NCBI GenBank assembly: GCA_023700805.1 | Contig: JAMPYF010000012.1 | Coordinates: 1 to 64,000 of the forward strand | Length of the DNA: 64,000 nucleotides | Direction: 5' to 3' | Source of the DNA: Sulfuritalea sp. | GTDB taxonomy: Bacteria > Pseudomonadota > Gammaproteobacteria > Burkholderiales > Rhodocyclaceae | Shown: one piece after another, positions 1 through 64,000 of the stretch | How the letters are laid out: each line of letters opens with the position of its first letter | Position numbering within the stretch: position 1 is the stretch's first letter | Notes under the pieces: generated by a model | What the model was told of the DNA's origin: nothing | Database searches by the model: none | What the model saw: the letters and a program-made list of their open reading frames with translations, nothing else | Made by a program: the position numbers and the translations under genes

Positions 1-377
1 TCGAGTTCGTCGGCGCGCAGGCGGCTGCGGCCGAAGCCGCCGCGCTGGGAGATGTGTATGGTGGCGATCGGCGTCGCGGCGAGTCCGGACCAGACGCCGA
101 GCCAGTCGAGTATCTGTCGCGCCCCATCGGACAGCGCCAGCACGCGCGCATCGTGGCGCACGGCGGCCCGGGCGCGGGCCTCGAAGATTTCGGCGCCGAT
201 GCCGTGGAGTTTCAGCGCCAAAGCCAGCGCCATTCCGGCCGCCCCCCCACCGACAATGGCAACCTTCAGCTTGCCATTGTCGGTGCAGGCCTCTGATGGG
301 CCATCGCCCCGGCCCCCTTTCCGGGAAAGGGGGTGCCCGGTCAGGCTCGCTGCGCTCGCAGGTGATTCAGTTGCCAC
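1..377 (-). CDS. ubiH: UbiH/VisC-family FAD-dependent hydroxylase, 3' part outside window
   Basis: Partial gene running off the left edge. The translated N-terminus has the FAD-binding motif KVAIVGGGAAGMALALKL followed by an ARAAVRHDARVLALSDGA stretch and HISQRGGFGRSRLRADEL, which are typical of the ubiquinone ring hydroxylases UbiH/UbiF. It lies directly behind pepP, as in the classical pepP-ubiH operon, which supports UbiH. The start is odd: there is no ATG, GTG or TTG in frame between the repeat at 302-362 and the conserved part (about position 262). The only in-frame start is a GTG at 377, inside the end of pepP, from which the frame is open through the repeat. The gene family is clear from the sequence; UbiH rather than UbiF or another member is inference from context. 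Confidence 0.75.
   Translation of the reverse strand, partial: MATESPASAASLTGHPLSRKGGRGDGPSEACTDNGKLKVAIVGGGAAGMALALALKLHGIGAEIFEARARAAVRHDARVLALSDGARQILDWLGVWSGLAATPIATIHISQRGGFGRSRLRADEL
302..362 (-). repeat. Family B repeat, partial copy with CCCCCTTTCC/GGAAAGGGGG hairpin
   Basis: Read on the minus strand, this stretch has a GCGAGCGCAGCGAGCC part, then a hairpin with arms CCCCCTTTCC and GGAAAGGGGG, then CCGGGG. The hairpin plus CCGGGG tail matches the right arm of the longer copies at 8738-8834, 48165-48270 and 52099-52202. It separates pepP from ubiH and is in the open frame of ubiH. Confidence 0.6.
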
Positions 378-1722
378 GGGCATCCCGCATCAGGGCTTCG
401 ATGTCGGCGATGGTCTTCGGCGCGGCGAGGGTGATGATTTCGCAGCCGTCGGCCGTCACCACGGCGTCGTCCTCGATGCGCACGCCGATGTTCCAGAAGG
501 CCGCCGGCACGTCGTCGGCCGGACGGACGTAGCAGCCGGGCTCGATGGTCAGCACCATGCCCGGCGCCAGCGGCGCCCAGTGTTCGCCTTCCTTGTATTC
601 GCCGGCGTCGTGCACGTCCTTGCCGAGCCAGTGGCTGGTGCGGTGCATGAAGAAGCGCTTGTAGCTCTCGGACTCGATCACGCCGTCGAGCGAACCCGTC
701 AGCAGCTGCAGGTCGATCATGCCCTGAGCCAGCACCTTCAGCGCCGCCTCGTGCGGCTCGACGAAGCTGGCGCCGGGCCGCAGCGCCGCTATCGCCGCCG
801 CCTGGGCGGCCAGCACCAGCGCGTAGACATCGGCCTGCGGCCCGCTGAAGCGGCCGCTGACCGGAAAGCTGCGTGTGATGTCGGAGGCATAGCCGCCGAG
901 TTCGCCGCCGGCATCGATCAGCAGCAGATCGCCGTCCTTCAGAATCTGGTCGTTGCCGACGTAATGCAGCACGCAGGCATTCGCCCCGCCGGCGACGATC
1001 GAGGTGTAGGCCGGATACTCGCAGCCGTGACGACGGAACTCGTGCAGCAGTTCGGCCTCGACTTCATACTCGAAGCGGCCTGGCGCGACGAAGCGCATCG
1101 CGCGGATGTGGGCCCCGGTGGAAATCTCGGCGGCGCGACGCATCACCGCCAGTTCGGTCGCATCCTTGACCAGGCGCATGGTGTCGAGCTCGGCACGCAC
1201 GTCGCGAATCGTGGCCGGGGCCCGCTTGCCGGTGCGGCTCTCGGCGCGCAGCTTGTTCAGCGCGACGGCGATGCGGCCATCCCAGCCGGCATCGTGGCCG
1301 ATGGCATACCAGAGGACCGGCTGATCGGTCAGCAGTTCCACCAGCTTGGCATCGAGTTCGCCGATAGCATGTGCGGCATCGAAGCCGAATACCTCGCGGG
1401 CGCCTTCCGGGCCGTGGCGAAAACCGTCCCAGATTTCCCGCTCGAGATTCTTTTCGCGGCAGAACAGTATCGATTGCGGCGCCGCATCGCCGCGGCCGAC
1501 CGCGATCACCAGCACCGCCTCCGGCTCGGTGAAACCGGTCAGGTACTGGAAATAGCTGTCGGCGCGATAGGGGAACTGTGTGTCGCGGTTGCGCGTCTGC
1601 TCGGGCGCCGTGGGGATCACGGCGACGCCGCCACCGCCGCGCGCCATGCGTTCGATCAGCAAGAGTCGGCGCTGGCGATACGCCTCGAAGGGATTCCCGG
1701 TGGGCGGTGGCGATGGTTGCAT
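367..1722 (-). CDS. pepP: Xaa-Pro aminopeptidase PepP
   Basis: A 451-residue M24-family metallopeptidase that removes an N-terminal residue preceding proline. The N-terminal creatinase-like domain (about residues 10-140) is followed by the pita-bread catalytic domain. Metal-binding segments seen are LLIDAGGELGGYASDITRSF, the HRTSHWLGKDVHD segment and LTIEPGCYV, with IGVRIEDD near the end. The start MQPSPPP at 1722 was chosen because it gives the family length and an N-terminus just before RQRRLLLIERM. It lies 7 bases behind murU and in front of ubiH, all in one direction. Confidence 0.93.
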   Translation of the reverse strand: MQPSPPPTGNPFEAYRQRRLLLIERMARGGGGVAVIPTAPEQTRNRDTQFPYRADSYFQYLTGFTEPEAVLVIAVGRGDAAPQSILFCREKNLEREIWDGFRHGPEGAREVFGFDAAHAIGELDAKLVELLTDQPVLWYAIGHDAGWDGRIAVALNKLRAESRTGKRAPATIRDVRAELDTMRLVKDATELAVMRRAAEISTGAHIRAMRFVAPGRFEYEVEAELLHEFRRHGCEYPAYTSIVAGGANACVLHYVGNDQILKDGDLLLIDAGGELGGYASDITRSFPVSGRFSGPQADVYALVLAAQAAAIAALRPGASFVEPHEAALKVLAQGMIDLQLLTGSLDGVIESESYKRFFMHRTSHWLGKDVHDAGEYKEGEHWAPLAPGMVLTIEPGCYVRPADDVPAAFWNIGVRIEDDAVVTADGCEIITLAAPKTIADIEALMRDARGN

Positions 1723-1729
1723 CGGCTGA

Positions 1730-2488
<759 letters not shown>

Positions 2489-3526
2489 CTACCCACGGCG
2501 AGTCCCGAGGCTGCCCGCGTCCATCGTGTAGCCCAGCACGGTGACCTTGTCCTCGACCCGGTCGAGCAGTTTGCGCAGCGGCGAGAGTTCGCCGTAGCGC
2601 TCGCAGGCCTTGCGCAGGTAGCGGGCCACCAGCGGCAGGTCCTTGAGGTAGCCGTCCTTGCCGTCGCGGTGATAGAGCCGGGCGAAAATGCCCAGCACCT
2701 TGAGGTGGCGCTGCACGCCCATCCATTCGTAGTCGCGGAAGAATTCGCCGAAATCGGCGGCGACCGGCAGCCCGGCCTTGCGTGCCTGTTCCCAGTAGCG
2801 CACCAGCCAGTCGAGCGCGAGGTCTTCGTCCCACTCGATATAGGCGTCCTTCAGCAGCGAGACCATGTCGTAGCTGAGCGGACCATACACGGCATCCTGG
2901 AAATCGATGATGCCCGGATTGCCGGCGCCGGACGGAGCGATGCACATCAGGTTGCGCGAGTGATAGTCGCGATGGACGAAGACTCTCGGCTCGGCCAGAT
3001 TGACGCCGAGGATGCGCCCGAATACGCCTTCCAGGGCCTGCCGCTCGCTGTCCGAGAGAACCATGCCGTGGTGCTTTGCGAGAAACCATTCGGGAAACAG
3101 ATCGAGTTCCCGCCGCAACAGTGCCGCGTCATAATCGGGCAAGGCGCCGGGGCGGCTCGCCAACTGGATTCTTACCAGCGCGGCAATCGCATCGGCATAG
3201 AGCGAAGCCGCATTGTCGGCGTCGAGCGCCTGCAGGTAGGTCGCATCGCCGAGGTCCGACAGCAGCAGGAAACCGCGCCCGAGGTCCTGTGCCAGAACCT
3301 CGGGGACATGGGCCCCGGCCGCCCGGAACAGCTGCTGCACATGCAGCCAGGGCCGGCAGTCCTCGTTGGCCGGCGGCGCATCCATGACGATGCGGGTCGT
3401 GCCGTCGCTCAGCCTGGCGCGAAAATAACGGCGAAAACTGGCATCGGCCGAGGCCGGCGCAAGCGTGAAACCGTGCCCCGGCCACATCGCGGCCAGCCAC
3501 GTCCTGATCTGTTCCTGACGTTCCAT
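2489..3526 (-). CDS. amgK: AmgK-like N-acetylmuramate/N-acetylglucosamine kinase (APH family)
   Basis: A 345-residue aminoglycoside-phosphotransferase-fold kinase. The catalytic loop VFVHRDYHSRNLM (Brenner motif HxDxxxxN) and the metal-binding IIDFQDAVYGPLSYDMVSLL are plain in the middle of the protein. In this genomic setting the family phosphorylates MurNAc/GlcNAc at C1, feeding MurU immediately downstream. The start MERQEQIRTWLAAMWP at 3526 was chosen because an upstream extension in frame has no similarity to the family. Divergent from lptD, as is common. Confidence 0.85.
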   Translation of the reverse strand: MERQEQIRTWLAAMWPGHGFTLAPASADASFRRYFRARLSDGTTRIVMDAPPANEDCRPWLHVQQLFRAAGAHVPEVLAQDLGRGFLLLSDLGDATYLQALDADNAASLYADAIAALVRIQLASRPGALPDYDAALLRRELDLFPEWFLAKHHGMVLSDSERQALEGVFGRILGVNLAEPRVFVHRDYHSRNLMCIAPSGAGNPGIIDFQDAVYGPLSYDMVSLLKDAYIEWDEDLALDWLVRYWEQARKAGLPVAADFGEFFRDYEWMGVQRHLKVLGIFARLYHRDGKDGYLKDLPLVARYLRKACERYGELSPLRKLLDRVEDKVTVLGYTMDAGSLGTRRG

Positions 3527-3590
3527 AGGCAAGATGCGGGAAATGGCGCAAAAGCTTGGTCGGGCAGCGCGTTCCGCGGGCATGAAGTGT

Positions 3591-3607
3591 TAGAATTTGC
3601 GATTCTA
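3591..3607. promoter_or_regulatory. Inverted repeat in the amgK/lptD divergent intergenic region
   Basis: Perfect arms TAGAAT and ATTCTA with a 5-base loop lie 65 bases before amgK and 92 bases before lptD in otherwise GC-rich DNA. The AT content and the divergent setting suggest a promoter or operator site. No particular regulator can be named from the sequence. Confidence 0.35.
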
Positions 3608-3698
3608 GCATCGGCCGACAACGGCTACTCCGGCATGCAGTGCGCGTAGTCTGGGCCTGCCTTGTTCCGTCACCGCTGCGCCAACTTACCGATACGGC

Positions 3699-6461
3699 AT
3701 GTCTCAATCGCATCGCGGACAATTCGGCCCCGTTTCACTGCTTGTCGTGCTGGCGCTTCCCGCAGGCCCTGTGGCGGCGCAGCCATTGCCGCCCTTGCGC
3801 ATCAATCCGGCCCTGCTCGGTGCGGGCACCCCGCCTCCGGCCGCGCCCGCCAGTGCCGAACCAGTCGCCGCAGCAAAGCCTCTGGTCCCTGTCGCGGTGC
3901 CGATCGAACCGGCGCCGACGAAACCTGTTGATCTGACCGCCGAGCAATCCCTGGGCATAATTGCGCCCGCGCCGCCCTCAAGCGCGGCCCGCACCGCACC
4001 GCCGGCCGCGCCGGCTGCTACCAAGACAAGCCCTGCGGCACCGGCGCCAGCGCCCATTCCGGCGCCGCTGGCCGTCGCTGAAGCGCCGCGCCGTCCGCCC
4101 GAACCGTTGCCAGTCGCGCCACCTCCAGAAACGATCCAGAAACCGCAAGAGCCGCCGCAGATCGTTGAGCGCGCGGTCCTGCCGCCGCTCTACTCGGCCC
4201 ATGTCGCCGCCGGAGAATTGCCGGAGCCCAGGCTGCAGGCTTCCACAGCGGTCTTGCCCCACCTCAAGCAAGCCGGGGAACTGCTGCCGACCTTCATCGC
4301 GGCCGACCAGATCGCCGGCAAAAAGGATGTCGAAGTGGTCGCCGACGGCGATGTCGAACTGCGCAAACGCAACTCGATTCTGCAGGCCGACCGCCTGACC
4401 TACTGGCAGGAAACCGACGAGGTCGAAGCCGCCGGCAACGTGCGTCTTTCGCGCGATGGCGACCGCGTGCAGGGTCCCAAGATGCGCATGAAGATGGACG
4501 ACAGCACGGGATACTTCGAACAGCCCGAGTACAGCATCCGCCGCATCAAGACCGGATCGGCCGCCACGCTATGGACCGGCACCGAGCCACGCCCGTCGGC
4601 GGATCTCACTACCGGCCAGGGTTCGGCCGCACGCATGGAGTTCGAGGGTGAAGGCAAGTATCGCCTCACCGACGCCACCTACAGCACCTGCACACCGCCG
4701 GCCGGCAAGGACCCCGACTGGTTCGCGCGCACCACCGACCTGCGCCTCGACTACGACACCGAGCAGGGCACGGCGCGCAACGCCACACTGTACTTCAAGG
4801 GCACGCCTATCCTCTACTCGCCCTGGTTGAGTTTCTCGCTCAACAACGAGCGCAAAAGCGGACTGCTGACCCCCACCTTCGGGTCCACCAGCAGCGGCGG
4901 CGTCGAGTTCACCCAGCCCTTCTACTGGAACCTCGGGCCGAACATGGACGCGACGGTTGCGCCGCGCATCATGGCCAAGCGCGGCACCTTGTGGAACGGC
5001 GAATACCGCTACCTGCAACCGACCTACAGCGGGGAGATGCAGGGAAGATACCTGCCCAACGACAAGCTGGTGCACACCCGGCGCTATTCCTATTCGCTGG
5101 CGCACCGCCAGACCCTGGCCTACGGCGTCGGCGCCACGCTGGATCTCAACGGCGCCTCCGACGGCACCTATTTCAGCGATCTGGCGAGCGGTTCCAGCCT
5201 GATTTCGCAGACCAACCTGCTGCGCCAGGGCACGCTCAGCTACAGCGGCGGCTGGTGGTCGGCCAACCTGCTGGCACAGAGCTACCAGACCCTGCAGGAT
5301 CCTTCCCTGCCGGCGGTGATCGAGCCCTACCGGCGCCTGCCGCAGGTGACGGTCGGCGCCAATCGCAGCGACCTGCCGTTCGGCATGAATTTCGCCTTCA
5401 GCGGCGAGCACGTAAACTTCCGCAGTCCGACGCAGGTCGAGGGGCGGCGCTTCATCATGTATCCGCAGCTCTCGCTGCCCTTGCAGACCGAGATCCTGAG
5501 CATCACGCCCAAGATCGGCCTGCATGCCACGCGCTACGACCTGGACCGCCAGGCCGCCGGAACACCTCAAAAGATCAACCGCAGCCTGCCTATATTCAGC
5601 GTCGACTCGGGCGTGACCTTCGAACGCGACGTCGACTGGCTCGGCACGGCCCTGACGCAGACGCTCGAACCGCGCCTCTACTACCTGTATGTACCGGTGC
5701 GCGACCAGAGCCAGATCCCGGTGTTCGACACGGCGGCAACGGGATTCGATTTCGCGCAGATTTTCGCCGAGAACCGTTATGGCGGCGGCGACCGGATCGG
5801 CGACGCGAACCAAGCCACGGTGATGCTGACGTCCCGACTGCTGGACCCCTTGACCGGCGCCGAAACCATGCGCGCCGCCTTCGGCCAGCGTTTCTATTTC
5901 AGCACGCAGAACGTCGGCCTGCCCGGCGAGGTGCTACGCAGCGACCGCCAGACCAATTTCCTCGGCTCCTTCTCCGGGCGCATCCTGGCCAAGACCTACG
6001 CCGATCTTGGCGTCCAGTACAACCCGCGGCTGAACCAGATGGAGCGCATCAACATCGGCGGACGCTACCAGCCCGAAGCCGGCAAGGTATTGAATGCCGG
6101 CTACCGCTACACCCGCGACCAGCCCGGCCAGGTCGGTCTCGGCCAGATCGACATCTCGGGCCAATGGCCCTTGTTCGGCGGCTGGCATGCGGTGGGACGC
6201 TTCAACTACTCGACCAAGGACCGGCGCATGATCGAATCCGTCGCCGGCCTCGAATTCGACGGCGGCTGCTGGATCGGGCGCGTCGTCATGCAGCGCCTGG
6301 CGACGCAGACCCAGCAATCGAACACCGCGCTGTTCTTCCAGCTCGAGTTGAACGGTTTCGCCCGCGTCGGATCGAATCCACTTGATATTCTCAAACGCAA
6401 CGTGCCCGGCTACGGTCTGATCAACCAGCAGGGCACCGACGCCCCATTGACCACGCCATGA
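3699..6461 (+). CDS. lptD: LPS-assembly protein LptD
   Basis: A 920-residue outer-membrane beta-barrel that inserts lipopolysaccharide into the outer leaflet with LptE. An N-terminal hydrophobic signal (LLVVLALPAGPVAAQ) is followed by an unusually long Ala/Pro-rich linker (about residues 30-165), then the OstA/LptA-like jellyroll (IAGKKDVEVVADGDVELRKR onward) and the barrel. Only two Cys are seen in the mature part, TCTPP near residue 330 and GGCWIG near residue 855, so a single inter-domain disulfide is likely instead of the two in E. coli. The ATG at 3699 has no strong ribosome site, so the exact start is open. Its stop overlaps the surA start. Confidence 0.93.
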   Translation: MSQSHRGQFGPVSLLVVLALPAGPVAAQPLPPLRINPALLGAGTPPPAAPASAEPVAAAKPLVPVAVPIEPAPTKPVDLTAEQSLGIIAPAPPSSAARTAPPAAPAATKTSPAAPAPAPIPAPLAVAEAPRRPPEPLPVAPPPETIQKPQEPPQIVERAVLPPLYSAHVAAGELPEPRLQASTAVLPHLKQAGELLPTFIAADQIAGKKDVEVVADGDVELRKRNSILQADRLTYWQETDEVEAAGNVRLSRDGDRVQGPKMRMKMDDSTGYFEQPEYSIRRIKTGSAATLWTGTEPRPSADLTTGQGSAARMEFEGEGKYRLTDATYSTCTPPAGKDPDWFARTTDLRLDYDTEQGTARNATLYFKGTPILYSPWLSFSLNNERKSGLLTPTFGSTSSGGVEFTQPFYWNLGPNMDATVAPRIMAKRGTLWNGEYRYLQPTYSGEMQGRYLPNDKLVHTRRYSYSLAHRQTLAYGVGATLDLNGASDGTYFSDLASGSSLISQTNLLRQGTLSYSGGWWSANLLAQSYQTLQDPSLPAVIEPYRRLPQVTVGANRSDLPFGMNFAFSGEHVNFRSPTQVEGRRFIMYPQLSLPLQTEILSITPKIGLHATRYDLDRQAAGTPQKINRSLPIFSVDSGVTFERDVDWLGTALTQTLEPRLYYLYVPVRDQSQIPVFDTAATGFDFAQIFAENRYGGGDRIGDANQATVMLTSRLLDPLTGAETMRAAFGQRFYFSTQNVGLPGEVLRSDRQTNFLGSFSGRILAKTYADLGVQYNPRLNQMERINIGGRYQPEAGKVLNAGYRYTRDQPGQVGLGQIDISGQWPLFGGWHAVGRFNYSTKDRRMIESVAGLEFDGGCWIGRVVMQRLATQTQQSNTALFFQLELNGFARVGSNPLDILKRNVPGYGLINQQGTDAPLTTP

Positions 6462-7774
6462 TCCTCCGCATCCTGCTGCTTTGCCTGCTCTCCTGGCTAT
6501 CCCTGCTTCCTGCGCATGCCCAGACCCGGCGCGCACAACCGCTGGAAATCGACCGCATCATTGCCGTGGTCAACGAAGAAGCCATCACCGCCTTCGAACT
6601 GCGCGCCCGCCTGGCCACCGTCGAACGCCAGCTGCGCGCACAGAACGTGCAGCTGCCGCCGCGCGAGGTGCTCGAAAAGCAGTTGCTCGAACGCATGATC
6701 ACCGATCGCGTGCAACTGCAATTCGCCCGGGAAACCGGCCTGCGCATTGCCGACATCGAACTCGATGCGGCGATACGACGCATCGCCGAGGGCAACCGCA
6801 TGTCATTGCAGGAATTCCGTGCCGCGCTGGAAAAGGACGGTATCGTCTGGACCAAGTTCCGCGAGGAAATCCGCGAGGAAATCGTGCTCTCGCGCCTGCG
6901 CGACCGCGAGGTGGAAAGCCGCATCGTGGTATCCGACGGCGAGATCGACAACTACCTGGCGAATCCGGACCAGGGCGCCGAAATGGCTAACGCCGAAGTG
7001 CAGACGGCGCACATCATCCTGCGGGTGCCGGAACAGGCGACGCCGGATCAGTTGATGCGCATCGGCGCCCGCGCACAGGCCGCGCTCGACCAGTTGCGCC
7101 GCGGCGAGAGCTTCGCCAAGGTGGCGGCCAGCTATTCCGATGCCCCCGACGGCCTCACCGGCGGCCTCATGGGGGTCCGGCCGCTCGACCGGCTGCCGGC
7201 GCTCTACGCCGACGCCATCAGGAAACTCAAACCCGGCGAAGTCAGCGACATCCTGCGCAGCCCGGCCGGCTTCCACATCGTCAAGCTCATCGACAAGCAG
7301 GGCGGCAGCGCCGTCAAGAGCGGCGTGGCGCTGAAGCAGACGCGTGCCCGGCACATCCTGGTCAAGGTCAACGAACTCGTCTCCGAGGCCGAGGCGCGGC
7401 GCAAACTGGTCGTGCTCAAGGAAAGGCTGGACAACGGTGCCGACTTTGCCGAACTGGCGCGCCTCAATTCCAACGACCTGTCCGCCACCAAGGGCGGCGA
7501 TCTGGGCTGGCTGTACCAGGGCGACACCGTCCCCGACTTCGAAAAGGCGATGGACGCACTGAAGATCAACCAGATCAGCGAGCCGGTGCAATCGCCTTTC
7601 GGCTTCCACCTGATCCAGGTGCTGGAGCGCCGCACCGAAGATGCCACCGCCGAGCGTCAGCGGCTCAGCGCGCGGCAGGTGCTGCGCGAGCGCAAGGCCG
7701 ACGAGGCATATCAGGACTGGGTCCGGCAAATGCGCGACCGCGCCTATGTCGAATACCGCAGCGAAGAACGCTAG
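6458..7774 (+). CDS. surA: Periplasmic chaperone and peptidyl-prolyl isomerase SurA
   Basis: A 438-residue outer-membrane protein chaperone. It has a signal peptide ending around LLPAHAQT, a SurA N-terminal chaperone region ([20 protein letters not shown]) and two parvulin domains, the first beginning at [15 protein letters not shown] and the second at [15 protein letters not shown]. It starts in a 4-base overlap with lptD, its client, so the two are translationally coupled. The pdxA frame starts inside its end. Confidence 0.96.
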
Positions 7775-8837
7775 TCGTTCACTGCCGCCGGTGATCGCGG
7801 TCACCTCCGGCGAACCCGCGGGAATCGGACCGGACATCTGCCTGCGCCTGGCCGAGCGCGCTTGGCCGGCGCGGCTGGTGGTGCTGGGCGACCGCGATCT
7901 GCTGGCGGCGCGCGCGCAACAGCTTGGCGTGAACGCCGAACGCATCGAGATCCGCCATGTGCCGCTGCGAAAGTTGGCGCTGGCGGGACGGCTCGACGCC
8001 GCCAACGCGCGCTACGTGCTGGATATGCTCGATGCCGCGCTGGCCGGATGCGTCGCCGGCGACTATGCGGCGATGGTCACGGCTCCGGTGCACAAGGGCG
8101 TCATCAACGACGCCGGGATCGCCTTCAGCGGCCATACCGAATACCTGGCCGAACACACGGCGACGCCGCGCGTGGTGATGATGCTGGCCGCTCAGTTGCC
8201 AGATGTGGGTTTGCGCGTCGCGCTGGCGACCACGCATCTGGCCCTGAAGGACGTCGCCGCCGCGATCACGCGCGAGGAACTGGAGACCACGATCCGCATA
8301 CTCCATGCCGATCTGCAAGCCAAGTTCGGCATCGCCGCGCCGCGCATCCTCGTCGCCGGGCTCAACCCGCATGCCGGCGAAGGCGGCCACATGGGCCGCG
8401 AGGAAATCGAGGTCATCACGCCGGTGCTGGACATGCTGCGCGCGGAAGGCATGAATCTGGTCGGCCCCTTGCCGGCGGATACGCTGTTCACAAAAAATGT
8501 GCTGGCCGGCTCCGACGCGCAACTGGCGATGTATCACGACCAGGGCCTCGCGGTGCTCAAGTACGCGGCCTTCGACGAGGGCATCAACGTCACGCTCGGC
8601 CTGCCGATCATCCGCACCTCGGTCGACCACGGCACGGCGCTCGATCTCGCGGGAAGCGGCAAGGCCTCGCCGACCAGCCTGTTCGCCGCCGTCGATGCCG
8701 CGATCGACATGGCGCAGCGGCGCACCGCGCCGCCCGCAGGGCCGCCCCAAGGGCGGCGCAGCCATGACCCGGAGCCGGCGCAGCCGGCGAACCACAGTCA
8801 CCCTCTCCCTCGGGGAGAGGGCCGGGGTGAGGGCTAA
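7746..8837 (+). CDS. pdxA: 4-hydroxythreonine-4-phosphate dehydrogenase PdxA with repeat-coded tail
   Basis: Vitamin B6 biosynthesis enzyme, 363 residues. The family start [15 protein letters not shown], the metal-binding [12 protein letters not shown] and HTEYLAEHT region, [13 protein letters not shown] and [12 protein letters not shown] are all present. The body normally ends near [10 protein letters not shown]. Here about 40 further residues (from [12 protein letters not shown] to GEGRGEG) are encoded by a family B repeat. The ATG at 7746 overlaps surA by 29 bases; a GTG at 7791 is an alternative start closer to the family N-terminus. Confidence 0.93.
7971..7992 (+). repeat. Family A core motif, copy in pdxA
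   Basis: The core AAGTTGGCGCTGGC followed by GGGACGGC reads LALAG in PdxA. It is one of ten copies in the window; see 10321-10381 for the long form. Confidence 0.45.
8738..8834 (+). repeat. Family B composite hairpin repeat, full copy, forms pdxA 3' end
   Basis: Three blocks occur in order: GGCCGCCCCAAGGGCGGC (hairpin 1), CGGAGCCGGCGCAGCCGGCG with GAACC (hairpin 2), then ACAGTCA and CCCTCTCCC/GGGAGAGGG (hairpin 3) ending CCGGGGTGAGGGC. The same block order occurs at 48165-48270 and, inverted, at 52099-52202. The right arm resembles GAGAGGG-type intergenic repeats common in proteobacteria. It is read in frame as the PdxA tail. Confidence 0.7.
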
Positions 8838-8841
8838 TCGC

Positions 8842-9624
8842 ATGTGCCAACTGCTCGGCATGAACGGCAACACGCCGACCGACATCTGCTTTTCCTTTGA
8901 GGGCTTCCGTACCCGCGGCGGACTCACCGACGTGCATAAGGACGGCTGGGGCATCGCCTTCTTCGAAGGCCCGGGTTGCCGCGTCTTTCTCGACGTCGAG
9001 CCATCGGCGCATTCCGCGGTGGCCGAGTTGGTGCGCCACTATCCGATCCATTCGAAGAACGTCGTCGCCCACATCCGCAAGGCGACCCAGGGCAGAGTCG
9101 CCTTGGAGAACACCCATCCCTTCCAGCGCGAACTGTGGGGCCGCTACTGGCTCTTCGCCCACAACGGCAACCTCAAGGATTTCGCGCCCAGTCTCGATGG
9201 CAGCTTCGTCCCGGTCGGCGACACCGATTCCGAACTGGCCTTCTGCTTCCTGCTGCAGCGCCTGCGCGGCGAATTCGGCCATGCCATGCCGCTGCGGCGG
9301 CCGATGTTCGAATTCCTGACCGGCATCACCCGCGAAATTGCGGCCCACGGCGAGTTCAATTTCCTGCTCAGCAACGGCAACTGCCTGTATGCCCACTGCG
9401 CCACCAAACTGGCCTACGTCGTGCGTCAGGCGCCCTTCGCCGTTGCCCACCTCAAGGATCAGGACGTCAGCATCGATTTCAGCGAAGTGACCAACCCCGA
9501 CGACCGCGTCGCCGTGATCGCGACGCTGCCGCTGACCGACAACGAAACCTGGACCGCCATCGAACCCGGCACCCTGATGGTGTTCCACAGCGGCGTGCCG
9601 GCGGCCACGGCGCGCACGGCATGA
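8842..9624 (+). CDS. Class II glutamine amidotransferase, YafJ family
   Basis: A 260-residue Ntn hydrolase. The start MCQLLGMN puts the nucleophile Cys at position 2, as required for class II amidotransferases. DGWGIAFFEG, VVAHIRKATQG (oxyanion and glutamine-binding region) and WLFAHNGNLKDF follow in family order. It is a stand-alone domain with no synthase part, so it probably acts as an amidase or with an unknown partner. It starts 4 bases after the repeat-derived pdxA stop. Confidence 0.85.
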   Translation: MCQLLGMNGNTPTDICFSFEGFRTRGGLTDVHKDGWGIAFFEGPGCRVFLDVEPSAHSAVAELVRHYPIHSKNVVAHIRKATQGRVALENTHPFQRELWGRYWLFAHNGNLKDFAPSLDGSFVPVGDTDSELAFCFLLQRLRGEFGHAMPLRRPMFEFLTGITREIAAHGEFNFLLSNGNCLYAHCATKLAYVVRQAPFAVAHLKDQDVSIDFSEVTNPDDRVAVIATLPLTDNETWTAIEPGTLMVFHSGVPAATARTA

Positions 9625-9654
9625 AGACCGTCGCCGGGCACACGGCGCGGAAAA

Positions 9655-9732
9655 GGTTTAGCTACGGCCGCTCGCAAGGCTCGCTTAACCCGCTGCGCGG
9701 GTCAGCCTTCTCTGAAACTCCGGCTAACTGAC
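9655..9732 (+). repeat. Intergenic GC-rich hairpin stretch before rsmA
   Basis: Between the amidotransferase and rsmA a GCTCGC/GGCTCGC-rich stretch carries a perfect hairpin at 9688-9702 with arms ACCCGC and GCGGGT. It resembles the other intergenic hairpins in style but does not align to either repeat family by eye. There is no T run. Confidence 0.35.
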
Positions 9733-10581
9733 GTGAGCAGACACGTTGAGGGACATAGCGCCCGCCGTCGTTTTGGCCAGAACTTCCTGGTCTCCGAGGG
9801 CGTGATCCGCAAGATCGTCGAGGCCATCGCGCCGCGTGCCGGCGACACGGTGGTCGAGATCGGGCCGGGGCTGGGCGCGCTGACCGAGCCGCTGCTGGAG
9901 CGCATAGCCCATCTGCACGTGGTCGAGATCGACCGCGACCTGATCGCGCGCCTGCGGCAGCGCTTCCCGCCCGAACGCCTGAGCATCCATGAAGGCGACG
10001 CGCTCGAATTCGACTTCGGCACGCTGAAGGCTGCGGGGCCGCTGAAAATCGTCGGCAACCTGCCCTACAACATTTCCAGCCCGCTGCTGTTCCACCTGGT
10101 TCCCTTCGCACCGCTGGTCCATGACATGCATTTCATGCTGCAGAAGGAAGTGGTCGATCGCATGGTGGCCGAGCCCGGCAGCAAGGATTTCGGCCGCCTG
10201 TCGGTGATGCTGCAATACCGCTACCACATGGAGCGCATGTTCATCGTGCCGCCCGGCGCCTTCAACCCGCCGCCCAAGGTCGACTCGGCCATCGTGCGCA
10301 TGATTCCGGTCGACTTTTCAAGAGTTGGCGCTGGCTCGCTCTGCGTACCTGGAATTCCGCTTCGCGGGCAGGTAACGGCGAGCGACCCGGCGCTGTTCGC
10401 CAAGCTGGTCACCGCGGCCTTTTCGCAGCGGCGCAAGATGCTGCGCAACACGCTGCGCGAATTCATCGGCGAGGCCGCTCTCGCCGCGCTGGGCATCACG
10501 CCGACGGCGCGCGCCGAGGACATCGCCGTGGCCGACTACGTGCGCCTCGCCAATACGCTGGCCGACCTTGCCCGCCGCTGA
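9733..10581 (+). CDS. rsmA: 16S rRNA dimethyladenosine transferase RsmA (KsgA) with repeat insertion
   Basis: Dimethylates two adjacent adenines in the 3' hairpin of 16S rRNA. Family motifs: [31 protein letters not shown] (SAM binding), VEIDRDLI, the catalytic [15 protein letters not shown] and [14 protein letters not shown]. At 282 residues it is somewhat long because [20 protein letters not shown] (about residues 198-217) is coded by a 61-base repeat set between the normal IPVDFS and SDPALF segments. The start is a GTG without a clear ribosome site. The downstream flavoprotein overlaps the stop. Confidence 0.94.
10321..10381 (+). repeat. Family A long form, in frame inside rsmA
   Basis: A 61-base unit: AGAGTTGGCGCTGGC, then TCGCTCTGCG, a hairpin with outer arms TACCTG/CAGGTA and inner arms CCGC/GCGG, then ACGGCGA. 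It matches 14196-14256 at almost every position, over the same length. The hairpin lies between two blocks that are nearly adjacent in the short copies. Confidence 0.75.
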
Positions 10582-11845
10582 GCCACGTCCTCGCACAGTC
10601 GCCGTCATCGGCGGCGGCCCGGCCGGCCTGATGGCCGCGGAAGTGTTGAGCAAGGCCGGGCTGCGGGTCGATGTCTACGACGCCATGCCCTCGGTGGCGC
10701 GCAAGTTCCTGCTGGCCGGCCGCGGCGGCCTCAACCTGACGCACGCCGAAGCGCCCGGGCCATTCCTCGCGCGCTATGGCGCGCGCCGCGCGGAAGTCGG
10801 CCGCTGGCTCGCCGAGTTCGGCCCGCAGCAACTGCGCGACTGGGCCCACGGCCTCGGCATCGAAACCTTCGTCGGCAGTTCCGGCCGTGTCTTTCCGCAG
10901 GAAATGAAGGCCGCACCGCTGCTGCGGGCCTGGCTGCACCGGCTGCGCGGCGCCGGCGTGAGTTTCCATGCGCGCCACCGCTGGCTGGGCTGGGATGCCG
11001 CCGGCAGCTTGCGCTTCGCCACGCCGGCCGGCGAGCTGAAAGTTGGCGCTGGCGCCACGGTGCTGGCGCTGGGCGGCGGCAGTTGGGCGCGGCTGGGTTC
11101 GGATGGCGCCTGGGTGCCGCTGCTGAAGGCGCGCGGCGTGGCGGTTCAGGCGCTGCGGCCGGCCAACTGCGGCTTTGACGTAGCCTGGAGCGAACATCTG
11201 CGCCTGCGCTTTGCCGGCACGCCGGTCAAGACCGTCAGCACCAGCTTCATCGCCGAGGACGGCTCGGTGACCAGGCAGGATGGCGAATTCCTGATCACTC
11301 AGCACGGCGTCGAGGGCAGCCTGATCTACGCATTGTCGGCGCCGCTGCGCGACTGCATCGAAGCCAGCGGCAGCGCCGTGCTGCATCTGGACCTTGCGCC
11401 AGGGCGCGACCTGGCGCGCCTGACCCGGGATCTGGCCCAGCCGCGCGGCCGCGATTCGCTGTCCAATCACCTGCGTCGCCGCGCCGGCCTGGCCGGCGTC
11501 AAGGCCGCGCTGCTGCACGAGTCTGCCGCGCCGGACGATCTCGCCACGCCGGAACGGCTCGCGGCCCTGATCAAGGCCCTGCCCTTACGCCTCGCATCGC
11601 CGCGTCCGCTCGACGAAGCGATCAGCAGCGCCGGCGGCGTCGATTTCACCGCGCTCGACGGGAACCTGATGCTGCAGGCACTGCCGGGAACGTTCTGCGC
11701 CGGCGAAATGCTCGACTGGGAAGCACCGACCGGCGGCTACCTGCTCACCGCCTGTTTTGCCAGCGGCCACGCCGCGGCGCAGGGCCTGCTGCGCTGGCTG
11801 GCTCGGGTGCAGCCAGTCAAGGCCGAACCGCACCCGGTCAGATGA
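10568..11845 (+). CDS. BaiN-like / HI0933-family FAD flavoprotein (TIGR03862 type)
   Basis: A 425-residue flavoprotein. The N-terminus [18 protein letters not shown] binds [19 protein letters not shown] and [17 protein letters not shown] are signature segments of the HI0933/BaiN group, and [19 protein letters not shown] near the C-terminus closes the FAD site. The substrate is unknown for this branch. The start is a TTG at 10568 overlapping rsmA by 14 bases, which implies coupled translation. Confidence 0.88.
11040..11061 (+). repeat. Family A core motif, copy in the flavoprotein gene
   Basis: AAGTTGGCGCTGGC followed by GCCACGG, read in the VGAGAT frame of the flavoprotein. Confidence 0.45.
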
Positions 11846-11849
11846 AGCT

Positions 11850-12044
11850 TCAGGCCTGCTTCTTCACCGCACAGGTGCTGAAGCCGAACATTGCGTAGGG
11901 CGGACACCAGCCGATCGCGCCAGTGGCCAGCGGCACCACGCCGATCCACGCCCACACCGGACCGCCCATGGCAGCCCAGCCAACCAGTCCGAGACCCGCA
12001 GCAATACGCAATACGCGGTCGATGCCGCCGACGTTCAGTTTCAT
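11850..12044 (-). CDS. DUF2892 (YgaP-transmembrane type) small membrane protein
   Basis: A 64-residue protein starting MKLNVGGIDRVLRIAAG, with two hydrophobic helices and a WCPPY motif between them, ending in TCAVKKQA. This is the DUF2892 family of inner-membrane proteins, seen alone or fused to rhodanese domains. A GGAGAA ribosome site precedes it. It is preceded by a Crp/Fnr-like box at the right distance for activation and by the regulator gene itself. Confidence 0.85.
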   Translation of the reverse strand: MKLNVGGIDRVLRIAAGLGLVGWAAMGGPVWAWIGVVPLATGAIGWCPPYAMFGFSTCAVKKQA

Positions 12045-12080
12045 GGTGTTCTCCTTGGGGGGTTATGCAACAGTGAGCGC

Positions 12081-12123
12081 ATTACACCAGTTCAGCCGGC
12101 GCCCGACTGTAACCTAAGTCACA
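12081..12123 (-). promoter_or_regulatory. Crp/Fnr-type operator with class II promoter for the DUF2892 gene
   Basis: On the minus strand TGTGACTTAGGTTACA (12108-12123) is a near-perfect palindrome of the Crp/Fnr type. A TGTAAT -10 element lies at 12081-12086. The distance between the box centre and the -10 centre, 32 bases, fits a box at about -41.5, which is class II activation geometry. The box overlaps the last codons of the Crp/Fnr gene, whose product is the likely binder (inference). Confidence 0.55.
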
Positions 12124-12767
12124 GAGGCCATTTTTCGCAGGCCCGCGGCGTCGAGCACTTCCACCTGCTCGCGGCCGAGCCGCACCAGCCCATGCTCGGC
12201 AAAGCCCTTCAGCAGCCGGCTGACCATTTCGCGCACGCTGCCCAGTTCGTCAGCCAGTTGCTGGTGCGTGGCATGCACGAGGCGCCCCTTGCCCAGCAGC
12301 AGAGCCGCCAGGCGCTGGTCGAGTTTGCGAAAGGCAACTTCCTCCACGAGCTGCATCAATTCAGCCATGCGCTCGGAGAACAAGGCAAAGACAAAGTCGC
12401 GGAAGGCTGGCTCGCCCAGCATCTCGTCGAACAGGGCGCGCGGCAGCAGGGCCAGCGTGGTCGCCCCTTCGGCGACCCCGCGTGCGTTGTAGTCGGCGTG
12501 GCCGAGCAGGCAACTCGATGTGATGATGCAGCTTTCGCCGGCCAGCACGCGATACAGGGGCAATTCGCGGCCGCTGCCGCTGCACTTGGCGACGCGGATC
12601 GCGCCTTCAAGCACGAAAGGAAAGCCGCGACAGGGCTGGCGCTCGTCGAAAACCACAGTTCCAGAGGGAATGTCCATGGTCTGCAAGCTGTCGCGTATCC
12701 GCTGCACGACTCCGGGCGGGAGTTTGGCCAGCACCGGATAGAGCGCCAGCAATCGCTCTGCATTCAT
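12114..12767 (-). CDS. Crp/Fnr-family transcriptional regulator
   Basis: A 217-residue regulator. Residues about 20-120 form the cyclic-nucleotide-like sensor (SGTVVFDERQPCRGFPFVLEG...), and the C-terminal winged helix contains THQQLADELGSVREMVSRLL as recognition region. No cluster of N-terminal Cys is seen, so it is not an FNR with an Fe-S cluster. The start MNAERLLALYP at 12767 overlaps the xth stop by 4 bases. The gene pairs with the DUF2892 gene. Confidence 0.88.
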   Translation of the reverse strand: MNAERLLALYPVLAKLPPGVVQRIRDSLQTMDIPSGTVVFDERQPCRGFPFVLEGAIRVAKCSGSGRELPLYRVLAGESCIITSSCLLGHADYNARGVAEGATTLALLPRALFDEMLGEPAFRDFVFALFSERMAELMQLVEEVAFRKLDQRLAALLLGKGRLVHATHQQLADELGSVREMVSRLLKGFAEHGLVRLGREQVEVLDAAGLRKMASVT

Positions 12768-13552
12768 GCCGCGGCAGCCCGTGCAACGGCGAGCAAGTCG
12801 GCCAATACGGGCGCATGATCGGAAGGCCGTTCCAGCTTGCGCGGCGCCTTGTCGATGACGCAGGACTGGCAGTTGGCAGCCAGCGGCTGCGACAACAGGA
12901 TATGGTCGATGCGCAGGCCGCGATTGAGCCTGAAACCCATCTGCCGGTAATCCCACCACGAATAGAGCTTCTCCGGCTGCTCGAAGAGGCGGAAGGCGTC
13001 CACCAGGCCGAGATCGACGAACTGACGGAAGGCGGCGCGCTCGGGTTCGCTGCACAGAATCTGGTCCTTCCAGGCCGCCGGATCATGTACGTCGCGATCT
13101 TCCGGCGCGATGTTGTAGTCGCCGAGCAAGGCCAGCTGCGGGAAGCGCTGCAGCTCGTCGCGCAGGTAAGCCGTCAGCGCAGCCAGCCAGCGCAGCTTGT
13201 ACTGGTATTTGTCGGACCCGACTTCCTGGCCGTTGGGCATATAGGCACAGACCACGCGCAGGCCATTCACCGTGGCGGCAAGCACGCGTTTTTGCTCGTC
13301 GGCGAAGCCGGGGATATCGGGGCGGATGTCGTGCAAGGTGCCGCGCGCCAGGATCGCGACGCCGTTGTAGGTCTTCTGCCCGTTGTGCGCCGAGTGATAG
13401 CCGGCGGCTTCCAGTTCGGCATAGGGGAAAACCTTGTCCTCCATCTTGGTTTCCTGCAGGCAGAGCACGTCGGCCTGGGTCGCCGCGAGCCATTCGAGCA
13501 CCTGCGGCAGGCGCACCTTGAGTGAATTCACATTCCAGGTCGCGATCTTCAT
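12764..13552 (-). CDS. xth: Exodeoxyribonuclease III
   Basis: A 262-residue AP endonuclease/3'-exonuclease for base excision repair. Motifs: MKIATWNVNSLKVRLP, LCLQETKMED (metal-binding Glu), LALLGDYNIAPEDRDVHDP and the terminal SDHAPV catalytic His. The start MKIATWN at 13552 was chosen over a longer frame because it is the universal family start. It overlaps the Crp/Fnr gene by 4 bases. Confidence 0.95.
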   Translation of the reverse strand: MKIATWNVNSLKVRLPQVLEWLAATQADVLCLQETKMEDKVFPYAELEAAGYHSAHNGQKTYNGVAILARGTLHDIRPDIPGFADEQKRVLAATVNGLRVVCAYMPNGQEVGSDKYQYKLRWLAALTAYLRDELQRFPQLALLGDYNIAPEDRDVHDPAAWKDQILCSEPERAAFRQFVDLGLVDAFRLFEQPEKLYSWWDYRQMGFRLNRGLRIDHILLSQPLAANCQSCVIDKAPRKLERPSDHAPVLADLLAVARAAAA

Positions 13553-13630
13553 GCCGCGATGATACCCGAGCGGACGCACTGTCTATAATCAGAAAGCAGC
13601 TTACACAAGTCCGTCAAGCGGAGGTAGGCC

Positions 13631-13819
13631 ATGTTCGATTCGCCGATTGAACCCTGTCCGGTCTGCGGCCAATTGGTGCTGCTGGACCAAACCCAGGTCG
13701 AGTGCGCCCGCGAGCACGGTTGCCCGGCCGGGACGCCATGCCCGCTGCAGAATTACTTCACCGGTATCGATTTCAGAGTCGCCGTGGATAAGGAGACGTT
13801 GCGTGACAGAGGCTACTGA
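13631..13819 (+). CDS. Small Cys-rich protein, possible zinc ribbon, unknown function
   Basis: A 62-residue protein with a good ribosome site (GGAGG) 8 bases before ATG. Cys occur as PCPVCGQ, VECAREHGC and TPCPLQ, suggesting one metal-binding knuckle. The end KETLRDRGY overlaps the start of a PilZ gene, so the two are coupled. No function can be assigned. Confidence 0.7.
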   Translation: MFDSPIEPCPVCGQLVLLDQTQVECAREHGCPAGTPCPLQNYFTGIDFRVAVDKETLRDRGY

Positions 13820-14171
13820 ACGCCGCAATTTCTGGCGTGCCGTGTTTCATTCACCGGTACGCCTCGTCACGCCCGACGGCGACGCTTACGCCCGATTGCT
13901 GGACATATCGCTGAAGGGTGCGCTGCTCGAAACCGGCAATGCCTGGCAGGGCAAGGCAGGCGAGGAATACAAACTGAGCCTTGACCTCGCCCCGGACACC
14001 ACCATCATCATGTGGGCCAAGGCGGTGCATGTGGAAGGGTCGCACGTCGGCCTGCTCTGCACCAGCATCGATCTCGACAGCATCACCCACCTGCGCCGCC
14101 TGGTGGAACTCAACAGCGGCGATCCGGCAATTCTCGATCGGGAGATCGGCAGCCTGGTCAGAGAGGCTTGA
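13803..14171 (+). CDS. PilZ-domain protein (possible c-di-GMP binding)
   Basis: A 122-residue single-domain protein. It has ERRNFWRAVFHSPVRL at the N-terminus (RxxxR-like, here split as RRNFWR), then LLDISLKGALLE, which is the (D/N)xSxxG motif of PilZ domains, and HVGLLCTSIDLDS near the end. The first Arg motif is imperfect, so ligand binding is uncertain. The GTG start at 13803 has AAGGAGA just upstream and overlaps the preceding gene by 17 bases. Confidence 0.75.
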   Translation: MTEATERRNFWRAVFHSPVRLVTPDGDAYARLLDISLKGALLETGNAWQGKAGEEYKLSLDLAPDTTIIMWAKAVHVEGSHVGLLCTSIDLDSITHLRRLVELNSGDPAILDREIGSLVREA

Positions 14172-14195
14172 CGCGACGCCCCGCCGACGCCGCGC

Positions 14196-14256
14196 AAAGT
14201 TGGCGCTGGCTCGCTCTGCGTACCTGGGATTCCGCTTCGCGGCCAGGTAACGGCGA
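14196..14256 (+). repeat. Family A long form, intergenic copy
   Basis: A 61-base copy, AAAGTTGGCGCTGGC then TCGCTCTGCG, hairpin arms TACCTG/CAGGTA and CCGC/GCGG, then ACGGCGA. It differs from the rsmA copy at only a few positions. It lies between the converging PilZ and prlC genes. Confidence 0.75.
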
Positions 14257-14270
14257 TTGGGGCCGCCGAT

Positions 14271-16328
14271 TCAGGCGGCTGTGGCCATCCCGTTGTGGCG
14301 CAACAAGGCATCGGCTTGCGGCTCACGACCGCGGAAGGCCCTGAAGGATTCGAGCGCCGGCCGCGAACCGCCGACCGACAGGATTTCGCGCCAGAAACGC
14401 TCGCCGGTCGCCGCATCGAGCGTGCTGCCACTGGTCCTGGCCGCCTCTTCGAAAGCCTCGTAGGCGTCGGCGGAAAGTACCTCGGCCCATTTGTAGCTGT
14501 AGTATCCGGCCGCATAGCCACCGCCGAAAATGTGCGAAAAGCTGTGCGGAAAGCGGTGCCACTCGGGCGGCACCAGCACCGCCACTTCGCGGCGCACCTC
14601 GGCCAGCAAATCCATGAAGCTCTTGCCGCCGCCGGGCACGAACTCGCTGTGCAGCAGCAGGTCGAACAGGCCGAATTCGACCTGGCGCAGGATCTGCAAG
14701 CCGCTCTGGAAATTCTTCGCGGCGATCATCTTGTCGTAAAGCGCGCGCGGCAAAGGCGCGCCGGTTTCGGCGTGCGCCGTCATGCCGGAGAGCACGTCCC
14801 ATTCCCAGCAGAAGTTTTCCAGGAACTGGCTCGGCAGTTCGACGGCATCCCATTCGACGCCGTGGATGCCCGATACCGGCAGCTCGTCGACCTGCGTCAG
14901 CAGGTGATGCAGGCCGTGGCCGCATTCATGGAACAGGGTGATCACGTCGTCGTGACTGAAGGTCGCCGGGCGCATCTGCGCACCTTCACCCAGTGGAGCC
15001 GGAAAGTTGCAGTTGAGGTAGGCCACCGGCGTCTGCACGCCGCCGGGGATGCGGCGGCGGGTGATCGCATCGTCCATCCAGGCGCCGCCGCGCTTGGTTT
15101 CGCGCGCATAGAGGTCGAGGTAAAACTGGCCGATGAGCTTGCCTTCGCGCTCGATGCGGAAGAAGCGCACGGCGGGATGCCAGGCCGGTGCGGCATCGGG
15201 TGCCAGCTTGACGGCGAACAGGGACTCGATGACGCGGAACAGCCCGGCCAGCACCTGAGGCTCGGGAAAGTACTGCTTAACCTCGTCGTCGGAGAAACTG
15301 TAGCGCTGCTGCTTGAGCTTTTCCGCGGCCCAGGCCAGGTCCCAGCTTTCCAGCGTGTCCATGCCGAGTTCCTGCCGGGCGAAAGTCCTCAGCTCGGCGA
15401 TGTCGCGCTCGGCAAAGGGGCGGGCCTTTCTCGCCATGTCGCGCTGGAAGGCGGCCACCTGTGCCGGCGTGTCGGCCATCTTGGTGGCCAGCGAGACCTC
15501 GGCGAAGCTGGCGTAGCCGAGCATCGTCGCTTCTTCGTGGCGCAGGGCCAGCAGGCGCTCGATCAGCGGACCGTTGTTCCAGCCCTCCGGGCCGAACTCG
15601 GACGCACGCGTGGCAGATGCGCGATACATGCGCGCGCGCAGGGAGCGGTTGTCGCAGAACTGCAGCACCGGCATGTAGGACGGTGCATGCAGGGTGAATT
15701 TCCAGCCTGGCCTGCCATCCTTTTCAGCGGCGGCCCGCGCCGCCGCCTTCGCATCCTCGGGCAGTCCGGAGAGTTGGGCCTCGTCGGTGATCCACTCGGT
15801 GTGGGCGTTGGTCGCATCCAGCAGGTTCTCGGAAAACTTCGCACCCAGCGCCGACAGCTCTTCCTGGATTTCCTTGAAGCGCGGCTTGCGGTCTTCGGGC
15901 AGTTCGGCGCCGGACAGGCGGAAATCGCGCAGCTCGTTCTCGATGATGCGGCGCCGGACCGGCGACAACGTGGAAAACTCGGGCCCTGCGGCGAGCAGCT
16001 TGAACTTGGCGAACAGCGCCAGATTCTGTCCAAGATCGGCGTAGAAACTCGACACCTCGGGCAGCATGGCGTTGTAGGCCTCGCGCCAGGGCGGCACGTC
16101 ATTGACCGAATGCAAATGGCCGACGATGCCCCAGGCACGCGATAGGCGCTCGCCCGCGTCGAGCATCGGCTGCACGAAGCCATCCCAGCTTGCGGCGGTT
16201 TCCGGCGCGATCAGGCGGTCGATCAAGGCGCGGTTTTCGTCCAGCAACTGGCGGATGGCGGGGGTGACGTGTTCGGGCTGAACGGCGTCGAAGCGGGGCA
16301 GGCCGCTGAAATCGAGTAAGGGATTCAT
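14271..16328 (-). CDS. prlC: Oligopeptidase A (M3 family metallopeptidase)
   Basis: A 685-residue cytoplasmic zinc peptidase that degrades signal peptides and short peptides. The zinc motif is FHECGHGLHHLL (HExxH), with the downstream third ligand in VEWDAVELPSQFLENF. The N-terminal start MNPLLDFSGLPRFDAV at 16328 matches the family, and the longer upstream frame is a shadow of the DUF2189 gene. Length is as expected for PrlC (about 680). Confidence 0.95.
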   Translation of the reverse strand: MNPLLDFSGLPRFDAVQPEHVTPAIRQLLDENRALIDRLIAPETAASWDGFVQPMLDAGERLSRAWGIVGHLHSVNDVPPWREAYNAMLPEVSSFYADLGQNLALFAKFKLLAAGPEFSTLSPVRRRIIENELRDFRLSGAELPEDRKPRFKEIQEELSALGAKFSENLLDATNAHTEWITDEAQLSGLPEDAKAAARAAAEKDGRPGWKFTLHAPSYMPVLQFCDNRSLRARMYRASATRASEFGPEGWNNGPLIERLLALRHEEATMLGYASFAEVSLATKMADTPAQVAAFQRDMARKARPFAERDIAELRTFARQELGMDTLESWDLAWAAEKLKQQRYSFSDDEVKQYFPEPQVLAGLFRVIESLFAVKLAPDAAPAWHPAVRFFRIEREGKLIGQFYLDLYARETKRGGAWMDDAITRRRIPGGVQTPVAYLNCNFPAPLGEGAQMRPATFSHDDVITLFHECGHGLHHLLTQVDELPVSGIHGVEWDAVELPSQFLENFCWEWDVLSGMTAHAETGAPLPRALYDKMIAAKNFQSGLQILRQVEFGLFDLLLHSEFVPGGGKSFMDLLAEVRREVAVLVPPEWHRFPHSFSHIFGGGYAAGYYSYKWAEVLSADAYEAFEEAARTSGSTLDAATGERFWREILSVGGSRPALESFRAFRGREPQADALLRHNGMATAA

Positions 16329-16369
16329 GGATTCGAGATGGGGGCAGGAAGCGGTACTGCAATGGCCCG

Positions 16370-17185
16370 TCAAGTCTCTTCGACGAGATCTTTGTAGGCG
16401 TGAAAACTGGCGTGGCCGAGCCAGGGCATGACCAGGATCATCCCGACCAGGGCCGTGGCGAAACCGAGACCCGTCAGCAGCATGATGATCAGTGCCCACA
16501 AGGCCAGCGGCAGCGGGTTGGCGGCCACCGCGTTGAGGCTGGTCATCAGCGCGCATAGCAGATCGCAGCGGCGGTCGACCAGCATCGGCATCGAAACCAC
16601 GCTGAGGGCGAATACCAGGGCGGCAAGCACGCCGCCGGCACCCAGGTAGATAAAGAACATCAGGTAGTGCTGCGGGTTGATCAGCACCTCGATCATCATG
16701 TCCAGCGGCGCCAGGGCCGGGCCCTTGTAGTACACCGCCACGATCACCGCCGAGACCACCTGCCACACCGTGCCGGCCAGCATCGACAACAGGCCGAAGC
16801 TGACCAGCGCCGATGGATTGCGCCGCCAGGCCCCCATCGAATCGAACAGCGTGGCAGGCTCGCCAGCCAGATAGCGACGCGAAAGCTCATAGAGTCCCGC
16901 GGCAAGCATAGGTGCCACCAGCAAAAAGCCGGTGATGGCGGCGCCGAACAGGTAAGGCAGGCTCGCCGTCACGCCCAGGATCACGGCGCCGGTCACGGCC
17001 ACGGCGAGGCCGTAGAACAGGCTGGCCGCCGGCTGCCGCCAGAGGTCGGCCCAGCCGCGCTGCAACCATGTCAACGGCGTGGTTATGCCGATCTGGCGTA
17101 CCTGGGGAAGGGTTATGTTCCCGGCGGAGTCGGGACCGCTACCCCCGGCGGGCGGCGCTGGCGGAACGGCGGCGGAGTCGTTCAT
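16370..17185 (-). CDS. DUF2189-domain membrane protein
   Basis: A 271-residue protein with a Pro/Gly-rich N-terminal tail (to about residue 30), PLTWLQRGWADLWRQPAASL, then about six hydrophobic helices and the ending GHASFHAYKDLVEE, which are typical of DUF2189 integral membrane proteins. Function is unknown. It sits between purC and prlC in the same direction. Confidence 0.82.
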   Translation of the reverse strand: MNDSAAVPPAPPAGGSGPDSAGNITLPQVRQIGITTPLTWLQRGWADLWRQPAASLFYGLAVAVTGAVILGVTASLPYLFGAAITGFLLVAPMLAAGLYELSRRYLAGEPATLFDSMGAWRRNPSALVSFGLLSMLAGTVWQVVSAVIVAVYYKGPALAPLDMMIEVLINPQHYLMFFIYLGAGGVLAALVFALSVVSMPMLVDRRCDLLCALMTSLNAVAANPLPLALWALIIMLLTGLGFATALVGMILVMPWLGHASFHAYKDLVEET

Positions 17186-17207
17186 CGGCCAATTGCGGTC
17201 GTCGAAT

Positions 17208-18113
17208 TCAGATCGTCCGCGTGCCGGTCAGGCGGGTCAGCGCTTCGAGATAGTTGGCCGCGGTCTTGGCTATGATGGCCTGCGGCAGCTTCGGTCCCGG
17301 CGCCTGCTTGTTCCAGTCCAGGGTTTCCAGGTAATCGCGGACGAACTGCTTGTCGAAGCTGGGCGGGCTGATGCCCACCTTGTATTGGTCGGCCGGCCAG
17401 AAGCGCGAGGAATCGGGCGTCAGCACTTCGTCGATCAGATACAGCCGGCCGTCGGCATCCTGACCGAATTCGAACTTGGTGTCGGCGATGATGATGCCGA
17501 CCACGCGCGCATAGGCGGCTGCCTCGCGGTACAGGCGCAGCGTGGTGTCCCTGACCGTCTTCGCCAGATCGGCGCCGATCAGTTTCTCGACCGCCGCATA
17601 GTCGATGTTCTCGTCGTGGTCGCCCATCTCGGCCTTGGTCGCCGGCGTGAATATGGCGGCGGGCAGTTGTTGGGCCAGTCGCAGGCCGGGCGGCAAGGCA
17701 TTGCCGCAGACGGCCCCCGTCGCCTGATAATCCTTCCAGCCCGAGCCGATCAGATAGCCGCGCGCCACGGCTTCTATCGGCAGCGGCTTGAGGCGCTTGA
17801 CCACCAGGGCGCGTCCGCGCACCTGGATTCGCTCCGCTTCATCGGCCACCACGGTTTCGGGATCGATGCCGGTGAGCTGGTTGGGCACCACGTGCGCCAG
17901 CTTGCCGAACCAGAAATTGGCCATGGCGGTGAGCACCGCGCCCTTGCCCGGAATCGGGTCGGGCAGGATCACGTCGAAGGCCGACAGGCGGTCGGTAGTG
18001 ACGATCAGCAGTCTTTCCTCGCCGACCGCATAGATGTCGCGCACCTTGCCGCGACCGAGCAGCGGCAGGCTCTTGATGGTCGATTCGAAGAGTGGTGGGG
18101 TGGAGATGGACAT
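17208..18113 (-). CDS. purC: Phosphoribosylaminoimidazole-succinocarboxamide synthase PurC
   Basis: A 301-residue SAICAR synthetase, step 7 of purine synthesis. Motifs: [61 protein letters not shown] in order, and [18 protein letters not shown] near the end. This is the longer yeast-like form common in betaproteobacteria. The start [11 protein letters not shown] at 18113 follows a weak ribosome site. Confidence 0.95.
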
Positions 18114-18133
18114 GAGATGCTCGGAAAGTAGGG

Positions 18134-18580
18134 TTATTCGCGAACGTAGGCCTTGCCGCGATTTTCGTCGGCATCTTCGCGATAGGGATAGCGTACATGG
18201 CCATAGCGAATTGCCAACACGGCAACCGTCAGCAGGAAGATCGCAGCCGTGACCGCCAGCATGCGCCACTCGCTCATGTCCTTGAGGTCGAGGATCAGGT
18301 AGCGCGCCAGCGCCACCATGCCGATGTAGAGCGGAAAGCGCACCGGCAGTTGCCCGGACCTGAAATACTGGCCGATCATCGCCAACACCTCGAGGTAGAG
18401 GAACATCAGCAGCAGGTCGGCCAGCGCGACCCGGTGCGACTCGATCATCGCCAGCGCCTCCTGGTACATGGCGATGGTGGTGGCGAAGGCAATCACCAGC
18501 AGGCCGGCATACTCGACCAGGTCGAGACCACTGCTGAAGAATTTGCGCAGCCGATCGAAGGTGTGGGATTGGATGTTCAT
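18134..18580 (-). CDS. psiE: PsiE-family phosphate-starvation-inducible membrane protein
   Basis: A 148-residue protein with four hydrophobic segments ([70 protein letters not shown]), matching the PsiE family. The acidic/basic tail [13 protein letters not shown] is cytosolic. The name implies phosphate regulation, but no pho box was seen here. Confidence 0.75.
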
Positions 18581-18590
18581 GCCAGAAAAG

Positions 18591-18615
18591 GAAAGGCCGC
18601 CCGAGCGGGGCGGCC
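18591..18615 (-). terminator. Rho-independent terminator after fba
   Basis: On the minus strand GGCCGCCCC and GGGCGGCC form a strong stem, followed by TTTCCTTTTC. It lies between the fba stop and psiE and so closes the Calvin-cycle transcript. Confidence 0.75.
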
Positions 18616-18639
18616 CCTTAATTTACCGCAAATCGCCGC

Positions 18640-19704
18640 TCACTTCACGATCGCATTGAGTTCGCCCTTCTTGTAGCGCTCGGCCATCTTTTCCATCGAG
18701 ATCGGCTTGATCTTGCTAGCCTGGCCGGCGCAACCGAAGGCCGTGTAGCGGGCGACGCAGATTTCCTTCATCGCCTTGCGCGCGGCAGCCAGGTATTTGC
18801 GCGGATCGAAATCCTTGGTGTTCTCCGCCAGGTATTTGCGGACCGCGCCGGTGGACGCCATGCGCAGGTCGGTGTCGATGTTGACCTTGCGCACACCGTG
18901 CTTGATGCCTTCGACGATTTCAGAGACCGGCACGCCATAGGTTTCACCCATGGTGCCGCCGTACTGGTTGATGATCTTGAGCCAGTCCTGCGGCACCGAG
19001 GAAGAACCGTGCATCACCAGATGGGTATTCGGGATGCGGGCGTGGATTTCCTTGATGCGGTCGATGCGCAACACGGCGCCGGTGGGCGGCCGCGTGAATT
19101 TGTAGGCACCGTGCGAGGTGCCGATGGCGATCGCCAGCGCGTCGACGCCGGTGGCCTTGACGAATTCGGCGGCTTCGTTGGGATCAGTCAGCAACTGGTC
19201 GTGCGACAGCGCACCCTCCGCGCCGTGGCCGTCTTCCTTCTCGCCCATGCCGGTTTCCAGCGAGCCCAGGCAACCCAGCTCGCCTTCGACCGAGACGCCG
19301 ATGGCGTGGGCGATGTCGACCACGTGGCGGCTGACGCGCGCGTTGTACTCGAAGCTGGCCGGGGTCTTGGCATCTTCCATCAGCGAACCGTCCATCATCA
19401 CGCTGGAGAAGCCCGAGCGCATCGACTGGATGCAGATCGCGGGGCTGGCGCCGTGGTCCTGGTGCATCACGATCGGGATGTCCGGATGGGTTTCGATCGC
19501 GGCTTCGATCAGGTGGCGCAAATAGGGTTCGCCGGCATACTTGCGGGCACCGGCCGAGCCCTGCATGATCACCGGGCTGTTGGTTTCCTCGGCGGCTTCC
19601 ATGATGGCCTGGATCTGCTCCAGATTATTGACGTTGAAGGCCGGCAGACCATAGCCATTTTCGGCGGCGTGGTCGAGCAATTGGCGCATGGATACTAGGG
19701 GCAT
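18640..19704 (-). CDS. fba: Class II fructose-bisphosphate aldolase, Calvin-cycle type
   Basis: A 354-residue zinc aldolase, also acting on sedoheptulose bisphosphate in the Calvin cycle. Metal ligands are in [12 protein letters not shown] and [14 protein letters not shown], and [14 protein letters not shown] is the N-terminal signature of the cbbA/fbaA subtype. The ribosome site GAGGAG stands before ATG. It is the last gene of the fbp-prk-tkt-gap-pgk-pyk-fba unit and is followed by a terminator. Confidence 0.96.
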
Positions 19705-19747
19705 GGCAATCTCCTCAGAATGAATTCGTTGTGACTGGTTTTACGGC

Positions 19748-21196
19748 TTATTGGTTCGAGCGGTGCTCGCCCACCTTGACGATCTTCATGGTGTTGGTGC
19801 CGCCCGGCTTGCCGATCGGCTCGCCGATGGTCAGCACGATCAGATCGCCGACCTCGACGGCGCCGGCGGCTATCAGGGCTTCCTCGGCATCGAGCAGCAC
19901 CTGGTCGCGATCCTGGCCGCTCTGCCGCATCATGACCGGAAACACGCCCTTGAAAATGCTGACCTTGTAGCGTGTCCGCACTTCCTGGGTCAGGGCATAG
20001 ATCGGGATGCCCGTATTGAGGCGCGACATCCACAGCGCGGTCGAGCCCGACTCGGTCAGCGCGGCGATGGCCTTGACCTTCAGGTGATGCGCGGCGAACA
20101 GCGCGGCCATGGCGATCGACTGATCGATACGGGTGAATACGCGATGCAGGAAATGCGTATCGAGCGGGAAGTCGGAGGATTTTTCGGCTTCGACGCAGAT
20201 GCGCGCCATGGCCTCGACGGTTTGCACCGGATAGTCGCCGGTCGCGGTTTCCGCCGAGAGCATCACCGCATCGGTGCCGTCGAGCACGGCATTGGCCACG
20301 TCCGAGACTTCGGCACGGGTCGGCACCGGACTGTGAATCATCGACTCCATCATCTGCGTCGCGGTGATGACGAATTTGTTGAACTCGCGCGCGGTGCGGA
20401 TGATGCGCTTTTGCAGGGCCGGCACGGCGGCGTCGCCGACCTCGACCGCCAGGTCGCCGCGCGCCACCATGACGCCGTCGGTGGCCTCGAGGATGTTGTT
20501 CAAATTCTCGATCGCCTCGACGCGCTCGATCTTGGCCACCAGCAGCGCATTCGAGCCGGCCGCCGTCAGCAACGCCCGCGCCAGGCGCATGTCGTCGCCC
20601 GACTTGGGAAAGGACACCGCAACATAGTCAATGCCGATGCTGGCCGCGGTGCGGATGTCCTCCATGTCCTTGGCGGTCAGGGCTGGCGCGGTGAGCCCGC
20701 CGCCCTGTTTGTTGATGCCCTTGTTGTTGGAGAGTTCGCCGTCGTGGCGGTTGCGGCAGTGGATTTCCTTGCCCTGAACCTGCAGCACGTCGAACACGGT
20801 GCGTCCGTCATCGAGCAGCAACACGTCGCCGGCTCGCACGTCCTTGACCAGATCCGGATAGTCGAGCCCCACCCGTCCCTCGTTACCCAGGGTGCAGGCG
20901 GCATCGAGGATAAACTCCTGGTTGGCCCTGATCTGCACCGGACCGGCAGCAAACTTGCCGATCCGGATCTTGGGCCCCTGCAGGTCCGCCATGACGCCCA
21001 CGGTGCGTCCGGCGTCGTGCGCCGCGGCCCGCAAGGCATCGACACGCTGGCGATGGTCGTCCGCCGTGCCGTGGGAAAAGTTGATGCGGACTACATCCAC
21101 CCCCGCCGCGACCAGCGCCAGCATGCGCTCGGGGCTGCTCGACGCAGGACCGAGCGTAGCAACGATCTTGGTCGAGCGCTGGAGCGAAGCCGTCAT
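19748..21196 (-). CDS. pyk: Pyruvate kinase
   Basis: A 482-residue enzyme that converts phosphoenolpyruvate and ADP to pyruvate and ATP. Motifs: [33 protein letters not shown], the active-site [15 protein letters not shown] (catalytic Lys and Glu), [13 protein letters not shown] and [18 protein letters not shown]. The start at 21196 overlaps the pgk stop by 4 bases. Its place inside a Calvin-cycle operon links carbon fixation to pyruvate formation. Confidence 0.96.
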
Positions 21197-22374
21197 CCAG
21201 CCGCCCGTTGTTCGAGCATCTCGACCGCCGGCAATTTCTTGCCTTCGAGGAACTCGAGGAAGGCCCCACCCGCCGTGGAAATGTAGGAGACCTTGTCGTA
21301 AATGTCGTACTTCTGGATCGCGGCGATGGTGTCGCCGCCGCCCGCCAGGGTAAACGCCTTGGTATTGGCAATGGCCATGGCGACGGCCTTGGTACCCTCG
21401 CCGAACTGGTCGAATTCGAAGACGCCGACCGGGCCGTTCCACACCACGGTACCGGCCTGCATGATGATGTCGACCAGTTCCTGCGCCGACTTCGGGCCGA
21501 TGTCGAAAATCATGTCGTCATCGGCCACTGCGCCGGCATCCTTCTGCACCGCAGGCTCGGCGGCGTCGAACTTCTTGCCGCAGACCACGTCGACCGCGAT
21601 CGGAATCGTCGCGCCGCGCGCCGTCATCTTCTTCATCAGCGCCTGTGCCGTGGGCACCAGGTCGTCCTCGCACAGCGACTTGCCGACGTTCCGGCCGGAG
21701 GCCTTGAGGAAGGTGTTGGCGATGCCGCCACCGACCACCATCTGGTCGACTTTCTCGGACAGCGCTTCGAGCACGGTGAGCTTGGTCGACACCTTGGAGC
21801 CGCCGACGATGGCCACCATCGGCCGCGCCGGAGTCGCCAGTGCCTTGGTCAGCGCTTCGAGTTCCTCGGCCACCAGCAGACCGGCACAGGCCGCCGGTGC
21901 ATACTGGGCGACGCCATAGGTCGATGCCTCGGCACGGTGCGCGGTACCGAAAGCGTCCATGACGAACAGATCGCACAACGCGGCGTACTTCCTTGCCGTC
22001 GCCTCGACGTTCTTCTTCTCGCCCTTGTTGAAGCGACAGTTTTCCAGCACCACCACCTCGCCCGCAGCGACATCGAAGCCGCCGTCGACCCAGTCGCGGA
22101 TCACCCGTACCGGCTTGCCCAGCTTTTTGACCATGACTTCGGCCACCGGCTTGAGTGAGTTCTCTTCGGCATACACGCCCTCTTCCGGGCGGCCGAGGTG
22201 CGAAGTCACCATCACCTTGGCGCCGGCCTTGAGGCACAACTCGATGGTCGGCATCGAGGCCGTGATGCGCGCGTCCGAGGTGACCTTGCCGTCCTTGACC
22301 GGGACATTGAGGTCGGCGCGGATGAAGACGCGCTTGCCTGCCAGGTCGAAATCAGAAAGACGCTTGAACGTCAT
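21193..22374 (-). CDS. pgk: Phosphoglycerate kinase
   Basis: A 393-residue kinase with the family start [20 protein letters not shown], the substrate segment [22 protein letters not shown] at the end and the nucleotide-binding [12 protein letters not shown]. It works in the ATP-using direction in carbon fixation. It lies between gap and pyk with an 18-base gap and a 4-base overlap. Confidence 0.97.
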
Positions 22375-22392
22375 GCGTTTCTCCCCGATGCC

Positions 22393-25457
<3,065 letters not shown>

Positions 25458-25571
25458 GGCGGCTTCACTAAATTGGTTGACGGGATGAGTTCCGTCCGGG
25501 GAGCCCGGTATTATCGGCGAAACCGGGCGGATCGCGCTAGGTAGACAGCTAGGTGCTTGATTCGCTGACGC

Positions 25572-26444
25572 TCATGCCCGCTTGCGATTTTCCATCAAGC
25601 GCAGAATCAGGGGCGTGAAAATCAGCTGCATCGCCAGTTCCATCTTGCCGCCGGGCACCACGATGATGTTCGGCCGCGACATGAAGGAACCCGCCACCAT
25701 CGACAGCAGGTAGGGGAAATCGATGCCTTTCGGGTTGGCGAAGCGAATCACCACGAAGCTCTCGTCGGCCGTCGGAATATCGCGGGCGATGAAGGGATTC
25801 GAGGTATCGACGGTCGGCACCCGCTGGAAGTTGATGTGGGTGCGCGAGAACTGCGGCGTGATGTAATTGACGTAGTCGGGCATGCGGCGCAGCACGGTAT
25901 CCACCACCGCCTCGGTCGAATAGCCGCGCTGATGCTTGTCGCGCTGGAGCTTCTGGATCCATTCCAGGTTGATGATCGGCACCACGCCGACCAGCAGGTC
26001 GGCCTGCTGGGCGACATTGACCTTGTCGGTGACCGCGGCGCCGTGCAGGCCCTCGTAGAACATCAGGTCGGTATCGCCGGGAATGTCCTCCCAGGGGGTG
26101 AATTCACCCGACTGCTGGCCGTACGGTGCCGCCTCTTCGGCATTGTGCAAATACTTCCGCACCTTGCCCATGCCGGTTTCGCCATAGGTCTTGAACAGAC
26201 CCGCCAGCTCCTCGAGCAGATTGGCTTCCGGACCGAAATGGCTGAAATGGTTGTTGCCCTGCAGGCGCGCGTCCTCCATCGCCACTTTCATGGCCTTGCG
26301 GTCGTAGCGATGAAAGGAATCGCCCTCGACGATGGCCGCCTTGATGCCTTCACGGCGAAACACCAGGTCGAAGGATTTGGTGACCGTGGACGTGCCGGCG
26401 CCGGATGATCCGGTGATGGCGACAATGGGATGCTTGACCGACAT
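25572..26444 (-). CDS. prk: Phosphoribulokinase, class I
   Basis: A 290-residue kinase making ribulose-1,5-bisphosphate for RuBisCO. The Walker A ITGSSGAGTSTVTKSFD and the substrate region EGDSFHRYDRKAM with ANLLEELAGLF are seen, and MFYEGLHGAAV follows. The length fits the octameric bacterial type. A GGAGG site stands before ATG, 14 bases after fbp. Confidence 0.96.
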   Translation of the reverse strand: MSVKHPIVAITGSSGAGTSTVTKSFDLVFRREGIKAAIVEGDSFHRYDRKAMKVAMEDARLQGNNHFSHFGPEANLLEELAGLFKTYGETGMGKVRKYLHNAEEAAPYGQQSGEFTPWEDIPGDTDLMFYEGLHGAAVTDKVNVAQQADLLVGVVPIINLEWIQKLQRDKHQRGYSTEAVVDTVLRRMPDYVNYITPQFSRTHINFQRVPTVDTSNPFIARDIPTADESFVVIRFANPKGIDFPYLLSMVAGSFMSRPNIIVVPGGKMELAMQLIFTPLILRLMENRKRA

Positions 26445-26458
26445 GCGAGCCTCCTGGT

Positions 26459-27550
26459 TTATTGGGTCCTGAACAACGAGCGCGTGGAAAACAGCGGTGA
26501 CTGCAAGGTATCCGGCTCCTTGCCGCGGGCATACTCGTCATGATATTGGGTAAGGCGCTCGACTTCGTTCTTCGAACCGAAGACCAGGGGCACGCGCTGG
26601 TGCAGGTCCGTCGGCGCCAGCTCCATCACCCGCTCGCGGCCGGTGGTCGCGGCGCCGCCAGCCTGCTCGACCATGAAGGAGATCGGATTCGCTTCATACA
26701 TCAGGCGCAAACGGCCCGGCTTGGAGGGATCCCGGCTGTCCTTGGGGTACATGAAAATGCCGCCGCGGGTAAGGATGCGGAAGGTCTCCGCCACCAGCGA
26801 GGCCACCCAGCGCATGTTGAAGTCCTTGCCGCGGGGGCCGGTCTTGCCGGCCAGGCACTCTTCCACGTAACGCTTCACCGGCGGTTCCCAGAATCGCTCG
26901 TTCGATGCGTTGATGGCGAACTCGCGCGCATCGGCCGGGATGCGCATCTGCGGATGGGTCAGGATGAAGGCGCCGATGTCGCGATCAAGGGTAAAGCCGT
27001 CGACCCCGTCGCCGGTGGTCAGCACCAGCATGGTCGCCGGTCCGTAGAGCGCGAGGCCGGCGCAGACCTGCTCGGTACCCGGCTGCAGGAAATCCTCAAG
27101 ACCGGCATGGCTGCCGGGGTTCGGCGCGCGCAGGATCGAAAAGATGCTGCCCACCGTCAGATTGACGTCGATGTTGGAACTGCCGTCGAGCGGATCGAAG
27201 ACCAGCAGGTACTTGCCGCGCCGGCAGTGGTCGGGAATCCTGTATACGTCTTCCATTTCCTCGGAGGCCATGCCGCTGAGATAGCCGGTCCATTCGTTTT
27301 CCTGCAGCATGACTTCGTTGCTGATGACGTCGAGCTTCTTCTGCACCTCGCCCTGGACGTTGACCATTGCCCCGTCCTCGCCGGCATTGCCCAGGGCTCC
27401 CACCAGGGCGCCCTTGTTCACCTGGTTGGAGATGACCTTGATGGCCGTGGCCAGCGAATTGAGCAGGCCGGAGAACTCCCCAGAGGCACCCGGATGCTTG
27501 TGTTCCGCCTCGATGGTGTAACGCGTCAGCGTGATGCGCTTCTGGTGCAT
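26459..27550 (-). CDS. fbp: Fructose-1,6-bisphosphatase class I
   Basis: A 363-residue phosphatase. [20 protein letters not shown] is the metal-binding signature, preceded by [13 protein letters not shown] and followed by [13 protein letters not shown] and [20 protein letters not shown]. The ATG at 27550 was preferred to a GTG at 27559 because AGGGAG lies 8 bases before it. It is the first gene of the second Calvin-cycle unit, with a palindromic operator candidate about 118 bases upstream. Confidence 0.95.
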
Positions 27551-27667
27551 GAGCCCCACTCCCTAAAGTTTTTGTCGAAGTATCCGCAGCCTGCTACCGG
27601 CCCGCGTATCCCCGCTTGCTTAGCGGCCAATGTAATCGTATCGATCTATAAGCACCATTCACTTTTT

Positions 27668-27684
27668 CTTATCCTTCAAATAAG
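27668..27684 (-). promoter_or_regulatory. CTTAT-N7-ATAAG palindrome, candidate CbbR operator before fbp
   Basis: A perfect 5-base inverted repeat with a 7-base spacer lies in an AT-rich part of the cbbO-fbp gap. The same palindrome with the same spacer occurs between cbbR and cbbY (33371-33387). Spacing of this kind fits a LysR-type half site. CbbR binding is inference. Confidence 0.55.
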
Positions 27685-27706
27685 CCCGCTATTTTCCCGA
27701 AAACAT

Positions 27707-27722
27707 CGCGGGAAAGCCCGCG
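27707..27722 (-). terminator. Possible weak terminator after cbbO
   Basis: CGCGGG and CCCGCG form a short stem with a 4-base loop just past the cbbO stop, followed by ATGTTTTC on the minus strand. The stem is strong but the T run is poor, so termination may be partial. Confidence 0.35.
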
Positions 27723-27732
27723 GCGATGGCCT

Positions 27733-30099
27733 TTAGCGCGTCAGCTCCAGATACAGGCTGGGCAGCGTTTCGGGCAGGCGCTCGATGCGGTCGAGCACGC
27801 GCCAGCGCTTGCCGAAGATGTCGCGCACATAGTCGTCGGCCCGCGGATCGAGGCTCAAACAGAAGGTCGTGACGCCCACCGCCGCCAGCTCCTCGACGGC
27901 CTTGCGGGCATCGGCGCGCAGATGGCCGGGTTCGCTGACGTCGATGTCCGCCGGCTCGCCGTCGGTCAACAGCAGCAGGATTTTCTTGTCGGCCTGGCGA
28001 TGCGACAAATAGTGGCCGGCATGGCGCAGGGCCGCGCCCATGCGCGTCGAGTATCCCGCTTCCATCGCCGCCAGCCGCGCCTTGACCGTGTCGTCCCAGC
28101 GCTCCGAGAAACCCTTGATGTGCTGGTAGCGCACCTCGTGCCGGGTGTTGGAATGGAAGCCGGCGATGGCATAGGGATCGCCGAGGCAATCGATGGCCCA
28201 GGCCAGCAGCGAGACGGCTTCCTGGCTCAGTTCGAGAACCGTCTGCCCGCTCGCCGTGCCGTCAGCGCCAACTCTCTCATTGAGCGAAGCCGACAAGTCG
28301 AGCAGGAGCAGGACCTGGATGTTGCGGCCGTCGGTACGGTGGCTCATGTTGATGCGCGGATCGGGGGTGGCGCCGCTCTTGAAATCGATCAGCGAGCCGA
28401 CCGCGACGTCGAGATCGAGCTCGCTGCCCTCCTCCTGATAGCGGATGCGCACCTTGTCCTGCGGCTTGAGCAGATCGAGCAGGCGCTTGAGCTGCTTGGC
28501 CAGCGCGGCATGCTTGGCCAGCAGGCGATCGATCTCGGCGGGATTGCCGCTGGCGTGCATGGCTTCATAGACGCTGACCCAGTCCGGCCGGTAGGTCTGG
28601 CTCGCGAAGTCCCATTCGGGGTAGCGGCGCGGCGGCAGGCCGTGCAGTTCCTCGCCGGGTTCCGGCCTGCGCTCCTCGTCGAAGGCTTCTTCCTCGTCGC
28701 CTTGCTCGATGAATTTCCACAACTGGCGATTGTCGTCGCGGTAGTCGATGACCGTGTCGTCGAAATGTATCTTGGCGAGCTGGTCGCTCTGGCGGCGGGT
28801 CTGGGTGACATAGGCCAGTGCCAGCGCGGCGCTTTCCGCGGTGCTGGATTCACGGCCCGTCAGCATTTGATGGAAGCGCCGGACGAAATCGAGCAGCACC
28901 GGTTCGCCGTAGCCGTGCGCGGGGTCGAGCAGGGCGCGCGAGAGCATCGCCAGACGGTGGCGCAGGCAGGATGTGGTTTGCGGATCGCAGGCGGCCTCCT
29001 GCGGTCTCGGATGTAGGGCCAGAAAGATGCGGGAGAGGCCCGGATATTCGCGCATCAACAGGGTTTCGATGCGGCAGTCCTCGAAGAACTCGACCGCCAT
29101 GCGCTGGAAGGGACTCCAGTTGTCGGCGATCTGCGCCTGGCTCCAGCGGCGATGGCCGACCATGTGCGCCAGCACGGCGCGATAGCGGTCGAGCCCCGTC
29201 ACGCCGCGAACGTCGTCGAACACGTCGGGCACGCGGATGCCCAGATGATCGTAATAGGGCACGGGCTTGCGCAACTCGCCGCTGGTCAATTGCGCGGTCG
29301 AATACGGCACCAGTTGTTCGCTGTCGCGCCACAGCGCGCGCAGGTACAGATCGAGTTGCCGTTCGACGTCGGCGAACAGCGTGCCGTGGCGTTCGCGCTG
29401 CAGCACGGCATGGCTGTCGGCCGACTGCAGGCTGAAGTAGTCGACCTGGCGCTCCGGGTGATTGGCGTAATTGCGAATGCCGTACTCGGTCCAGTTCCGC
29501 AGGCCGGTGGTCGACAGCAGGCCGAGCAGGCGCGGCGCCTGCGCGAAGAACTCGGGCAGGGCGGGACTGGGAAAGGTGGTGTGGTGGCCGTGGATCGATC
29601 CCGAGCTGCGCGCCATCAAGTCCTGCGCGATGTCGAGGTAGATGCGCAGCTGATCGGCCGACGGCAGGCGCCGCGCGACCGCCGCCAGCGTCTGCAGGAA
29701 GGGCGTGATGGCCTTGCTGTTGGGCGACTGCTGCATGGCGCGAATCGCGCTCATGACTGACGGTAGCAGGTCTTGTTGATCGACTCCGGCGGCGGCGACC
29801 ACCGCCGGCCATTCTTCGAGAAAGGCCAGCAGCGGCTCAGGCCCGCGACCGAGCTTGCCGATATAGCGCGCGGCTTCGATGAACGCTTCCATCTGCGGCT
29901 TGCTGAAGCTGCTCAGCGCCTCGTACAGGCACTCCTCGAAAACGTCGGCCACCGGTGCGAAGCCGCAGTCGAGCGCCTGCCACCAGGCCTGCGCCTGGGG
30001 ATGCGCCATCTGCCGCTGGCGCGCGTCGGTGACGGGGCGAAATCCGGTCGCCATGCTTCGCTGCTGATTGAATGGGCTCTTGTCGCGCCGTGTCGCCAT
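27733..30099 (-). CDS. cbbO: RuBisCO activase subunit CbbO (VWA domain)
   Basis: A 788-residue adaptor that binds RuBisCO and works with the CbbQ AAA+ motor to remove inhibitory sugar phosphates. The C-terminal von Willebrand A domain shows the MIDAS motif LLLDLSASLNE and LLLTDGEPADIDV; the large N-terminal part contains YRAVLAHMVGHRRWSQ. Just after the MIDAS motif the residues RVGADGTAS are coded by a family A repeat, so the loop is probably longer than usual. It follows cbbQ by 70 bases. The start at 30099 could instead be the Met at residue 16. Confidence 0.94.
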   Translation of the reverse strand: MATRRDKSPFNQQRSMATGFRPVTDARQRQMAHPQAQAWWQALDCGFAPVADVFEECLYEALSSFSKPQMEAFIEAARYIGKLGRGPEPLLAFLEEWPAVVAAAGVDQQDLLPSVMSAIRAMQQSPNSKAITPFLQTLAAVARRLPSADQLRIYLDIAQDLMARSSGSIHGHHTTFPSPALPEFFAQAPRLLGLLSTTGLRNWTEYGIRNYANHPERQVDYFSLQSADSHAVLQRERHGTLFADVERQLDLYLRALWRDSEQLVPYSTAQLTSGELRKPVPYYDHLGIRVPDVFDDVRGVTGLDRYRAVLAHMVGHRRWSQAQIADNWSPFQRMAVEFFEDCRIETLLMREYPGLSRIFLALHPRPQEAACDPQTTSCLRHRLAMLSRALLDPAHGYGEPVLLDFVRRFHQMLTGRESSTAESAALALAYVTQTRRQSDQLAKIHFDDTVIDYRDDNRQLWKFIEQGDEEEAFDEERRPEPGEELHGLPPRRYPEWDFASQTYRPDWVSVYEAMHASGNPAEIDRLLAKHAALAKQLKRLLDLLKPQDKVRIRYQEEGSELDLDVAVGSLIDFKSGATPDPRINMSHRTDGRNIQVLLLLDLSASLNERVGADGTASGQTVLELSQEAVSLLAWAIDCLGDPYAIAGFHSNTRHEVRYQHIKGFSERWDDTVKARLAAMEAGYSTRMGAALRHAGHYLSHRQADKKILLLLTDGEPADIDVSEPGHLRADARKAVEELAAVGVTTFCLSLDPRADDYVRDIFGKRWRVLDRIERLPETLPSLYLELTR
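28251..28275 (-). repeat. Family A core motif, copy in cbbO
   Basis: On the minus strand AGAGTTGGCGCTGAC then GGCACGGCGA, read as RVGADGTA next to the MIDAS motif of CbbO. Confidence 0.5.
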
Positions 30100-30169
30100 C
30101 CGCTACGGCGAGGAGAGCGTTTCTTGCTCGACCGCCTTGTAGCGCAGGGGTTTCATCAGCGCCGACTCT

Positions 30170-30973
30170 TCAGGCGAAGACGGCGTCGATGGCGTGATCG
30201 AGCGTGGCACGGATGTCGGCGTCGTCGGTGATTGGCCGCACCATCGCCATGCGGCAGGCATCGGTCGGCGCCACGCCGCGCCGGATCAGCGTCGCCGCGT
30301 AGACCACCAGCCGCGTCGAGATGCCTTCATCGAGGCCATGGCCCTTGAGGTTGCGCGCGACCTGGCCGAGCTTGACCAGCTGGCTGGCGACGGCTTCCTC
30401 GATCCCGGTTTCCCTGGCAACGATCCGGGCTTCCAGGCTCGCCTCCGGGTAATCGAAATCGAAGGCCGTGAAACGCTGCTTGGTCGACTGCTTGAGATCC
30501 TTCATCAGGCTCTGATAGCCGGGGTTGTAGGAGATGACGAGCTGGAAGTCGGCATGCGCCTCGATCAGCTCGCCCTTTTTGTCCAGCGGCAGCACGCGGC
30601 GGTGGTCGGTCAGCGGATGGATCACCACCGTGGTGTCCTGGCGCGCCTCGACGATCTCGTCGAGATAGCAGATCGCGCCGATGCGCGCCGCGGTGGTCAG
30701 CGGGCCGTCGAGCCAGCGCGTGCCATTGGCATCGAGCAGGTAGCGGCCGACCAGATCGGAGGCCGTCATGTCCTCGTTGCAGGCCACGGTGATCAGCGGC
30801 TTGCCGAGTTTCCAGGCCATGTATTCGACGAAGCGCGACTTGCCGCAGCCGGTGGGGCCTTTGACCATCACCGGCAGACGGGCGTGGTAGGCCGCTTCGT
30901 AGAGTGCCACCTCCTTGCCTTGCGCCTCGTAGTAGGGTTCCGCCCTGACCAGAAACTGCTCTTTGTTCGACAT
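30170..30973 (-). CDS. cbbQ: RuBisCO activase AAA+ subunit CbbQ
   Basis: A 267-residue MoxR-type AAA+ ATPase. Walker A is VKGPTGCGKSRFVEYMA, Walker B GAICYLDEIVEARQD, sensor QLVISYNPGYQSL, and the C-terminal helical lid includes LVVYAATLIRRG. Together with CbbO it reactivates form II RuBisCO, encoded just upstream. A hairpin between cbbM and cbbQ probably lowers its expression relative to RuBisCO. Confidence 0.96.
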   Translation of the reverse strand: MSNKEQFLVRAEPYYEAQGKEVALYEAAYHARLPVMVKGPTGCGKSRFVEYMAWKLGKPLITVACNEDMTASDLVGRYLLDANGTRWLDGPLTTAARIGAICYLDEIVEARQDTTVVIHPLTDHRRVLPLDKKGELIEAHADFQLVISYNPGYQSLMKDLKQSTKQRFTAFDFDYPEASLEARIVARETGIEEAVASQLVKLGQVARNLKGHGLDEGISTRLVVYAATLIRRGVAPTDACRMAMVRPITDDADIRATLDHAIDAVFA

Positions 30974-31022
30974 GGCGATTTCCGATGAATAAGCCGATAA
31001 AAATAGTCGGGTTTAAGGGGTG

Positions 31023-31047
31023 AAAAATCCCCGCCGCGGCGGGGATT
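31023..31047 (-). terminator. Terminator or attenuator between cbbM and cbbQ
   Basis: On the minus strand AATCCCCGCC and GGCGGGGATT form a stem with almost no loop, followed by TTTCAC. It lies 15 bases past the cbbM stop. Partial readthrough would give much RuBisCO and little CbbQO. Confidence 0.7.
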
Positions 31048-31061
31048 CCGATCCGGATGGA

Positions 31062-32441
31062 CTACCTGTGCGAACCGATCTTTTCGCGCCAGCCCGGATA
31101 CAGCTTGTCGGCATCATTCGGGAAGGACTCGAAGGCGCGGGCAAATTCCTTGTGGCTCTTGGCGAATTCGATCGGGTCGGCGCCCGACTTCCAGCACTCA
31201 TAGGACTGGCGCAGGGATATCGCGCCGGCGGCCGGGCTGTCGATGTGGCCGTAGGCACCGCCGCCAGCGGTATTGATCACGTTGCCGTGGCCGAGGTTCT
31301 CGAAGAAACCCGGCAGGCGCAGCGCGTTCATGCCGCCGGAGATGATCGGCGTGGTCGGCTTCATGCCGTACCACTTCTGGTAATAGACCGGGCCCTGGCA
31401 CTCGTCGCGCTCGATCATGTAGGCAATCAGCTTGTCGGACTGATCGCCCTCCATCTTGCCGTAACCCATGGTGCCGACGTGGATGCCGGAAGCGCCCTGC
31501 AGGCGGGAGATCTTGGCCAGGACGAAAGCCGTGTAGCCGCGCTTCGACGAGGGCGAGGTGATCATGCCGTGGCCGGCGCGGTGGTAGTGCAGATACTGGT
31601 TCGGGTACTGTCGGCGCGCGGTGGTGATCATGCCGGGACCGCCGACGAAGCCATCGACCAGGAAAGCCACCTTGTCGGCATCGGGGCCGAAGGTTTCGAG
31701 GATGAAATCCGCGCGATGCAGCATTTCGTAATGATCGTCGGCGGTAATGTTGGCCGAGAATATCTTGGCCTCGCCGGTTTCGTCCATGGCGCGCTTCATC
31801 GCGTCATAGACCAGCGGATAGACCTTCTTCGCCGGGCAGAACACTTGGTTGCCCTGCGGCTCGTCGTTCTTGATGAAGTCGCCGCCGAGCCAGAACTGGT
31901 AGGCCGCCGCGGCGAAAGGCTCGGGACGCAGGCCGAGCTTGGGCTTGATGATGGTGCCGGCGATGTAGCCGCCGTCCTTGACCGGGCGGCCGAGAATGCG
32001 CCACAGGTCGGAGATGTCCTTGGCCGGACCGTCGAACAGCTGGATCGCGCGCTCGGGGAAATAGATGTCGTGGATCTTGCCGTGCTCGATGTCGCCCATG
32101 CCCTGGTTATTGCCGATGGCCAAGGTCAGGAAGGACACGATCATCATGCGGCCGTCGGTCATGTTGCGGTCGAACAGGTCGATCGGATACGCGATGCGCA
32201 TGTCTTCGGTGGCTTCGTCGATGTAATACACCAGCGCATCGACGCCCTTGGTGAAGTCGTCGGTGGTGCTGACCTCGACGTTGGTGCCGGTCGAGGACTC
32301 GGCGGCAAAGTGGGCGGCGGCTTCCAGGTAGCCGTAACCGGCCTTGGGCTTCATCTTGTAGGCGACCAGGATGTGCCGGCCAGCCTTGATCAGCTCCTCT
32401 TCCTTGAGGCTCAGGTCGGCGTAGCGATTCGATTGATCCAT
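31062..32441 (-). CDS. cbbM: Ribulose-1,5-bisphosphate carboxylase/oxygenase, form II
   Basis: A 459-residue form II large subunit with no small subunit gene nearby. Catalytic [18 protein letters not shown], the carbamylated-Lys loop [23 protein letters not shown] and the loop 6 segment [15 protein letters not shown] are intact, so the enzyme should be active. AGGAGAA precedes the ATG. It heads the cbbM-cbbQ-cbbO unit. Confidence 0.98.
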
Positions 32442-32503
32442 TCGATTCTCCTCATTCTTTGCGTAGTGAAGTATTGCATTCGGGGGTGGCTTCGGGAGAC
32501 ATC

Positions 32504-32516
32504 TTAGTCAGCCTAA
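32504..32516 (-). promoter_or_regulatory. Candidate CbbR box upstream of cbbM
   Basis: On the minus strand TTAGGCTGACTAA (TTA-N7-TAA) lies about 65 bases before the cbbM start, in an AT-rich stretch. A second half-site-like TTAGTTATGG is next to it at 32517-32526. The spacing fits the TNA-N7-TNA pattern described for CbbR. Binding is inferred. Confidence 0.45.
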
Positions 32517-32552
32517 ACCATAACTAACAGTCACGTCTGTTTATCATTACCA

Positions 32553-33323
32553 TCATTTTTTACTGATGAACTCATGATGCCAGGTACTTAACAGCTCAAG
32601 GTCCACCATGGCCTTTCCATGCATGTTGCCGCTGCGCACGACGCTGGGCCAGCCCGGTTCGCCAAGGTCCGAGAGCACCGCGACCGCGCCCGCAAAGTCG
32701 TGCCCATGGCTGTATTCGCTCTCGGTCACCAGTGTCGCCAAACCGGCGCCGAGGCTGGCTTTGAGGCCGTTGCCCGAATCCTCCAGGGCAAGGCAGGCCG
32801 CGGCCGGCAAGCGCAGTTCTTCGAGCACCCAGCGGTAGATGTCCGGCGCCGGTTTCTTCGCCGGCACCACGTCCCCGGCGCCGATGACCTCGAACCAGGA
32901 CACGGCGTCCGGCGCCAGGCTGGCGCGCAGCAATGTGGTGACATTCTCGGGTGTGGTCGTCGTGGCGATCGCCAGCCGCAGCCCGGCGTCGCGGGCCGCC
33001 TCGATCAGGCGGCGCACCCCCGGCAGCAGCGGAATGCCGCCGGCCTCCAGCAGCGCCAGGTAATGGCGCGTCTTGGCCGCGTGCAGGGATTTGATCCGCG
33101 CCTCGGCATCCGCTTGGCGCAGGAACTCGCGATCATGGCCTTCGGCATAGAAGCGCAGACGTTCCTTGCCGCCGGTGACCGCCAGCAATTCACCGTAGAG
33201 CGTCGCGTCCCAGTGCCAGTCCAGGCCGGCTTCGGCAAAGGCCGCGTTGAAGGCCGGACGATGGCCGTCGCGTTCGGTATCGGCCAGCGTGCCGTCCACG
33301 TCAAAAATCAGGGCTTCCAGCAT
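32553..33323 (-). CDS. cbbY: HAD-family CbbY, xylulose-1,5-bisphosphate phosphatase type
   Basis: A 256-residue HAD phosphatase. Motif I is ALIFDVDGTLADTERDGHR, motif II LAIATTTTPENV, motif III with KKPAPDIYRWVLE and motif IV LALEDSGNGL. CbbY removes the RuBisCO inhibitor xylulose-1,5-bisphosphate. The start MLEALIF at 33323 was chosen over upstream Met codons by family alignment. It lies between cbbR (divergent) and cbbM. Confidence 0.9.
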   Translation of the reverse strand: MLEALIFDVDGTLADTERDGHRPAFNAAFAEAGLDWHWDATLYGELLAVTGGKERLRFYAEGHDREFLRQADAEARIKSLHAAKTRHYLALLEAGGIPLLPGVRRLIEAARDAGLRLAIATTTTPENVTTLLRASLAPDAVSWFEVIGAGDVVPAKKPAPDIYRWVLEELRLPAAACLALEDSGNGLKASLGAGLATLVTESEYSHGHDFAGAVAVLSDLGEPGWPSVVRSGNMHGKAMVDLELLSTWHHEFISKK

Positions 33324-33348
33324 GACGCGCAGCATAGCCCTCAACTAC

Positions 33349-33387
33349 CCATAAGCGATAGTCATGCTTTCTTATGGCGGTGATAAG
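33349..33387. promoter_or_regulatory. Overlapping palindromes between cbbR and cbbY, candidate CbbR operator
   Basis: CTTAT-GGCGGTG-ATAAG (33371-33387) is a perfect palindrome with a 7-base spacer, identical in form to the site before fbp. It overlaps a second inverted repeat, CCATAAG (33349-33355) with CTTATGG (33371-33377). TCA-N7-TTA is also present within it. The divergent position before a LysR gene suggests autoregulation (inference). Confidence 0.55.
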
Positions 33388-33449
33388 ATGATTCGAGCGC
33401 TGTTGCGTCGTTGTCGCGCCTTGCAGCGGGTCCCGGAAGGTCCTTGTCG

Positions 33450-34436
33450 ATGAAGAACATCACCCTGCGTCAGCTCAAGATATTCGAAGCCGTAGCCCGC
33501 CATCTTTCGTTTTCGCGCGCGGCCGAAGAGCTCCACCTGACCCAGCCCGCCGTGTCGATGCAGGTCCAGGCGCTGGAAGACCAGGCCGGCTTGCCGCTGA
33601 CCGAGCAGGCAGGAAAGAAAGTCCGCCTCACAGCCGCAGGCGAAGAGGTGGCGCGCCAGGCACGGCGCATCGCCGAGCAACTGCGCGAAGCCGGGGAAGC
33701 ATTGGCCGCACTGAAGGGCGTCGAAGCCGGACGCCTGAAGATTGGCGTGGTCAGCACCGCGAAGTACTTTGCACCGTCGTTGCTGGCCGAATTTCGCCGG
33801 CGTCATCCGGGCGTCGAACTGCAGCTGACGGTCAACAACCGGGGCACCATCGTGCGCCACCTGGCCGAGAACGACATCGACCTGGCGATCATGGGTACGC
33901 CGCCGGCCGAGTTCGAAACCGTGGCGAAGATCTTCGCCGAGCACCCGCTGGTCTTCATTGCCGCGCCCGGCCACCGCCTGGCGGACAAGCGGCGCATCGA
34001 CCCGCAGCGGCTGGCCGAGGAAACCCTGCTGATCCGCGAGCCCGGTTCGGGCACGCGCGGCGCACTGGAGCGCTTCCTCGAGGAGCACCATGTGGCGGCC
34101 GGCACGCGCATGGAACTGGGCAGCAACGAGACCATCAAGCAGGCCGTCATGGCCGGCCTCGGCCTGTCCTTCATTTCGGAACACACGATCGGCCTCGAAC
34201 GCTCGGTCGGCCGTCTGGTTGAACTCAACGTCGCCGGTTCGCCGGTGAGGCGTCAGTGGCGCCTGGTCTATCGCACCGACAAACGCCTGATGCCGGCCGC
34301 AACCGCCTTTGTACAATTCATGGACAGCGAAGGTTCGCGCCTGATCGAAGCGCAGGTCGGCAAGCCGAAACCCACGGTCGCCGAACCCGCCTCGCGTGGC
34401 GCCCGCCGGGCTTCGAAAACGCCGCCCCCCGCATAA
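33450..34436 (+). CDS. cbbR: LysR-type regulator CbbR
   Basis: A 328-residue regulator with the N-terminal helix-turn-helix LRQLKIFEAVARHLSFSRAA followed by ELHLTQPAVSMQVQALED, typical of CbbR, and a periplasmic-binding-like sensor domain (LKIGVVSTAKYFAPSLL...GLGLSFISEHTIGLE). The start MKNITLRQLK at 33450 was chosen by family. It is divergent from the Calvin-cycle genes that it most likely activates. Confidence 0.94.
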   Translation: MKNITLRQLKIFEAVARHLSFSRAAEELHLTQPAVSMQVQALEDQAGLPLTEQAGKKVRLTAAGEEVARQARRIAEQLREAGEALAALKGVEAGRLKIGVVSTAKYFAPSLLAEFRRRHPGVELQLTVNNRGTIVRHLAENDIDLAIMGTPPAEFETVAKIFAEHPLVFIAAPGHRLADKRRIDPQRLAEETLLIREPGSGTRGALERFLEEHHVAAGTRMELGSNETIKQAVMAGLGLSFISEHTIGLERSVGRLVELNVAGSPVRRQWRLVYRTDKRLMPAATAFVQFMDSEGSRLIEAQVGKPKPTVAEPASRGARRASKTPPPA

Positions 34437-34505
34437 GAACGGATATGCGGTAAAAATGCGCTTGCCGACCCCGCTCAGCAACATCGCCTCGGAGGATGCC
34501 GACAG

Positions 34506-35528
34506 ATGAACCAGAAGACCGTTCCCACCCAGCAATCGCAGTTGAACGCGCTGCAGGACCGACTCGATTTTGCGAAGAAGCTGCAGGCCCTGTCGACCCG
34601 GATCCATGCGACCGACAATATTTCGCAGATCATGCTCGACCTGGCGCCGGAAATTTGTGCGCTGTTCCAGTGCGAACGTCTGACCCTCTACGTGCTCAAC
34701 AAGGAACAAGGCACCCTGATCTCCAAGGTAAAAACGGGCATCGACTCGGACAAGGAGCTGGTCTTGCCGATCAGTCGGCAAAGCATCGCCGGCTATGTCG
34801 CGCTGACGCGCAGCACCGTGCGCATCAACAACCTCGACGACCCCGCGGAGTTGCACGACATCGACCCGGAATTGCGCTTCTTCAATGATGTCGACCGCGC
34901 CACCGGCTTCAAGTCGAAGCAGATGCTCGTGGCCCCCTTGTTGCAGGGGATAGCCAAGGAACTGGTCGGCGTACTGCAACTGATCAACCATTGGGGCGAC
35001 GGGCGCTTCGACAGCATCGCCGAGGAAGGCTTGGAGACCCTGACGGCCACCCTGGCGCTGGCCTTCTTCCAACGCATCAGGACCGGCGCCTTGCTGCCCA
35101 AGCGCTATGAAGTCCTGGCCCGCCAGGGAGTAATTTCAGCACCTGAGCTGGAACTGGCCCAGCGCTGGGCACAGCGCAAGAACAAGGATCTGGAACAGGT
35201 GCTGGTCGAAGATTTTCAGGTGCCGCTGGCTGCGATGGGCAGCGCCCTGGCCAGGCAGGCGAACCTCGCCTATCAGCCCTATGACGCCGGCTGGCGCCCG
35301 AACCCGGAACTGGTGAAACGGCTGAGCCGGGCCAACTGCCAGCAATATCAATGGTTGCCCTGGTCGCAAGAGCAGAACCTGTTGGTGGTGGTCACGACCG
35401 ACCCGGACAATCGCATCGGCAGCGACAACCTGCGTCGAAGCTTCCCCTACAACGAGATCCTGCTGCGCTACAGCACGCGGACCGAATTCGACAGGATGTT
35501 GGAGAAATACTTTCCGACGGCGAAGTGA
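34506..35528 (+). CDS. GAF-domain protein with C-terminal MshEN/T2SSE_N-like domain
   Basis: A 340-residue soluble protein. Residues about 30-190 form a GAF sensor (ICALFQCERLTLYVLNKEQG, RQSIAGYVALTRSTVRINN, MLVAPLLQGIAKELVGVLQL). The C-terminal 140 residues have LLPKRYEVLARQGVISAPEL and LARQANLAYQPYDAGWRP, which resemble the N-terminal domain of the pilus/secretion ATPases MshE, PilB and GspE. No Walker motifs are present. MshEN domains can bind c-di-GMP, so this may be a stand-alone receptor. A GGAGGATG stretch lies upstream. Confidence 0.7.
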   Translation: MNQKTVPTQQSQLNALQDRLDFAKKLQALSTRIHATDNISQIMLDLAPEICALFQCERLTLYVLNKEQGTLISKVKTGIDSDKELVLPISRQSIAGYVALTRSTVRINNLDDPAELHDIDPELRFFNDVDRATGFKSKQMLVAPLLQGIAKELVGVLQLINHWGDGRFDSIAEEGLETLTATLALAFFQRIRTGALLPKRYEVLARQGVISAPELELAQRWAQRKNKDLEQVLVEDFQVPLAAMGSALARQANLAYQPYDAGWRPNPELVKRLSRANCQQYQWLPWSQEQNLLVVVTTDPDNRIGSDNLRRSFPYNEILLRYSTRTEFDRMLEKYFPTAK

Positions 35529-35550
35529 AGCGGCAGACACGCCGTGCGAG

Positions 35551-36036
35551 CTATTTCCCGGGCGGGATCGGCCAGAGCGTCGCCGTCACCCCGAACGGAG
35601 TGATGAAGGCCTTGACGTGATAGCCGCCGACGGTGAGCCGCTTGCCGCCCTCGGGCAAGGCGCTCATGAAAATATCCGTAAGCTGGTCTTCAGTAAGCGT
35701 GGTCGTGCCGGCGGCATGCCAGAGCCTGACATGGCCGCAATTGTCGCGATCGAGCAGCAGGGCCTTGTCGTTCCTGGCGGCAGGCAGGCGAATGGTCACG
35801 CCGTCATTGTTCTCATAGGCGCGGGCGGGGCCGAAGCTGGTCGGAATTTCCTCGCCGCCGCCGGGCTTCGCGGCCGCCTCGAGCGTCATGACCTCCTCGT
35901 CGGACAGCTGGCTTTCCCCCTCGGTGTGCCAGACCGTAAAACCGCCGCCCGGACGCAACTGGATAAGCAGCACGTTGTCGCTCGCCCAGGCCGATGTGAT
36001 CAGCATCAGGGCGGCGACGAACAGCAGGATTCTCAT
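35551..36036 (-). CDS. Periplasmic protein of unknown function
   Basis: A 161-residue protein with a signal peptide MRILLFVAALMLITSAWAS and a mature part holding two similar segments, LLIQLRPGGGFTVWHTEGESQLSDEEV and CGHVRLWHAAGTTTLTEDQLTD, which look like an internal duplication. No family is recognised. Its start overlaps the upstream thioredoxin-like gene by 4 bases, suggesting a common envelope or redox role. Confidence 0.7.
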   Translation of the reverse strand: MRILLFVAALMLITSAWASDNVLLIQLRPGGGFTVWHTEGESQLSDEEVMTLEAAAKPGGGEEIPTSFGPARAYENNDGVTIRLPAARNDKALLLDRDNCGHVRLWHAAGTTTLTEDQLTDIFMSALPEGGKRLTVGGYHVKAFITPFGVTATLWPIPPGK

Positions 36037-36602
36037 GGAGCTCGCCACTTGATCGAACAACCGATGCCGGCGATTTGCTGCGCGGGACCGGTGCCGCTCA
36101 AGGCGACCTGCCGCATCGCCTCGAACAGATCGCGCCGGGGTCGCCCAGCGGCACCTCCGGCGGCGGTTTCCTTGCGCGACTCGTCGAACCGGCCGCGGTA
36201 CTGCAGTTCCAGTTGCGCGTTGTAGCCGAAGAAATCCGGGGTGCACACGGCGCCGTAGGCTTTCGCCACGTCCTGCGACTGGTCCAGCACATAGGGAAAG
36301 GGAAACGCCAGGTCGCGCGCAAGCTGCACCATGTTGGCCCAGGAGTCCTCCGGGTAGTCGGTCGGGTCGTTGCTCATGATGGCGATGCTGCCGACGCCCA
36401 GCGCCGCCAGTTCCCGCGTGTCATCGACGATGCGGCGGATCACCGCCTTGACATAGGGACAGTGGTTGCAGATGAACATGACCAGCAGGCCCTTGGGGCC
36501 GCGCGCGCTGGCCAGGCTGTGACGCCGGCCGTCGACCCCGGGCAGATCGAAGTCGACGGCCGGACGGCCGAAGTCGCAGACCGGTGGTGACAGGCTGACC
36601 AT
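36033..36602 (-). CDS. Thioredoxin-like / AhpC-TSA family protein
   Basis: A 189-residue thioredoxin-fold protein. FDLPGVDGRRHSLASARG leads into LLVMFICNHCPYVKAVIRR, the CNHCPYV motif of the peroxiredoxin-like family often labelled thioredoxin family protein. AVCTPDFFGYN contains the cis-Pro region and a second Cys. No signal peptide is seen. The start at 36602 was chosen because the rest of the open frame is the shadow of rsmE. Confidence 0.85.
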   Translation of the reverse strand: MVSLSPPVCDFGRPAVDFDLPGVDGRRHSLASARGPKGLLVMFICNHCPYVKAVIRRIVDDTRELAALGVGSIAIMSNDPTDYPEDSWANMVQLARDLAFPFPYVLDQSQDVAKAYGAVCTPDFFGYNAQLELQYRGRFDESRKETAAGGAAGRPRRDLFEAMRQVALSGTGPAQQIAGIGCSIKWRAP

Positions 36603-36635
36603 ACCTTGGCTCCAAAAATTGGTGATAATCGCTGC

Positions 36636-37364
36636 ATGATACCGAGATTTTTCTGCCCCTTCCCGCTCCACCCCGGCGCCACGGTCGAGCTTGCCGCCGA
36701 AACGGCCCACCACGCGCTGAAGGTCCTGAGAGTTGGCGCTGGCGACACGGCGATGCTGTTCGACGGGCGCGGCGGGCAATGGCGGGCCACGCTCAACCCG
36801 GCCGGGAAGCGCTTGCGCGCGACGCTCGGGGAGTTCGACGCCAGCGACTGCGAGCCGCCGCTGGCGCTGACGCTGGTGCAGGCGCTGGCGGCCAGCGACA
36901 AGATGGATTTCGTGGTGCAGAAGGCCGTCGAACTCGGCGTGCAACACATCCAGCCGGTGGCGGCGAAGCGCAGCGTGATCCGGCTTGCGGGCGAACGCGC
37001 CGAGCGCCGCGTCGAGCACTGGCGCAACATCGCCGTCGCCGCCTGCGAGCAATGCGGGCGCAACCGCGTTCCCGGCGTGGCGCCGATTCTTGATCTGCCG
37101 CAATATCTTGGCCTCGCAGCGCAGGACAATGCGATACGCTTCGTCTGCGCGCCGGGGGCCACGGGGTCCCTGCGCGACTTGGCCGCACCCACACTACCGG
37201 TCATTCTGCTGGTCGGCCCGGAAGGCGGCTTCGAGGAAGGCGAATTGTTGGCGGCGCGGGCCGCCGGCTTCCAGCCCATCGGCCTGGGGCCGCGCATACT
37301 GCGCACGGAAACCGCCGGACTTGGCGCTGTGGCGGCAATGATGGCACTTTGGGGAGACTGGTGA
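36636..37364 (+). CDS. rsmE: 16S rRNA m3U1498 methyltransferase RsmE
   Basis: A 242-residue SPOUT-class methyltransferase. MIPRFFCPFPL is the family start, then HHALKVLRVGAGDTAMLFDG (PUA-like), KMDFVVQKAVELGVQHIQPV, the SAM-knot LVGPEGGFEEGEL and ILRTETAGLGAVAAMMALWG. The residues RVGAGDTA come from a family A repeat and fit the family consensus without a length change. Its stop overlaps the next gene by one base. Confidence 0.94.
   Translation: MIPRFFCPFPLHPGATVELAAETAHHALKVLRVGAGDTAMLFDGRGGQWRATLNPAGKRLRATLGEFDASDCEPPLALTLVQALAASDKMDFVVQKAVELGVQHIQPVAAKRSVIRLAGERAERRVEHWRNIAVAACEQCGRNRVPGVAPILDLPQYLGLAAQDNAIRFVCAPGATGSLRDLAAPTLPVILLVGPEGGFEEGELLAARAAGFQPIGLGPRILRTETAGLGAVAAMMALWGDW
36729..36753 (+). 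repeat. Family A core motif, copy in rsmE
   Basis: AGAGTTGGCGCTGGC then GACACGGCGA, read as RVGAGDTA in RsmE. Confidence 0.5.
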
Positions 37365-39037
37365 TGTTCGAATCCGCAGAAATCGGCCACAAGATCGACA
37401 AGGACACCTACAAGAAGGCGGTGCCGGAACTGCGCGCGGCCCTGCTCGATGCGCAGTTCGATTTGAAGGAAAACGGCAAGATTCCGGTCATCGTCCTGGT
37501 CAGCGGCCAGGACGGCGCCGGCAAGGGCGAAACCATCAACATCCTTTACGAGTGGATGGACCCGCGCTTCATCTCGACCTTGGCTTTTTCGGCGCCGACC
37601 GACGAAGAGCGCACGCGGCCCTTCATGTGGCGCTACTGGCGGGCGCTGCCGCCCAAAGGGCGGGTCGGCATCTTCGCCGGCTCCTGGTATTCGAGCCCGA
37701 TCCACGACCGTCTCGAAGGCGGCATGAGCAAGGCGGACGTGGATGCGCGCATCGACCAGATCAACCGCTTCGAGGCCATGCTGGTCAATGAAGGCGCCTT
37801 GGTGCTGAAATTCTGGTTCCACCTGACCAAGGACGGTCAGAAACGCCGCCTGAAGACACTGGAAAAGGATCCGAAGACGGCCTGGCGCGTCACCAAGTGG
37901 AACTGGGAACGCCTGAAGACCTACGACAAGCTGCAGGACGTGGTCGGCCATGTGCTGCGCATGACCAACACGCCCTGGGCGCCCTGGATCATCATCGAAG
38001 GCGAGGACGACCGCTACCGCTCGCTGATGACCGGCAAGATCCTGCTCGACGCGATCCGCCACCGCCTGGACAATGCCGGCATGCAGACCACGCCTGTGGC
38101 GCCGCCGATCCGGGTGAGCATCGACGGCCGCAATGTGCTCTCGGAACTCAATCTCAATAGAAGCCTGACCGATAAGGAATACGACGAGCAACTGGCGAAG
38201 TGGCAGGGCAAGCTGTCGGAACTGGTGCGCGACCCGCGCTTCAAGAATCGTTCGCTGATCTGCGCCTTCGAGGGCGCGGATGCGGCCGGCAAGGGTGGCG
38301 CCATCCGCCGCATCGCCGCGGCCATGGACGCGCGCGACTACCAGATCGTGCCGATCGCCGCGCCGACCGAGGAAGAGCGCGCCCAGCCCTATATGTGGCG
38401 TTTCTGGCGCCACATTCCGCGCAACGGCCGGGTCGCGATCTTCGACCGCACCTGGTATGGCCGGGTGCTGGTCGAGCGCGTCGAGGGCTTCTGCGCCGAG
38501 GCCGACTGGCTGCGCGCCTATTCCGAGATCAACGACTTCGAGCACGAGCTGTCCGAAGCCGGTGCCATCGTCTGCAAGTTCTGGCTGCAGGTCAGCCAGG
38601 AAGAGCAGCTGAAGCGTTTCAAGGAGCGCGAGAAGATCGAGTTCAAGCGCTTCAAGATCACCGAGGAAGACTGGCGCAACCGCGAGAAATGGGATGCCTA
38701 CCAGCAGGCGATCTGCGACATGGTCGATCGCACCAGCACCGGCACCGCGCCGTGGACCCTGGTCGAAGCCAATGACAAGGGCTATGCCCGGGTCAAGATC
38801 CTGCGCACCCTCTGCGAAAGGCTGGAAGCCGAACTGGAAGGCAAGGCGATACCCACCGCGAAGCCCGGAAAGCCGTCCAAGAAGGAAAAGAAGGCGAGCA
38901 AGGCCGCCAAGGCAGCGCCGGCGCCGGTCAAGGCCGCTGCGCCCGTGCCGGAACCGGCACGGCCCAAGGCGCCGCCCGCTCCCAGAAAGACCGCGCCAAA
39001 ACAAGTCGCGCCCAAGAAAGGCAAATCCGCCACATGA
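37364..39037 (+). CDS. pap: Polyphosphate:AMP phosphotransferase (tandem PPK2 domains)
   Basis: A 557-residue class II PPK2 that makes ADP from AMP and polyphosphate. Two tandem kinase domains are plain: the first has LVSGQDGAGKGETINILYEW as P-loop, the second CAFEGADAAGKGGAIRRIA with PYMWRFWRHIPRNGRVAIFD and RTWYGRVLVERVEGF. The first domain has AGSWYSSPIHDRL in place of DRTWY, so catalysis probably lies in the second. A 50-residue Lys/Ala/Pro tail follows (from about 38870). It starts in a one-base overlap with rsmE. Confidence 0.9.
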   Translation: MFESAEIGHKIDKDTYKKAVPELRAALLDAQFDLKENGKIPVIVLVSGQDGAGKGETINILYEWMDPRFISTLAFSAPTDEERTRPFMWRYWRALPPKGRVGIFAGSWYSSPIHDRLEGGMSKADVDARIDQINRFEAMLVNEGALVLKFWFHLTKDGQKRRLKTLEKDPKTAWRVTKWNWERLKTYDKLQDVVGHVLRMTNTPWAPWIIIEGEDDRYRSLMTGKILLDAIRHRLDNAGMQTTPVAPPIRVSIDGRNVLSELNLNRSLTDKEYDEQLAKWQGKLSELVRDPRFKNRSLICAFEGADAAGKGGAIRRIAAAMDARDYQIVPIAAPTEEERAQPYMWRFWRHIPRNGRVAIFDRTWYGRVLVERVEGFCAEADWLRAYSEINDFEHELSEAGAIVCKFWLQVSQEEQLKRFKEREKIEFKRFKITEEDWRNREKWDAYQQAICDMVDRTSTGTAPWTLVEANDKGYARVKILRTLCERLEAELEGKAIPTAKPGKPSKKEKKASKAAKAAPAPVKAAAPVPEPARPKAPPAPRKTAPKQVAPKKGKSAT

Positions 39038-40377
39038 GCCTGGAAACCCGTAGCAGCCAGCCCGACACCGACGCCCGCCTGGTGGCCTGGGTGCGCCAGG
39101 CGGCGCCTTACATCCACGCCTTTCGCGGCCGCACCTTCGTCATCGCCTTCGGCGGCGAAGTGCTCGAAGCGGGCGCCGCGCAGGCACTGATCCACGACAT
39201 CGCTTTGCTCGACAGCATGGGCATCCGCCTGGTGCTGGTGCATGGCGCAAGGCCGCAGATCGATGCCGAAATGCACGCGCGCGGCCTGACGCCGAAGTTC
39301 CACAAGGGCTTGCGCGTCACCGACGCTGAGGCGCTGGAATGCGTCAAGCGCGCCATGGGCGTGACGCGCATCGAAATTGAGGCCCTGCTCTCGCAAGGCC
39401 TGCCCAACACGCCGATGGCCGGCGCCTTCCTGCGCGTCACCGGCGGCAACTTCATCACCGCGCGTCCGGTCGGGGTCGTCGACGGCATCGACTTCCAATA
39501 CACGGGCGCGATCCGCAAGGTCATCGCCGAGGAAATCCAGGCCGACCTGGCGCAGGAAAACGTGGTGCTGATCACCCCGATAGGCGCCTCGCCGACCGGG
39601 GAAATCTTCAACCTGGCCTGGGAAGAAGTCGCCGAAGCGGTTGCCGTGGCGGTCAAGGCCGACAAGCTGATCTACCTGTGCGACGCGCCGGGACTGGCCA
39701 ATCCCAAGGGCGCACTGATCGACGCCCTGACCGCCGACGAAGCGCAGAAACTCGCCGCCAGGCACTTGTCGGCGCAAGCGCCCGAAATCGCCCGGGTGCT
39801 GCCCAGCGCCATCCGCGCCTGTCGCGCCGGGATCGGTCGCGTGCATTTCCTCGACCGCCAGGCCGACGGCGCGATGCTGATGGAATTCTTCACGCGCGAC
39901 GGCGTCGGCACCGTGATGACCAGCGTTCCGCTGGCGCAACTGCGCGACGCCACGATCGACGACGTCGGCGCGATCCTGGGCCTGATCGAACCGCTGGAGG
40001 CCGACGGCACGCTGGTCAAGCGCGGACGCGAACGCCTGGAAATGGAAATCACGCGTTTTTCGGTGGTGGAACACGACGGCGTGATCGTCGGTTGCGCCGC
40101 GCTCTATCCCTTCTCCACCGAAAAATCGGCCGAACTGGCCTGCCTCGCCGTGGTGCCGGACTTTCGCCGCAGCGGCTACGGTGATCAGTTGCGCAGCCAC
40201 ATCGAGGCGCGTGCCCGGAAGATGAAGCTCAGGCGCCTGTTCGTGCTGACCACCCGTACCGCGCACTGGTTCATCGAACGCGGCTTCGTCGAGGCCGGCG
40301 TCGACGAACTGCCCGCGGCGCGGCGCGAACTCTACAACCTGCAGCGCCGTTCCAAGGTACTCGTGAAGTCCCTGTAA
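39034..40377 (+). CDS. argA: N-acetylglutamate synthase ArgA
   Basis: A 447-residue enzyme for the first step of arginine synthesis. The N-terminal amino-acid-kinase-like domain shows TFVIAFGGEVLEAG, LVLVHGARPQIDAEM and VTGGNFITARPVGVVDG; the C-terminal GNAT domain has LACLAVVPDFRRSGYGDQL and LFVLTTRTAHWFIERGF. It overlaps the phosphotransferase stop by 4 bases. Confidence 0.96.
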   Translation: MSLETRSSQPDTDARLVAWVRQAAPYIHAFRGRTFVIAFGGEVLEAGAAQALIHDIALLDSMGIRLVLVHGARPQIDAEMHARGLTPKFHKGLRVTDAEALECVKRAMGVTRIEIEALLSQGLPNTPMAGAFLRVTGGNFITARPVGVVDGIDFQYTGAIRKVIAEEIQADLAQENVVLITPIGASPTGEIFNLAWEEVAEAVAVAVKADKLIYLCDAPGLANPKGALIDALTADEAQKLAARHLSAQAPEIARVLPSAIRACRAGIGRVHFLDRQADGAMLMEFFTRDGVGTVMTSVPLAQLRDATIDDVGAILGLIEPLEADGTLVKRGRERLEMEITRFSVVEHDGVIVGCAALYPFSTEKSAELACLAVVPDFRRSGYGDQLRSHIEARARKMKLRRLFVLTTRTAHWFIERGFVEAGVDELPAARRELYNLQRRSKVLVKSL

Positions 40378-40543
40378 ATATCGGCACAATTGGTGTTCAG
40401 TCAAACTCGATCTGATGGAAGAACGAGAAGTTCCTGGTGTCCCTCGGTGAATTTGGTGTCTTGGCGGTGAATGCTTTTTCTTGTTGACTACCTACTAGAG
40501 GTAAACTGGGCACCTTCTTGTAGTCTTTGCGAAAGGAAACCCT

Positions 40544-40816
40544 GTGGCACGCATGGTCAATTGCATCAAGCTGGGACGCGAGGCCGAAGGCCTCGACCTG
40601 CCGCCCATGCCCGGCGAAATGGGCAGGAAACTGTACGAAAACGTTTCCAAGGAAGCATGGCAGCAATGGATCAAGCTGCAAACGATGATCATCAACGAGA
40701 ACCGTCTGAGCCTGGCTGACGCACAGCACAGGAAGTATCTGGCCGAGCAGGTGCAGAAGCACTTTTTCGGCGACGGGGCAGACCAGGTCGGCGGCTACGT
40801 GCCACCCGCGAAATAA
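40544..40816 (+). CDS. yggX: Fe(2+)-trafficking / oxidative damage protection protein YggX
   Basis: A 90-residue protein with the family start [26 protein letters not shown] (Cys at position 7), then [19 protein letters not shown] and [13 protein letters not shown]. It guards Fe-S clusters against oxidation. The GTG at 40544 with AAAGGAAA upstream is preferred over the inner ATG at 40553. Confidence 0.95.
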
Positions 40817-40883
40817 CCGGGGGGCCGAAGACAGCAAGATTCACGGCGCCCGGCGCCGGCGAGCTTCGGTCAACGGCCCGCTG

Positions 40884-41588
40884 TCATCTCGAGGCGACTT
40901 CCTTTTCCATGGCCTCGAGACCGATGTGGCGCACGTCGCGCCCCTTGACCAGATAGACCACGTACTCTGAAATATTCTTTGCGTGGTCGCCGATGCGCTC
41001 GATGGAGCGGGCGACGAACAGCAGATCGAGCGAACTGGAAATGGTGCGCGGATCTTCCATCATGAAGGTGATCAGCTGGCGCATTGCAGCCTTGAAGCCG
41101 GCATCCACTTCGCGATCCTGACGCACCACCTCGGCCGAGGCATTGACGTCGAGCCGGGCGAAGGCATCGAGGGCCTTGCGCAGCATGGCCACGGCGATGT
41201 CCGCCGGCGGACGCAAATTGACGCGGGGTACGAAGCGGGAGTCGCCGCCGTGGATGTCGCGTGCCATCTTCGCGATCTTTTTCGCCTCGTCGCCGATGCG
41301 CTCGAGATCGGTGATGGTCTTCACCACGGTCATGATCATGCGCAGATCGACCGCCGCCGGCTGGCGCCGGGCGATCACGTTATTACAGGCCTCGTCGAGT
41401 TCGACTTCGTGCCGATTGACCTGGCGATCGTTGGCGATCACCTGATCGATCAGCGCCATGTCGCCTGACTCCAGCCCGTCCATGGCGCGCAGCAGTTGCT
41501 GTTCGACCAGGCCCCCCATCGCCAGAACGCGCGTGCGCAAGCCCTCGAGATCGGCATCGAAGCGCCGGCTGATGTGTTCCTGGTTCAT
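40884..41588 (-). CDS. phoU: Phosphate transport regulator PhoU
   Basis: A 234-residue all-helical protein of two PhoU repeats; RIGDEAKKIAKMARDI and RIGDHAKNISEYVVYLV are the two metal-binding helices. It normally adjusts the PhoR/Pst system, but no pst, phoB or phoR gene is in this window, so here it stands alone. Confidence 0.95.
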   Translation of the reverse strand: MNQEHISRRFDADLEGLRTRVLAMGGLVEQQLLRAMDGLESGDMALIDQVIANDRQVNRHEVELDEACNNVIARRQPAAVDLRMIMTVVKTITDLERIGDEAKKIAKMARDIHGGDSRFVPRVNLRPPADIAVAMLRKALDAFARLDVNASAEVVRQDREVDAGFKAAMRQLITFMMEDPRTISSSLDLLFVARSIERIGDHAKNISEYVVYLVKGRDVRHIGLEAMEKEVASR

Positions 41589-41645
41589 GGCATCACCTGT
41601 TCGTCCAATGTCGACACTATAGCGAACGCGCGTGAAGGAATTATT

Positions 41646-42329
41646 TCAGCGCGCCGCGTCGGCGTAAAAGGTCTGCACGCCCTCGGCGGTGGCCAGCAAC
41701 AGGACATCCGCACCGCGCTCGGCGAACAGTCCATTGGTGACGACGCCGACGATCTGGTTGATGCGCGTTTCGAGGCCGACCGGGTCGGTGATGGCCAAGC
41801 CATGCACATCGAGAATCAGGTTGCCGTTGTCGGTCACCATGCCTTCACGCAGTTTCGGCGTGCCGCCGAGTTTCGCCAATTCGCGGCTGACGTAGGCACT
41901 CGCCATGGGAATCACTTCCACCGGCAGCGGGAATCGGCCCATGGTCCGCACCCGCTTCGATGCGTCGCAGATGCAGACGAAGGTGCCGGCCACGGCAGCG
42001 ACGATCTTTTCGCGGGTCAACGCGCCGCCGCCGCCCTTGACCATGGCCATGCTGCCGTCGATCTCGTCGGCGCCGTCGACATAAATGCCCATGGCATCTA
42101 TGTCATTGAGATCGAGCACGCGTATGCCATGGCCGGCCAGGCGCTGCGCCGTCGCTTCGGAACTCGCCACGGCGCCGCCGAGCCGGTCCTTGATCGCGGC
42201 AATCTCGTCGATGAAGAAATTCGCCGTGGAGCCGGTGCCGACGCCGAGGATCTCGCCGACCGGCAAGCGGTCAGCCACGTAGTCACGCGCCGCGCGCGCA
42301 ACGGCCTGCTTCAATTCATCTTGTGTCAT
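41646..42329 (-). CDS. rpiA: Ribose-5-phosphate isomerase A
   Basis: A 227-residue isomerase that supplies ribulose-5-phosphate to prk. [51 protein letters not shown] and [10 protein letters not shown] are the family motifs in order. The start [10 protein letters not shown] at 42329 follows a shadow extension in the same frame. Confidence 0.96.
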
Positions 42330-42337
42330 AAGGTCCT

Positions 42338-44035
42338 TCAGGAAATGCGAGTGAATTCGATCCGGTCGTAGTCCGGTCCGCGGTCGAGCAGGGATTCTAG
42401 CCGCAGCCGCCAGCGCCCCATTTCGCTGCGCACATCGATCTCGATCTGGTCGCCATAGGCACCCGCCGGCAGGATCAGCTCCCTGCCCCCCTGGCTGACG
42501 ATGATGGCGTCCGACCAGCCATGACCGCCGCCATCGGCTGCGCGGGTCCAGGCGCTTTCCTCGCCGACCGGTTTGGCCAGGGCGCAAATCGACGGCCAGG
42601 CCAGGGTTTCAATGCCGACGCTGGGACGATTCGCAGCGTCGCGGCCGATGCGGCGGATCAGGCCCAGCCGCCAATCCATGCCCTCTGCTTCGCGCAGGCA
42701 GATCAGCAAGCCGATGCGGTGGCGCGGCAACACGGCCGGCATCACGGCGCCGAGCCCCGTTGCGCTGGCATCCACCTGGGTCCAGTTTTCCATCTGGGCC
42801 TGGTCGCCGCCGGTTTCCAGCCGGCGCAGGATCTCGATCGGCGTCTGCGCTGCTGCCGGTTTCTTCGCCGCAACCGGTTCCGCTTTCATTCCGGCTTCCT
42901 CGGGCGCCACGGTGCCGAAGCGCGTTTCATCGAAGAGCCGCAGCACATCCTCGCCTTCATATTCGAAACTGCGGCCCATGCGCGCAAATTGCGCCGACGC
43001 GATCATGCGCCGGGCAAGGCCGAAACCGAGCACCACGCGCAATTCGCCTGGCTGGCTGACGCGATCGTTGGCGCGCGTAGGGGGTGCCTGCGCCCAGTGG
43101 TTCATCAGGATCAGGATGGTGCTTTCGATCTGCTCGCGGCTGGCGGGGACCTGCGCCAGCCATTCGGGCGCCTCGTTCGGCTTTTTGACCTGGGCTGCCA
43201 GGCGCAGCACGGCGCCGCGCAACTTGCGCACCGAACAATAGCGGATGCTGCTGCCGCCCGGATCGCCCTGCTTCAGCCGCTGCGGCCCCAGCGCGGCGGC
43301 CAGGTCGATGCGATCGGTGCTCAATTCGTTGGGCTGCGACATCAGGTCGAGGCCGTCGGTGGCACGCAGGAAGCGCTCGGCGAATTCGAGCTGCTGCGGC
43401 ACCACATTGCCGACCGGCACGAATTCGAGATACAGCCCGATCAGGTATTCGCCCAGCGGGGTCGATTCCGCCTCGTTGCGGTAGGGTACGACGCGGGTCT
43501 TCAGCAGGCCGAGACGATTCAGCACCTGCAGCAGGTCGTGGGCCTCCTGCCACAATTCTGCGCCCGGCGTGCGGTAGCGGAAGCGCTGCAGCTTCTTGCG
43601 CAAGGCCCAGGCCATCAGCGCGCGCGCGGCGCAACGGGCGGTGCGCACTTTGTCGTCGTCGGTCGCGAGTTCGATCGAGGTGTTCAGAAAGGAGCGGTAG
43701 CAACGGAACTGATGGGCGGCATGGGTATCCAGCGCCGACCAGGCCGAATCCGCCAGGTATTCGCGTTCCCCGATCGACAGATAACGCGTGAGCAATTGCA
43801 CCACGCTGGGCCGGGAAAACTGGTCCAGCCGGGCCAGCGCCCGCAGCGCCGGCCTGGGGCCGATTTCGGCAACGGTGGCATCGAGCCCGGCCAGCGACTC
43901 ATCGACGTCGAACAGCAGGCGGCGCGGATCGGACTGCGGAATCTCGGCCATCAGCGCATTCAGACTCGCGTCCGAAGCCCATGGATGGTCCGACGTCTTT
44001 TTTTCCTGGAACCGTGAGAGGAGCTTGTTGAACAC
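42338..44035 (-). CDS. Large conserved-looking protein of unknown function, possible PilZ-like C-terminus
   Basis: A 565-residue soluble protein with no signal or membrane segment. The N-terminal 250 residues are helical and rich in Arg, Leu and Glu. Near residue 440 the stretch [16 protein letters not shown] resembles the (D/N)xSxxG motif of PilZ domains and is followed by [18 protein letters not shown], as in YcgR-like barrels, but the first Arg motif is not clear. A flexible linker rich in Ala, Lys and Pro (about residues 400-420) separates the parts. Base composition is like its neighbours. No function is assigned. It is 8 bases upstream of rpiA. Confidence 0.7.
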
Positions 44036-44061
44036 AGTTCTCGGAGTGTACCCGGATCAGC

Positions 44062-45876
44062 TCACTTTTTGCGCATCGGCGGCAGGTCGGTGCAGCTGCC
44101 GTGGGCCACTTCGGCCGCCATGCCTATGGTCTCGCCGAGGGTCGGGTGCGGATGGATGGTCTTGCCGATATCCACCGCGTCTGCGCCCATTTCGATGGCC
44201 AGCGCGACTTCACCGATCATGTCGCCGGCGTTGGGGCCGACGATGCTGCCGCCGATCACGCGATGGCTTTCTTCGTCGAACACCAGCTTGGTGAAGCCGT
44301 ACTCGGCGCCGTTGGCGATCGCGCGTCCCGAAGCCGCCCAGGGGAATCTGGCGACGCTGACCTTGCGCCCCGACCTCGAAGCCTCGTCCTCGCCGACGCC
44401 AACCCAGGCCACCTCGGGATGGGTGTAGGCGACGCCGGGTATCACCGTGGCGTCGAAATGGCTCTTCTGCCCTGCCGCGGCCTCGGCCGCGACGTGGGCC
44501 TCGTGCACCGCCTTGTGCGCCAGCATCGGCTGACCGACGATGTCGCCGATGGCGTAGATGTGCGGCACATTGGTGCGCATCTGGCTATCGACCGGGATGA
44601 ATCCGCGCTCGTTCACCACCACACCGGCCTTGTCGGCGTCGATCTTCTTGCCGTTGGGCGCGCGTCCGGCGGATTGCAGGATCATGTCATAACGCTGCGC
44701 CGCGGCCGGCGCCTGCTCGCCTTCGAACTTGACCCAGAGGCCATCCGGCTTGGCGTCCACGGCGACGGTCTTGGTCTTCAGCATGATCTGGTCGAAGCGT
44801 TTGGCGTTCTGCTTTTCCCAGACCTTGACCAGGTCGCGATCGGGCCCCTGCATCAGGCCGTCGAGCATTTCCACGACATCCACCTTGGCGCCCAGCGCCG
44901 AGTACACGGTGGCCATTTCAAGGCCGATGATGCCGCCGCCGATGACCAGCATGCGCTGCGGCAGCTTTCCGCCAACAGCGCGCAGTTCCAGCGCGCCGGT
45001 CGAATCGACGATGCGCGGGTCCTTCGGGATGAAGGGGAGGTGGAAGGCCGCGCTGCCGGCGGCGATGATGCATTTCTGGAAGCGGATCACCTTCTTGTTG
45101 CCGGTCTTGTCCTGCGCGGTGCCGGTGGTTTCCTCGACTTCGAGATGGTTGGCGTCGAGGAAATGGCCATAGCCGCGCACGGTCTCCACCTTGCGCGCCT
45201 TGGCCATGCCGGAGAGGCCGCCGGTGAGCTTGCCGACCACCTTGTCCTTGTGCGCGCGCAGCTTGTCGATATCGACCTTGGGCGCGGCGAAACCGACGCC
45301 GAGTTCGGCGGCATGTTCCGCTTCCTCCATCACCGCCGCGACGTGCAGCAGCGCCTTCGAGGGAATGCAGCCGACATTGAGACAGACACCGCCCAGCGTT
45401 GCATAACGTTCGACGATGACCGTTTTCATGCCGAGATCGGCAGCGCGGAAGGCCGCCGAATAGCCGCCGGGACCGGCGCCGAGTACCAGCATTTCGCATT
45501 CGAGATCGGCCCTGCCGGCGAATTTGCCGACGGCGCCTGCGGCGGCAGGCGCCGGTGACTCCGCGGGAGCCTTGGCCGCGGCCGGAGCAGCGGGCGCAGG
45601 CGCCGTAGCGCCAGCGCCAGCGCTCTGCGTCCCCTCGGGAACTTTCACGACGGCCACCGGCGTGCCTTCCGCCACCCTGTCGCCGACCTTGAGCTTGACC
45701 TCGGTGACGGTGCCGCCGACCGGCGAAGGCACGTCCATGGTCGCCTTGTCCGATTCGAGGGTGACCAGCGAGTCCTCGGCCTTGACCATGTCGCCGACCT
45801 TGACCAGCACTTCGATGACCGGCACATCCTTGAAGTCGCCGATGTCGGGAACTTTCACTTCAACGATGTCATTCAT
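44062..45876 (-). CDS. lpdA: Dihydrolipoyl dehydrogenase with N-terminal lipoyl domain (PDH E3)
   Basis: A 604-residue E3 subunit. Residues 1-80 form a lipoyl domain (VTLESDKATMDVPSP, lipoylated Lys in DKA), then an Ala/Pro linker to about residue 120, then the flavoprotein: FAD motif LVLGAGPGGYSAAFRAADLG, redox disulfide GGVCLNVGCIPSKALLH, NAD motif VIGGGIIGLEMATVY and the HPHPTLGE catalytic His-Glu. The lipoyl fusion is typical of betaproteobacterial E3. Its start overlaps the BPH gene by 8 bases. Confidence 0.96.
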   Translation of the reverse strand: MNDIVEVKVPDIGDFKDVPVIEVLVKVGDMVKAEDSLVTLESDKATMDVPSPVGGTVTEVKLKVGDRVAEGTPVAVVKVPEGTQSAGAGATAPAPAAPAAAKAPAESPAPAAAGAVGKFAGRADLECEMLVLGAGPGGYSAAFRAADLGMKTVIVERYATLGGVCLNVGCIPSKALLHVAAVMEEAEHAAELGVGFAAPKVDIDKLRAHKDKVVGKLTGGLSGMAKARKVETVRGYGHFLDANHLEVEETTGTAQDKTGNKKVIRFQKCIIAAGSAAFHLPFIPKDPRIVDSTGALELRAVGGKLPQRMLVIGGGIIGLEMATVYSALGAKVDVVEMLDGLMQGPDRDLVKVWEKQNAKRFDQIMLKTKTVAVDAKPDGLWVKFEGEQAPAAAQRYDMILQSAGRAPNGKKIDADKAGVVVNERGFIPVDSQMRTNVPHIYAIGDIVGQPMLAHKAVHEAHVAAEAAAGQKSHFDATVIPGVAYTHPEVAWVGVGEDEASRSGRKVSVARFPWAASGRAIANGAEYGFTKLVFDEESHRVIGGSIVGPNAGDMIGEVALAIEMGADAVDIGKTIHPHPTLGETIGMAAEVAHGSCTDLPPMRKK

Positions 45877-46450
45877 TGGGCTTTCCTTCCAGCTTGAACT
45901 CGTGGACCACGATCGGCGGCCCCGACGAGGTATCGAACTCGATGCCGGCGGCGACGCCGGCTTCGGCAATTTGCGCCGCCGACAGTGCGCCGTCGTAGAG
46001 CGCATGCATCGCGCCGAGCGCGAAGCTGCGGCCGGAACCGGCGGCCCAGACCCGGTCGAACTCGAACACCTCGCGGTACGAATAGACGCCGTAGATGCCG
46101 GTGGTATTGGCGATCAGCGCGGTGATCTGCGAACTCTCGTAGGGATCGTCTTCGTCTTCCTTGGGATTGAGGAAGGCATGTTCCTTGAGGATGGGATGCA
46201 GGCGGCGGAAGGTTTCATACACCTCCATGCGCGTGCCGAGGCGGATCTCCTCCAGCTTCGAAAACGCCGAGAGCAGCACCAGATGGTGGGCCGAAGAGCC
46301 GCAGATGCCGATCTTCGAGCCGGCGATGTCGAGGATCTTGTCGTGCTCGCCCTTGTAGCTGCGCGCCAGGCGCGTGTCGCCGAAGGTGGTCAGGCCGTCG
46401 GCGGCAATCGCGACTTCGTCGCCCTTCTTGACTACGGTCAGCGTGGTCAT
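45869..46450 (-). CDS. BPH-type proteasome homologue (Ntn hydrolase)
   Basis: A 193-residue protein starting MTTLTVVKKGDEVAIAADG, where Met removal would expose Thr as N-terminal nucleophile, as in HslV. FGDTRLARSYKGEHDKIL, ICGSSAHHLVLL and WAAGSGRSFALGAMHALYDG align in order with HslV's core (D17, K33, GSG). It lacks the HslV length pattern and no hslU lies beside it, which fits BPH, the bacterial proteasome homologue described from betaproteobacteria. It overlaps aceF by 4 and lpdA by 8 bases, so it is co-translated with the pyruvate dehydrogenase genes. Target proteins are unknown. Confidence 0.82.
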   Translation of the reverse strand: MTTLTVVKKGDEVAIAADGLTTFGDTRLARSYKGEHDKILDIAGSKIGICGSSAHHLVLLSAFSKLEEIRLGTRMEVYETFRRLHPILKEHAFLNPKEDEDDPYESSQITALIANTTGIYGVYSYREVFEFDRVWAAGSGRSFALGAMHALYDGALSAAQIAEAGVAAGIEFDTSSGPPIVVHEFKLEGKPNE

Positions 46451-48156
46451 AGCATGCTTCTCCGCATGTCGGCCAGGAGCTGCGCCAGATAGACGTTGAA
46501 GCGCGTCGCCAGCGCGCCGTCGATGACGCGGTGATCGGCCGTCAGCGACAGCGGCAGGATCAGGCGCGGGACGAATTGCTTGCCGTCCCAGACTGGCTTC
46601 ATCGCCGATTTGCTGACGCCGAGGATCGCCACTTCCGGCGCATTCACGATGGGCGCAAAGCCGGTGCCGCCGATGCCGCCGACGCTGGAAATGGTGAAGC
46701 AGGCGCCCTGCATGTCGGCCGGCTTCAACTTGCCCTCCCGTGCCTGCTTCGCCAGCTCGCCGGTCTCCCGCGCCAGTTCGAAGACGCCCTTGCCGTCGGC
46801 GTTCTTGATCACCGGCACCATCAGGCCGTTCGGCGTGTCGGCGGCGAAGCCAATGTTGAAATACTTCTTCAACACCAGATTGTCGCCGTCGATCGAGGCA
46901 TTGAACTCGGGGTATTTCTGCATGGCCTTGACGCAGGCCTTGATCAGGAAGGCGAGCATGGTCAGCTTGGCCGCCGCTTTGTCGCCGCCCTTCTCGTTTT
47001 CCTTGTTGATCTCGACGCGGAAGGCTTCGAGGTCGGTGATGTCGGCGTCCTCGTGATAAGTGACGGCCGGGATCATGATCCAGTTGCGCGACAGATTGGC
47101 GCCGGAAATCTTCTTGATGCGCGACAGCGGCTGCACCTCGATCGCGCCGAATTTGGCGAAGTCGATCTGCGGCCAGGGCAGCAAATCCAATCCACCCAAA
47201 CTCGCAACGCCCGAACCTGTACCAAGCGCGGCGGCGGGCGCCGCCGCCGCGCTGACCACGCCCTTGACCCAGGCCTGGACGTCGCTGTGCATGATGCGTC
47301 CCTTGGGGCCGCTGCCCAGCACCTTGGCGATGTCGACGCCCAACTCCCGCGCAAAGCGGCGCACCGAGGGGCTGGCATGGGCCGCATGGCCGGACAGCCG
47401 GTCCACCGGCGATGGCATGGCGACACGCGGCGGCGCGGCTACCAGGTCTGCATCGCCGGGGCGGTAGTCGGCGCCTACGGCGGCGGACGTGCCTGCGGGC
47501 ACCGCCGCCGGATTCGCTGGCGCCGCCACGACCGCCACGGCCGCCGCGGCCGCGGTCGGCGCCGCCGTCGGTGCCGCTGTCGCGGCGACCGCCGTGGCGT
47601 CAGCGCCAACTGTTACCAGGGCCAGCAACACACCCTCGGCGACCTTGTCGCCGACCTTGACCTTCAGCTCGCTGACGACGCCGGAAACCGGCGAGGGAAT
47701 ATCCATGGTCGCCTTGTCCGATTCGAGCGTCATCAGGGAATCCTCGGCCTTGACCGCGTCGCCGACCTTGACCAGCAACTCGATGATGGGCACTTCCTTG
47801 AAGTCGCCGATGTCGGGCACCTTGACTTCGACCACGGTCGTGGCGGCGGCGGGCGCGGCCGGCGGCGGTGCCGCAAGCGCGGCGGCGGCGACAGGCGCAG
47901 CGGCGACCTGCGCCGACGCGGCGCTGTCGATCAGGGCGACCAGACTGCCCTCCGCGACCTTGTCGCCGATTTTCAGCTTGAGTTCGGTAACCACGCCCGA
48001 AACCGGCGAGGGCACGTCCATGGTCGCCTTGTCGGATTCCAGCGTGACCAGCGAATCCTCGGCCCTGACCGTATCGCCGACCTTGACCAGCAGCTCGATC
48101 ACCGGCACGTCCTTGAAGTCGCCGATGTCGGGTACTTTCACTTCGACTATGCTCAT
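46447..48156 (-). CDS. aceF: Dihydrolipoamide acetyltransferase (PDH E2), two lipoyl domains
   Basis: A 569-residue core subunit of pyruvate dehydrogenase. Two lipoyl domains (residues about 1-78 and 110-185), each with TLESDKATMD, are joined by Ala/Pro/Val linkers. The peripheral subunit-binding domain is SPSVRRFARELGVDIAKVLG, and the catalytic domain ends with LSLTADHRVIDGALATRF. The start MSIVEVKVPDIGDFK at 48156 has GGAGG before it. It lies behind aceE with a family B repeat between them. Confidence 0.96.
   Translation of the reverse strand: MSIVEVKVPDIGDFKDVPVIELLVKVGDTVRAEDSLVTLESDKATMDVPSPVSGVVTELKLKIGDKVAEGSLVALIDSAASAQVAAAPVAAAALAAPPPAAPAAATTVVEVKVPDIGDFKEVPIIELLVKVGDAVKAEDSLMTLESDKATMDIPSPVSGVVSELKVKVGDKVAEGVLLALVTVGADATAVAATAAPTAAPTAAAAAVAVVAAPANPAAVPAGTSAAVGADYRPGDADLVAAPPRVAMPSPVDRLSGHAAHASPSVRRFARELGVDIAKVLGSGPKGRIMHSDVQAWVKGVVSAAAAPAAALGTGSGVASLGGLDLLPWPQIDFAKFGAIEVQPLSRIKKISGANLSRNWIMIPAVTYHEDADITDLEAFRVEINKENEKGGDKAAAKLTMLAFLIKACVKAMQKYPEFNASIDGDNLVLKKYFNIGFAADTPNGLMVPVIKNADGKGVFELARETGELAKQAREGKLKPADMQGACFTISSVGGIGGTGFAPIVNAPEVAILGVSKSAMKPVWDGKQFVPRLILPLSLTADHRVIDGALATRFNVYLAQLLADMRRSML
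47590..47612 (-). repeat. Family A core motif, copy in the aceF linker
   Basis: CAGTTGGCGCTGAC then GCCACGGCGG on the minus strand, read as TVGADATA in the linker after the second lipoyl domain. Confidence 0.45.
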
Positions 48157-48164
48157 GCTGCCTC

Positions 48165-48270
48165 CGCAGGACCGCCCCAAGGGGGCAGCGAGTCAGTTAT
48201 TCGGAGCGGGCGAAGCCCGCGAACCTTTGTCATCCCCGCCATAGGGGCGGGGGCCGGGGGGTGGGGAGCC
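48165..48270 (+). repeat. Family B composite hairpin repeat between aceE and aceF
   Basis: GACCGCCCCAAGGGGGC, then CGGAGCGGGCGAAGCCCGCG with GAACC, TTTGTCATCCCC and a CCCCGCC/GGCGGGG hairpin ending GGGGTGGGG. The block order matches 8738-8834; the CGGAGC...GAACC part also matches 52143-52168 inverted. It lies wholly between the two genes and could stabilise or attenuate the aceE-aceF message. Confidence 0.7.
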
Positions 48271-48274
48271 ATGT

Positions 48275-50947
<2,673 letters not shown>

Positions 50948-51122
50948 GACAACTCCTCGTACTGTGTTATTGGAGTCCGCGGCAGCTCATCGCAACGGAC
51001 TGTCTTGGTCGCGGCGGCTTCGCCTGGCGCCGATCAAGCCGGCGTTAGTCTGCACTGAAGCTCCGCTTTGTTGCTCAAAGCATAGACCTAGTTTATGAAA
51101 CGACATACTGCAGTGATTGCGC

Positions 51123-51151
51123 ATTGTAAAACATCACTTCACGATACGCAA
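51123..51151 (-). promoter_or_regulatory. Sigma-70-type promoter for aceE
   Basis: On the minus strand -35 TTGCGT (51146-51151), a 17-base spacer and -10 TACAAT (51123-51128). It fits well and lies in the only AT-rich stretch of the region. Confidence 0.6.
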
Positions 51152-51177
51152 TATGTGGATTTCCACGATGGAAAGCC

Positions 51178-51220
51178 GAAGGCCGGCGACAGGTGACAAT
51201 GCTCCCTGCCGCCGGCCTTC
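51178..51220 (-). terminator. Long hairpin, probable terminator after bioC
   Basis: Arms GAAGGCCGGCG-ACAGG and CCTGC-CGCCGGCCTTC pair over about 15 bases, with a short internal mismatch, and are followed on the minus strand by GGCTTTCC. The T run is short, so termination strength is uncertain. Confidence 0.5.
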
Positions 51221-51286
51221 GAAATTCGGCACATGCTTGCTTACGAAGCGGCAAGGCCGCCTATTGCCGGGCGTGGCCGGCGCGCT

Positions 51287-52249
51287 TCAGCGCGAATGGA
51301 ACTTGACCACCGCGCGGCCGTCGGCAAGCTGTCGCGGCTCGGGTTTCCAGGCGTGGCCATAGACGATTTCGAAGCTGGCGGGCAGGCGCCGCTCGACATC
51401 CCGCGGCCAGGCGCCCAGCAGCCGACGCCAGTCGCGCCAGCCCTGGCGGCCCAGCAGCGCATCGCGCACGCCCAGGTGGCGCTGGTCGGCGAGGAAGGCG
51501 CGCGGCGTCGGATAGCTGAGGGTGATCATCTCCATGTCCATCACCGGATCGCCAAAACCGGCGGCGACCAGCATGTCGCCCAGATCGTGCATGTCGAGAA
51601 AGCGCCGCGCCGTGTCGTCAGCGCCAACTCTTGCCCCGGCTTCGCGCAACTCCTTCAAGGTGTCGGGGCCCAGCGTGGCGAAGCAGAGCAGGCCGCCGAC
51701 TTCGAGCACGCGATGCAATTCGCGCAAGGCCGGCAGCGGGTCGTCGAGCCAGTGCAGCATCAGGTTGGACCAGACCAGGCCCAGGGAATTGGCGGTCAGC
51801 GGCAAGGCGCGGACGTCGGCATTGAGCAGGCGGGGACCGCGCCCGGTGAATCGTTGCAGGCGCGGCGTGCGGGAACGCAGGGCGCGCAGCATGGGCAGGG
51901 CGTAGTCGATGGCCAGCGGCAGCGCCTTGGCATAGCGCCGCTGCAGTTCGCGGATGCCGTCGCCGGTCGCGCAGCCGATGTCGGCCACGCGCTGTGGAGT
52001 GATCTTTACCAGATCGAGGCGGGCCGCCATGCGAGCGCCCACTTCGCGGGCGAGTACCGCGGCCGAGTCGTAGGTTTCCGCCGCGTCAGCGAACTTAAGG
52101 AGCCTTCCCCCCGCCCCCCTTCCCGAGGAAGGTGGTGACAGTGGTTCGCGGGCTTCGCCCGCTCCGGGGTTTGAATGCGCCGCCTTGGGACGGCCCGGCG
52201 GCGGCGCGCGCACGGCTGATTTAAGCGGCCTTGAGTCCCAGCCGCGCAA
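51287..52249 (-). CDS. bioC: Malonyl-ACP O-methyltransferase BioC with repeat-coded N-terminus
   Basis: Methylates malonyl-ACP to start pimeloyl synthesis for biotin. The conserved part begins at [23 protein letters not shown], then [16 protein letters not shown] (SAM binding), [14 protein letters not shown] and [20 protein letters not shown]. No ATG, GTG or TTG lies between the family B repeat (52099-52202) and the conserved part. The nearest in-frame starts are ATG 52249 and GTG 52210, so about 45-60 extra residues are coded by the repeat. ATG 52249 is inside the end of bioB, so coupled translation is likely. Without protein data the true start is open. Confidence 0.85.
51607..51631 (-). 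repeat. Family A core motif, copy in bioC
   Basis: AGAGTTGGCGCTGAC then GACACGGCG on the minus strand, read as RVGADDTA in BioC. Confidence 0.5.
52099..52202 (-). repeat. Family B composite hairpin repeat between bioB and bioC
   Basis: On the minus strand GGCCGTCCCAAGGCGGCGCA, then CCGGAGCGGGCGAAGCCCGC with GAACC, ACTGTCACC, and CTTCCTCGGGAAGG. This is the block order of 8738-8834, in inverted orientation. It is open in the bioC frame. Confidence 0.7.
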
Positions 52250-53198
52250 ACAAGGCTTCGTCGCGATCGGCTTCGGGATTGCCGGCCGTCAGCAGCTTGT
52301 CGCCGTAGAAAATCGAATTGGCGCCGGCGAGGAAGCACAGCGCCTGCAGCTCGTCGCTCATTTCCTGGCGGCCGGCCGACAGCCTGACCATCGAGCCGGG
52401 CATGCTGATGCGCGCCACGGCGATGGTGCGGACGAACTCGAAGGGATCGAGCGGCGGCGCGTTTTCCAGCGGCGTGCCGGGCATCGGCACCAGTTCGTTG
52501 ATCGGCACCGACTCGGGCGGCGGGTTCATGTTGGCCAGTTCGACCAGCAGCGAGGCGCGCTGGCGGCGCGTCTCGCCCATGCCGACGATGCCGCCGCAGC
52601 AGACCTTGATGCCGGCCTCGCGCACCTTGTCGATGGTATCGAAGCGCTCGCTTTGGGCGTGGGTCTTGATGACCTCGCCGTAGAACTCCGGCGCGGTGTC
52701 GAGATTGTGGTTGTAATAGTCGAGCCCGGCGGATTTCAGGCGTTCGGCCTGGCCGTCCTTGAGCATGCCCAGCGTAACGCAGGTTTCCAGTCCGAGCGCC
52801 TTGACCGCGACTATCATGTCGGTGACGCGGTCCAGGTCCTTGTCCTTCGGCCCGCGCCAGGCGGCGCCCATGCAGAAGCGCGTGGCGCCCTTGTCCTTGG
52901 CGGCCTGGGCGGCGACGACGACTTCTTCGGTTTCCAGCAGGGCCTCGCGCTGCGCCTCGCCGTGATGCGCCGACTGCGAACAGTAGCCGCAATCCTCGGA
53001 ACAGCCGCCGGTCTTGATCGACAGCAGGGTCGAGCGCTGCACCGCATTGGCGTCGTGGTGCTCGCGGTGCACCTCTTGGGCGCGGAACAGCAGATCGTTG
53101 AAGGGCAGTTCGAACAGGGCGACCAGGGCCTCGACGGTCCAGCGCGGCGCGGGAACGAAAGCGGGGGAAACGGGTTGAACAGTACTGGTGGCAGTCAT
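52221..53198 (-). CDS. bioB: Biotin synthase BioB
   Basis: A 325-residue radical-SAM enzyme that inserts sulfur into dethiobiotin. The [4Fe-4S] loop is [16 protein letters not shown] (CxxxCxxC), with [16 protein letters not shown] and [19 protein letters not shown] for the second cluster region. The start [13 protein letters not shown] at 53198 was chosen by length. It is upstream of bioC and divergent from comF. Confidence 0.96.
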
Positions 53199-53254
53199 CG
53201 CAGCGGACTCGCTAGAATGCGGGAAGGCGCGAATCTTGGTGGAAGGAGACCGGC

Positions 53255-53962
53255 TTGTCAATTGCAGCGGATCTGGAGAAAGCCTGGCGCAACACCGCCG
53301 CCGCCCTCTTGCCGCAGGACTGTTTCCTCTGCGCCGCCGCGAGCGGCGACTGCCTGCTGTGCCCCGCCTGCAGCGCCGGCCTGCCTTATCTGAGCGCCGA
53401 GCGCTGCCCGCTCTGCGCGCTGCCGACCCCGGGAGCCGCCGTCTGCGGTGCCTGTCTCAAGCAGGCGCCGCATTTCGATGCGACCCAGGCCGTGTTCCGC
53501 TACGAGTTCCCGGTGGACCGCCTGATCCAGTCGCTGAAGTACGCCCACCGTCTCGCCAGCGCCAACTTTCTCGGGCGGGCGCTGGCACAGCTGGCCGCCC
53601 CGCTCCGCCCCGGCCTGGTGCTGCCGGTGCCGCTGGCGCCGGCGCGACTCGCGGAGCGCGGCTTCAACCAGGCCCTGGAACTTGCCCGGCCGCTGGCACG
53701 CGCACTCGGCGTGCCGCTCGAGCTCAGCCGCATTCACCGCCGCCGCGACACCGTGCCACAAGCCAGCCTGCCGTGGAAGGAGCGCAAGCGCAACATCCGC
53801 CATGCCTTCGAATGCGACATGGATTTGAGCGGCAAGACCGTGCTGGTGGTCGACGACGTCATGACCACCGGCGCGACGCTCGACGAACTGGCCCGCACGC
53901 TCAAGGCGCACGGCGCAACGCGGGTCGAGAACTGCGTGCTGGCGCGCGCGCTGAAGGATTGA
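53255..53962 (+). CDS. comF: ComF-family phosphoribosyltransferase-like protein
   Basis: A 235-residue protein linked to natural transformation in several bacteria. The N-terminal zinc part has [18 protein letters not shown] and [11 protein letters not shown] (Cys pairs); the PRTase part has [20 protein letters not shown] and the PRPP-binding [18 protein letters not shown]. The start is TTG at 53255 (GGAAGGAG nearby). The genes bioC and comF often neighbour each other in betaproteobacteria. Confidence 0.9.
53548..53569 (-). repeat. Family A core motif, copy in comF
   Basis: On the minus strand AAAGTTGGCGCTGGC then GAGACGG; on the coding strand it reads LASAN in ComF. Confidence 0.4.
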
Positions 53963-54005
53963 CGGCGACGGTACAATCCCGGCTGCTCAAGCCCGGACCA
54001 ATTAC

Positions 54006-54395
54006 ATGGCCTTCCGCGATCCCGTCGACAAGAACATGCTGCGCATGGAAGCGCGACGCTTCGCCGCACGCTGCGACGGGCAAGTCTCGCTGATCGAGCG
54101 CGCCGACACGCTGCGGGAAATTTCGCGGCTGGCGACCCTGATTTCACTGCCGTTTTCCCTCACCGACGACGACACGGCACGGGACGGACTGCGGCTGGTG
54201 CAGACCCGTGCCGAAGACCGGGCGCGCGAACTGATCCTGGAGCAGTTGCAGAATTACGCCCGCGCCGAGAAATACCAGCACGAGAAACTCAAGCGCTCCA
54301 TGCTGGATTCATGGACCAACCTGACCGGCCCCCTGGGACATCTGCGTACCTGGGCATATAACAAGCTCCAGGCGCTGGAAGAGCAAATCGGCTGA
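54006..54395 (+). CDS. Small soluble protein of unknown function
   Basis: A 129-residue, charged, helical protein (DPVDKNMLRMEARRFAARC at the start; LKRSMLDSWTNLTGPLGHLR later). It has no signal peptide or membrane segment and no recognised family. It starts 44 bases after comF and ends 18 bases before the converging mshN stop. Codon use is like the neighbours. Confidence 0.6.
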   Translation: MAFRDPVDKNMLRMEARRFAARCDGQVSLIERADTLREISRLATLISLPFSLTDDDTARDGLRLVQTRAEDRARELILEQLQNYARAEKYQHEKLKRSMLDSWTNLTGPLGHLRTWAYNKLQALEEQIG

Positions 54396-54412
54396 AAGGC
54401 GCGCCGGACGTC

Positions 54413-55552
54413 CTAGCGCAGGCGCTGCTCGATGTGCAGCGCCAGATCTGCCGGCAAGCCGGGCAAGGCGCGCGCCTTCTGGTAGGCCTCGCGGGCGTCC
54501 TGGCCTTTGCCTGCCGCTTCGAGGGCGATGCCGAGTCCGGCCCACCACCGGCCTTCGTTGGGCGCCAGGCGCGTCGCCGCACGATAGTGCTCGACCGCTT
54601 CGGCAGTGCGGCCGGCACGATTCAGCAGCGCGCCGGCAAATCCCTGGTATTCGGCGCTGCGCTCGCCCGACGCGGCATTGTTCAGCAGCAGATCCAGCGC
54701 CGCGCCAGCCTGGTTGCGTTCGACCTTGAGGCGGGCCAGGGCCAGGGTCGAAGCCAGGCGCGCCGACGGCAGCTCGGTGCCCTTGCGCAGGAGTTCCTCG
54801 GCTTCGTCAAAACGCCTGGCGTCGATCAGCAGCGCCGCCAGCGTCTGGCGGGCCGCCGCATGTTCGGGATAATTCTCCAGCGCCGCGCGATAGCTTCCCG
54901 CCGCGCCGTCCACGTTGCCCTGGCGCTGCGCCAGCAGCCCCCGGCGGTAATCCGCCTCGGCACGCTCGACCGGCGACGGCAGGCGCACCTGCTTGTCGAT
55001 GCGGGACTCCACCGGCTCCGCGGGCTCCTTGACCGCCGGTTTGGCGGCCGCGGTAGCCGCAGCCGCTTGCGGCGGCGACTTGGGCAAACTCGGCGCAATG
55101 GCTGGCGTCTTGGGCTCGGTCTTGGGCTCGGTCTTGGGCTCGGTCTTGGGCCCCGTCTTGGGTGGCGTCGCGGACATCGCGGACAGTTGATCGGCCATGC
55201 GCAAGGACGACAGGGCGGCGCGCGCGGGTGCATTGGGCGAAAGCGAGGCTGGCGCGGCGGGATCCGTCGGAGTGGTGGGAGCGGCTGGCTCCGCCTGGGC
55301 CGCAAGCGTCGCGGGCAGGGGCGCCGCGGGCACTGCGGCGGTCACGGCCGGCGCCGCGGACTGTTCGCCGCCTGCGTACCAGGCAGCCAACGCGGCAAGC
55401 AACAATACCGTTGCGAGCAGGATTGGCGTCCGCGCCCCTGGCGGCTCCTGGCGTGCAGCCAAGGGCGTGACTGCCGCGGGCAGCGCCGCACGCTCGCCGT
55501 TGCCGGCGCGACGGGCATCGAGATCGCGCAGCATCTTGTTGACCAGGCTCAC
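54413..55552 (-). CDS. mshN: MSHA biogenesis TPR protein MshN
   Basis: A 379-residue membrane-anchored TPR protein. MSLVNKMLRDLDARRAG is the MshN start, one hydrophobic helix follows (TPILLATVLLLAALAAWYAG), then a long Pro/Ala/Lys linker containing TEPK repeats, and about five TPR motifs (YRRGLLAQRQGNVDGAAGSYR; EGRWWAGLGIALEAAGKGQDA). The GTG start at 55552 has GGAGGGT before it. It is the last gene of the msh operon. Confidence 0.88.
   Translation of the reverse strand: MSLVNKMLRDLDARRAGNGERAALPAAVTPLAARQEPPGARTPILLATVLLLAALAAWYAGGEQSAAPAVTAAVPAAPLPATLAAQAEPAAPTTPTDPAAPASLSPNAPARAALSSLRMADQLSAMSATPPKTGPKTEPKTEPKTEPKTPAIAPSLPKSPPQAAAATAAAKPAVKEPAEPVESRIDKQVRLPSPVERAEADYRRGLLAQRQGNVDGAAGSYRAALENYPEHAAARQTLAALLIDARRFDEAEELLRKGTELPSARLASTLALARLKVERNQAGAALDLLLNNAASGERSAEYQGFAGALLNRAGRTAEAVEHYRAATRLAPNEGRWWAGLGIALEAAGKGQDAREAYQKARALPGLPADLALHIEQRLR
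55107..55162 (-). repeat. 12-base tandem repeat coding TEPK in mshN
   Basis: About four and a half copies of a 12-base unit (GTCTTGGGCTCG on the plus strand) code for a TEPKTEPK stretch in the linker of MshN. Such repeats can change in copy number without changing the frame. Confidence 0.8.
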
Positions 55553-55670
55553 TGAACCACCCTCCGCCCAATCGCCTCGCCAAGCGTGGATGGTGACCTT
55601 GGTTTGTCGCTGCGCGGCCCCATAGCCTGGCAGCGCCGCCCGGGAGCGGCCCGGCGGAGGGCGCTCACTC

Positions 55671-56507
55671 TCACCAAACTTGCCACCAATGCAGTGCCGG
55701 CAGGCCTTCGGTATCGCGCCCGGCCAGCCTGACGTGGTCGCGGCTGACCCGGGACTTGCCCTCGCCATAGGCCAGCAGCATGGCCTTGTGCGCGAGCACA
55801 TTGACCAGGCGCGGGGTACCGCTGGACAGGCGATACAACAAGCGCGTGCTGGCCGGCGGAAACACGTCGCCGTCGCGATGACCCGCGACACGTAGGCGGT
55901 GCGCCAGGTAATGTCCGGCCTCGTGCTGGCGCAGCCCCGGCATACGGTAATGAAACACGATGCGCTGGCGCAGCTGGCGCACCGCCGGATCCGCCAGCTT
56001 CTGGTCCAGTTCGGGCTGGCCGAACATCACCACCTGCAGCAGCTTGTGCTTTTCCGTTTCCAGGTTGGACAACAGGCGCAGCGCTTCCAGGCTCTCCAGC
56101 GGCATGGACTGCGCCTCGTCGATGCAGATGATGACTTTCTTGCCCTGGGCCGCCATCTCCAGCAGGTGTCCGTTGAACTGTTTCAACAGGCTGAATTGAT
56201 TGTCGTGGCCAAGCAGCTTGAGACCGAGCTCCTCGGCGATCGCCAGCAGCAGCATGCGCGGTTCCAGCATCGGATTCGGCAGGTAGGCGACCACCTGGTC
56301 TTCGTTCAGCGTCGCCAGGAAGCGCCGGCACAGCAGGGTCTTGCCGGTACCGACCTCGCCGGTGATCTTGATGAAACCTTCTCCCGTGTTGAGTCCGATC
56401 AGCAGTGTGTTGAGGGCTTCCTGGTGGGCGTCGGCCGAATAGATGAAGCTGGTGTCCGGCGTGATGCCGAACGGCAGTTCATGCAGCCCGAAGTGATTTA
56501 GATACAT
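55671..56507 (-). CDS. mshM: MSHA biogenesis AAA ATPase MshM
   Basis: A 278-residue ExeA-like ATPase. MYLNHFGLHELPFGITPDT is the family start; Walker A is ITGEVGTGKTLLCRRFL, Walker B KVIICIDEAQSMPLE, and the C-terminal part has LSSGTPRLVNVLAHKAML. It likely helps to assemble the secretin or pilus machinery at the cell wall. Confidence 0.92.
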   Translation of the reverse strand: MYLNHFGLHELPFGITPDTSFIYSADAHQEALNTLLIGLNTGEGFIKITGEVGTGKTLLCRRFLATLNEDQVVAYLPNPMLEPRMLLLAIAEELGLKLLGHDNQFSLLKQFNGHLLEMAAQGKKVIICIDEAQSMPLESLEALRLLSNLETEKHKLLQVVMFGQPELDQKLADPAVRQLRQRIVFHYRMPGLRQHEAGHYLAHRLRVAGHRDGDVFPPASTRLLYRLSSGTPRLVNVLAHKAMLLAYGEGKSRVSRDHVRLAGRDTEGLPALHWWQVW

Positions 56508-56523
56508 GGCTCGCCGCGCAACA

Positions 56524-58263
56524 TCACTGGCCTGACTGACTCGACGGGTAAGCCCGTACGCGTTCCTGGACGTCCTTGATGTCCTGCGCCCAGACGCGGT
56601 CATTGTCGATCAGGGTCGGCTTGATCAGTATCACGAGTTCGCGCTTGCGCAAGGCCGAGGAACGCTGCCCCAGCGCGTTGGCAATGAAACCCGTGGCGCC
56701 GGGCAATTGCGATCGGTCGGCGGCCTGTTCCTGGCGCATCAGGCCGCCGATCGCCACGATGTTGCCGTCCTGGACCCGGACGATGCTGTCGGTTTCGTTG
56801 ATGCTGCTGGCCGCCAGCGGCAGCCTGAAGATGCCCAGCGAGCCCAGGTCGATGATTTTTTCCTTCTCGGCCACGGTGCTGACGGCCGGATGCACATGCA
56901 GGATGATGTTGCCGTCGTCGTCGATCTGCGGCGTGACATCGAGCGAGATGCCCGAGAAATAGGGTTGCAGCGTCACGCTCGGCGACGAAACCGAACCCGC
57001 CGCGGTGGTCGTCGTCGCCGAAGTCACATTGGTGACGAACAACTCATCGGTGCCGACCTTGAGCACGGCCTTCTGGTTGTTGAGCGTGGCGATGCGCGGC
57101 GACGAAAGGACAGAGACGCTGCCCTGGGTTTCAAGAAAATTCAGCAGCGCGGCAAAGTTCGAGGTCCGGAAGGCGAGCCCGATAAAGCCCTTCCCCAGCA
57201 CCGAAGCGGCTATCGAACCGAGTTCTCCGGGCGTCACGGTAAGGGTCGGCGAGGCAGTCGCACCGAGGGTCTGCGTGGCACTGCCGGCGCCTATCGTGGC
57301 GCCCGGCTGCGCCACGCCGATGCCCAGACGGCTGTTCGCGCCGCTCGCGAAGGCACCCCAGTTGACGCCCGCCTGGAAATCCTCGGACAGCGTCACGTCG
57401 ATGATCTTGGCCTCGAGCATGACCTGCCGTTCGGCAATCAGCTGCGTCGCCTTGAGGTACTTCTCGACATTGCGCAGTTCGTGCGGCAGGGCGCGCACCA
57501 GCACCACGCCGGACGACGCATTGACGACGACGCTGCGTCCCTCGCTGGTGCCGACGATGGTCGCCAGCGCGCGATTCAGGTCGCCCCAGAAGTCGCTCTC
57601 GGTGGTCATGCTGACGCGGCTGGTGTCGCTGCCGCGCGCCGCGGTCGGCGTCCCGGTGCCGGTCGGCGCGGTCTGGCCGGTCGTCGAAGTTGCGGTCCCG
57701 CCGCCGGTACCGGGCGCCGCGGCGCCGGCTGCCGTCATCGAGCTTCCGGTAACCCTCAGGTCGCTGCTGCCCTGGCGCCGGCTCGACAGGTAATTGATGT
57801 GGAAGACCCGCGTCTTGACCGTGTTGGGCTCGATGAAAATGCGCTTGTCCTGGATGCGGTACTCGTAACCGTAAAGGTCGCGTATGGTTTCGAGCGCCTC
57901 GATCACCGTCACATCCTTGAGATTGACCGTGAGGTTGCCGCTTACGTCGGGCGGCAGCAGCATGCTGTAGCGGGTTCCCGAGACCAGGGCCATGAACACT
58001 TGCGTGGCCGGCGCGTTGACCACCGAGAGATCGAAGCGGGCCTCAGCCACGGCGGCATCGACCGCCGCCTGCGGTGCCAGCGGCGGCATCAGCGACTTGT
58101 CGGTGACATCGACAGCATGCAGCTTGCGGTCCGTTGCGGATTTCAACAGCACGTCGTTGATCTCGGTCAGCACCGGATTACCAGCGCGTGGCGGCGCGGC
58201 GCAGGCACCCAGGGCGCCGGCGAGGAGCAGCAGTACACAACGCGCATGGATTGCGTGTCTCAT
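56524..58263 (-). CDS. mshL: MSHA-type pilus secretin MshL
   Basis: A 579-residue outer-membrane secretin lipoprotein. The signal LLLLAGALGAC puts a lipid-modified Cys at position 21. N-domain LPPDVSGNLTVNLKDVTVIEAL, a Thr/Gly-rich low-complexity loop near residues 185-215, and the secretin core VSVLSSPRIATLNNQKAVLKVG with the closing region IVAIGGLMRQEQ are seen. It overlaps mshK by 4 bases. Confidence 0.95.
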   Translation of the reverse strand: MRHAIHARCVLLLLAGALGACAAPPRAGNPVLTEINDVLLKSATDRKLHAVDVTDKSLMPPLAPQAAVDAAVAEARFDLSVVNAPATQVFMALVSGTRYSMLLPPDVSGNLTVNLKDVTVIEALETIRDLYGYEYRIQDKRIFIEPNTVKTRVFHINYLSSRRQGSSDLRVTGSSMTAAGAAAPGTGGGTATSTTGQTAPTGTGTPTAARGSDTSRVSMTTESDFWGDLNRALATIVGTSEGRSVVVNASSGVVLVRALPHELRNVEKYLKATQLIAERQVMLEAKIIDVTLSEDFQAGVNWGAFASGANSRLGIGVAQPGATIGAGSATQTLGATASPTLTVTPGELGSIAASVLGKGFIGLAFRTSNFAALLNFLETQGSVSVLSSPRIATLNNQKAVLKVGTDELFVTNVTSATTTTAAGSVSSPSVTLQPYFSGISLDVTPQIDDDGNIILHVHPAVSTVAEKEKIIDLGSLGIFRLPLAASSINETDSIVRVQDGNIVAIGGLMRQEQAADRSQLPGATGFIANALGQRSSALRKRELVILIKPTLIDNDRVWAQDIKDVQERVRAYPSSQSGQ

Positions 58264-58643
58264 TTTTGGGTGGTTCCCGTCATCCGCCGTTTTGCAGCCT
58301 TGTTCTTGGTCGGCACTTTTTCAATCGCGGGCGTCATCTCGATGACTTCGCGCCCGCTCTCCCCTGCCAGCACCACTTCTTTTTCGCTGATCTTCAGCAC
58401 CCGCTTGTCGCCGAGCCGGTCCCCTTCCTCGACGTACTGTCCGTTGATCACGGCAGCCGACTTGCCCCCGGGACGCAGTATCACCGTCTGCACCCCACTC
58501 TTTGCCGCCACGGCCGCAGCAGCACCCACCTCCTGATCGAACACGGCTGCAGGCGGACGCGTCGGATCCGGCACCTGGGCGACAGCAAGGCTCGATCCAA
58601 CGAGACTCGCCAGGAAAATCGCGAGCAGGCCGCGCCGCATCAT
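58260..58643 (-). CDS. mshK: MSHA biogenesis protein MshK
   Basis: A 127-residue periplasmic protein. A signal peptide (LLAIFLASLVGSSLAVAQ) is followed by VPDPTRPP, the family motif, and a GspC/PilP-like fold (LRPGGKSAAVINGQYVEEGD, VLKISEKEVVLAG). A basic tail KNKAAKRRMTGTTQK ends it. It overlaps both neighbours by 4 bases. Confidence 0.85.
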   Translation of the reverse strand: MMRRGLLAIFLASLVGSSLAVAQVPDPTRPPAAVFDQEVGAAAAVAAKSGVQTVILRPGGKSAAVINGQYVEEGDRLGDKRVLKISEKEVVLAGESGREVIEMTPAIEKVPTKNKAAKRRMTGTTQK

Positions 58644-59386
58644 ACAACCAACCAATTTCTGTCGAGACTCAAGGTGTACACCCGTACCACCATGATGTTG
58701 CGTGGATACTTTTCCACCGTGAAGCGGACGCTGTTCCACAACAGGCGCTGCGGCATGCGCTCGAGTTCCGCCAGATAATTCAACAGACCATTGTAGTCGC
58801 CTGCCAGGCGGATTTCGATACCGTGCTGGTAGATGCCGCCGCCCGAACCCGGGTCTGCTTCGTCTTGCCCCGTCTTGTCCTTGCCGGCATCCTTGGCGGC
58901 ATCCTTGGCGGCCGGCACGGACATTCCAGCCTGGATCTCGACCTTGGGCGACGCCCCGACCAGCGTCACCGGCAGGGTTTTCAGTTCGAGCAATTCGATG
59001 GCCCGATTCCTCGCCAGCAATCCCTGCAAGAAAGCCTGCATCCGGGCCGGTGGCACCATGCCGGCCTCGAAGTCCGCGAGCCGCTCGCTGACCGCCGCCA
59101 GTTCCTGTTTCACCTGCGCCAGCCGACGCCGGTTGGCGGCATCCGGATCGACATTCTGCGCCCCGAGCGCGGCCGCCTGCGCCTGCTGCCGCGCGAGTTC
59201 GGCACGCGCCGTGGTTTCGGCGCGGACCGCGCTGCGCGCTTTGAGCACGAACGGTTCGACTGCGAAATTGAATATCAGCAGGCCGCCGCCAAGTATCAGC
59301 ACCGCGGCGGTGATCACCCGCTCGCGCTGCGTCAGCGCGGCGAACTTCGCGTTCCATTTTGCCCACTGGACGGCCAGCGCCTTCAT
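58640..59386 (-). CDS. mshJ: MSHA biogenesis protein MshJ (PilO-like)
   Basis: A 248-residue inner-membrane protein with one helix (VITAAVLILGGGLLIFNFA), a coiled coil to about residue 110 and a ferredoxin-like C-terminal fold (IEIRLAGDYNGLLNYLAELER). A KDAAKDAGKD stretch is coded by short tandem bases. It is equivalent to PilO/GspM in the alignment complex. Confidence 0.87.
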   Translation of the reverse strand: MKALAVQWAKWNAKFAALTQRERVITAAVLILGGGLLIFNFAVEPFVLKARSAVRAETTARAELARQQAQAAALGAQNVDPDAANRRRLAQVKQELAAVSERLADFEAGMVPPARMQAFLQGLLARNRAIELLELKTLPVTLVGASPKVEIQAGMSVPAAKDAAKDAGKDKTGQDEADPGSGGGIYQHGIEIRLAGDYNGLLNYLAELERMPQRLLWNSVRFTVEKYPRNIMVVRVYTLSLDRNWLVV

Positions 59387-60060
59387 TGTCCGCCTCCCGT
59401 TGGCTCGGCCAATTTCGGCATCAGGACAAAGTCGATCGGACGCGGTCCGGAAGTTGGCGCTGGCGCCACGGCGGCGGTGCCCGGCGCGGAGGGTCGTGCC
59501 GGAGCGGACGGCTCGGCCCGGTTCATGGTCAAGGAAGCGAAACTGCGTCCCTGAAACACCGTTTCGTTGCCAAGGCGGCGGATGTATTCGGGCAAGACCA
59601 CGGGGTCGAGCATGCTGCCGCGAATTTCCATGTCGCTACCGCCGGACTTGATCGTAAAACCCGTCAGCCAGAGGCCTTCCGGTGCCTGACGGGCAAAACC
59701 GCGCAGGTAATCGGCAAAGCCGCCCGTGTTGCCGACGGCCCCGCTTTCGAGCAGGCGCGCTATGTCGCTGCGCCGGCGCAGCATGCCTTCGGCGCGCTCC
59801 AGTTCGCTAACCAGTTGCGGGCTGGGTTTGCGCGCGCCGGCGGCCTTGGTCGCTGCCTCGACCTGGGCCTTCACTGCCTTGAGTTGCAGCTCGGCGGCAG
59901 TCGCGGCCTGGCTTCGCGTCGCCGCGCTCTGCCAGGCCCAGCCGCCTGCCGCGGCCAGCAGCAGATACACCGCCGCCGTCGCCAGCACCACATTGCCCAG
60001 CGTCAGCAGCTCACGCTGCCTGAGATAGCGCGGATGATAAAGATTGATCTGGGCGCTCAT
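59383..60060 (-). CDS. PilN-like fimbrial assembly protein (second MshI)
   Basis: A 225-residue protein starting MSAQINLYHPRYLRQREL, the PilN start, with a hydrophobic helix (LATAAVYLLLAAAGGWAW), a coiled coil and the domain LTGFTIKSGGSDMEIRGSM. It pairs with the larger MshI upstream, as PilN pairs with PilM. The C-terminal linker APAPTSGPRP is coded by a family A repeat. Confidence 0.85.
   Translation of the reverse strand: MSAQINLYHPRYLRQRELLTLGNVVLATAAVYLLLAAAGGWAWQSAATRSQAATAAELQLKAVKAQVEAATKAAGARKPSPQLVSELERAEGMLRRRSDIARLLESGAVGNTGGFADYLRGFARQAPEGLWLTGFTIKSGGSDMEIRGSMLDPVVLPEYIRRLGNETVFQGRSFASLTMNRAEPSAPARPSAPGTAAVAPAPTSGPRPIDFVLMPKLAEPTGGGQ
59450..59474 (+). repeat. Family A core motif, copy in the pilN-like gene
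   Basis: GAAGTTGGCGCTGGC then GCCACGGCGG on the plus strand. The gene is on the minus strand and reads AVAPAPTS in the linker. Confidence 0.45.
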
Positions 60061-60998
60061 GCAGCCGCCGGTTCGTCGCGCAACGCGGCGCCGATCGCGC
60101 GCAAGCACTGAAACTGACGCAGGGGATCGAGCAGGGCCGGCACGGCGCCGAGATCCAGTGCGCCCGAGAGGTCCAAGGACACGACCTGGACCGTCAGGTT
60201 GGCGCGCAGATGGCCAAGGAAACCATCCACACCCGGAATCGGCGCCACCAGCAGGTGGGACAAGGTGATCGTGCTGTAGATGCGGTCGAAATTGTCCAGC
60301 GAGCGCTGCACGTCCAGCGCGATGCGCTCGAACAGCATGCCGCGGCGGTCGTCATCGGCCCGGATCAACTGTTGCGCAGTAATTTCGACATGGCGCACGA
60401 CCAGCAATTCACCCTGCGCGGTAAAGGTCAGCAGGCCCTCGTCATCGTCGAAAATCAGCGTGGCCAAGCCACGCCCCTCTTCCTCGAACAAGGCCGCCAG
60501 ATTGCGTTGCGAAATTTCGGGCAGATCGATCGCCGCCAGCGGCACCTTGGCCGCCTGGAACGCCTGGATCAAGGGCGCCACCGTCGACTCGGGCGACAGC
60601 GCGGCAAACACTTGCGGCGCCCGGCCATCGGAGGGGATCGGCAACAGGTCGATGGCCGCCGCATCGACCGGGAACTCGACCTGGTCCTTGAGCTTCCAGC
60701 GTGCAACTTCGCGTGCTTCGTCGGGCGCGCCGGAAACTGCGTCGGTCTGGATCAACTGATAGCTGCCGTGCTGTAGCAAGGCCGTGCAGCGATAGCAGTC
60801 GAGGCGCATCGGTTTTCTCAATGCGCTGAGAGTTGCCTCGAGGCTGCTTCCCGCCTGCACCGAATTCGCCAGCAGGACGCGCGGCTGACGACCCGGCTCA
60901 CGGCAGACGTGGATCAAGTCGACGCGCTCACCCCGCATCACCACGGATAACCAGCCTGGTTCAATTCTCGATTTGACAAATATTGGCACTGGACGCAT
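60057..60998 (-). CDS. mshI: MSHA biogenesis protein MshI (PilM-like)
   Basis: A 313-residue actin-fold-like protein with MRPVPIFVKSRIEPGWLSVV at its start and LRKPMRLDCYRCTALLQHGSY and QVFAALSPESTVAPLIQAF typical of MshI. It likely sits at the inner membrane with the PilN-like partner. It is the first gene of mshI-N; a sigma-70-like promoter lies just upstream. The start at 60998 has no clear ribosome site. Confidence 0.85.
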   Translation of the reverse strand: MRPVPIFVKSRIEPGWLSVVMRGERVDLIHVCREPGRQPRVLLANSVQAGSSLEATLSALRKPMRLDCYRCTALLQHGSYQLIQTDAVSGAPDEAREVARWKLKDQVEFPVDAAAIDLLPIPSDGRAPQVFAALSPESTVAPLIQAFQAAKVPLAAIDLPEISQRNLAALFEEEGRGLATLIFDDDEGLLTFTAQGELLVVRHVEITAQQLIRADDDRRGMLFERIALDVQRSLDNFDRIYSTITLSHLLVAPIPGVDGFLGHLRANLTVQVVSLDLSGALDLGAVPALLDPLRQFQCLRAIGAALRDEPAAA

Positions 60999-61017
60999 CG
61001 GGACCCATTTTCGTCTG

Positions 61018-61045
61018 ACTATACTGGCGGTAAGGCATAAGGCAA
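61018..61045 (-). promoter_or_regulatory. Sigma-70-type promoter for the msh operon
   Basis: On the minus strand -35 TTGCCT (61040-61045), a 16-base spacer and -10 TATAGT (61018-61023). The predicted start lies only some 13 bases before the mshI ATG, so the leader would be very short. Confidence 0.5.
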
Positions 61046-61131
61046 GCGCCGATTTCAAGGCCTAAGAGCTTGTATTTGGTCCATTCGGATTTGCTTCAGG
61101 ATTTCCGGCGGGTTGCGGATGGCTTGTTGCG

Positions 61132-62961
61132 CTAACCGGGCGGCCGGGGGCTCCTGTGGCCCAGGTCCGAATCACGCAAACTCAGTTCGTGCAGCGGCGC
61201 GATTTCCGGATGCTTCTGCGCCGCTTTGGCCAACTCGTCGATGCTGGCGTCGCGCAGGGCCGGAAATGCGTGCAATACCTTCAAGACCAGTTCCTGCGCA
61301 TCCCGCTCGCGGCCCGCGATGGCGAGTTGCATGGCACAGCGCAGCAGCAGCCAGCGGGCCGGGGAAAAGCGTATGCCCTTTTCGCACAGGGTCGCCCGGT
61401 GCTGCGCCTGCTGCCGACTCGGCTCGGCCAGCGTGGCAAAGCCGAGCAAGGCCCAGGGCGAGAGCAGGGATTCCTGATGCAGCTTCAGCAGTCGGTCCAG
61501 AGTGATCCTCCAGGCCTGCTCCCGCTCGGGATGGGCGGCCAGGGGTGCGTAGACAGCCACTTCGAGCGTGGCATAGTCCTTGCGCAAACCGGCGAGTATG
61601 AAGAACCCCGCGACGACAACCAGGCACAAATAAACGGCCGCGCGCCGCGCGGACAAAGCCATGATCGTCCGACTGTCGGCCGCACCCAGCAGCAGCGCCG
61701 TCGGCCCCAGGAAATACGCATACCACAGAGGATATTCAAGCAGCGCATGGACTGCGCCAATCGCCAGTACCGCCGCGCACCAGGACTGCTCCAGCCCCCA
61801 TGGTTTGCGGAAAAAGCCCTTGAGCCAGATTCCGAGCACGACCGGGACAATTCCCGTCACCGGTGCGCCGAACTCCGCCAGCAACTGCAGGATCAGATTG
61901 TGCGCGTGCTCCGTCACCGCATACTGCTCTGCCCCAACGTGAGTGGAGGCCGCGACAAAACTCGCCCAGGAATAGTTGCCTGCACCCTGCCCCAGCCAGG
62001 GCCGTTCGAGAAATGCCGACCAGGCCGAGCGCGCGATCTCCAACCTGGTACTGGGACCGGACGCGATTTCGTACAAGCGCGAGCCTGCCGTGATCGAGAC
62101 CGGACCGCCCGCGAATTCCAGACCGAGCCGGGGCGCCAACTCGGCCAGGTGAGGCGTCGCCCAGGCGCCCACCATGCTCAGGCCGATCACCACGGGCAGG
62201 AGCAGCACCGCATCGGCCAGCAGGCCTGCCGCCGCGCCGCCAGCCTGCCGCAATCGCGACCAGCCGAACACGGCGACGAGCACCAGCGGATAGACGAACA
62301 CGCTGCGCGAGCCGCTGAGCACGCTGCCGAAGGCGACCAGCACAATCACTGTCCACAACAGCGGCCTGGACAGCAGTCCGCGGCCGCGCAGGTAAAACGC
62401 CGAGGCGATGCCGAGCCAGGAGTAGTGCGCGTGATGGTTGGTCTGGCCGAGATTGCCGTAGATACTGCCGCCCAGCTTGGGAAATATCCATTCCCTGCCC
62501 GCGCCGACACCCAGCCACTGCGCCAGGGCGATTCCTGCGCCGATCAGCGCAGCCAGCGCCACGGCGCCGGCCAGGACGTCGGCGAGGCGGACCAGGCCGA
62601 GCGTTGCGGCCAGATGTCGCCCGAGTATCATCAACATCCCGGCCCACAGCAGATAGGCCGCGTAGAGCAGCCCGATCTGCGGAAAAGCCAGGCGCTGCAG
62701 CCCGAACTGGAGCAACAGGGCCAGCAGCAGAACAGCCGGCAGCAGCAGCACCGAGGGCAGGGACATGGCGCGACCGCGCATCGCGATCAAGCCGGTCGCC
62801 ACTGCCGCCAGCCCCACGGCTGCGGCCCACCATTCGCTCCAGAAACCCGGCAGGGGATCGCTGTGGAAAGGCCAAAGAAATGGCCCGCTCACCATCAGGG
62901 CGAGCAGGCCAAGACTTACCGCCGTCGTCACGGCCGGGCGGGCAACCAAGTCCCGCGTCAA
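61132..62961 (-). CDS. pglL: PglL-type O-oligosaccharyltransferase (Wzy family), pilin glycosylation
   Basis: A 609-residue inner-membrane protein with about 12 helices. Large-loop motifs GSIYGNLGQTNHHAHYSWLG and TEHAHNLILQLLAEFGAPV are the conserved His regions of the Wzy/PglL family; the last 150 residues after the helices are a TPR-like C-terminal domain. It transfers a lipid-linked glycan to protein, most likely to the pilins encoded just upstream. An O-antigen ligase role cannot be excluded. Confidence 0.85.
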   Translation of the reverse strand: MTRDLVARPAVTTAVSLGLLALMVSGPFLWPFHSDPLPGFWSEWWAAAVGLAAVATGLIAMRGRAMSLPSVLLLPAVLLLALLLQFGLQRLAFPQIGLLYAAYLLWAGMLMILGRHLAATLGLVRLADVLAGAVALAALIGAGIALAQWLGVGAGREWIFPKLGGSIYGNLGQTNHHAHYSWLGIASAFYLRGRGLLSRPLLWTVIVLVAFGSVLSGSRSVFVYPLVLVAVFGWSRLRQAGGAAAGLLADAVLLLPVVIGLSMVGAWATPHLAELAPRLGLEFAGGPVSITAGSRLYEIASGPSTRLEIARSAWSAFLERPWLGQGAGNYSWASFVAASTHVGAEQYAVTEHAHNLILQLLAEFGAPVTGIVPVVLGIWLKGFFRKPWGLEQSWCAAVLAIGAVHALLEYPLWYAYFLGPTALLLGAADSRTIMALSARRAAVYLCLVVVAGFFILAGLRKDYATLEVAVYAPLAAHPEREQAWRITLDRLLKLHQESLLSPWALLGFATLAEPSRQQAQHRATLCEKGIRFSPARWLLLRCAMQLAIAGRERDAQELVLKVLHAFPALRDASIDELAKAAQKHPEIAPLHELSLRDSDLGHRSPRPPG

Positions 62962-63030
62962 GCTAGGCTTGGGAAATCCCCACCCGCGCCGCTGCGCTGC
63001 GCCTGCGCCCGCGATTCCGCGAAACGCATA

Positions 63031-63360
63031 TCAAGACGGCAATTCCACAGTCTTCGAGCCACTACCGCAGGTAACCACGCACGACGTGGTCCCACTCGTG
63101 CTGCAGTTGCTGCTAATCGCAGTCTGCATATAGGAGCCTCCACATGCCGCGCCCGCCGAGTAGCCTCTGCCGGACGATACCAAGTTCGCCGCGTACTGGA
63201 TCGACGCCGAGGATGCTATCCCGCCCGCCGTACCCTCCGCCGCTGCCTGCTCGGCGTCCCCGGTGAGGTCCACAAACCTCGGCAGCGCCGTCGCCGCCAG
63301 AATGCCCAGAATCACAATCACCACGACCAGTTCGATCAAGGTAAAACCTCTTGCTTTCAT
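63031..63360 (-). CDS. Type IV pilin, MshA-like
   Basis: A 109-residue prepilin with a 5-residue leader, cleavage at RG/FTLIELVVVIVILGILAA, and Glu at position 5 of the mature protein. The short C-terminal part has four Cys (AACGG, SNCST, TSCVV, TCGSG), enough for two disulfides, and many Ser/Thr that could be glycosylated. It is shorter than usual major pilins. Confidence 0.9.
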   Translation of the reverse strand: MKARGFTLIELVVVIVILGILAATALPRFVDLTGDAEQAAAEGTAGGIASSASIQYAANLVSSGRGYSAGAACGGSYMQTAISSNCSTSGTTSCVVTCGSGSKTVELPS

Positions 63361-63407
63361 TGCTATCTCCTTAGTAATGCCACATTCTCTTTAAACTCAG
63401 TTTAGCG

Positions 63408-63920
63408 CTAACAACCGGAAGTTACCACCGAAATCACCGGCGCGACGATGACGCCGCCACTGAGCGTCGCCTCCTGGTAGGTGATGCGGCAGTTGGGTAC
63501 CGTGCCGCCGGCGACGTCGAATGTCCGCGCGGTTCCGGTGCCTCCGGCAGTCAAGCCGTCCGCCGTGAGATTGAGGGCCGCCGCGGCATCGATGCCGGTC
63601 GCGGTGGCGGCCGGATAGCGATTGACGATATCGACCATCAGGCCGTCCATGTTCACCTTGGGCGGGGTCGAGGTGCAGTTCGTCAAGGTGAGGCTGGGCG
63701 CGGTGCCCGCAAGGTCCAGTTCGCAGCGCGAACGAGCCAAGCCCACGGCGGAACGCATCGAGCCGTAGATCGCGTTGGCCTTGGCCACCCGCGCGTCGCG
63801 CTGGGCGTCGATCAGGCGCGGCAAGGCCACGGCGGCGAGTATGCCGATGATGGTAATCACGATCACCAGTTCGATAAGCGTAAAGCCACGTACCTGCGGA
63901 GTGCTGAAGCCTGATTTCAT
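63408..63920 (-). CDS. Type IV pilin or minor pilin, MSHA type
   Basis: A 170-residue prepilin with a 12-residue leader and cleavage at RG/FTLIELVIVITIIGILAA. Four Cys (SRCEL, TNCTS, PNCRI and the final SGC) suggest two disulfides, the last closing the C-terminal loop. It is upstream of the shorter pilin in the same direction, so the two are probably one transcript. Confidence 0.9.
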   Translation of the reverse strand: MKSGFSTPQVRGFTLIELVIVITIIGILAAVALPRLIDAQRDARVAKANAIYGSMRSAVGLARSRCELDLAGTAPSLTLTNCTSTPPKVNMDGLMVDIVNRYPAATATGIDAAAALNLTADGLTAGGTGTARTFDVAGGTVPNCRITYQEATLSGGVIVAPVISVVTSGC

Positions 63921-63936
63921 GGTCGTGCGGACTTTC

Positions 63937-63991
63937 TGTGCGTGGACTGGCGAAAAATAGCAGATCGAATCGGAGTCATTAAGGCGATTAT
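63937..63991 (-). promoter_or_regulatory. Possible promoter region of the pilin genes
   Basis: On the minus strand TTAATG, a 17-base spacer and TATTTT lie about 25-60 bases before the pilin ATG. The match is modest. No sigma-54 type TGGC/TGC pair was seen. Confidence 0.3.
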
Positions 63992-64000
63992 CGGCCCCGG

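Follow-up and report, generated by a model that had tools for sequence, protein, structure and literature searches.

A recurrent bipartite DNA word in Sulfuritalea as a candidate uptake-like self-recognition sequence

The 64,000-nucleotide stretch of Sulfuritalea DNA analysed here ('the window') carries ten copies of one short motif, most of them inside genes for unrelated proteins, and so raises the question of whether they reflect a coding requirement, a small mobile element or a signal borne by the DNA itself. An initial annotation had judged a common coding need insufficient, had put forward a small mobile or gene-converting element or, as a signal in the DNA, an uptake or segregation motif, and had proposed counts in the whole genome and in relatives, a strand-bias check and a comparison with motif-free orthologues.

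The motif in the window and in its genome

The motif unit, RARAGTTGGCGCTGGCGNNACGGCG, spans 22–25 letters and can be described as a bipartite word, AGTYGGCGCYGRCG-NN-ACGGCG, with 20 defined bases and a purine-rich three-base lead. All ten sites claimed in the initial annotation carry exact matches to AGTTGGCGCTG (Table 1); its start positions were off by 1–2 bases on the + strand and by 9–12 bases on the − strand, where its coordinate marks the lower boundary of the longer motif. Eight of these sites have the short form, and two (10323 and 14198) have a long form in which ~36 extra bases, forming a hairpin, separate the two halves. Four related sites were missing from that first list: decayed copies at 1664, 17150 and 45601, and a further long form at 30086–30167.

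Among the gene names originally proposed, RsmE (36731), RsmA (10323) and PdxA (7972) were identified through solved homologues, and the flavoprotein (TIGR03862, 11041), AceF (47601) and RsmA pass the NCBIfam cut-off. The top NCBIfam matches at 51619 and 53557, BioC and ComF/GntX respectively, fall short of it. The gene at 28263, previously named CbbO, has no NCBIfam match and a VWA domain according to Pfam, and the ORF at 59452, described as PilN-like, has no match in NCBIfam or Pfam.

Table 1. Motif copies and related sites in the window
Position	Strand	Exact AGTTGGCGCTG match	Form	Context	Reading or comparison
1664..1685	+		decayed, C form, 2 mismatches (3′ half ACGCC)		
7972..7993	+	7972	short, AGTTGGCGCTGGCGGGACGGCT	pdxA	frame reads K-LALAGRL; gap-free against solved PdxA chains
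10323..10380	+	10323	long: 5′ half AGTTGGCGCTGGC, ~36-nt hairpin element, 3′ half ACGGCG	rsmA	
11041..11062	+	11041	short	TIGR03862 flavoprotein gene	KVGAGATV
14198..14255	+	14198	long, hairpin-bearing	intergenic (initial annotation)	no coding-like ORF across
17112..17171	+		H1-type hairpin insert, then decayed motif (17150–17171)		
28252..28273	-	28263	short	VWA-domain gene (initial annotation: CbbO)	RVGADGTA
30086..30167	-		third kind of long form, H3: ~60 nt inside AGTCGGCGCTG...ACGGCG frame		
36731..36752	+	36731	short	rsmE	RVGAGDTA; chain 4e8b_A there: RMGPGQAL
45601..45622	-		decayed, with H4-type insert	lipoyl linker of dihydrolipoyl dehydrogenase gene	
47590..47611	-	47601	short	aceF, linker following a lipoyl domain	TVGADATA
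51608..51629	-	51619	short	bioC-like gene	RVGADDTA
53546..53567	-	53557	short	antisense to + strand comF/gntX-like gene	gene reads complement as HRLASANFL
59452..59473	+	59452	short	antisense to - strand ORF without family match	

The claim that the motif exceeds chance expectation holds at both scales. With one mismatch allowed, AGTTGGCGCTG has 17 matches in the window, a count attained in none of 100 dinucleotide shuffles, which averaged 2.18, and AGTTGGCGCTGNC has 451 copies (237 forward, 214 reverse) in the 4.16-Mb genome of the window's organism against 1 for the reversed control. When 12-mers were ranked in genome samples rather than whole genomes, the top words in 456.5 kb of G000 were pieces of the motif (459-fold over-represented), the motif led in 400 kb of G002 (249-fold), and a different word led in 400 kb of G418, at 45-fold. 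Copies lie both within and between genes in G000 and G002, as assigned by a crude codon model under which 39 of 84 and 44 of 70 copies, respectively, received no gene/non-gene call.

Counting copies with up to two mismatches, the motif occurs about once per 5–6 kb. Even spacing was rejected, because the coefficient of variation over 260 kb (0.84) is not below that of random placement given its spread (0.97, sd 0.14). Exact inverted pairs are rare, with one apiece in 6 of 31 genomes. A 20-kb stretch picked as motif-poor has its sole copy within the first 6 kb, a region common to most genus genomes, and none in ~12 kb of mostly accessory DNA, where about two would be expected. Among viral contigs, the motif was seen in at least 120 stretches.

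Distribution and one-base dialects

A one-base dialect, the C form AGTCGGCGC, is present at 132–453 copies each in 19 of 23 same-genus genomes. Across the Rhodocyclaceae the C pattern matches in 122 of 395 genomes against a single reversed-control match; it is abundant in six genera, Sulfuritalea and five more, at tens to hundreds of copies, and reaches at most 12 copies in every other family genome. An order-level sample of 150 included 146 genomes from outside the family; 6 of these match, with 1–4 copies, against two reversed-control matches. The T form is found in quantity only in the window's genome and two close relatives: the T pattern has 319, 252 and 294 copies in G000, G001 and G016 and no more than 7 elsewhere, and the C pattern has 39, 36 and 45 copies in those three genomes as compared with 453 in G002.

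In this T-form group the fourth motif base is T in 56 and C in 3 intact motifs, against 28 T and 49 C in background AGTYGGCG; the C-to-T shift is confined almost entirely to the motif context. Methylation followed by deamination may be the source of this change, but background AGTCGGCG would then have to be spared, so that recognition would need the entire motif. The motif is not simply inherited base for base at all sites: the genus shares it at many orthologous sites, lacks it in several orthologues, and has a fourth base that depends on clade.

In at least one same-genus genome, G418, the motif is scarce and mostly imperfect (4, 5 and 9 copies with 0, 1 and 2 mismatches, against 46, 16 and 11 in G002), and some of these few copies may be foreign, because G418 is rated 10% contaminated. 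A ComEC domain was found in 30 of 31 genus genomes, including G418 and the likewise motif-poor G017 (the miss, G384, is 79% complete); ComEC presence gives no account of the motif-poor genomes, and no competence-gene link emerged from it.

Origin of the short and hairpin-bearing copies

We compared orthologues for 39 motif groups; 14 of these spanned two or more species and 11 had a motif-free orthologue that could be measured. Of 30 same-genus genomes, six fragmented ones (G408, G021, G417, G416, G009 and G020) were left out, several others were compared over one of two stretches, and the mid-window sites 28252 and 36731 lay outside the comparison. Motif-free orthologues do exist, and across 52 motif-free comparisons at 11 sites the median length difference was 0 in 23 (at 5 of the 11 sites; PdxA and the flavoprotein account for 18 of the 23). 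Only one comparison gave a motif-free form 20–30 nt shorter, and this case, of 30 nt, is the variable aceF linker; linker and intergenic motif sites vary in length. An earlier tally that took the smallest-difference reference per species, and thus leans towards 0, had given 26 of 56 equal and two 29–30 nt shorter; our conclusion rests on the median-based recount. Raw pairwise differences are mostly multiples of three, in pair counts that are not independent.

At individual sites, the pdxA motif is kept with at most two mismatches in ten genus genomes, including G000, and at the flavoprotein site ten genus genomes that have no clear motif show no length difference (d=0), and G014 carries an insert-bearing form. 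RsmE and PdxA align without gaps across the motif to solved homologues. Because of the equal-length motif-free orthologues and these gap-free alignments, the short motif looks written in place and not inserted. Third-position conservation for motif and flank, respectively, was 0.75 and 0.70, 0.69 and 0.76, 0.92 and 0.74, and 0.83 and 0.77 in four genes, with 6–7 motif positions each.

The hairpin inserts, in contrast to the short motif, are true insertions relative to motif-free orthologues. They occur inside some motif copies, two of them in the window; the arms of the ~36-nt hairpins co-vary (as judged by eye), both orientations occur, and other inserts are found at the same sites. At the bioC-like site, G001, G003 and G015 have a hairpin-bearing form and G344 a different insert. 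RsmA is a net 16 residues longer at the motif than two solved homologues, of which the hairpin can explain 12; with the hairpin discounted, this loop would still exceed the solved homologues by 4 residues. The 5′ half is joined directly to the 3′ half in 57 of 74 cases in G000 and 57 of 60 in G002. A Y1_Tnp domain was found in 26 of 31 genus genomes; the Y1 transposase was not found in four motif-rich ones, G019 (99% complete) and G001, G007 and G012 (83–90%), and a transposase link of the kind that joins REP elements to RAYT was rejected on that ground. The hairpins themselves could still be REP-like.

Candidate functions and comparison with known systems

An uptake-like signal, as the initial annotation had suggested, fits because of the genome-wide excess, the presence on both strands, the in-place origin and the clade dialects. 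We lean, with somewhat more confidence than doubt, towards a DNA-uptake-sequence-like self-recognition word in Sulfuritalea and some sister genera, in which a role in uptake is probable on the sequence patterns. In this model, the transformation machinery would have a DNA receptor at the cell surface that prefers fragments bearing the word, imported fragments would replace their homologues, and better-matching alleles would spread by molecular drive; gene conversion, which transformation would bring about, is a possible means of spread. The preference would have changed at a single base in the lineage leading to the window's species and two relatives, with almost every intact copy going from C to T, and some copies would serve hairpin elements as landing places.

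In the main rival reading, a protein that binds the chromosome or modifies DNA recognises the word, which selection or mutational bias would maintain without any connection to uptake. Such a site would likewise yield in-place, both-strand, intragenic copies with clade dialects, and the distribution of ComEC does not follow that of the motif; at twenty defined bases the word is long for a modification site, however, and a single-base change made in concert at hundreds of dispersed sites calls for a process that rewrites them, which biased uptake with recombination supplies directly, so that we consider this rival unlikely while giving it real weight. For a replication-strand or segregation signal a strong orientation bias would be expected. 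Across 20 tiles of G002, forward and reverse copies numbered 14 and 26 under positive GC skew and 19 and 14 under negative skew (45 of 73 one way); because this trend is only weak, the segregation signal is weakly disfavoured and was rejected as a candidate.

We consider it improbable that a mobile palindromic element, inserting in-frame into genes as in Rickettsia, has the motif as its short form and the long hairpin forms as its intact version. The co-varying hairpins in both orientations, the other inserts at the same sites, the multiples of three and the 29–30-nt-shorter cases all speak for it, but the zero median differences, the gap-free RsmE and PdxA alignments, the 3′ halves adjoining most 5′ halves and the motif-rich genomes in which Y1 transposase was not found speak against it; the mobile element proposed initially fits the short motif poorly and survives as the hairpins inside some copies. 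Protein-level convergence on a favoured peptide, VGAG(D/A)TA, would account for the preferred frame VGAG(D/A/G)TA (24 of 45 gene copies in G000, 15 of 26 in G002), and single proteins such as RsmE were pre-adapted at the motif. Other copies nevertheless use different frames, run antisense to genes or fall outside them; the split in the window into six VGA(G/D) and three other readings, as first described, was confirmed. With copies of these kinds, a shared coding requirement does not account for the motif, as had been claimed, and the T/C shift tracks the nucleotide word; we give peptide convergence almost no credence.

More tentatively, at a little under an even chance, the uptake-like word may represent an uptake-sequence system of independent origin, the third of its kind, among environmental Betaproteobacteria (Sulfuritalea and sister Rhodocyclaceae), with a long bipartite word caught amid a genome-wide AGTC to AGTT dialect change and exploited by small hairpin elements that land at the NN gap and the AGT/CGG joint, housekeeping genes included. 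If true, a third case, from freshwater and groundwater bacteria, would mean that self-recognising transformation evolves repeatedly and beyond host niches; a near-complete one-base change in three related species, with unchanged relatives and a depleted genome, would offer a test bed for the molecular-drive model; and some protein residues in these genomes would be present for DNA reasons. Among the matches listed from titles and abstracts of the open-licence literature, none describes such a motif in Rhodocyclaceae or Sulfuritalea.

The literature describes preferential uptake of DNA bearing short sequences in Pasteurellaceae and Neisseriaceae (PMC1939737), uptake sequences that sit in permissive core regions and arise by recombination (PMC2397512), and ICENmu, an integrative element with a DUS inside its attachment site, along with two dialects that differ by C to T (PMC7371117). 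The DUS of Neisseriaceae has ComP as its receptor. The Sulfuritalea word resembles this DUS, described in PMC3630211 as over-represented 10-mers in clade dialects, in being an over-represented oligomer on both strands, within and between genes, with one-base dialects and relatives that lack it. It differs in family, in having 20 defined bases in two halves around NN rather than 10–12, and in numbering hundreds rather than thousands of copies per genome. Its density is several-fold below that of DUS or USS, for which about one per kb is usual and not essential, and it lacks the frequent inverted pairs that are likewise a usual, not essential, DUS trait.

The USS of Pasteurellaceae, like the Sulfuritalea word, comprises a core with an extended consensus. 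Like the USS, the Sulfuritalea motif occurs on both strands, with an apparent origin by change of existing sequence (suggested for USS from gene comparisons in PMC1939737) and an orientation preference within genes (noted for known uptake sequences in PMC2346458). Unlike USS, whose hosts are Gammaproteobacteria, it has an unrelated sequence, a lower density and no AT-rich flanks.

HIP1, a very abundant palindromic octamer of cyanobacteria that is maintained inside genes, has been suggested as a target for a protein that binds the chromosome or modifies DNA. The Sulfuritalea motif is likewise an abundant word within genes, but it is longer and non-palindromic and has dialects. Rickettsia palindromic elements are hairpin-bearing, in-frame inserts in genes; the long forms described here are similar to them, whereas the short motif mostly adds no length.

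Form, abundance and distribution of the motif

The motif is an abundant bipartite word that occurs in clade dialects, has changed in concert and is scarce in some relatives. All ten sites named in the initial annotation are present in the window, and a count across its genome (G000; 4,156,694 bases) gave 237 forward and 214 reverse copies of AGTTGGCGCTGNC, with one match to the backwards-read pattern. Among 64 copies of AGTTGGCGCTG in 456.5 kb of G000, conservation spans positions −3 to +21 (RARAGTTGGCGCTGGCGNNACGGCG) and ends on both sides; the first unspecified base is A, C or G but never T, and the second is C, T or G, with A seen once. The top-ranked 12-mers in the same 456.5 kb are pieces of the motif (459-fold over a first-order model), as are those in 400 kb of the same-genus genome G002, a single contig of 3,802,648 bases (249-fold). 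The uptake-sequence dialects of Neisseriaceae were likewise detected as over-represented oligomers, in that case 10-mers (PMC3630211).

The full pattern is found in at least 76 stretches of public genomes; the matches listed include Sulfuritalea sp., Rhodocyclales and Rhodocyclaceae, besides a small number of other names. Its T form (AGTT; AGTTGGCGCTGNC) is abundant in three same-genus genomes (451 copies in G000, 354 in G001 and 403 in G016), and the other 22 of the 25 counted hold 1–8 copies each. Of 23 same-genus genomes, 19 have 132–453 copies of the C form (AGTC; AGTCGGCGCYGRCGNNACGG), and the remaining four are the three T genomes (36–45) and G017 (11). The C form is also plentiful in five further genera of the family: g24 (164 copies) and g54 (358), each sampled by one genome, g62 (44–299, four genomes), g80 (37–144, nine genomes) and g35 (70–335 in 17 of 19 genomes, the remaining pair having 0 and 6). 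Every other genome among the 395 scanned from the family has at most 12 copies; a C-form match is present in 122 of the 395, and a reversed control matches once. Outside the family, 6 of 146 genomes in an order sample of 150 have 1–4 copies, and the reversed control gave two matches. Small C-form groups lie on single contigs of motif-poor genera (C66, C104 and C557 of G095; C1 of G121; C1 of G166), as expected for tracts imported from carriers. Viral contigs of IMG/VR carry the full motif in at least 120 stretches (80 loci listed, L316–L395), some with two copies; they may represent prophages of carriers, phages that bear the word themselves, or host DNA.

Two same-genus genomes are poor in the motif. 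In 400 kb of G418 (rated 100% complete, 10% contaminated) there are 4 exact copies, 5 with one mismatch and 9 with two, where an equally long sample of G002 gives 46, 16 and 11; the 12-mer ranking of 400 kb of G418 revealed no prominent replacement word. G017, with its 11 C-form copies, showed one doubtful copy in 33 kb. The scarcity looks like decay following loss of the driving force; loss of comEC is ruled out as its cause, since both genomes retain the gene.

A crude codon model assigned 45 of the 84 G000 copies and 26 of the 70 G002 copies to genes. The commonest frame, VGAG(D/A/G)TA (24 and 15 copies, respectively), accounts for the VGA(G/D) reading previously noted in unrelated proteins; other frames and antisense copies are present as well. 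This preferred frame fits the in-gene orientation preference described for known uptake sequences (PMC2346458).

Apparent origin in place and the dialect change

At the clearest sites the motif is in place and does not look inserted. Of the 30 other same-genus genomes, 24 supplied regions orthologous to window positions 1001–20000, to 44500–63500 or to both. Motif copies across these regions form 39 groups, 14 of which occur in two or more species. Measurable orthologues lacking motif-like sequence at 11 groups gave 52 species-site comparisons: the median length difference was 0 in 23 (nine from PdxA and nine from the flavoprotein), one was 20–30 nt shorter (G000 against the G001 copy, in the aceF linker), and the others spread from −49 to +40, the length-variable ones falling mostly in linkers, gene ends and intergenic DNA. 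Counted with the most favourable reference per species, 26 of 56 were equal and two were 29–30 nt shorter; these equal-length orthologues differ from the 20-position core at 5–16 positions (mean 9.0; random 22-mers, 13.4), and are partly similar to the motif, yet several bases off. In Neisseria, gains at divergent sites have been read as recombination, not point mutation (PMC2397512). Solved homologues agree with an in-place origin: RsmE aligns without gaps (VLRVGAGDTAMLFDG versus VLRMGPGQALQLFDG in chain 4e8b_A), as does PdxA through its 13-residue motif segment.

In groups 1, 2, 4, 5, 6 and 8 the T genomes read AGTT and nearly all others AGTC, while a decayed copy in group 7 (3' half ACGCC) retains C in G000 and G001; isolated T copies were seen in G003, G014, G019 and G022. 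Over stretches of the window, G001 and G016 are mostly 89–94% identical to G000 and other species mostly 70–91%. Among AGT[T/C]GGCG occurrences in a G000 sample, T:C was 56:3 at 0–1 mismatches at the other 12 defined positions, 14:4 at 2–3, 6:9 at 4–5 and 28:49 at six or more; in G002, it was 0:60 for intact motifs and 28:40 for background. Because the T bias accompanies the intact motif and is absent from background, the change is confined to the motif and is not a shift of composition.

Hairpin inserts

The long form has 17 matches in G000, 15 of them nearly full length. Its 36-nt hairpin (GCTYTGCRTRCCTGGGATTCCGCTTCGCGGGCAGGYA) occurs in the motif in both orientations, with arms that, judged by eye, vary in concert (TACCTG/CAGGTA, TGCCGG/CCGGCA). 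A second insert type (TATG-hairpin-CGGTATCCCCTGCGGA) lies between AGT and CGGCGC, and a third, of ~60 nt, follows GGCGCTGATGA. At some sites one species has the short form where another has a long one, as at 7972, in rsmA and at 51608. RsmA, whose loop the hairpin extends in frame, exceeds the two solved homologues shown by a net 16 residues; the hairpin accounts for 12, and without it the loop would keep an excess of 4.

Coordinates of hairpin inserts and other repeats
Feature	Position	Description
Long form	window 10323-10380	36-nt hairpin at NN, within rsmA
Long form	window 14198-14255	36-nt hairpin at NN
Second/third insert types	window 17112-17171 and 30086-30167; L230, L219, L228	several species
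Further 36-nt hairpin loci	L204, L133, L229, L233	
Direct repeat	window 45649-48157	226 nt, three copies, in aceF and dihydrolipoyl dehydrogenase genes
Perfect inverted motif pair	L220; L284 (G002:C1:2869149-2869197)	very short loop, terminator-like

Copies of the 36-nt hairpin that lie away from the motif (e.g. L278, L262) show it to be a separate element, which apparently often uses the motif as a site; it looks REP-like. The attachment site of a Neisseria integrative element includes a DNA uptake sequence (DUS), a precedent for such use (PMC7371117). Across same-genus genomes, the presence of Y1 transposases does not follow the short motif. The 226-nt repeats are probably lipoyl domains. 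Five other genus genomes have one perfect inverted pair each.

Comparison with uptake sequences

The strongest argument on mechanism is that the same base changed at hundreds of scattered sites in one clade while background copies did not, which calls either for selection acting site by site or for copying that favours the word. One known mechanism of the latter kind is uptake-biased transformation. A trans-acting recogniser may read the motif here, with DNA uptake as the putative process and biased recombination as the putative drive. The corresponding receptor in Neisseria is the minor pilin ComP (PMC12616744). The word is less dense than the uptake sequences of Neisseria and less often forms inverted pairs; we therefore lean, with modest confidence, towards a motif that works like an uptake sequence, short of a proven member of that class.
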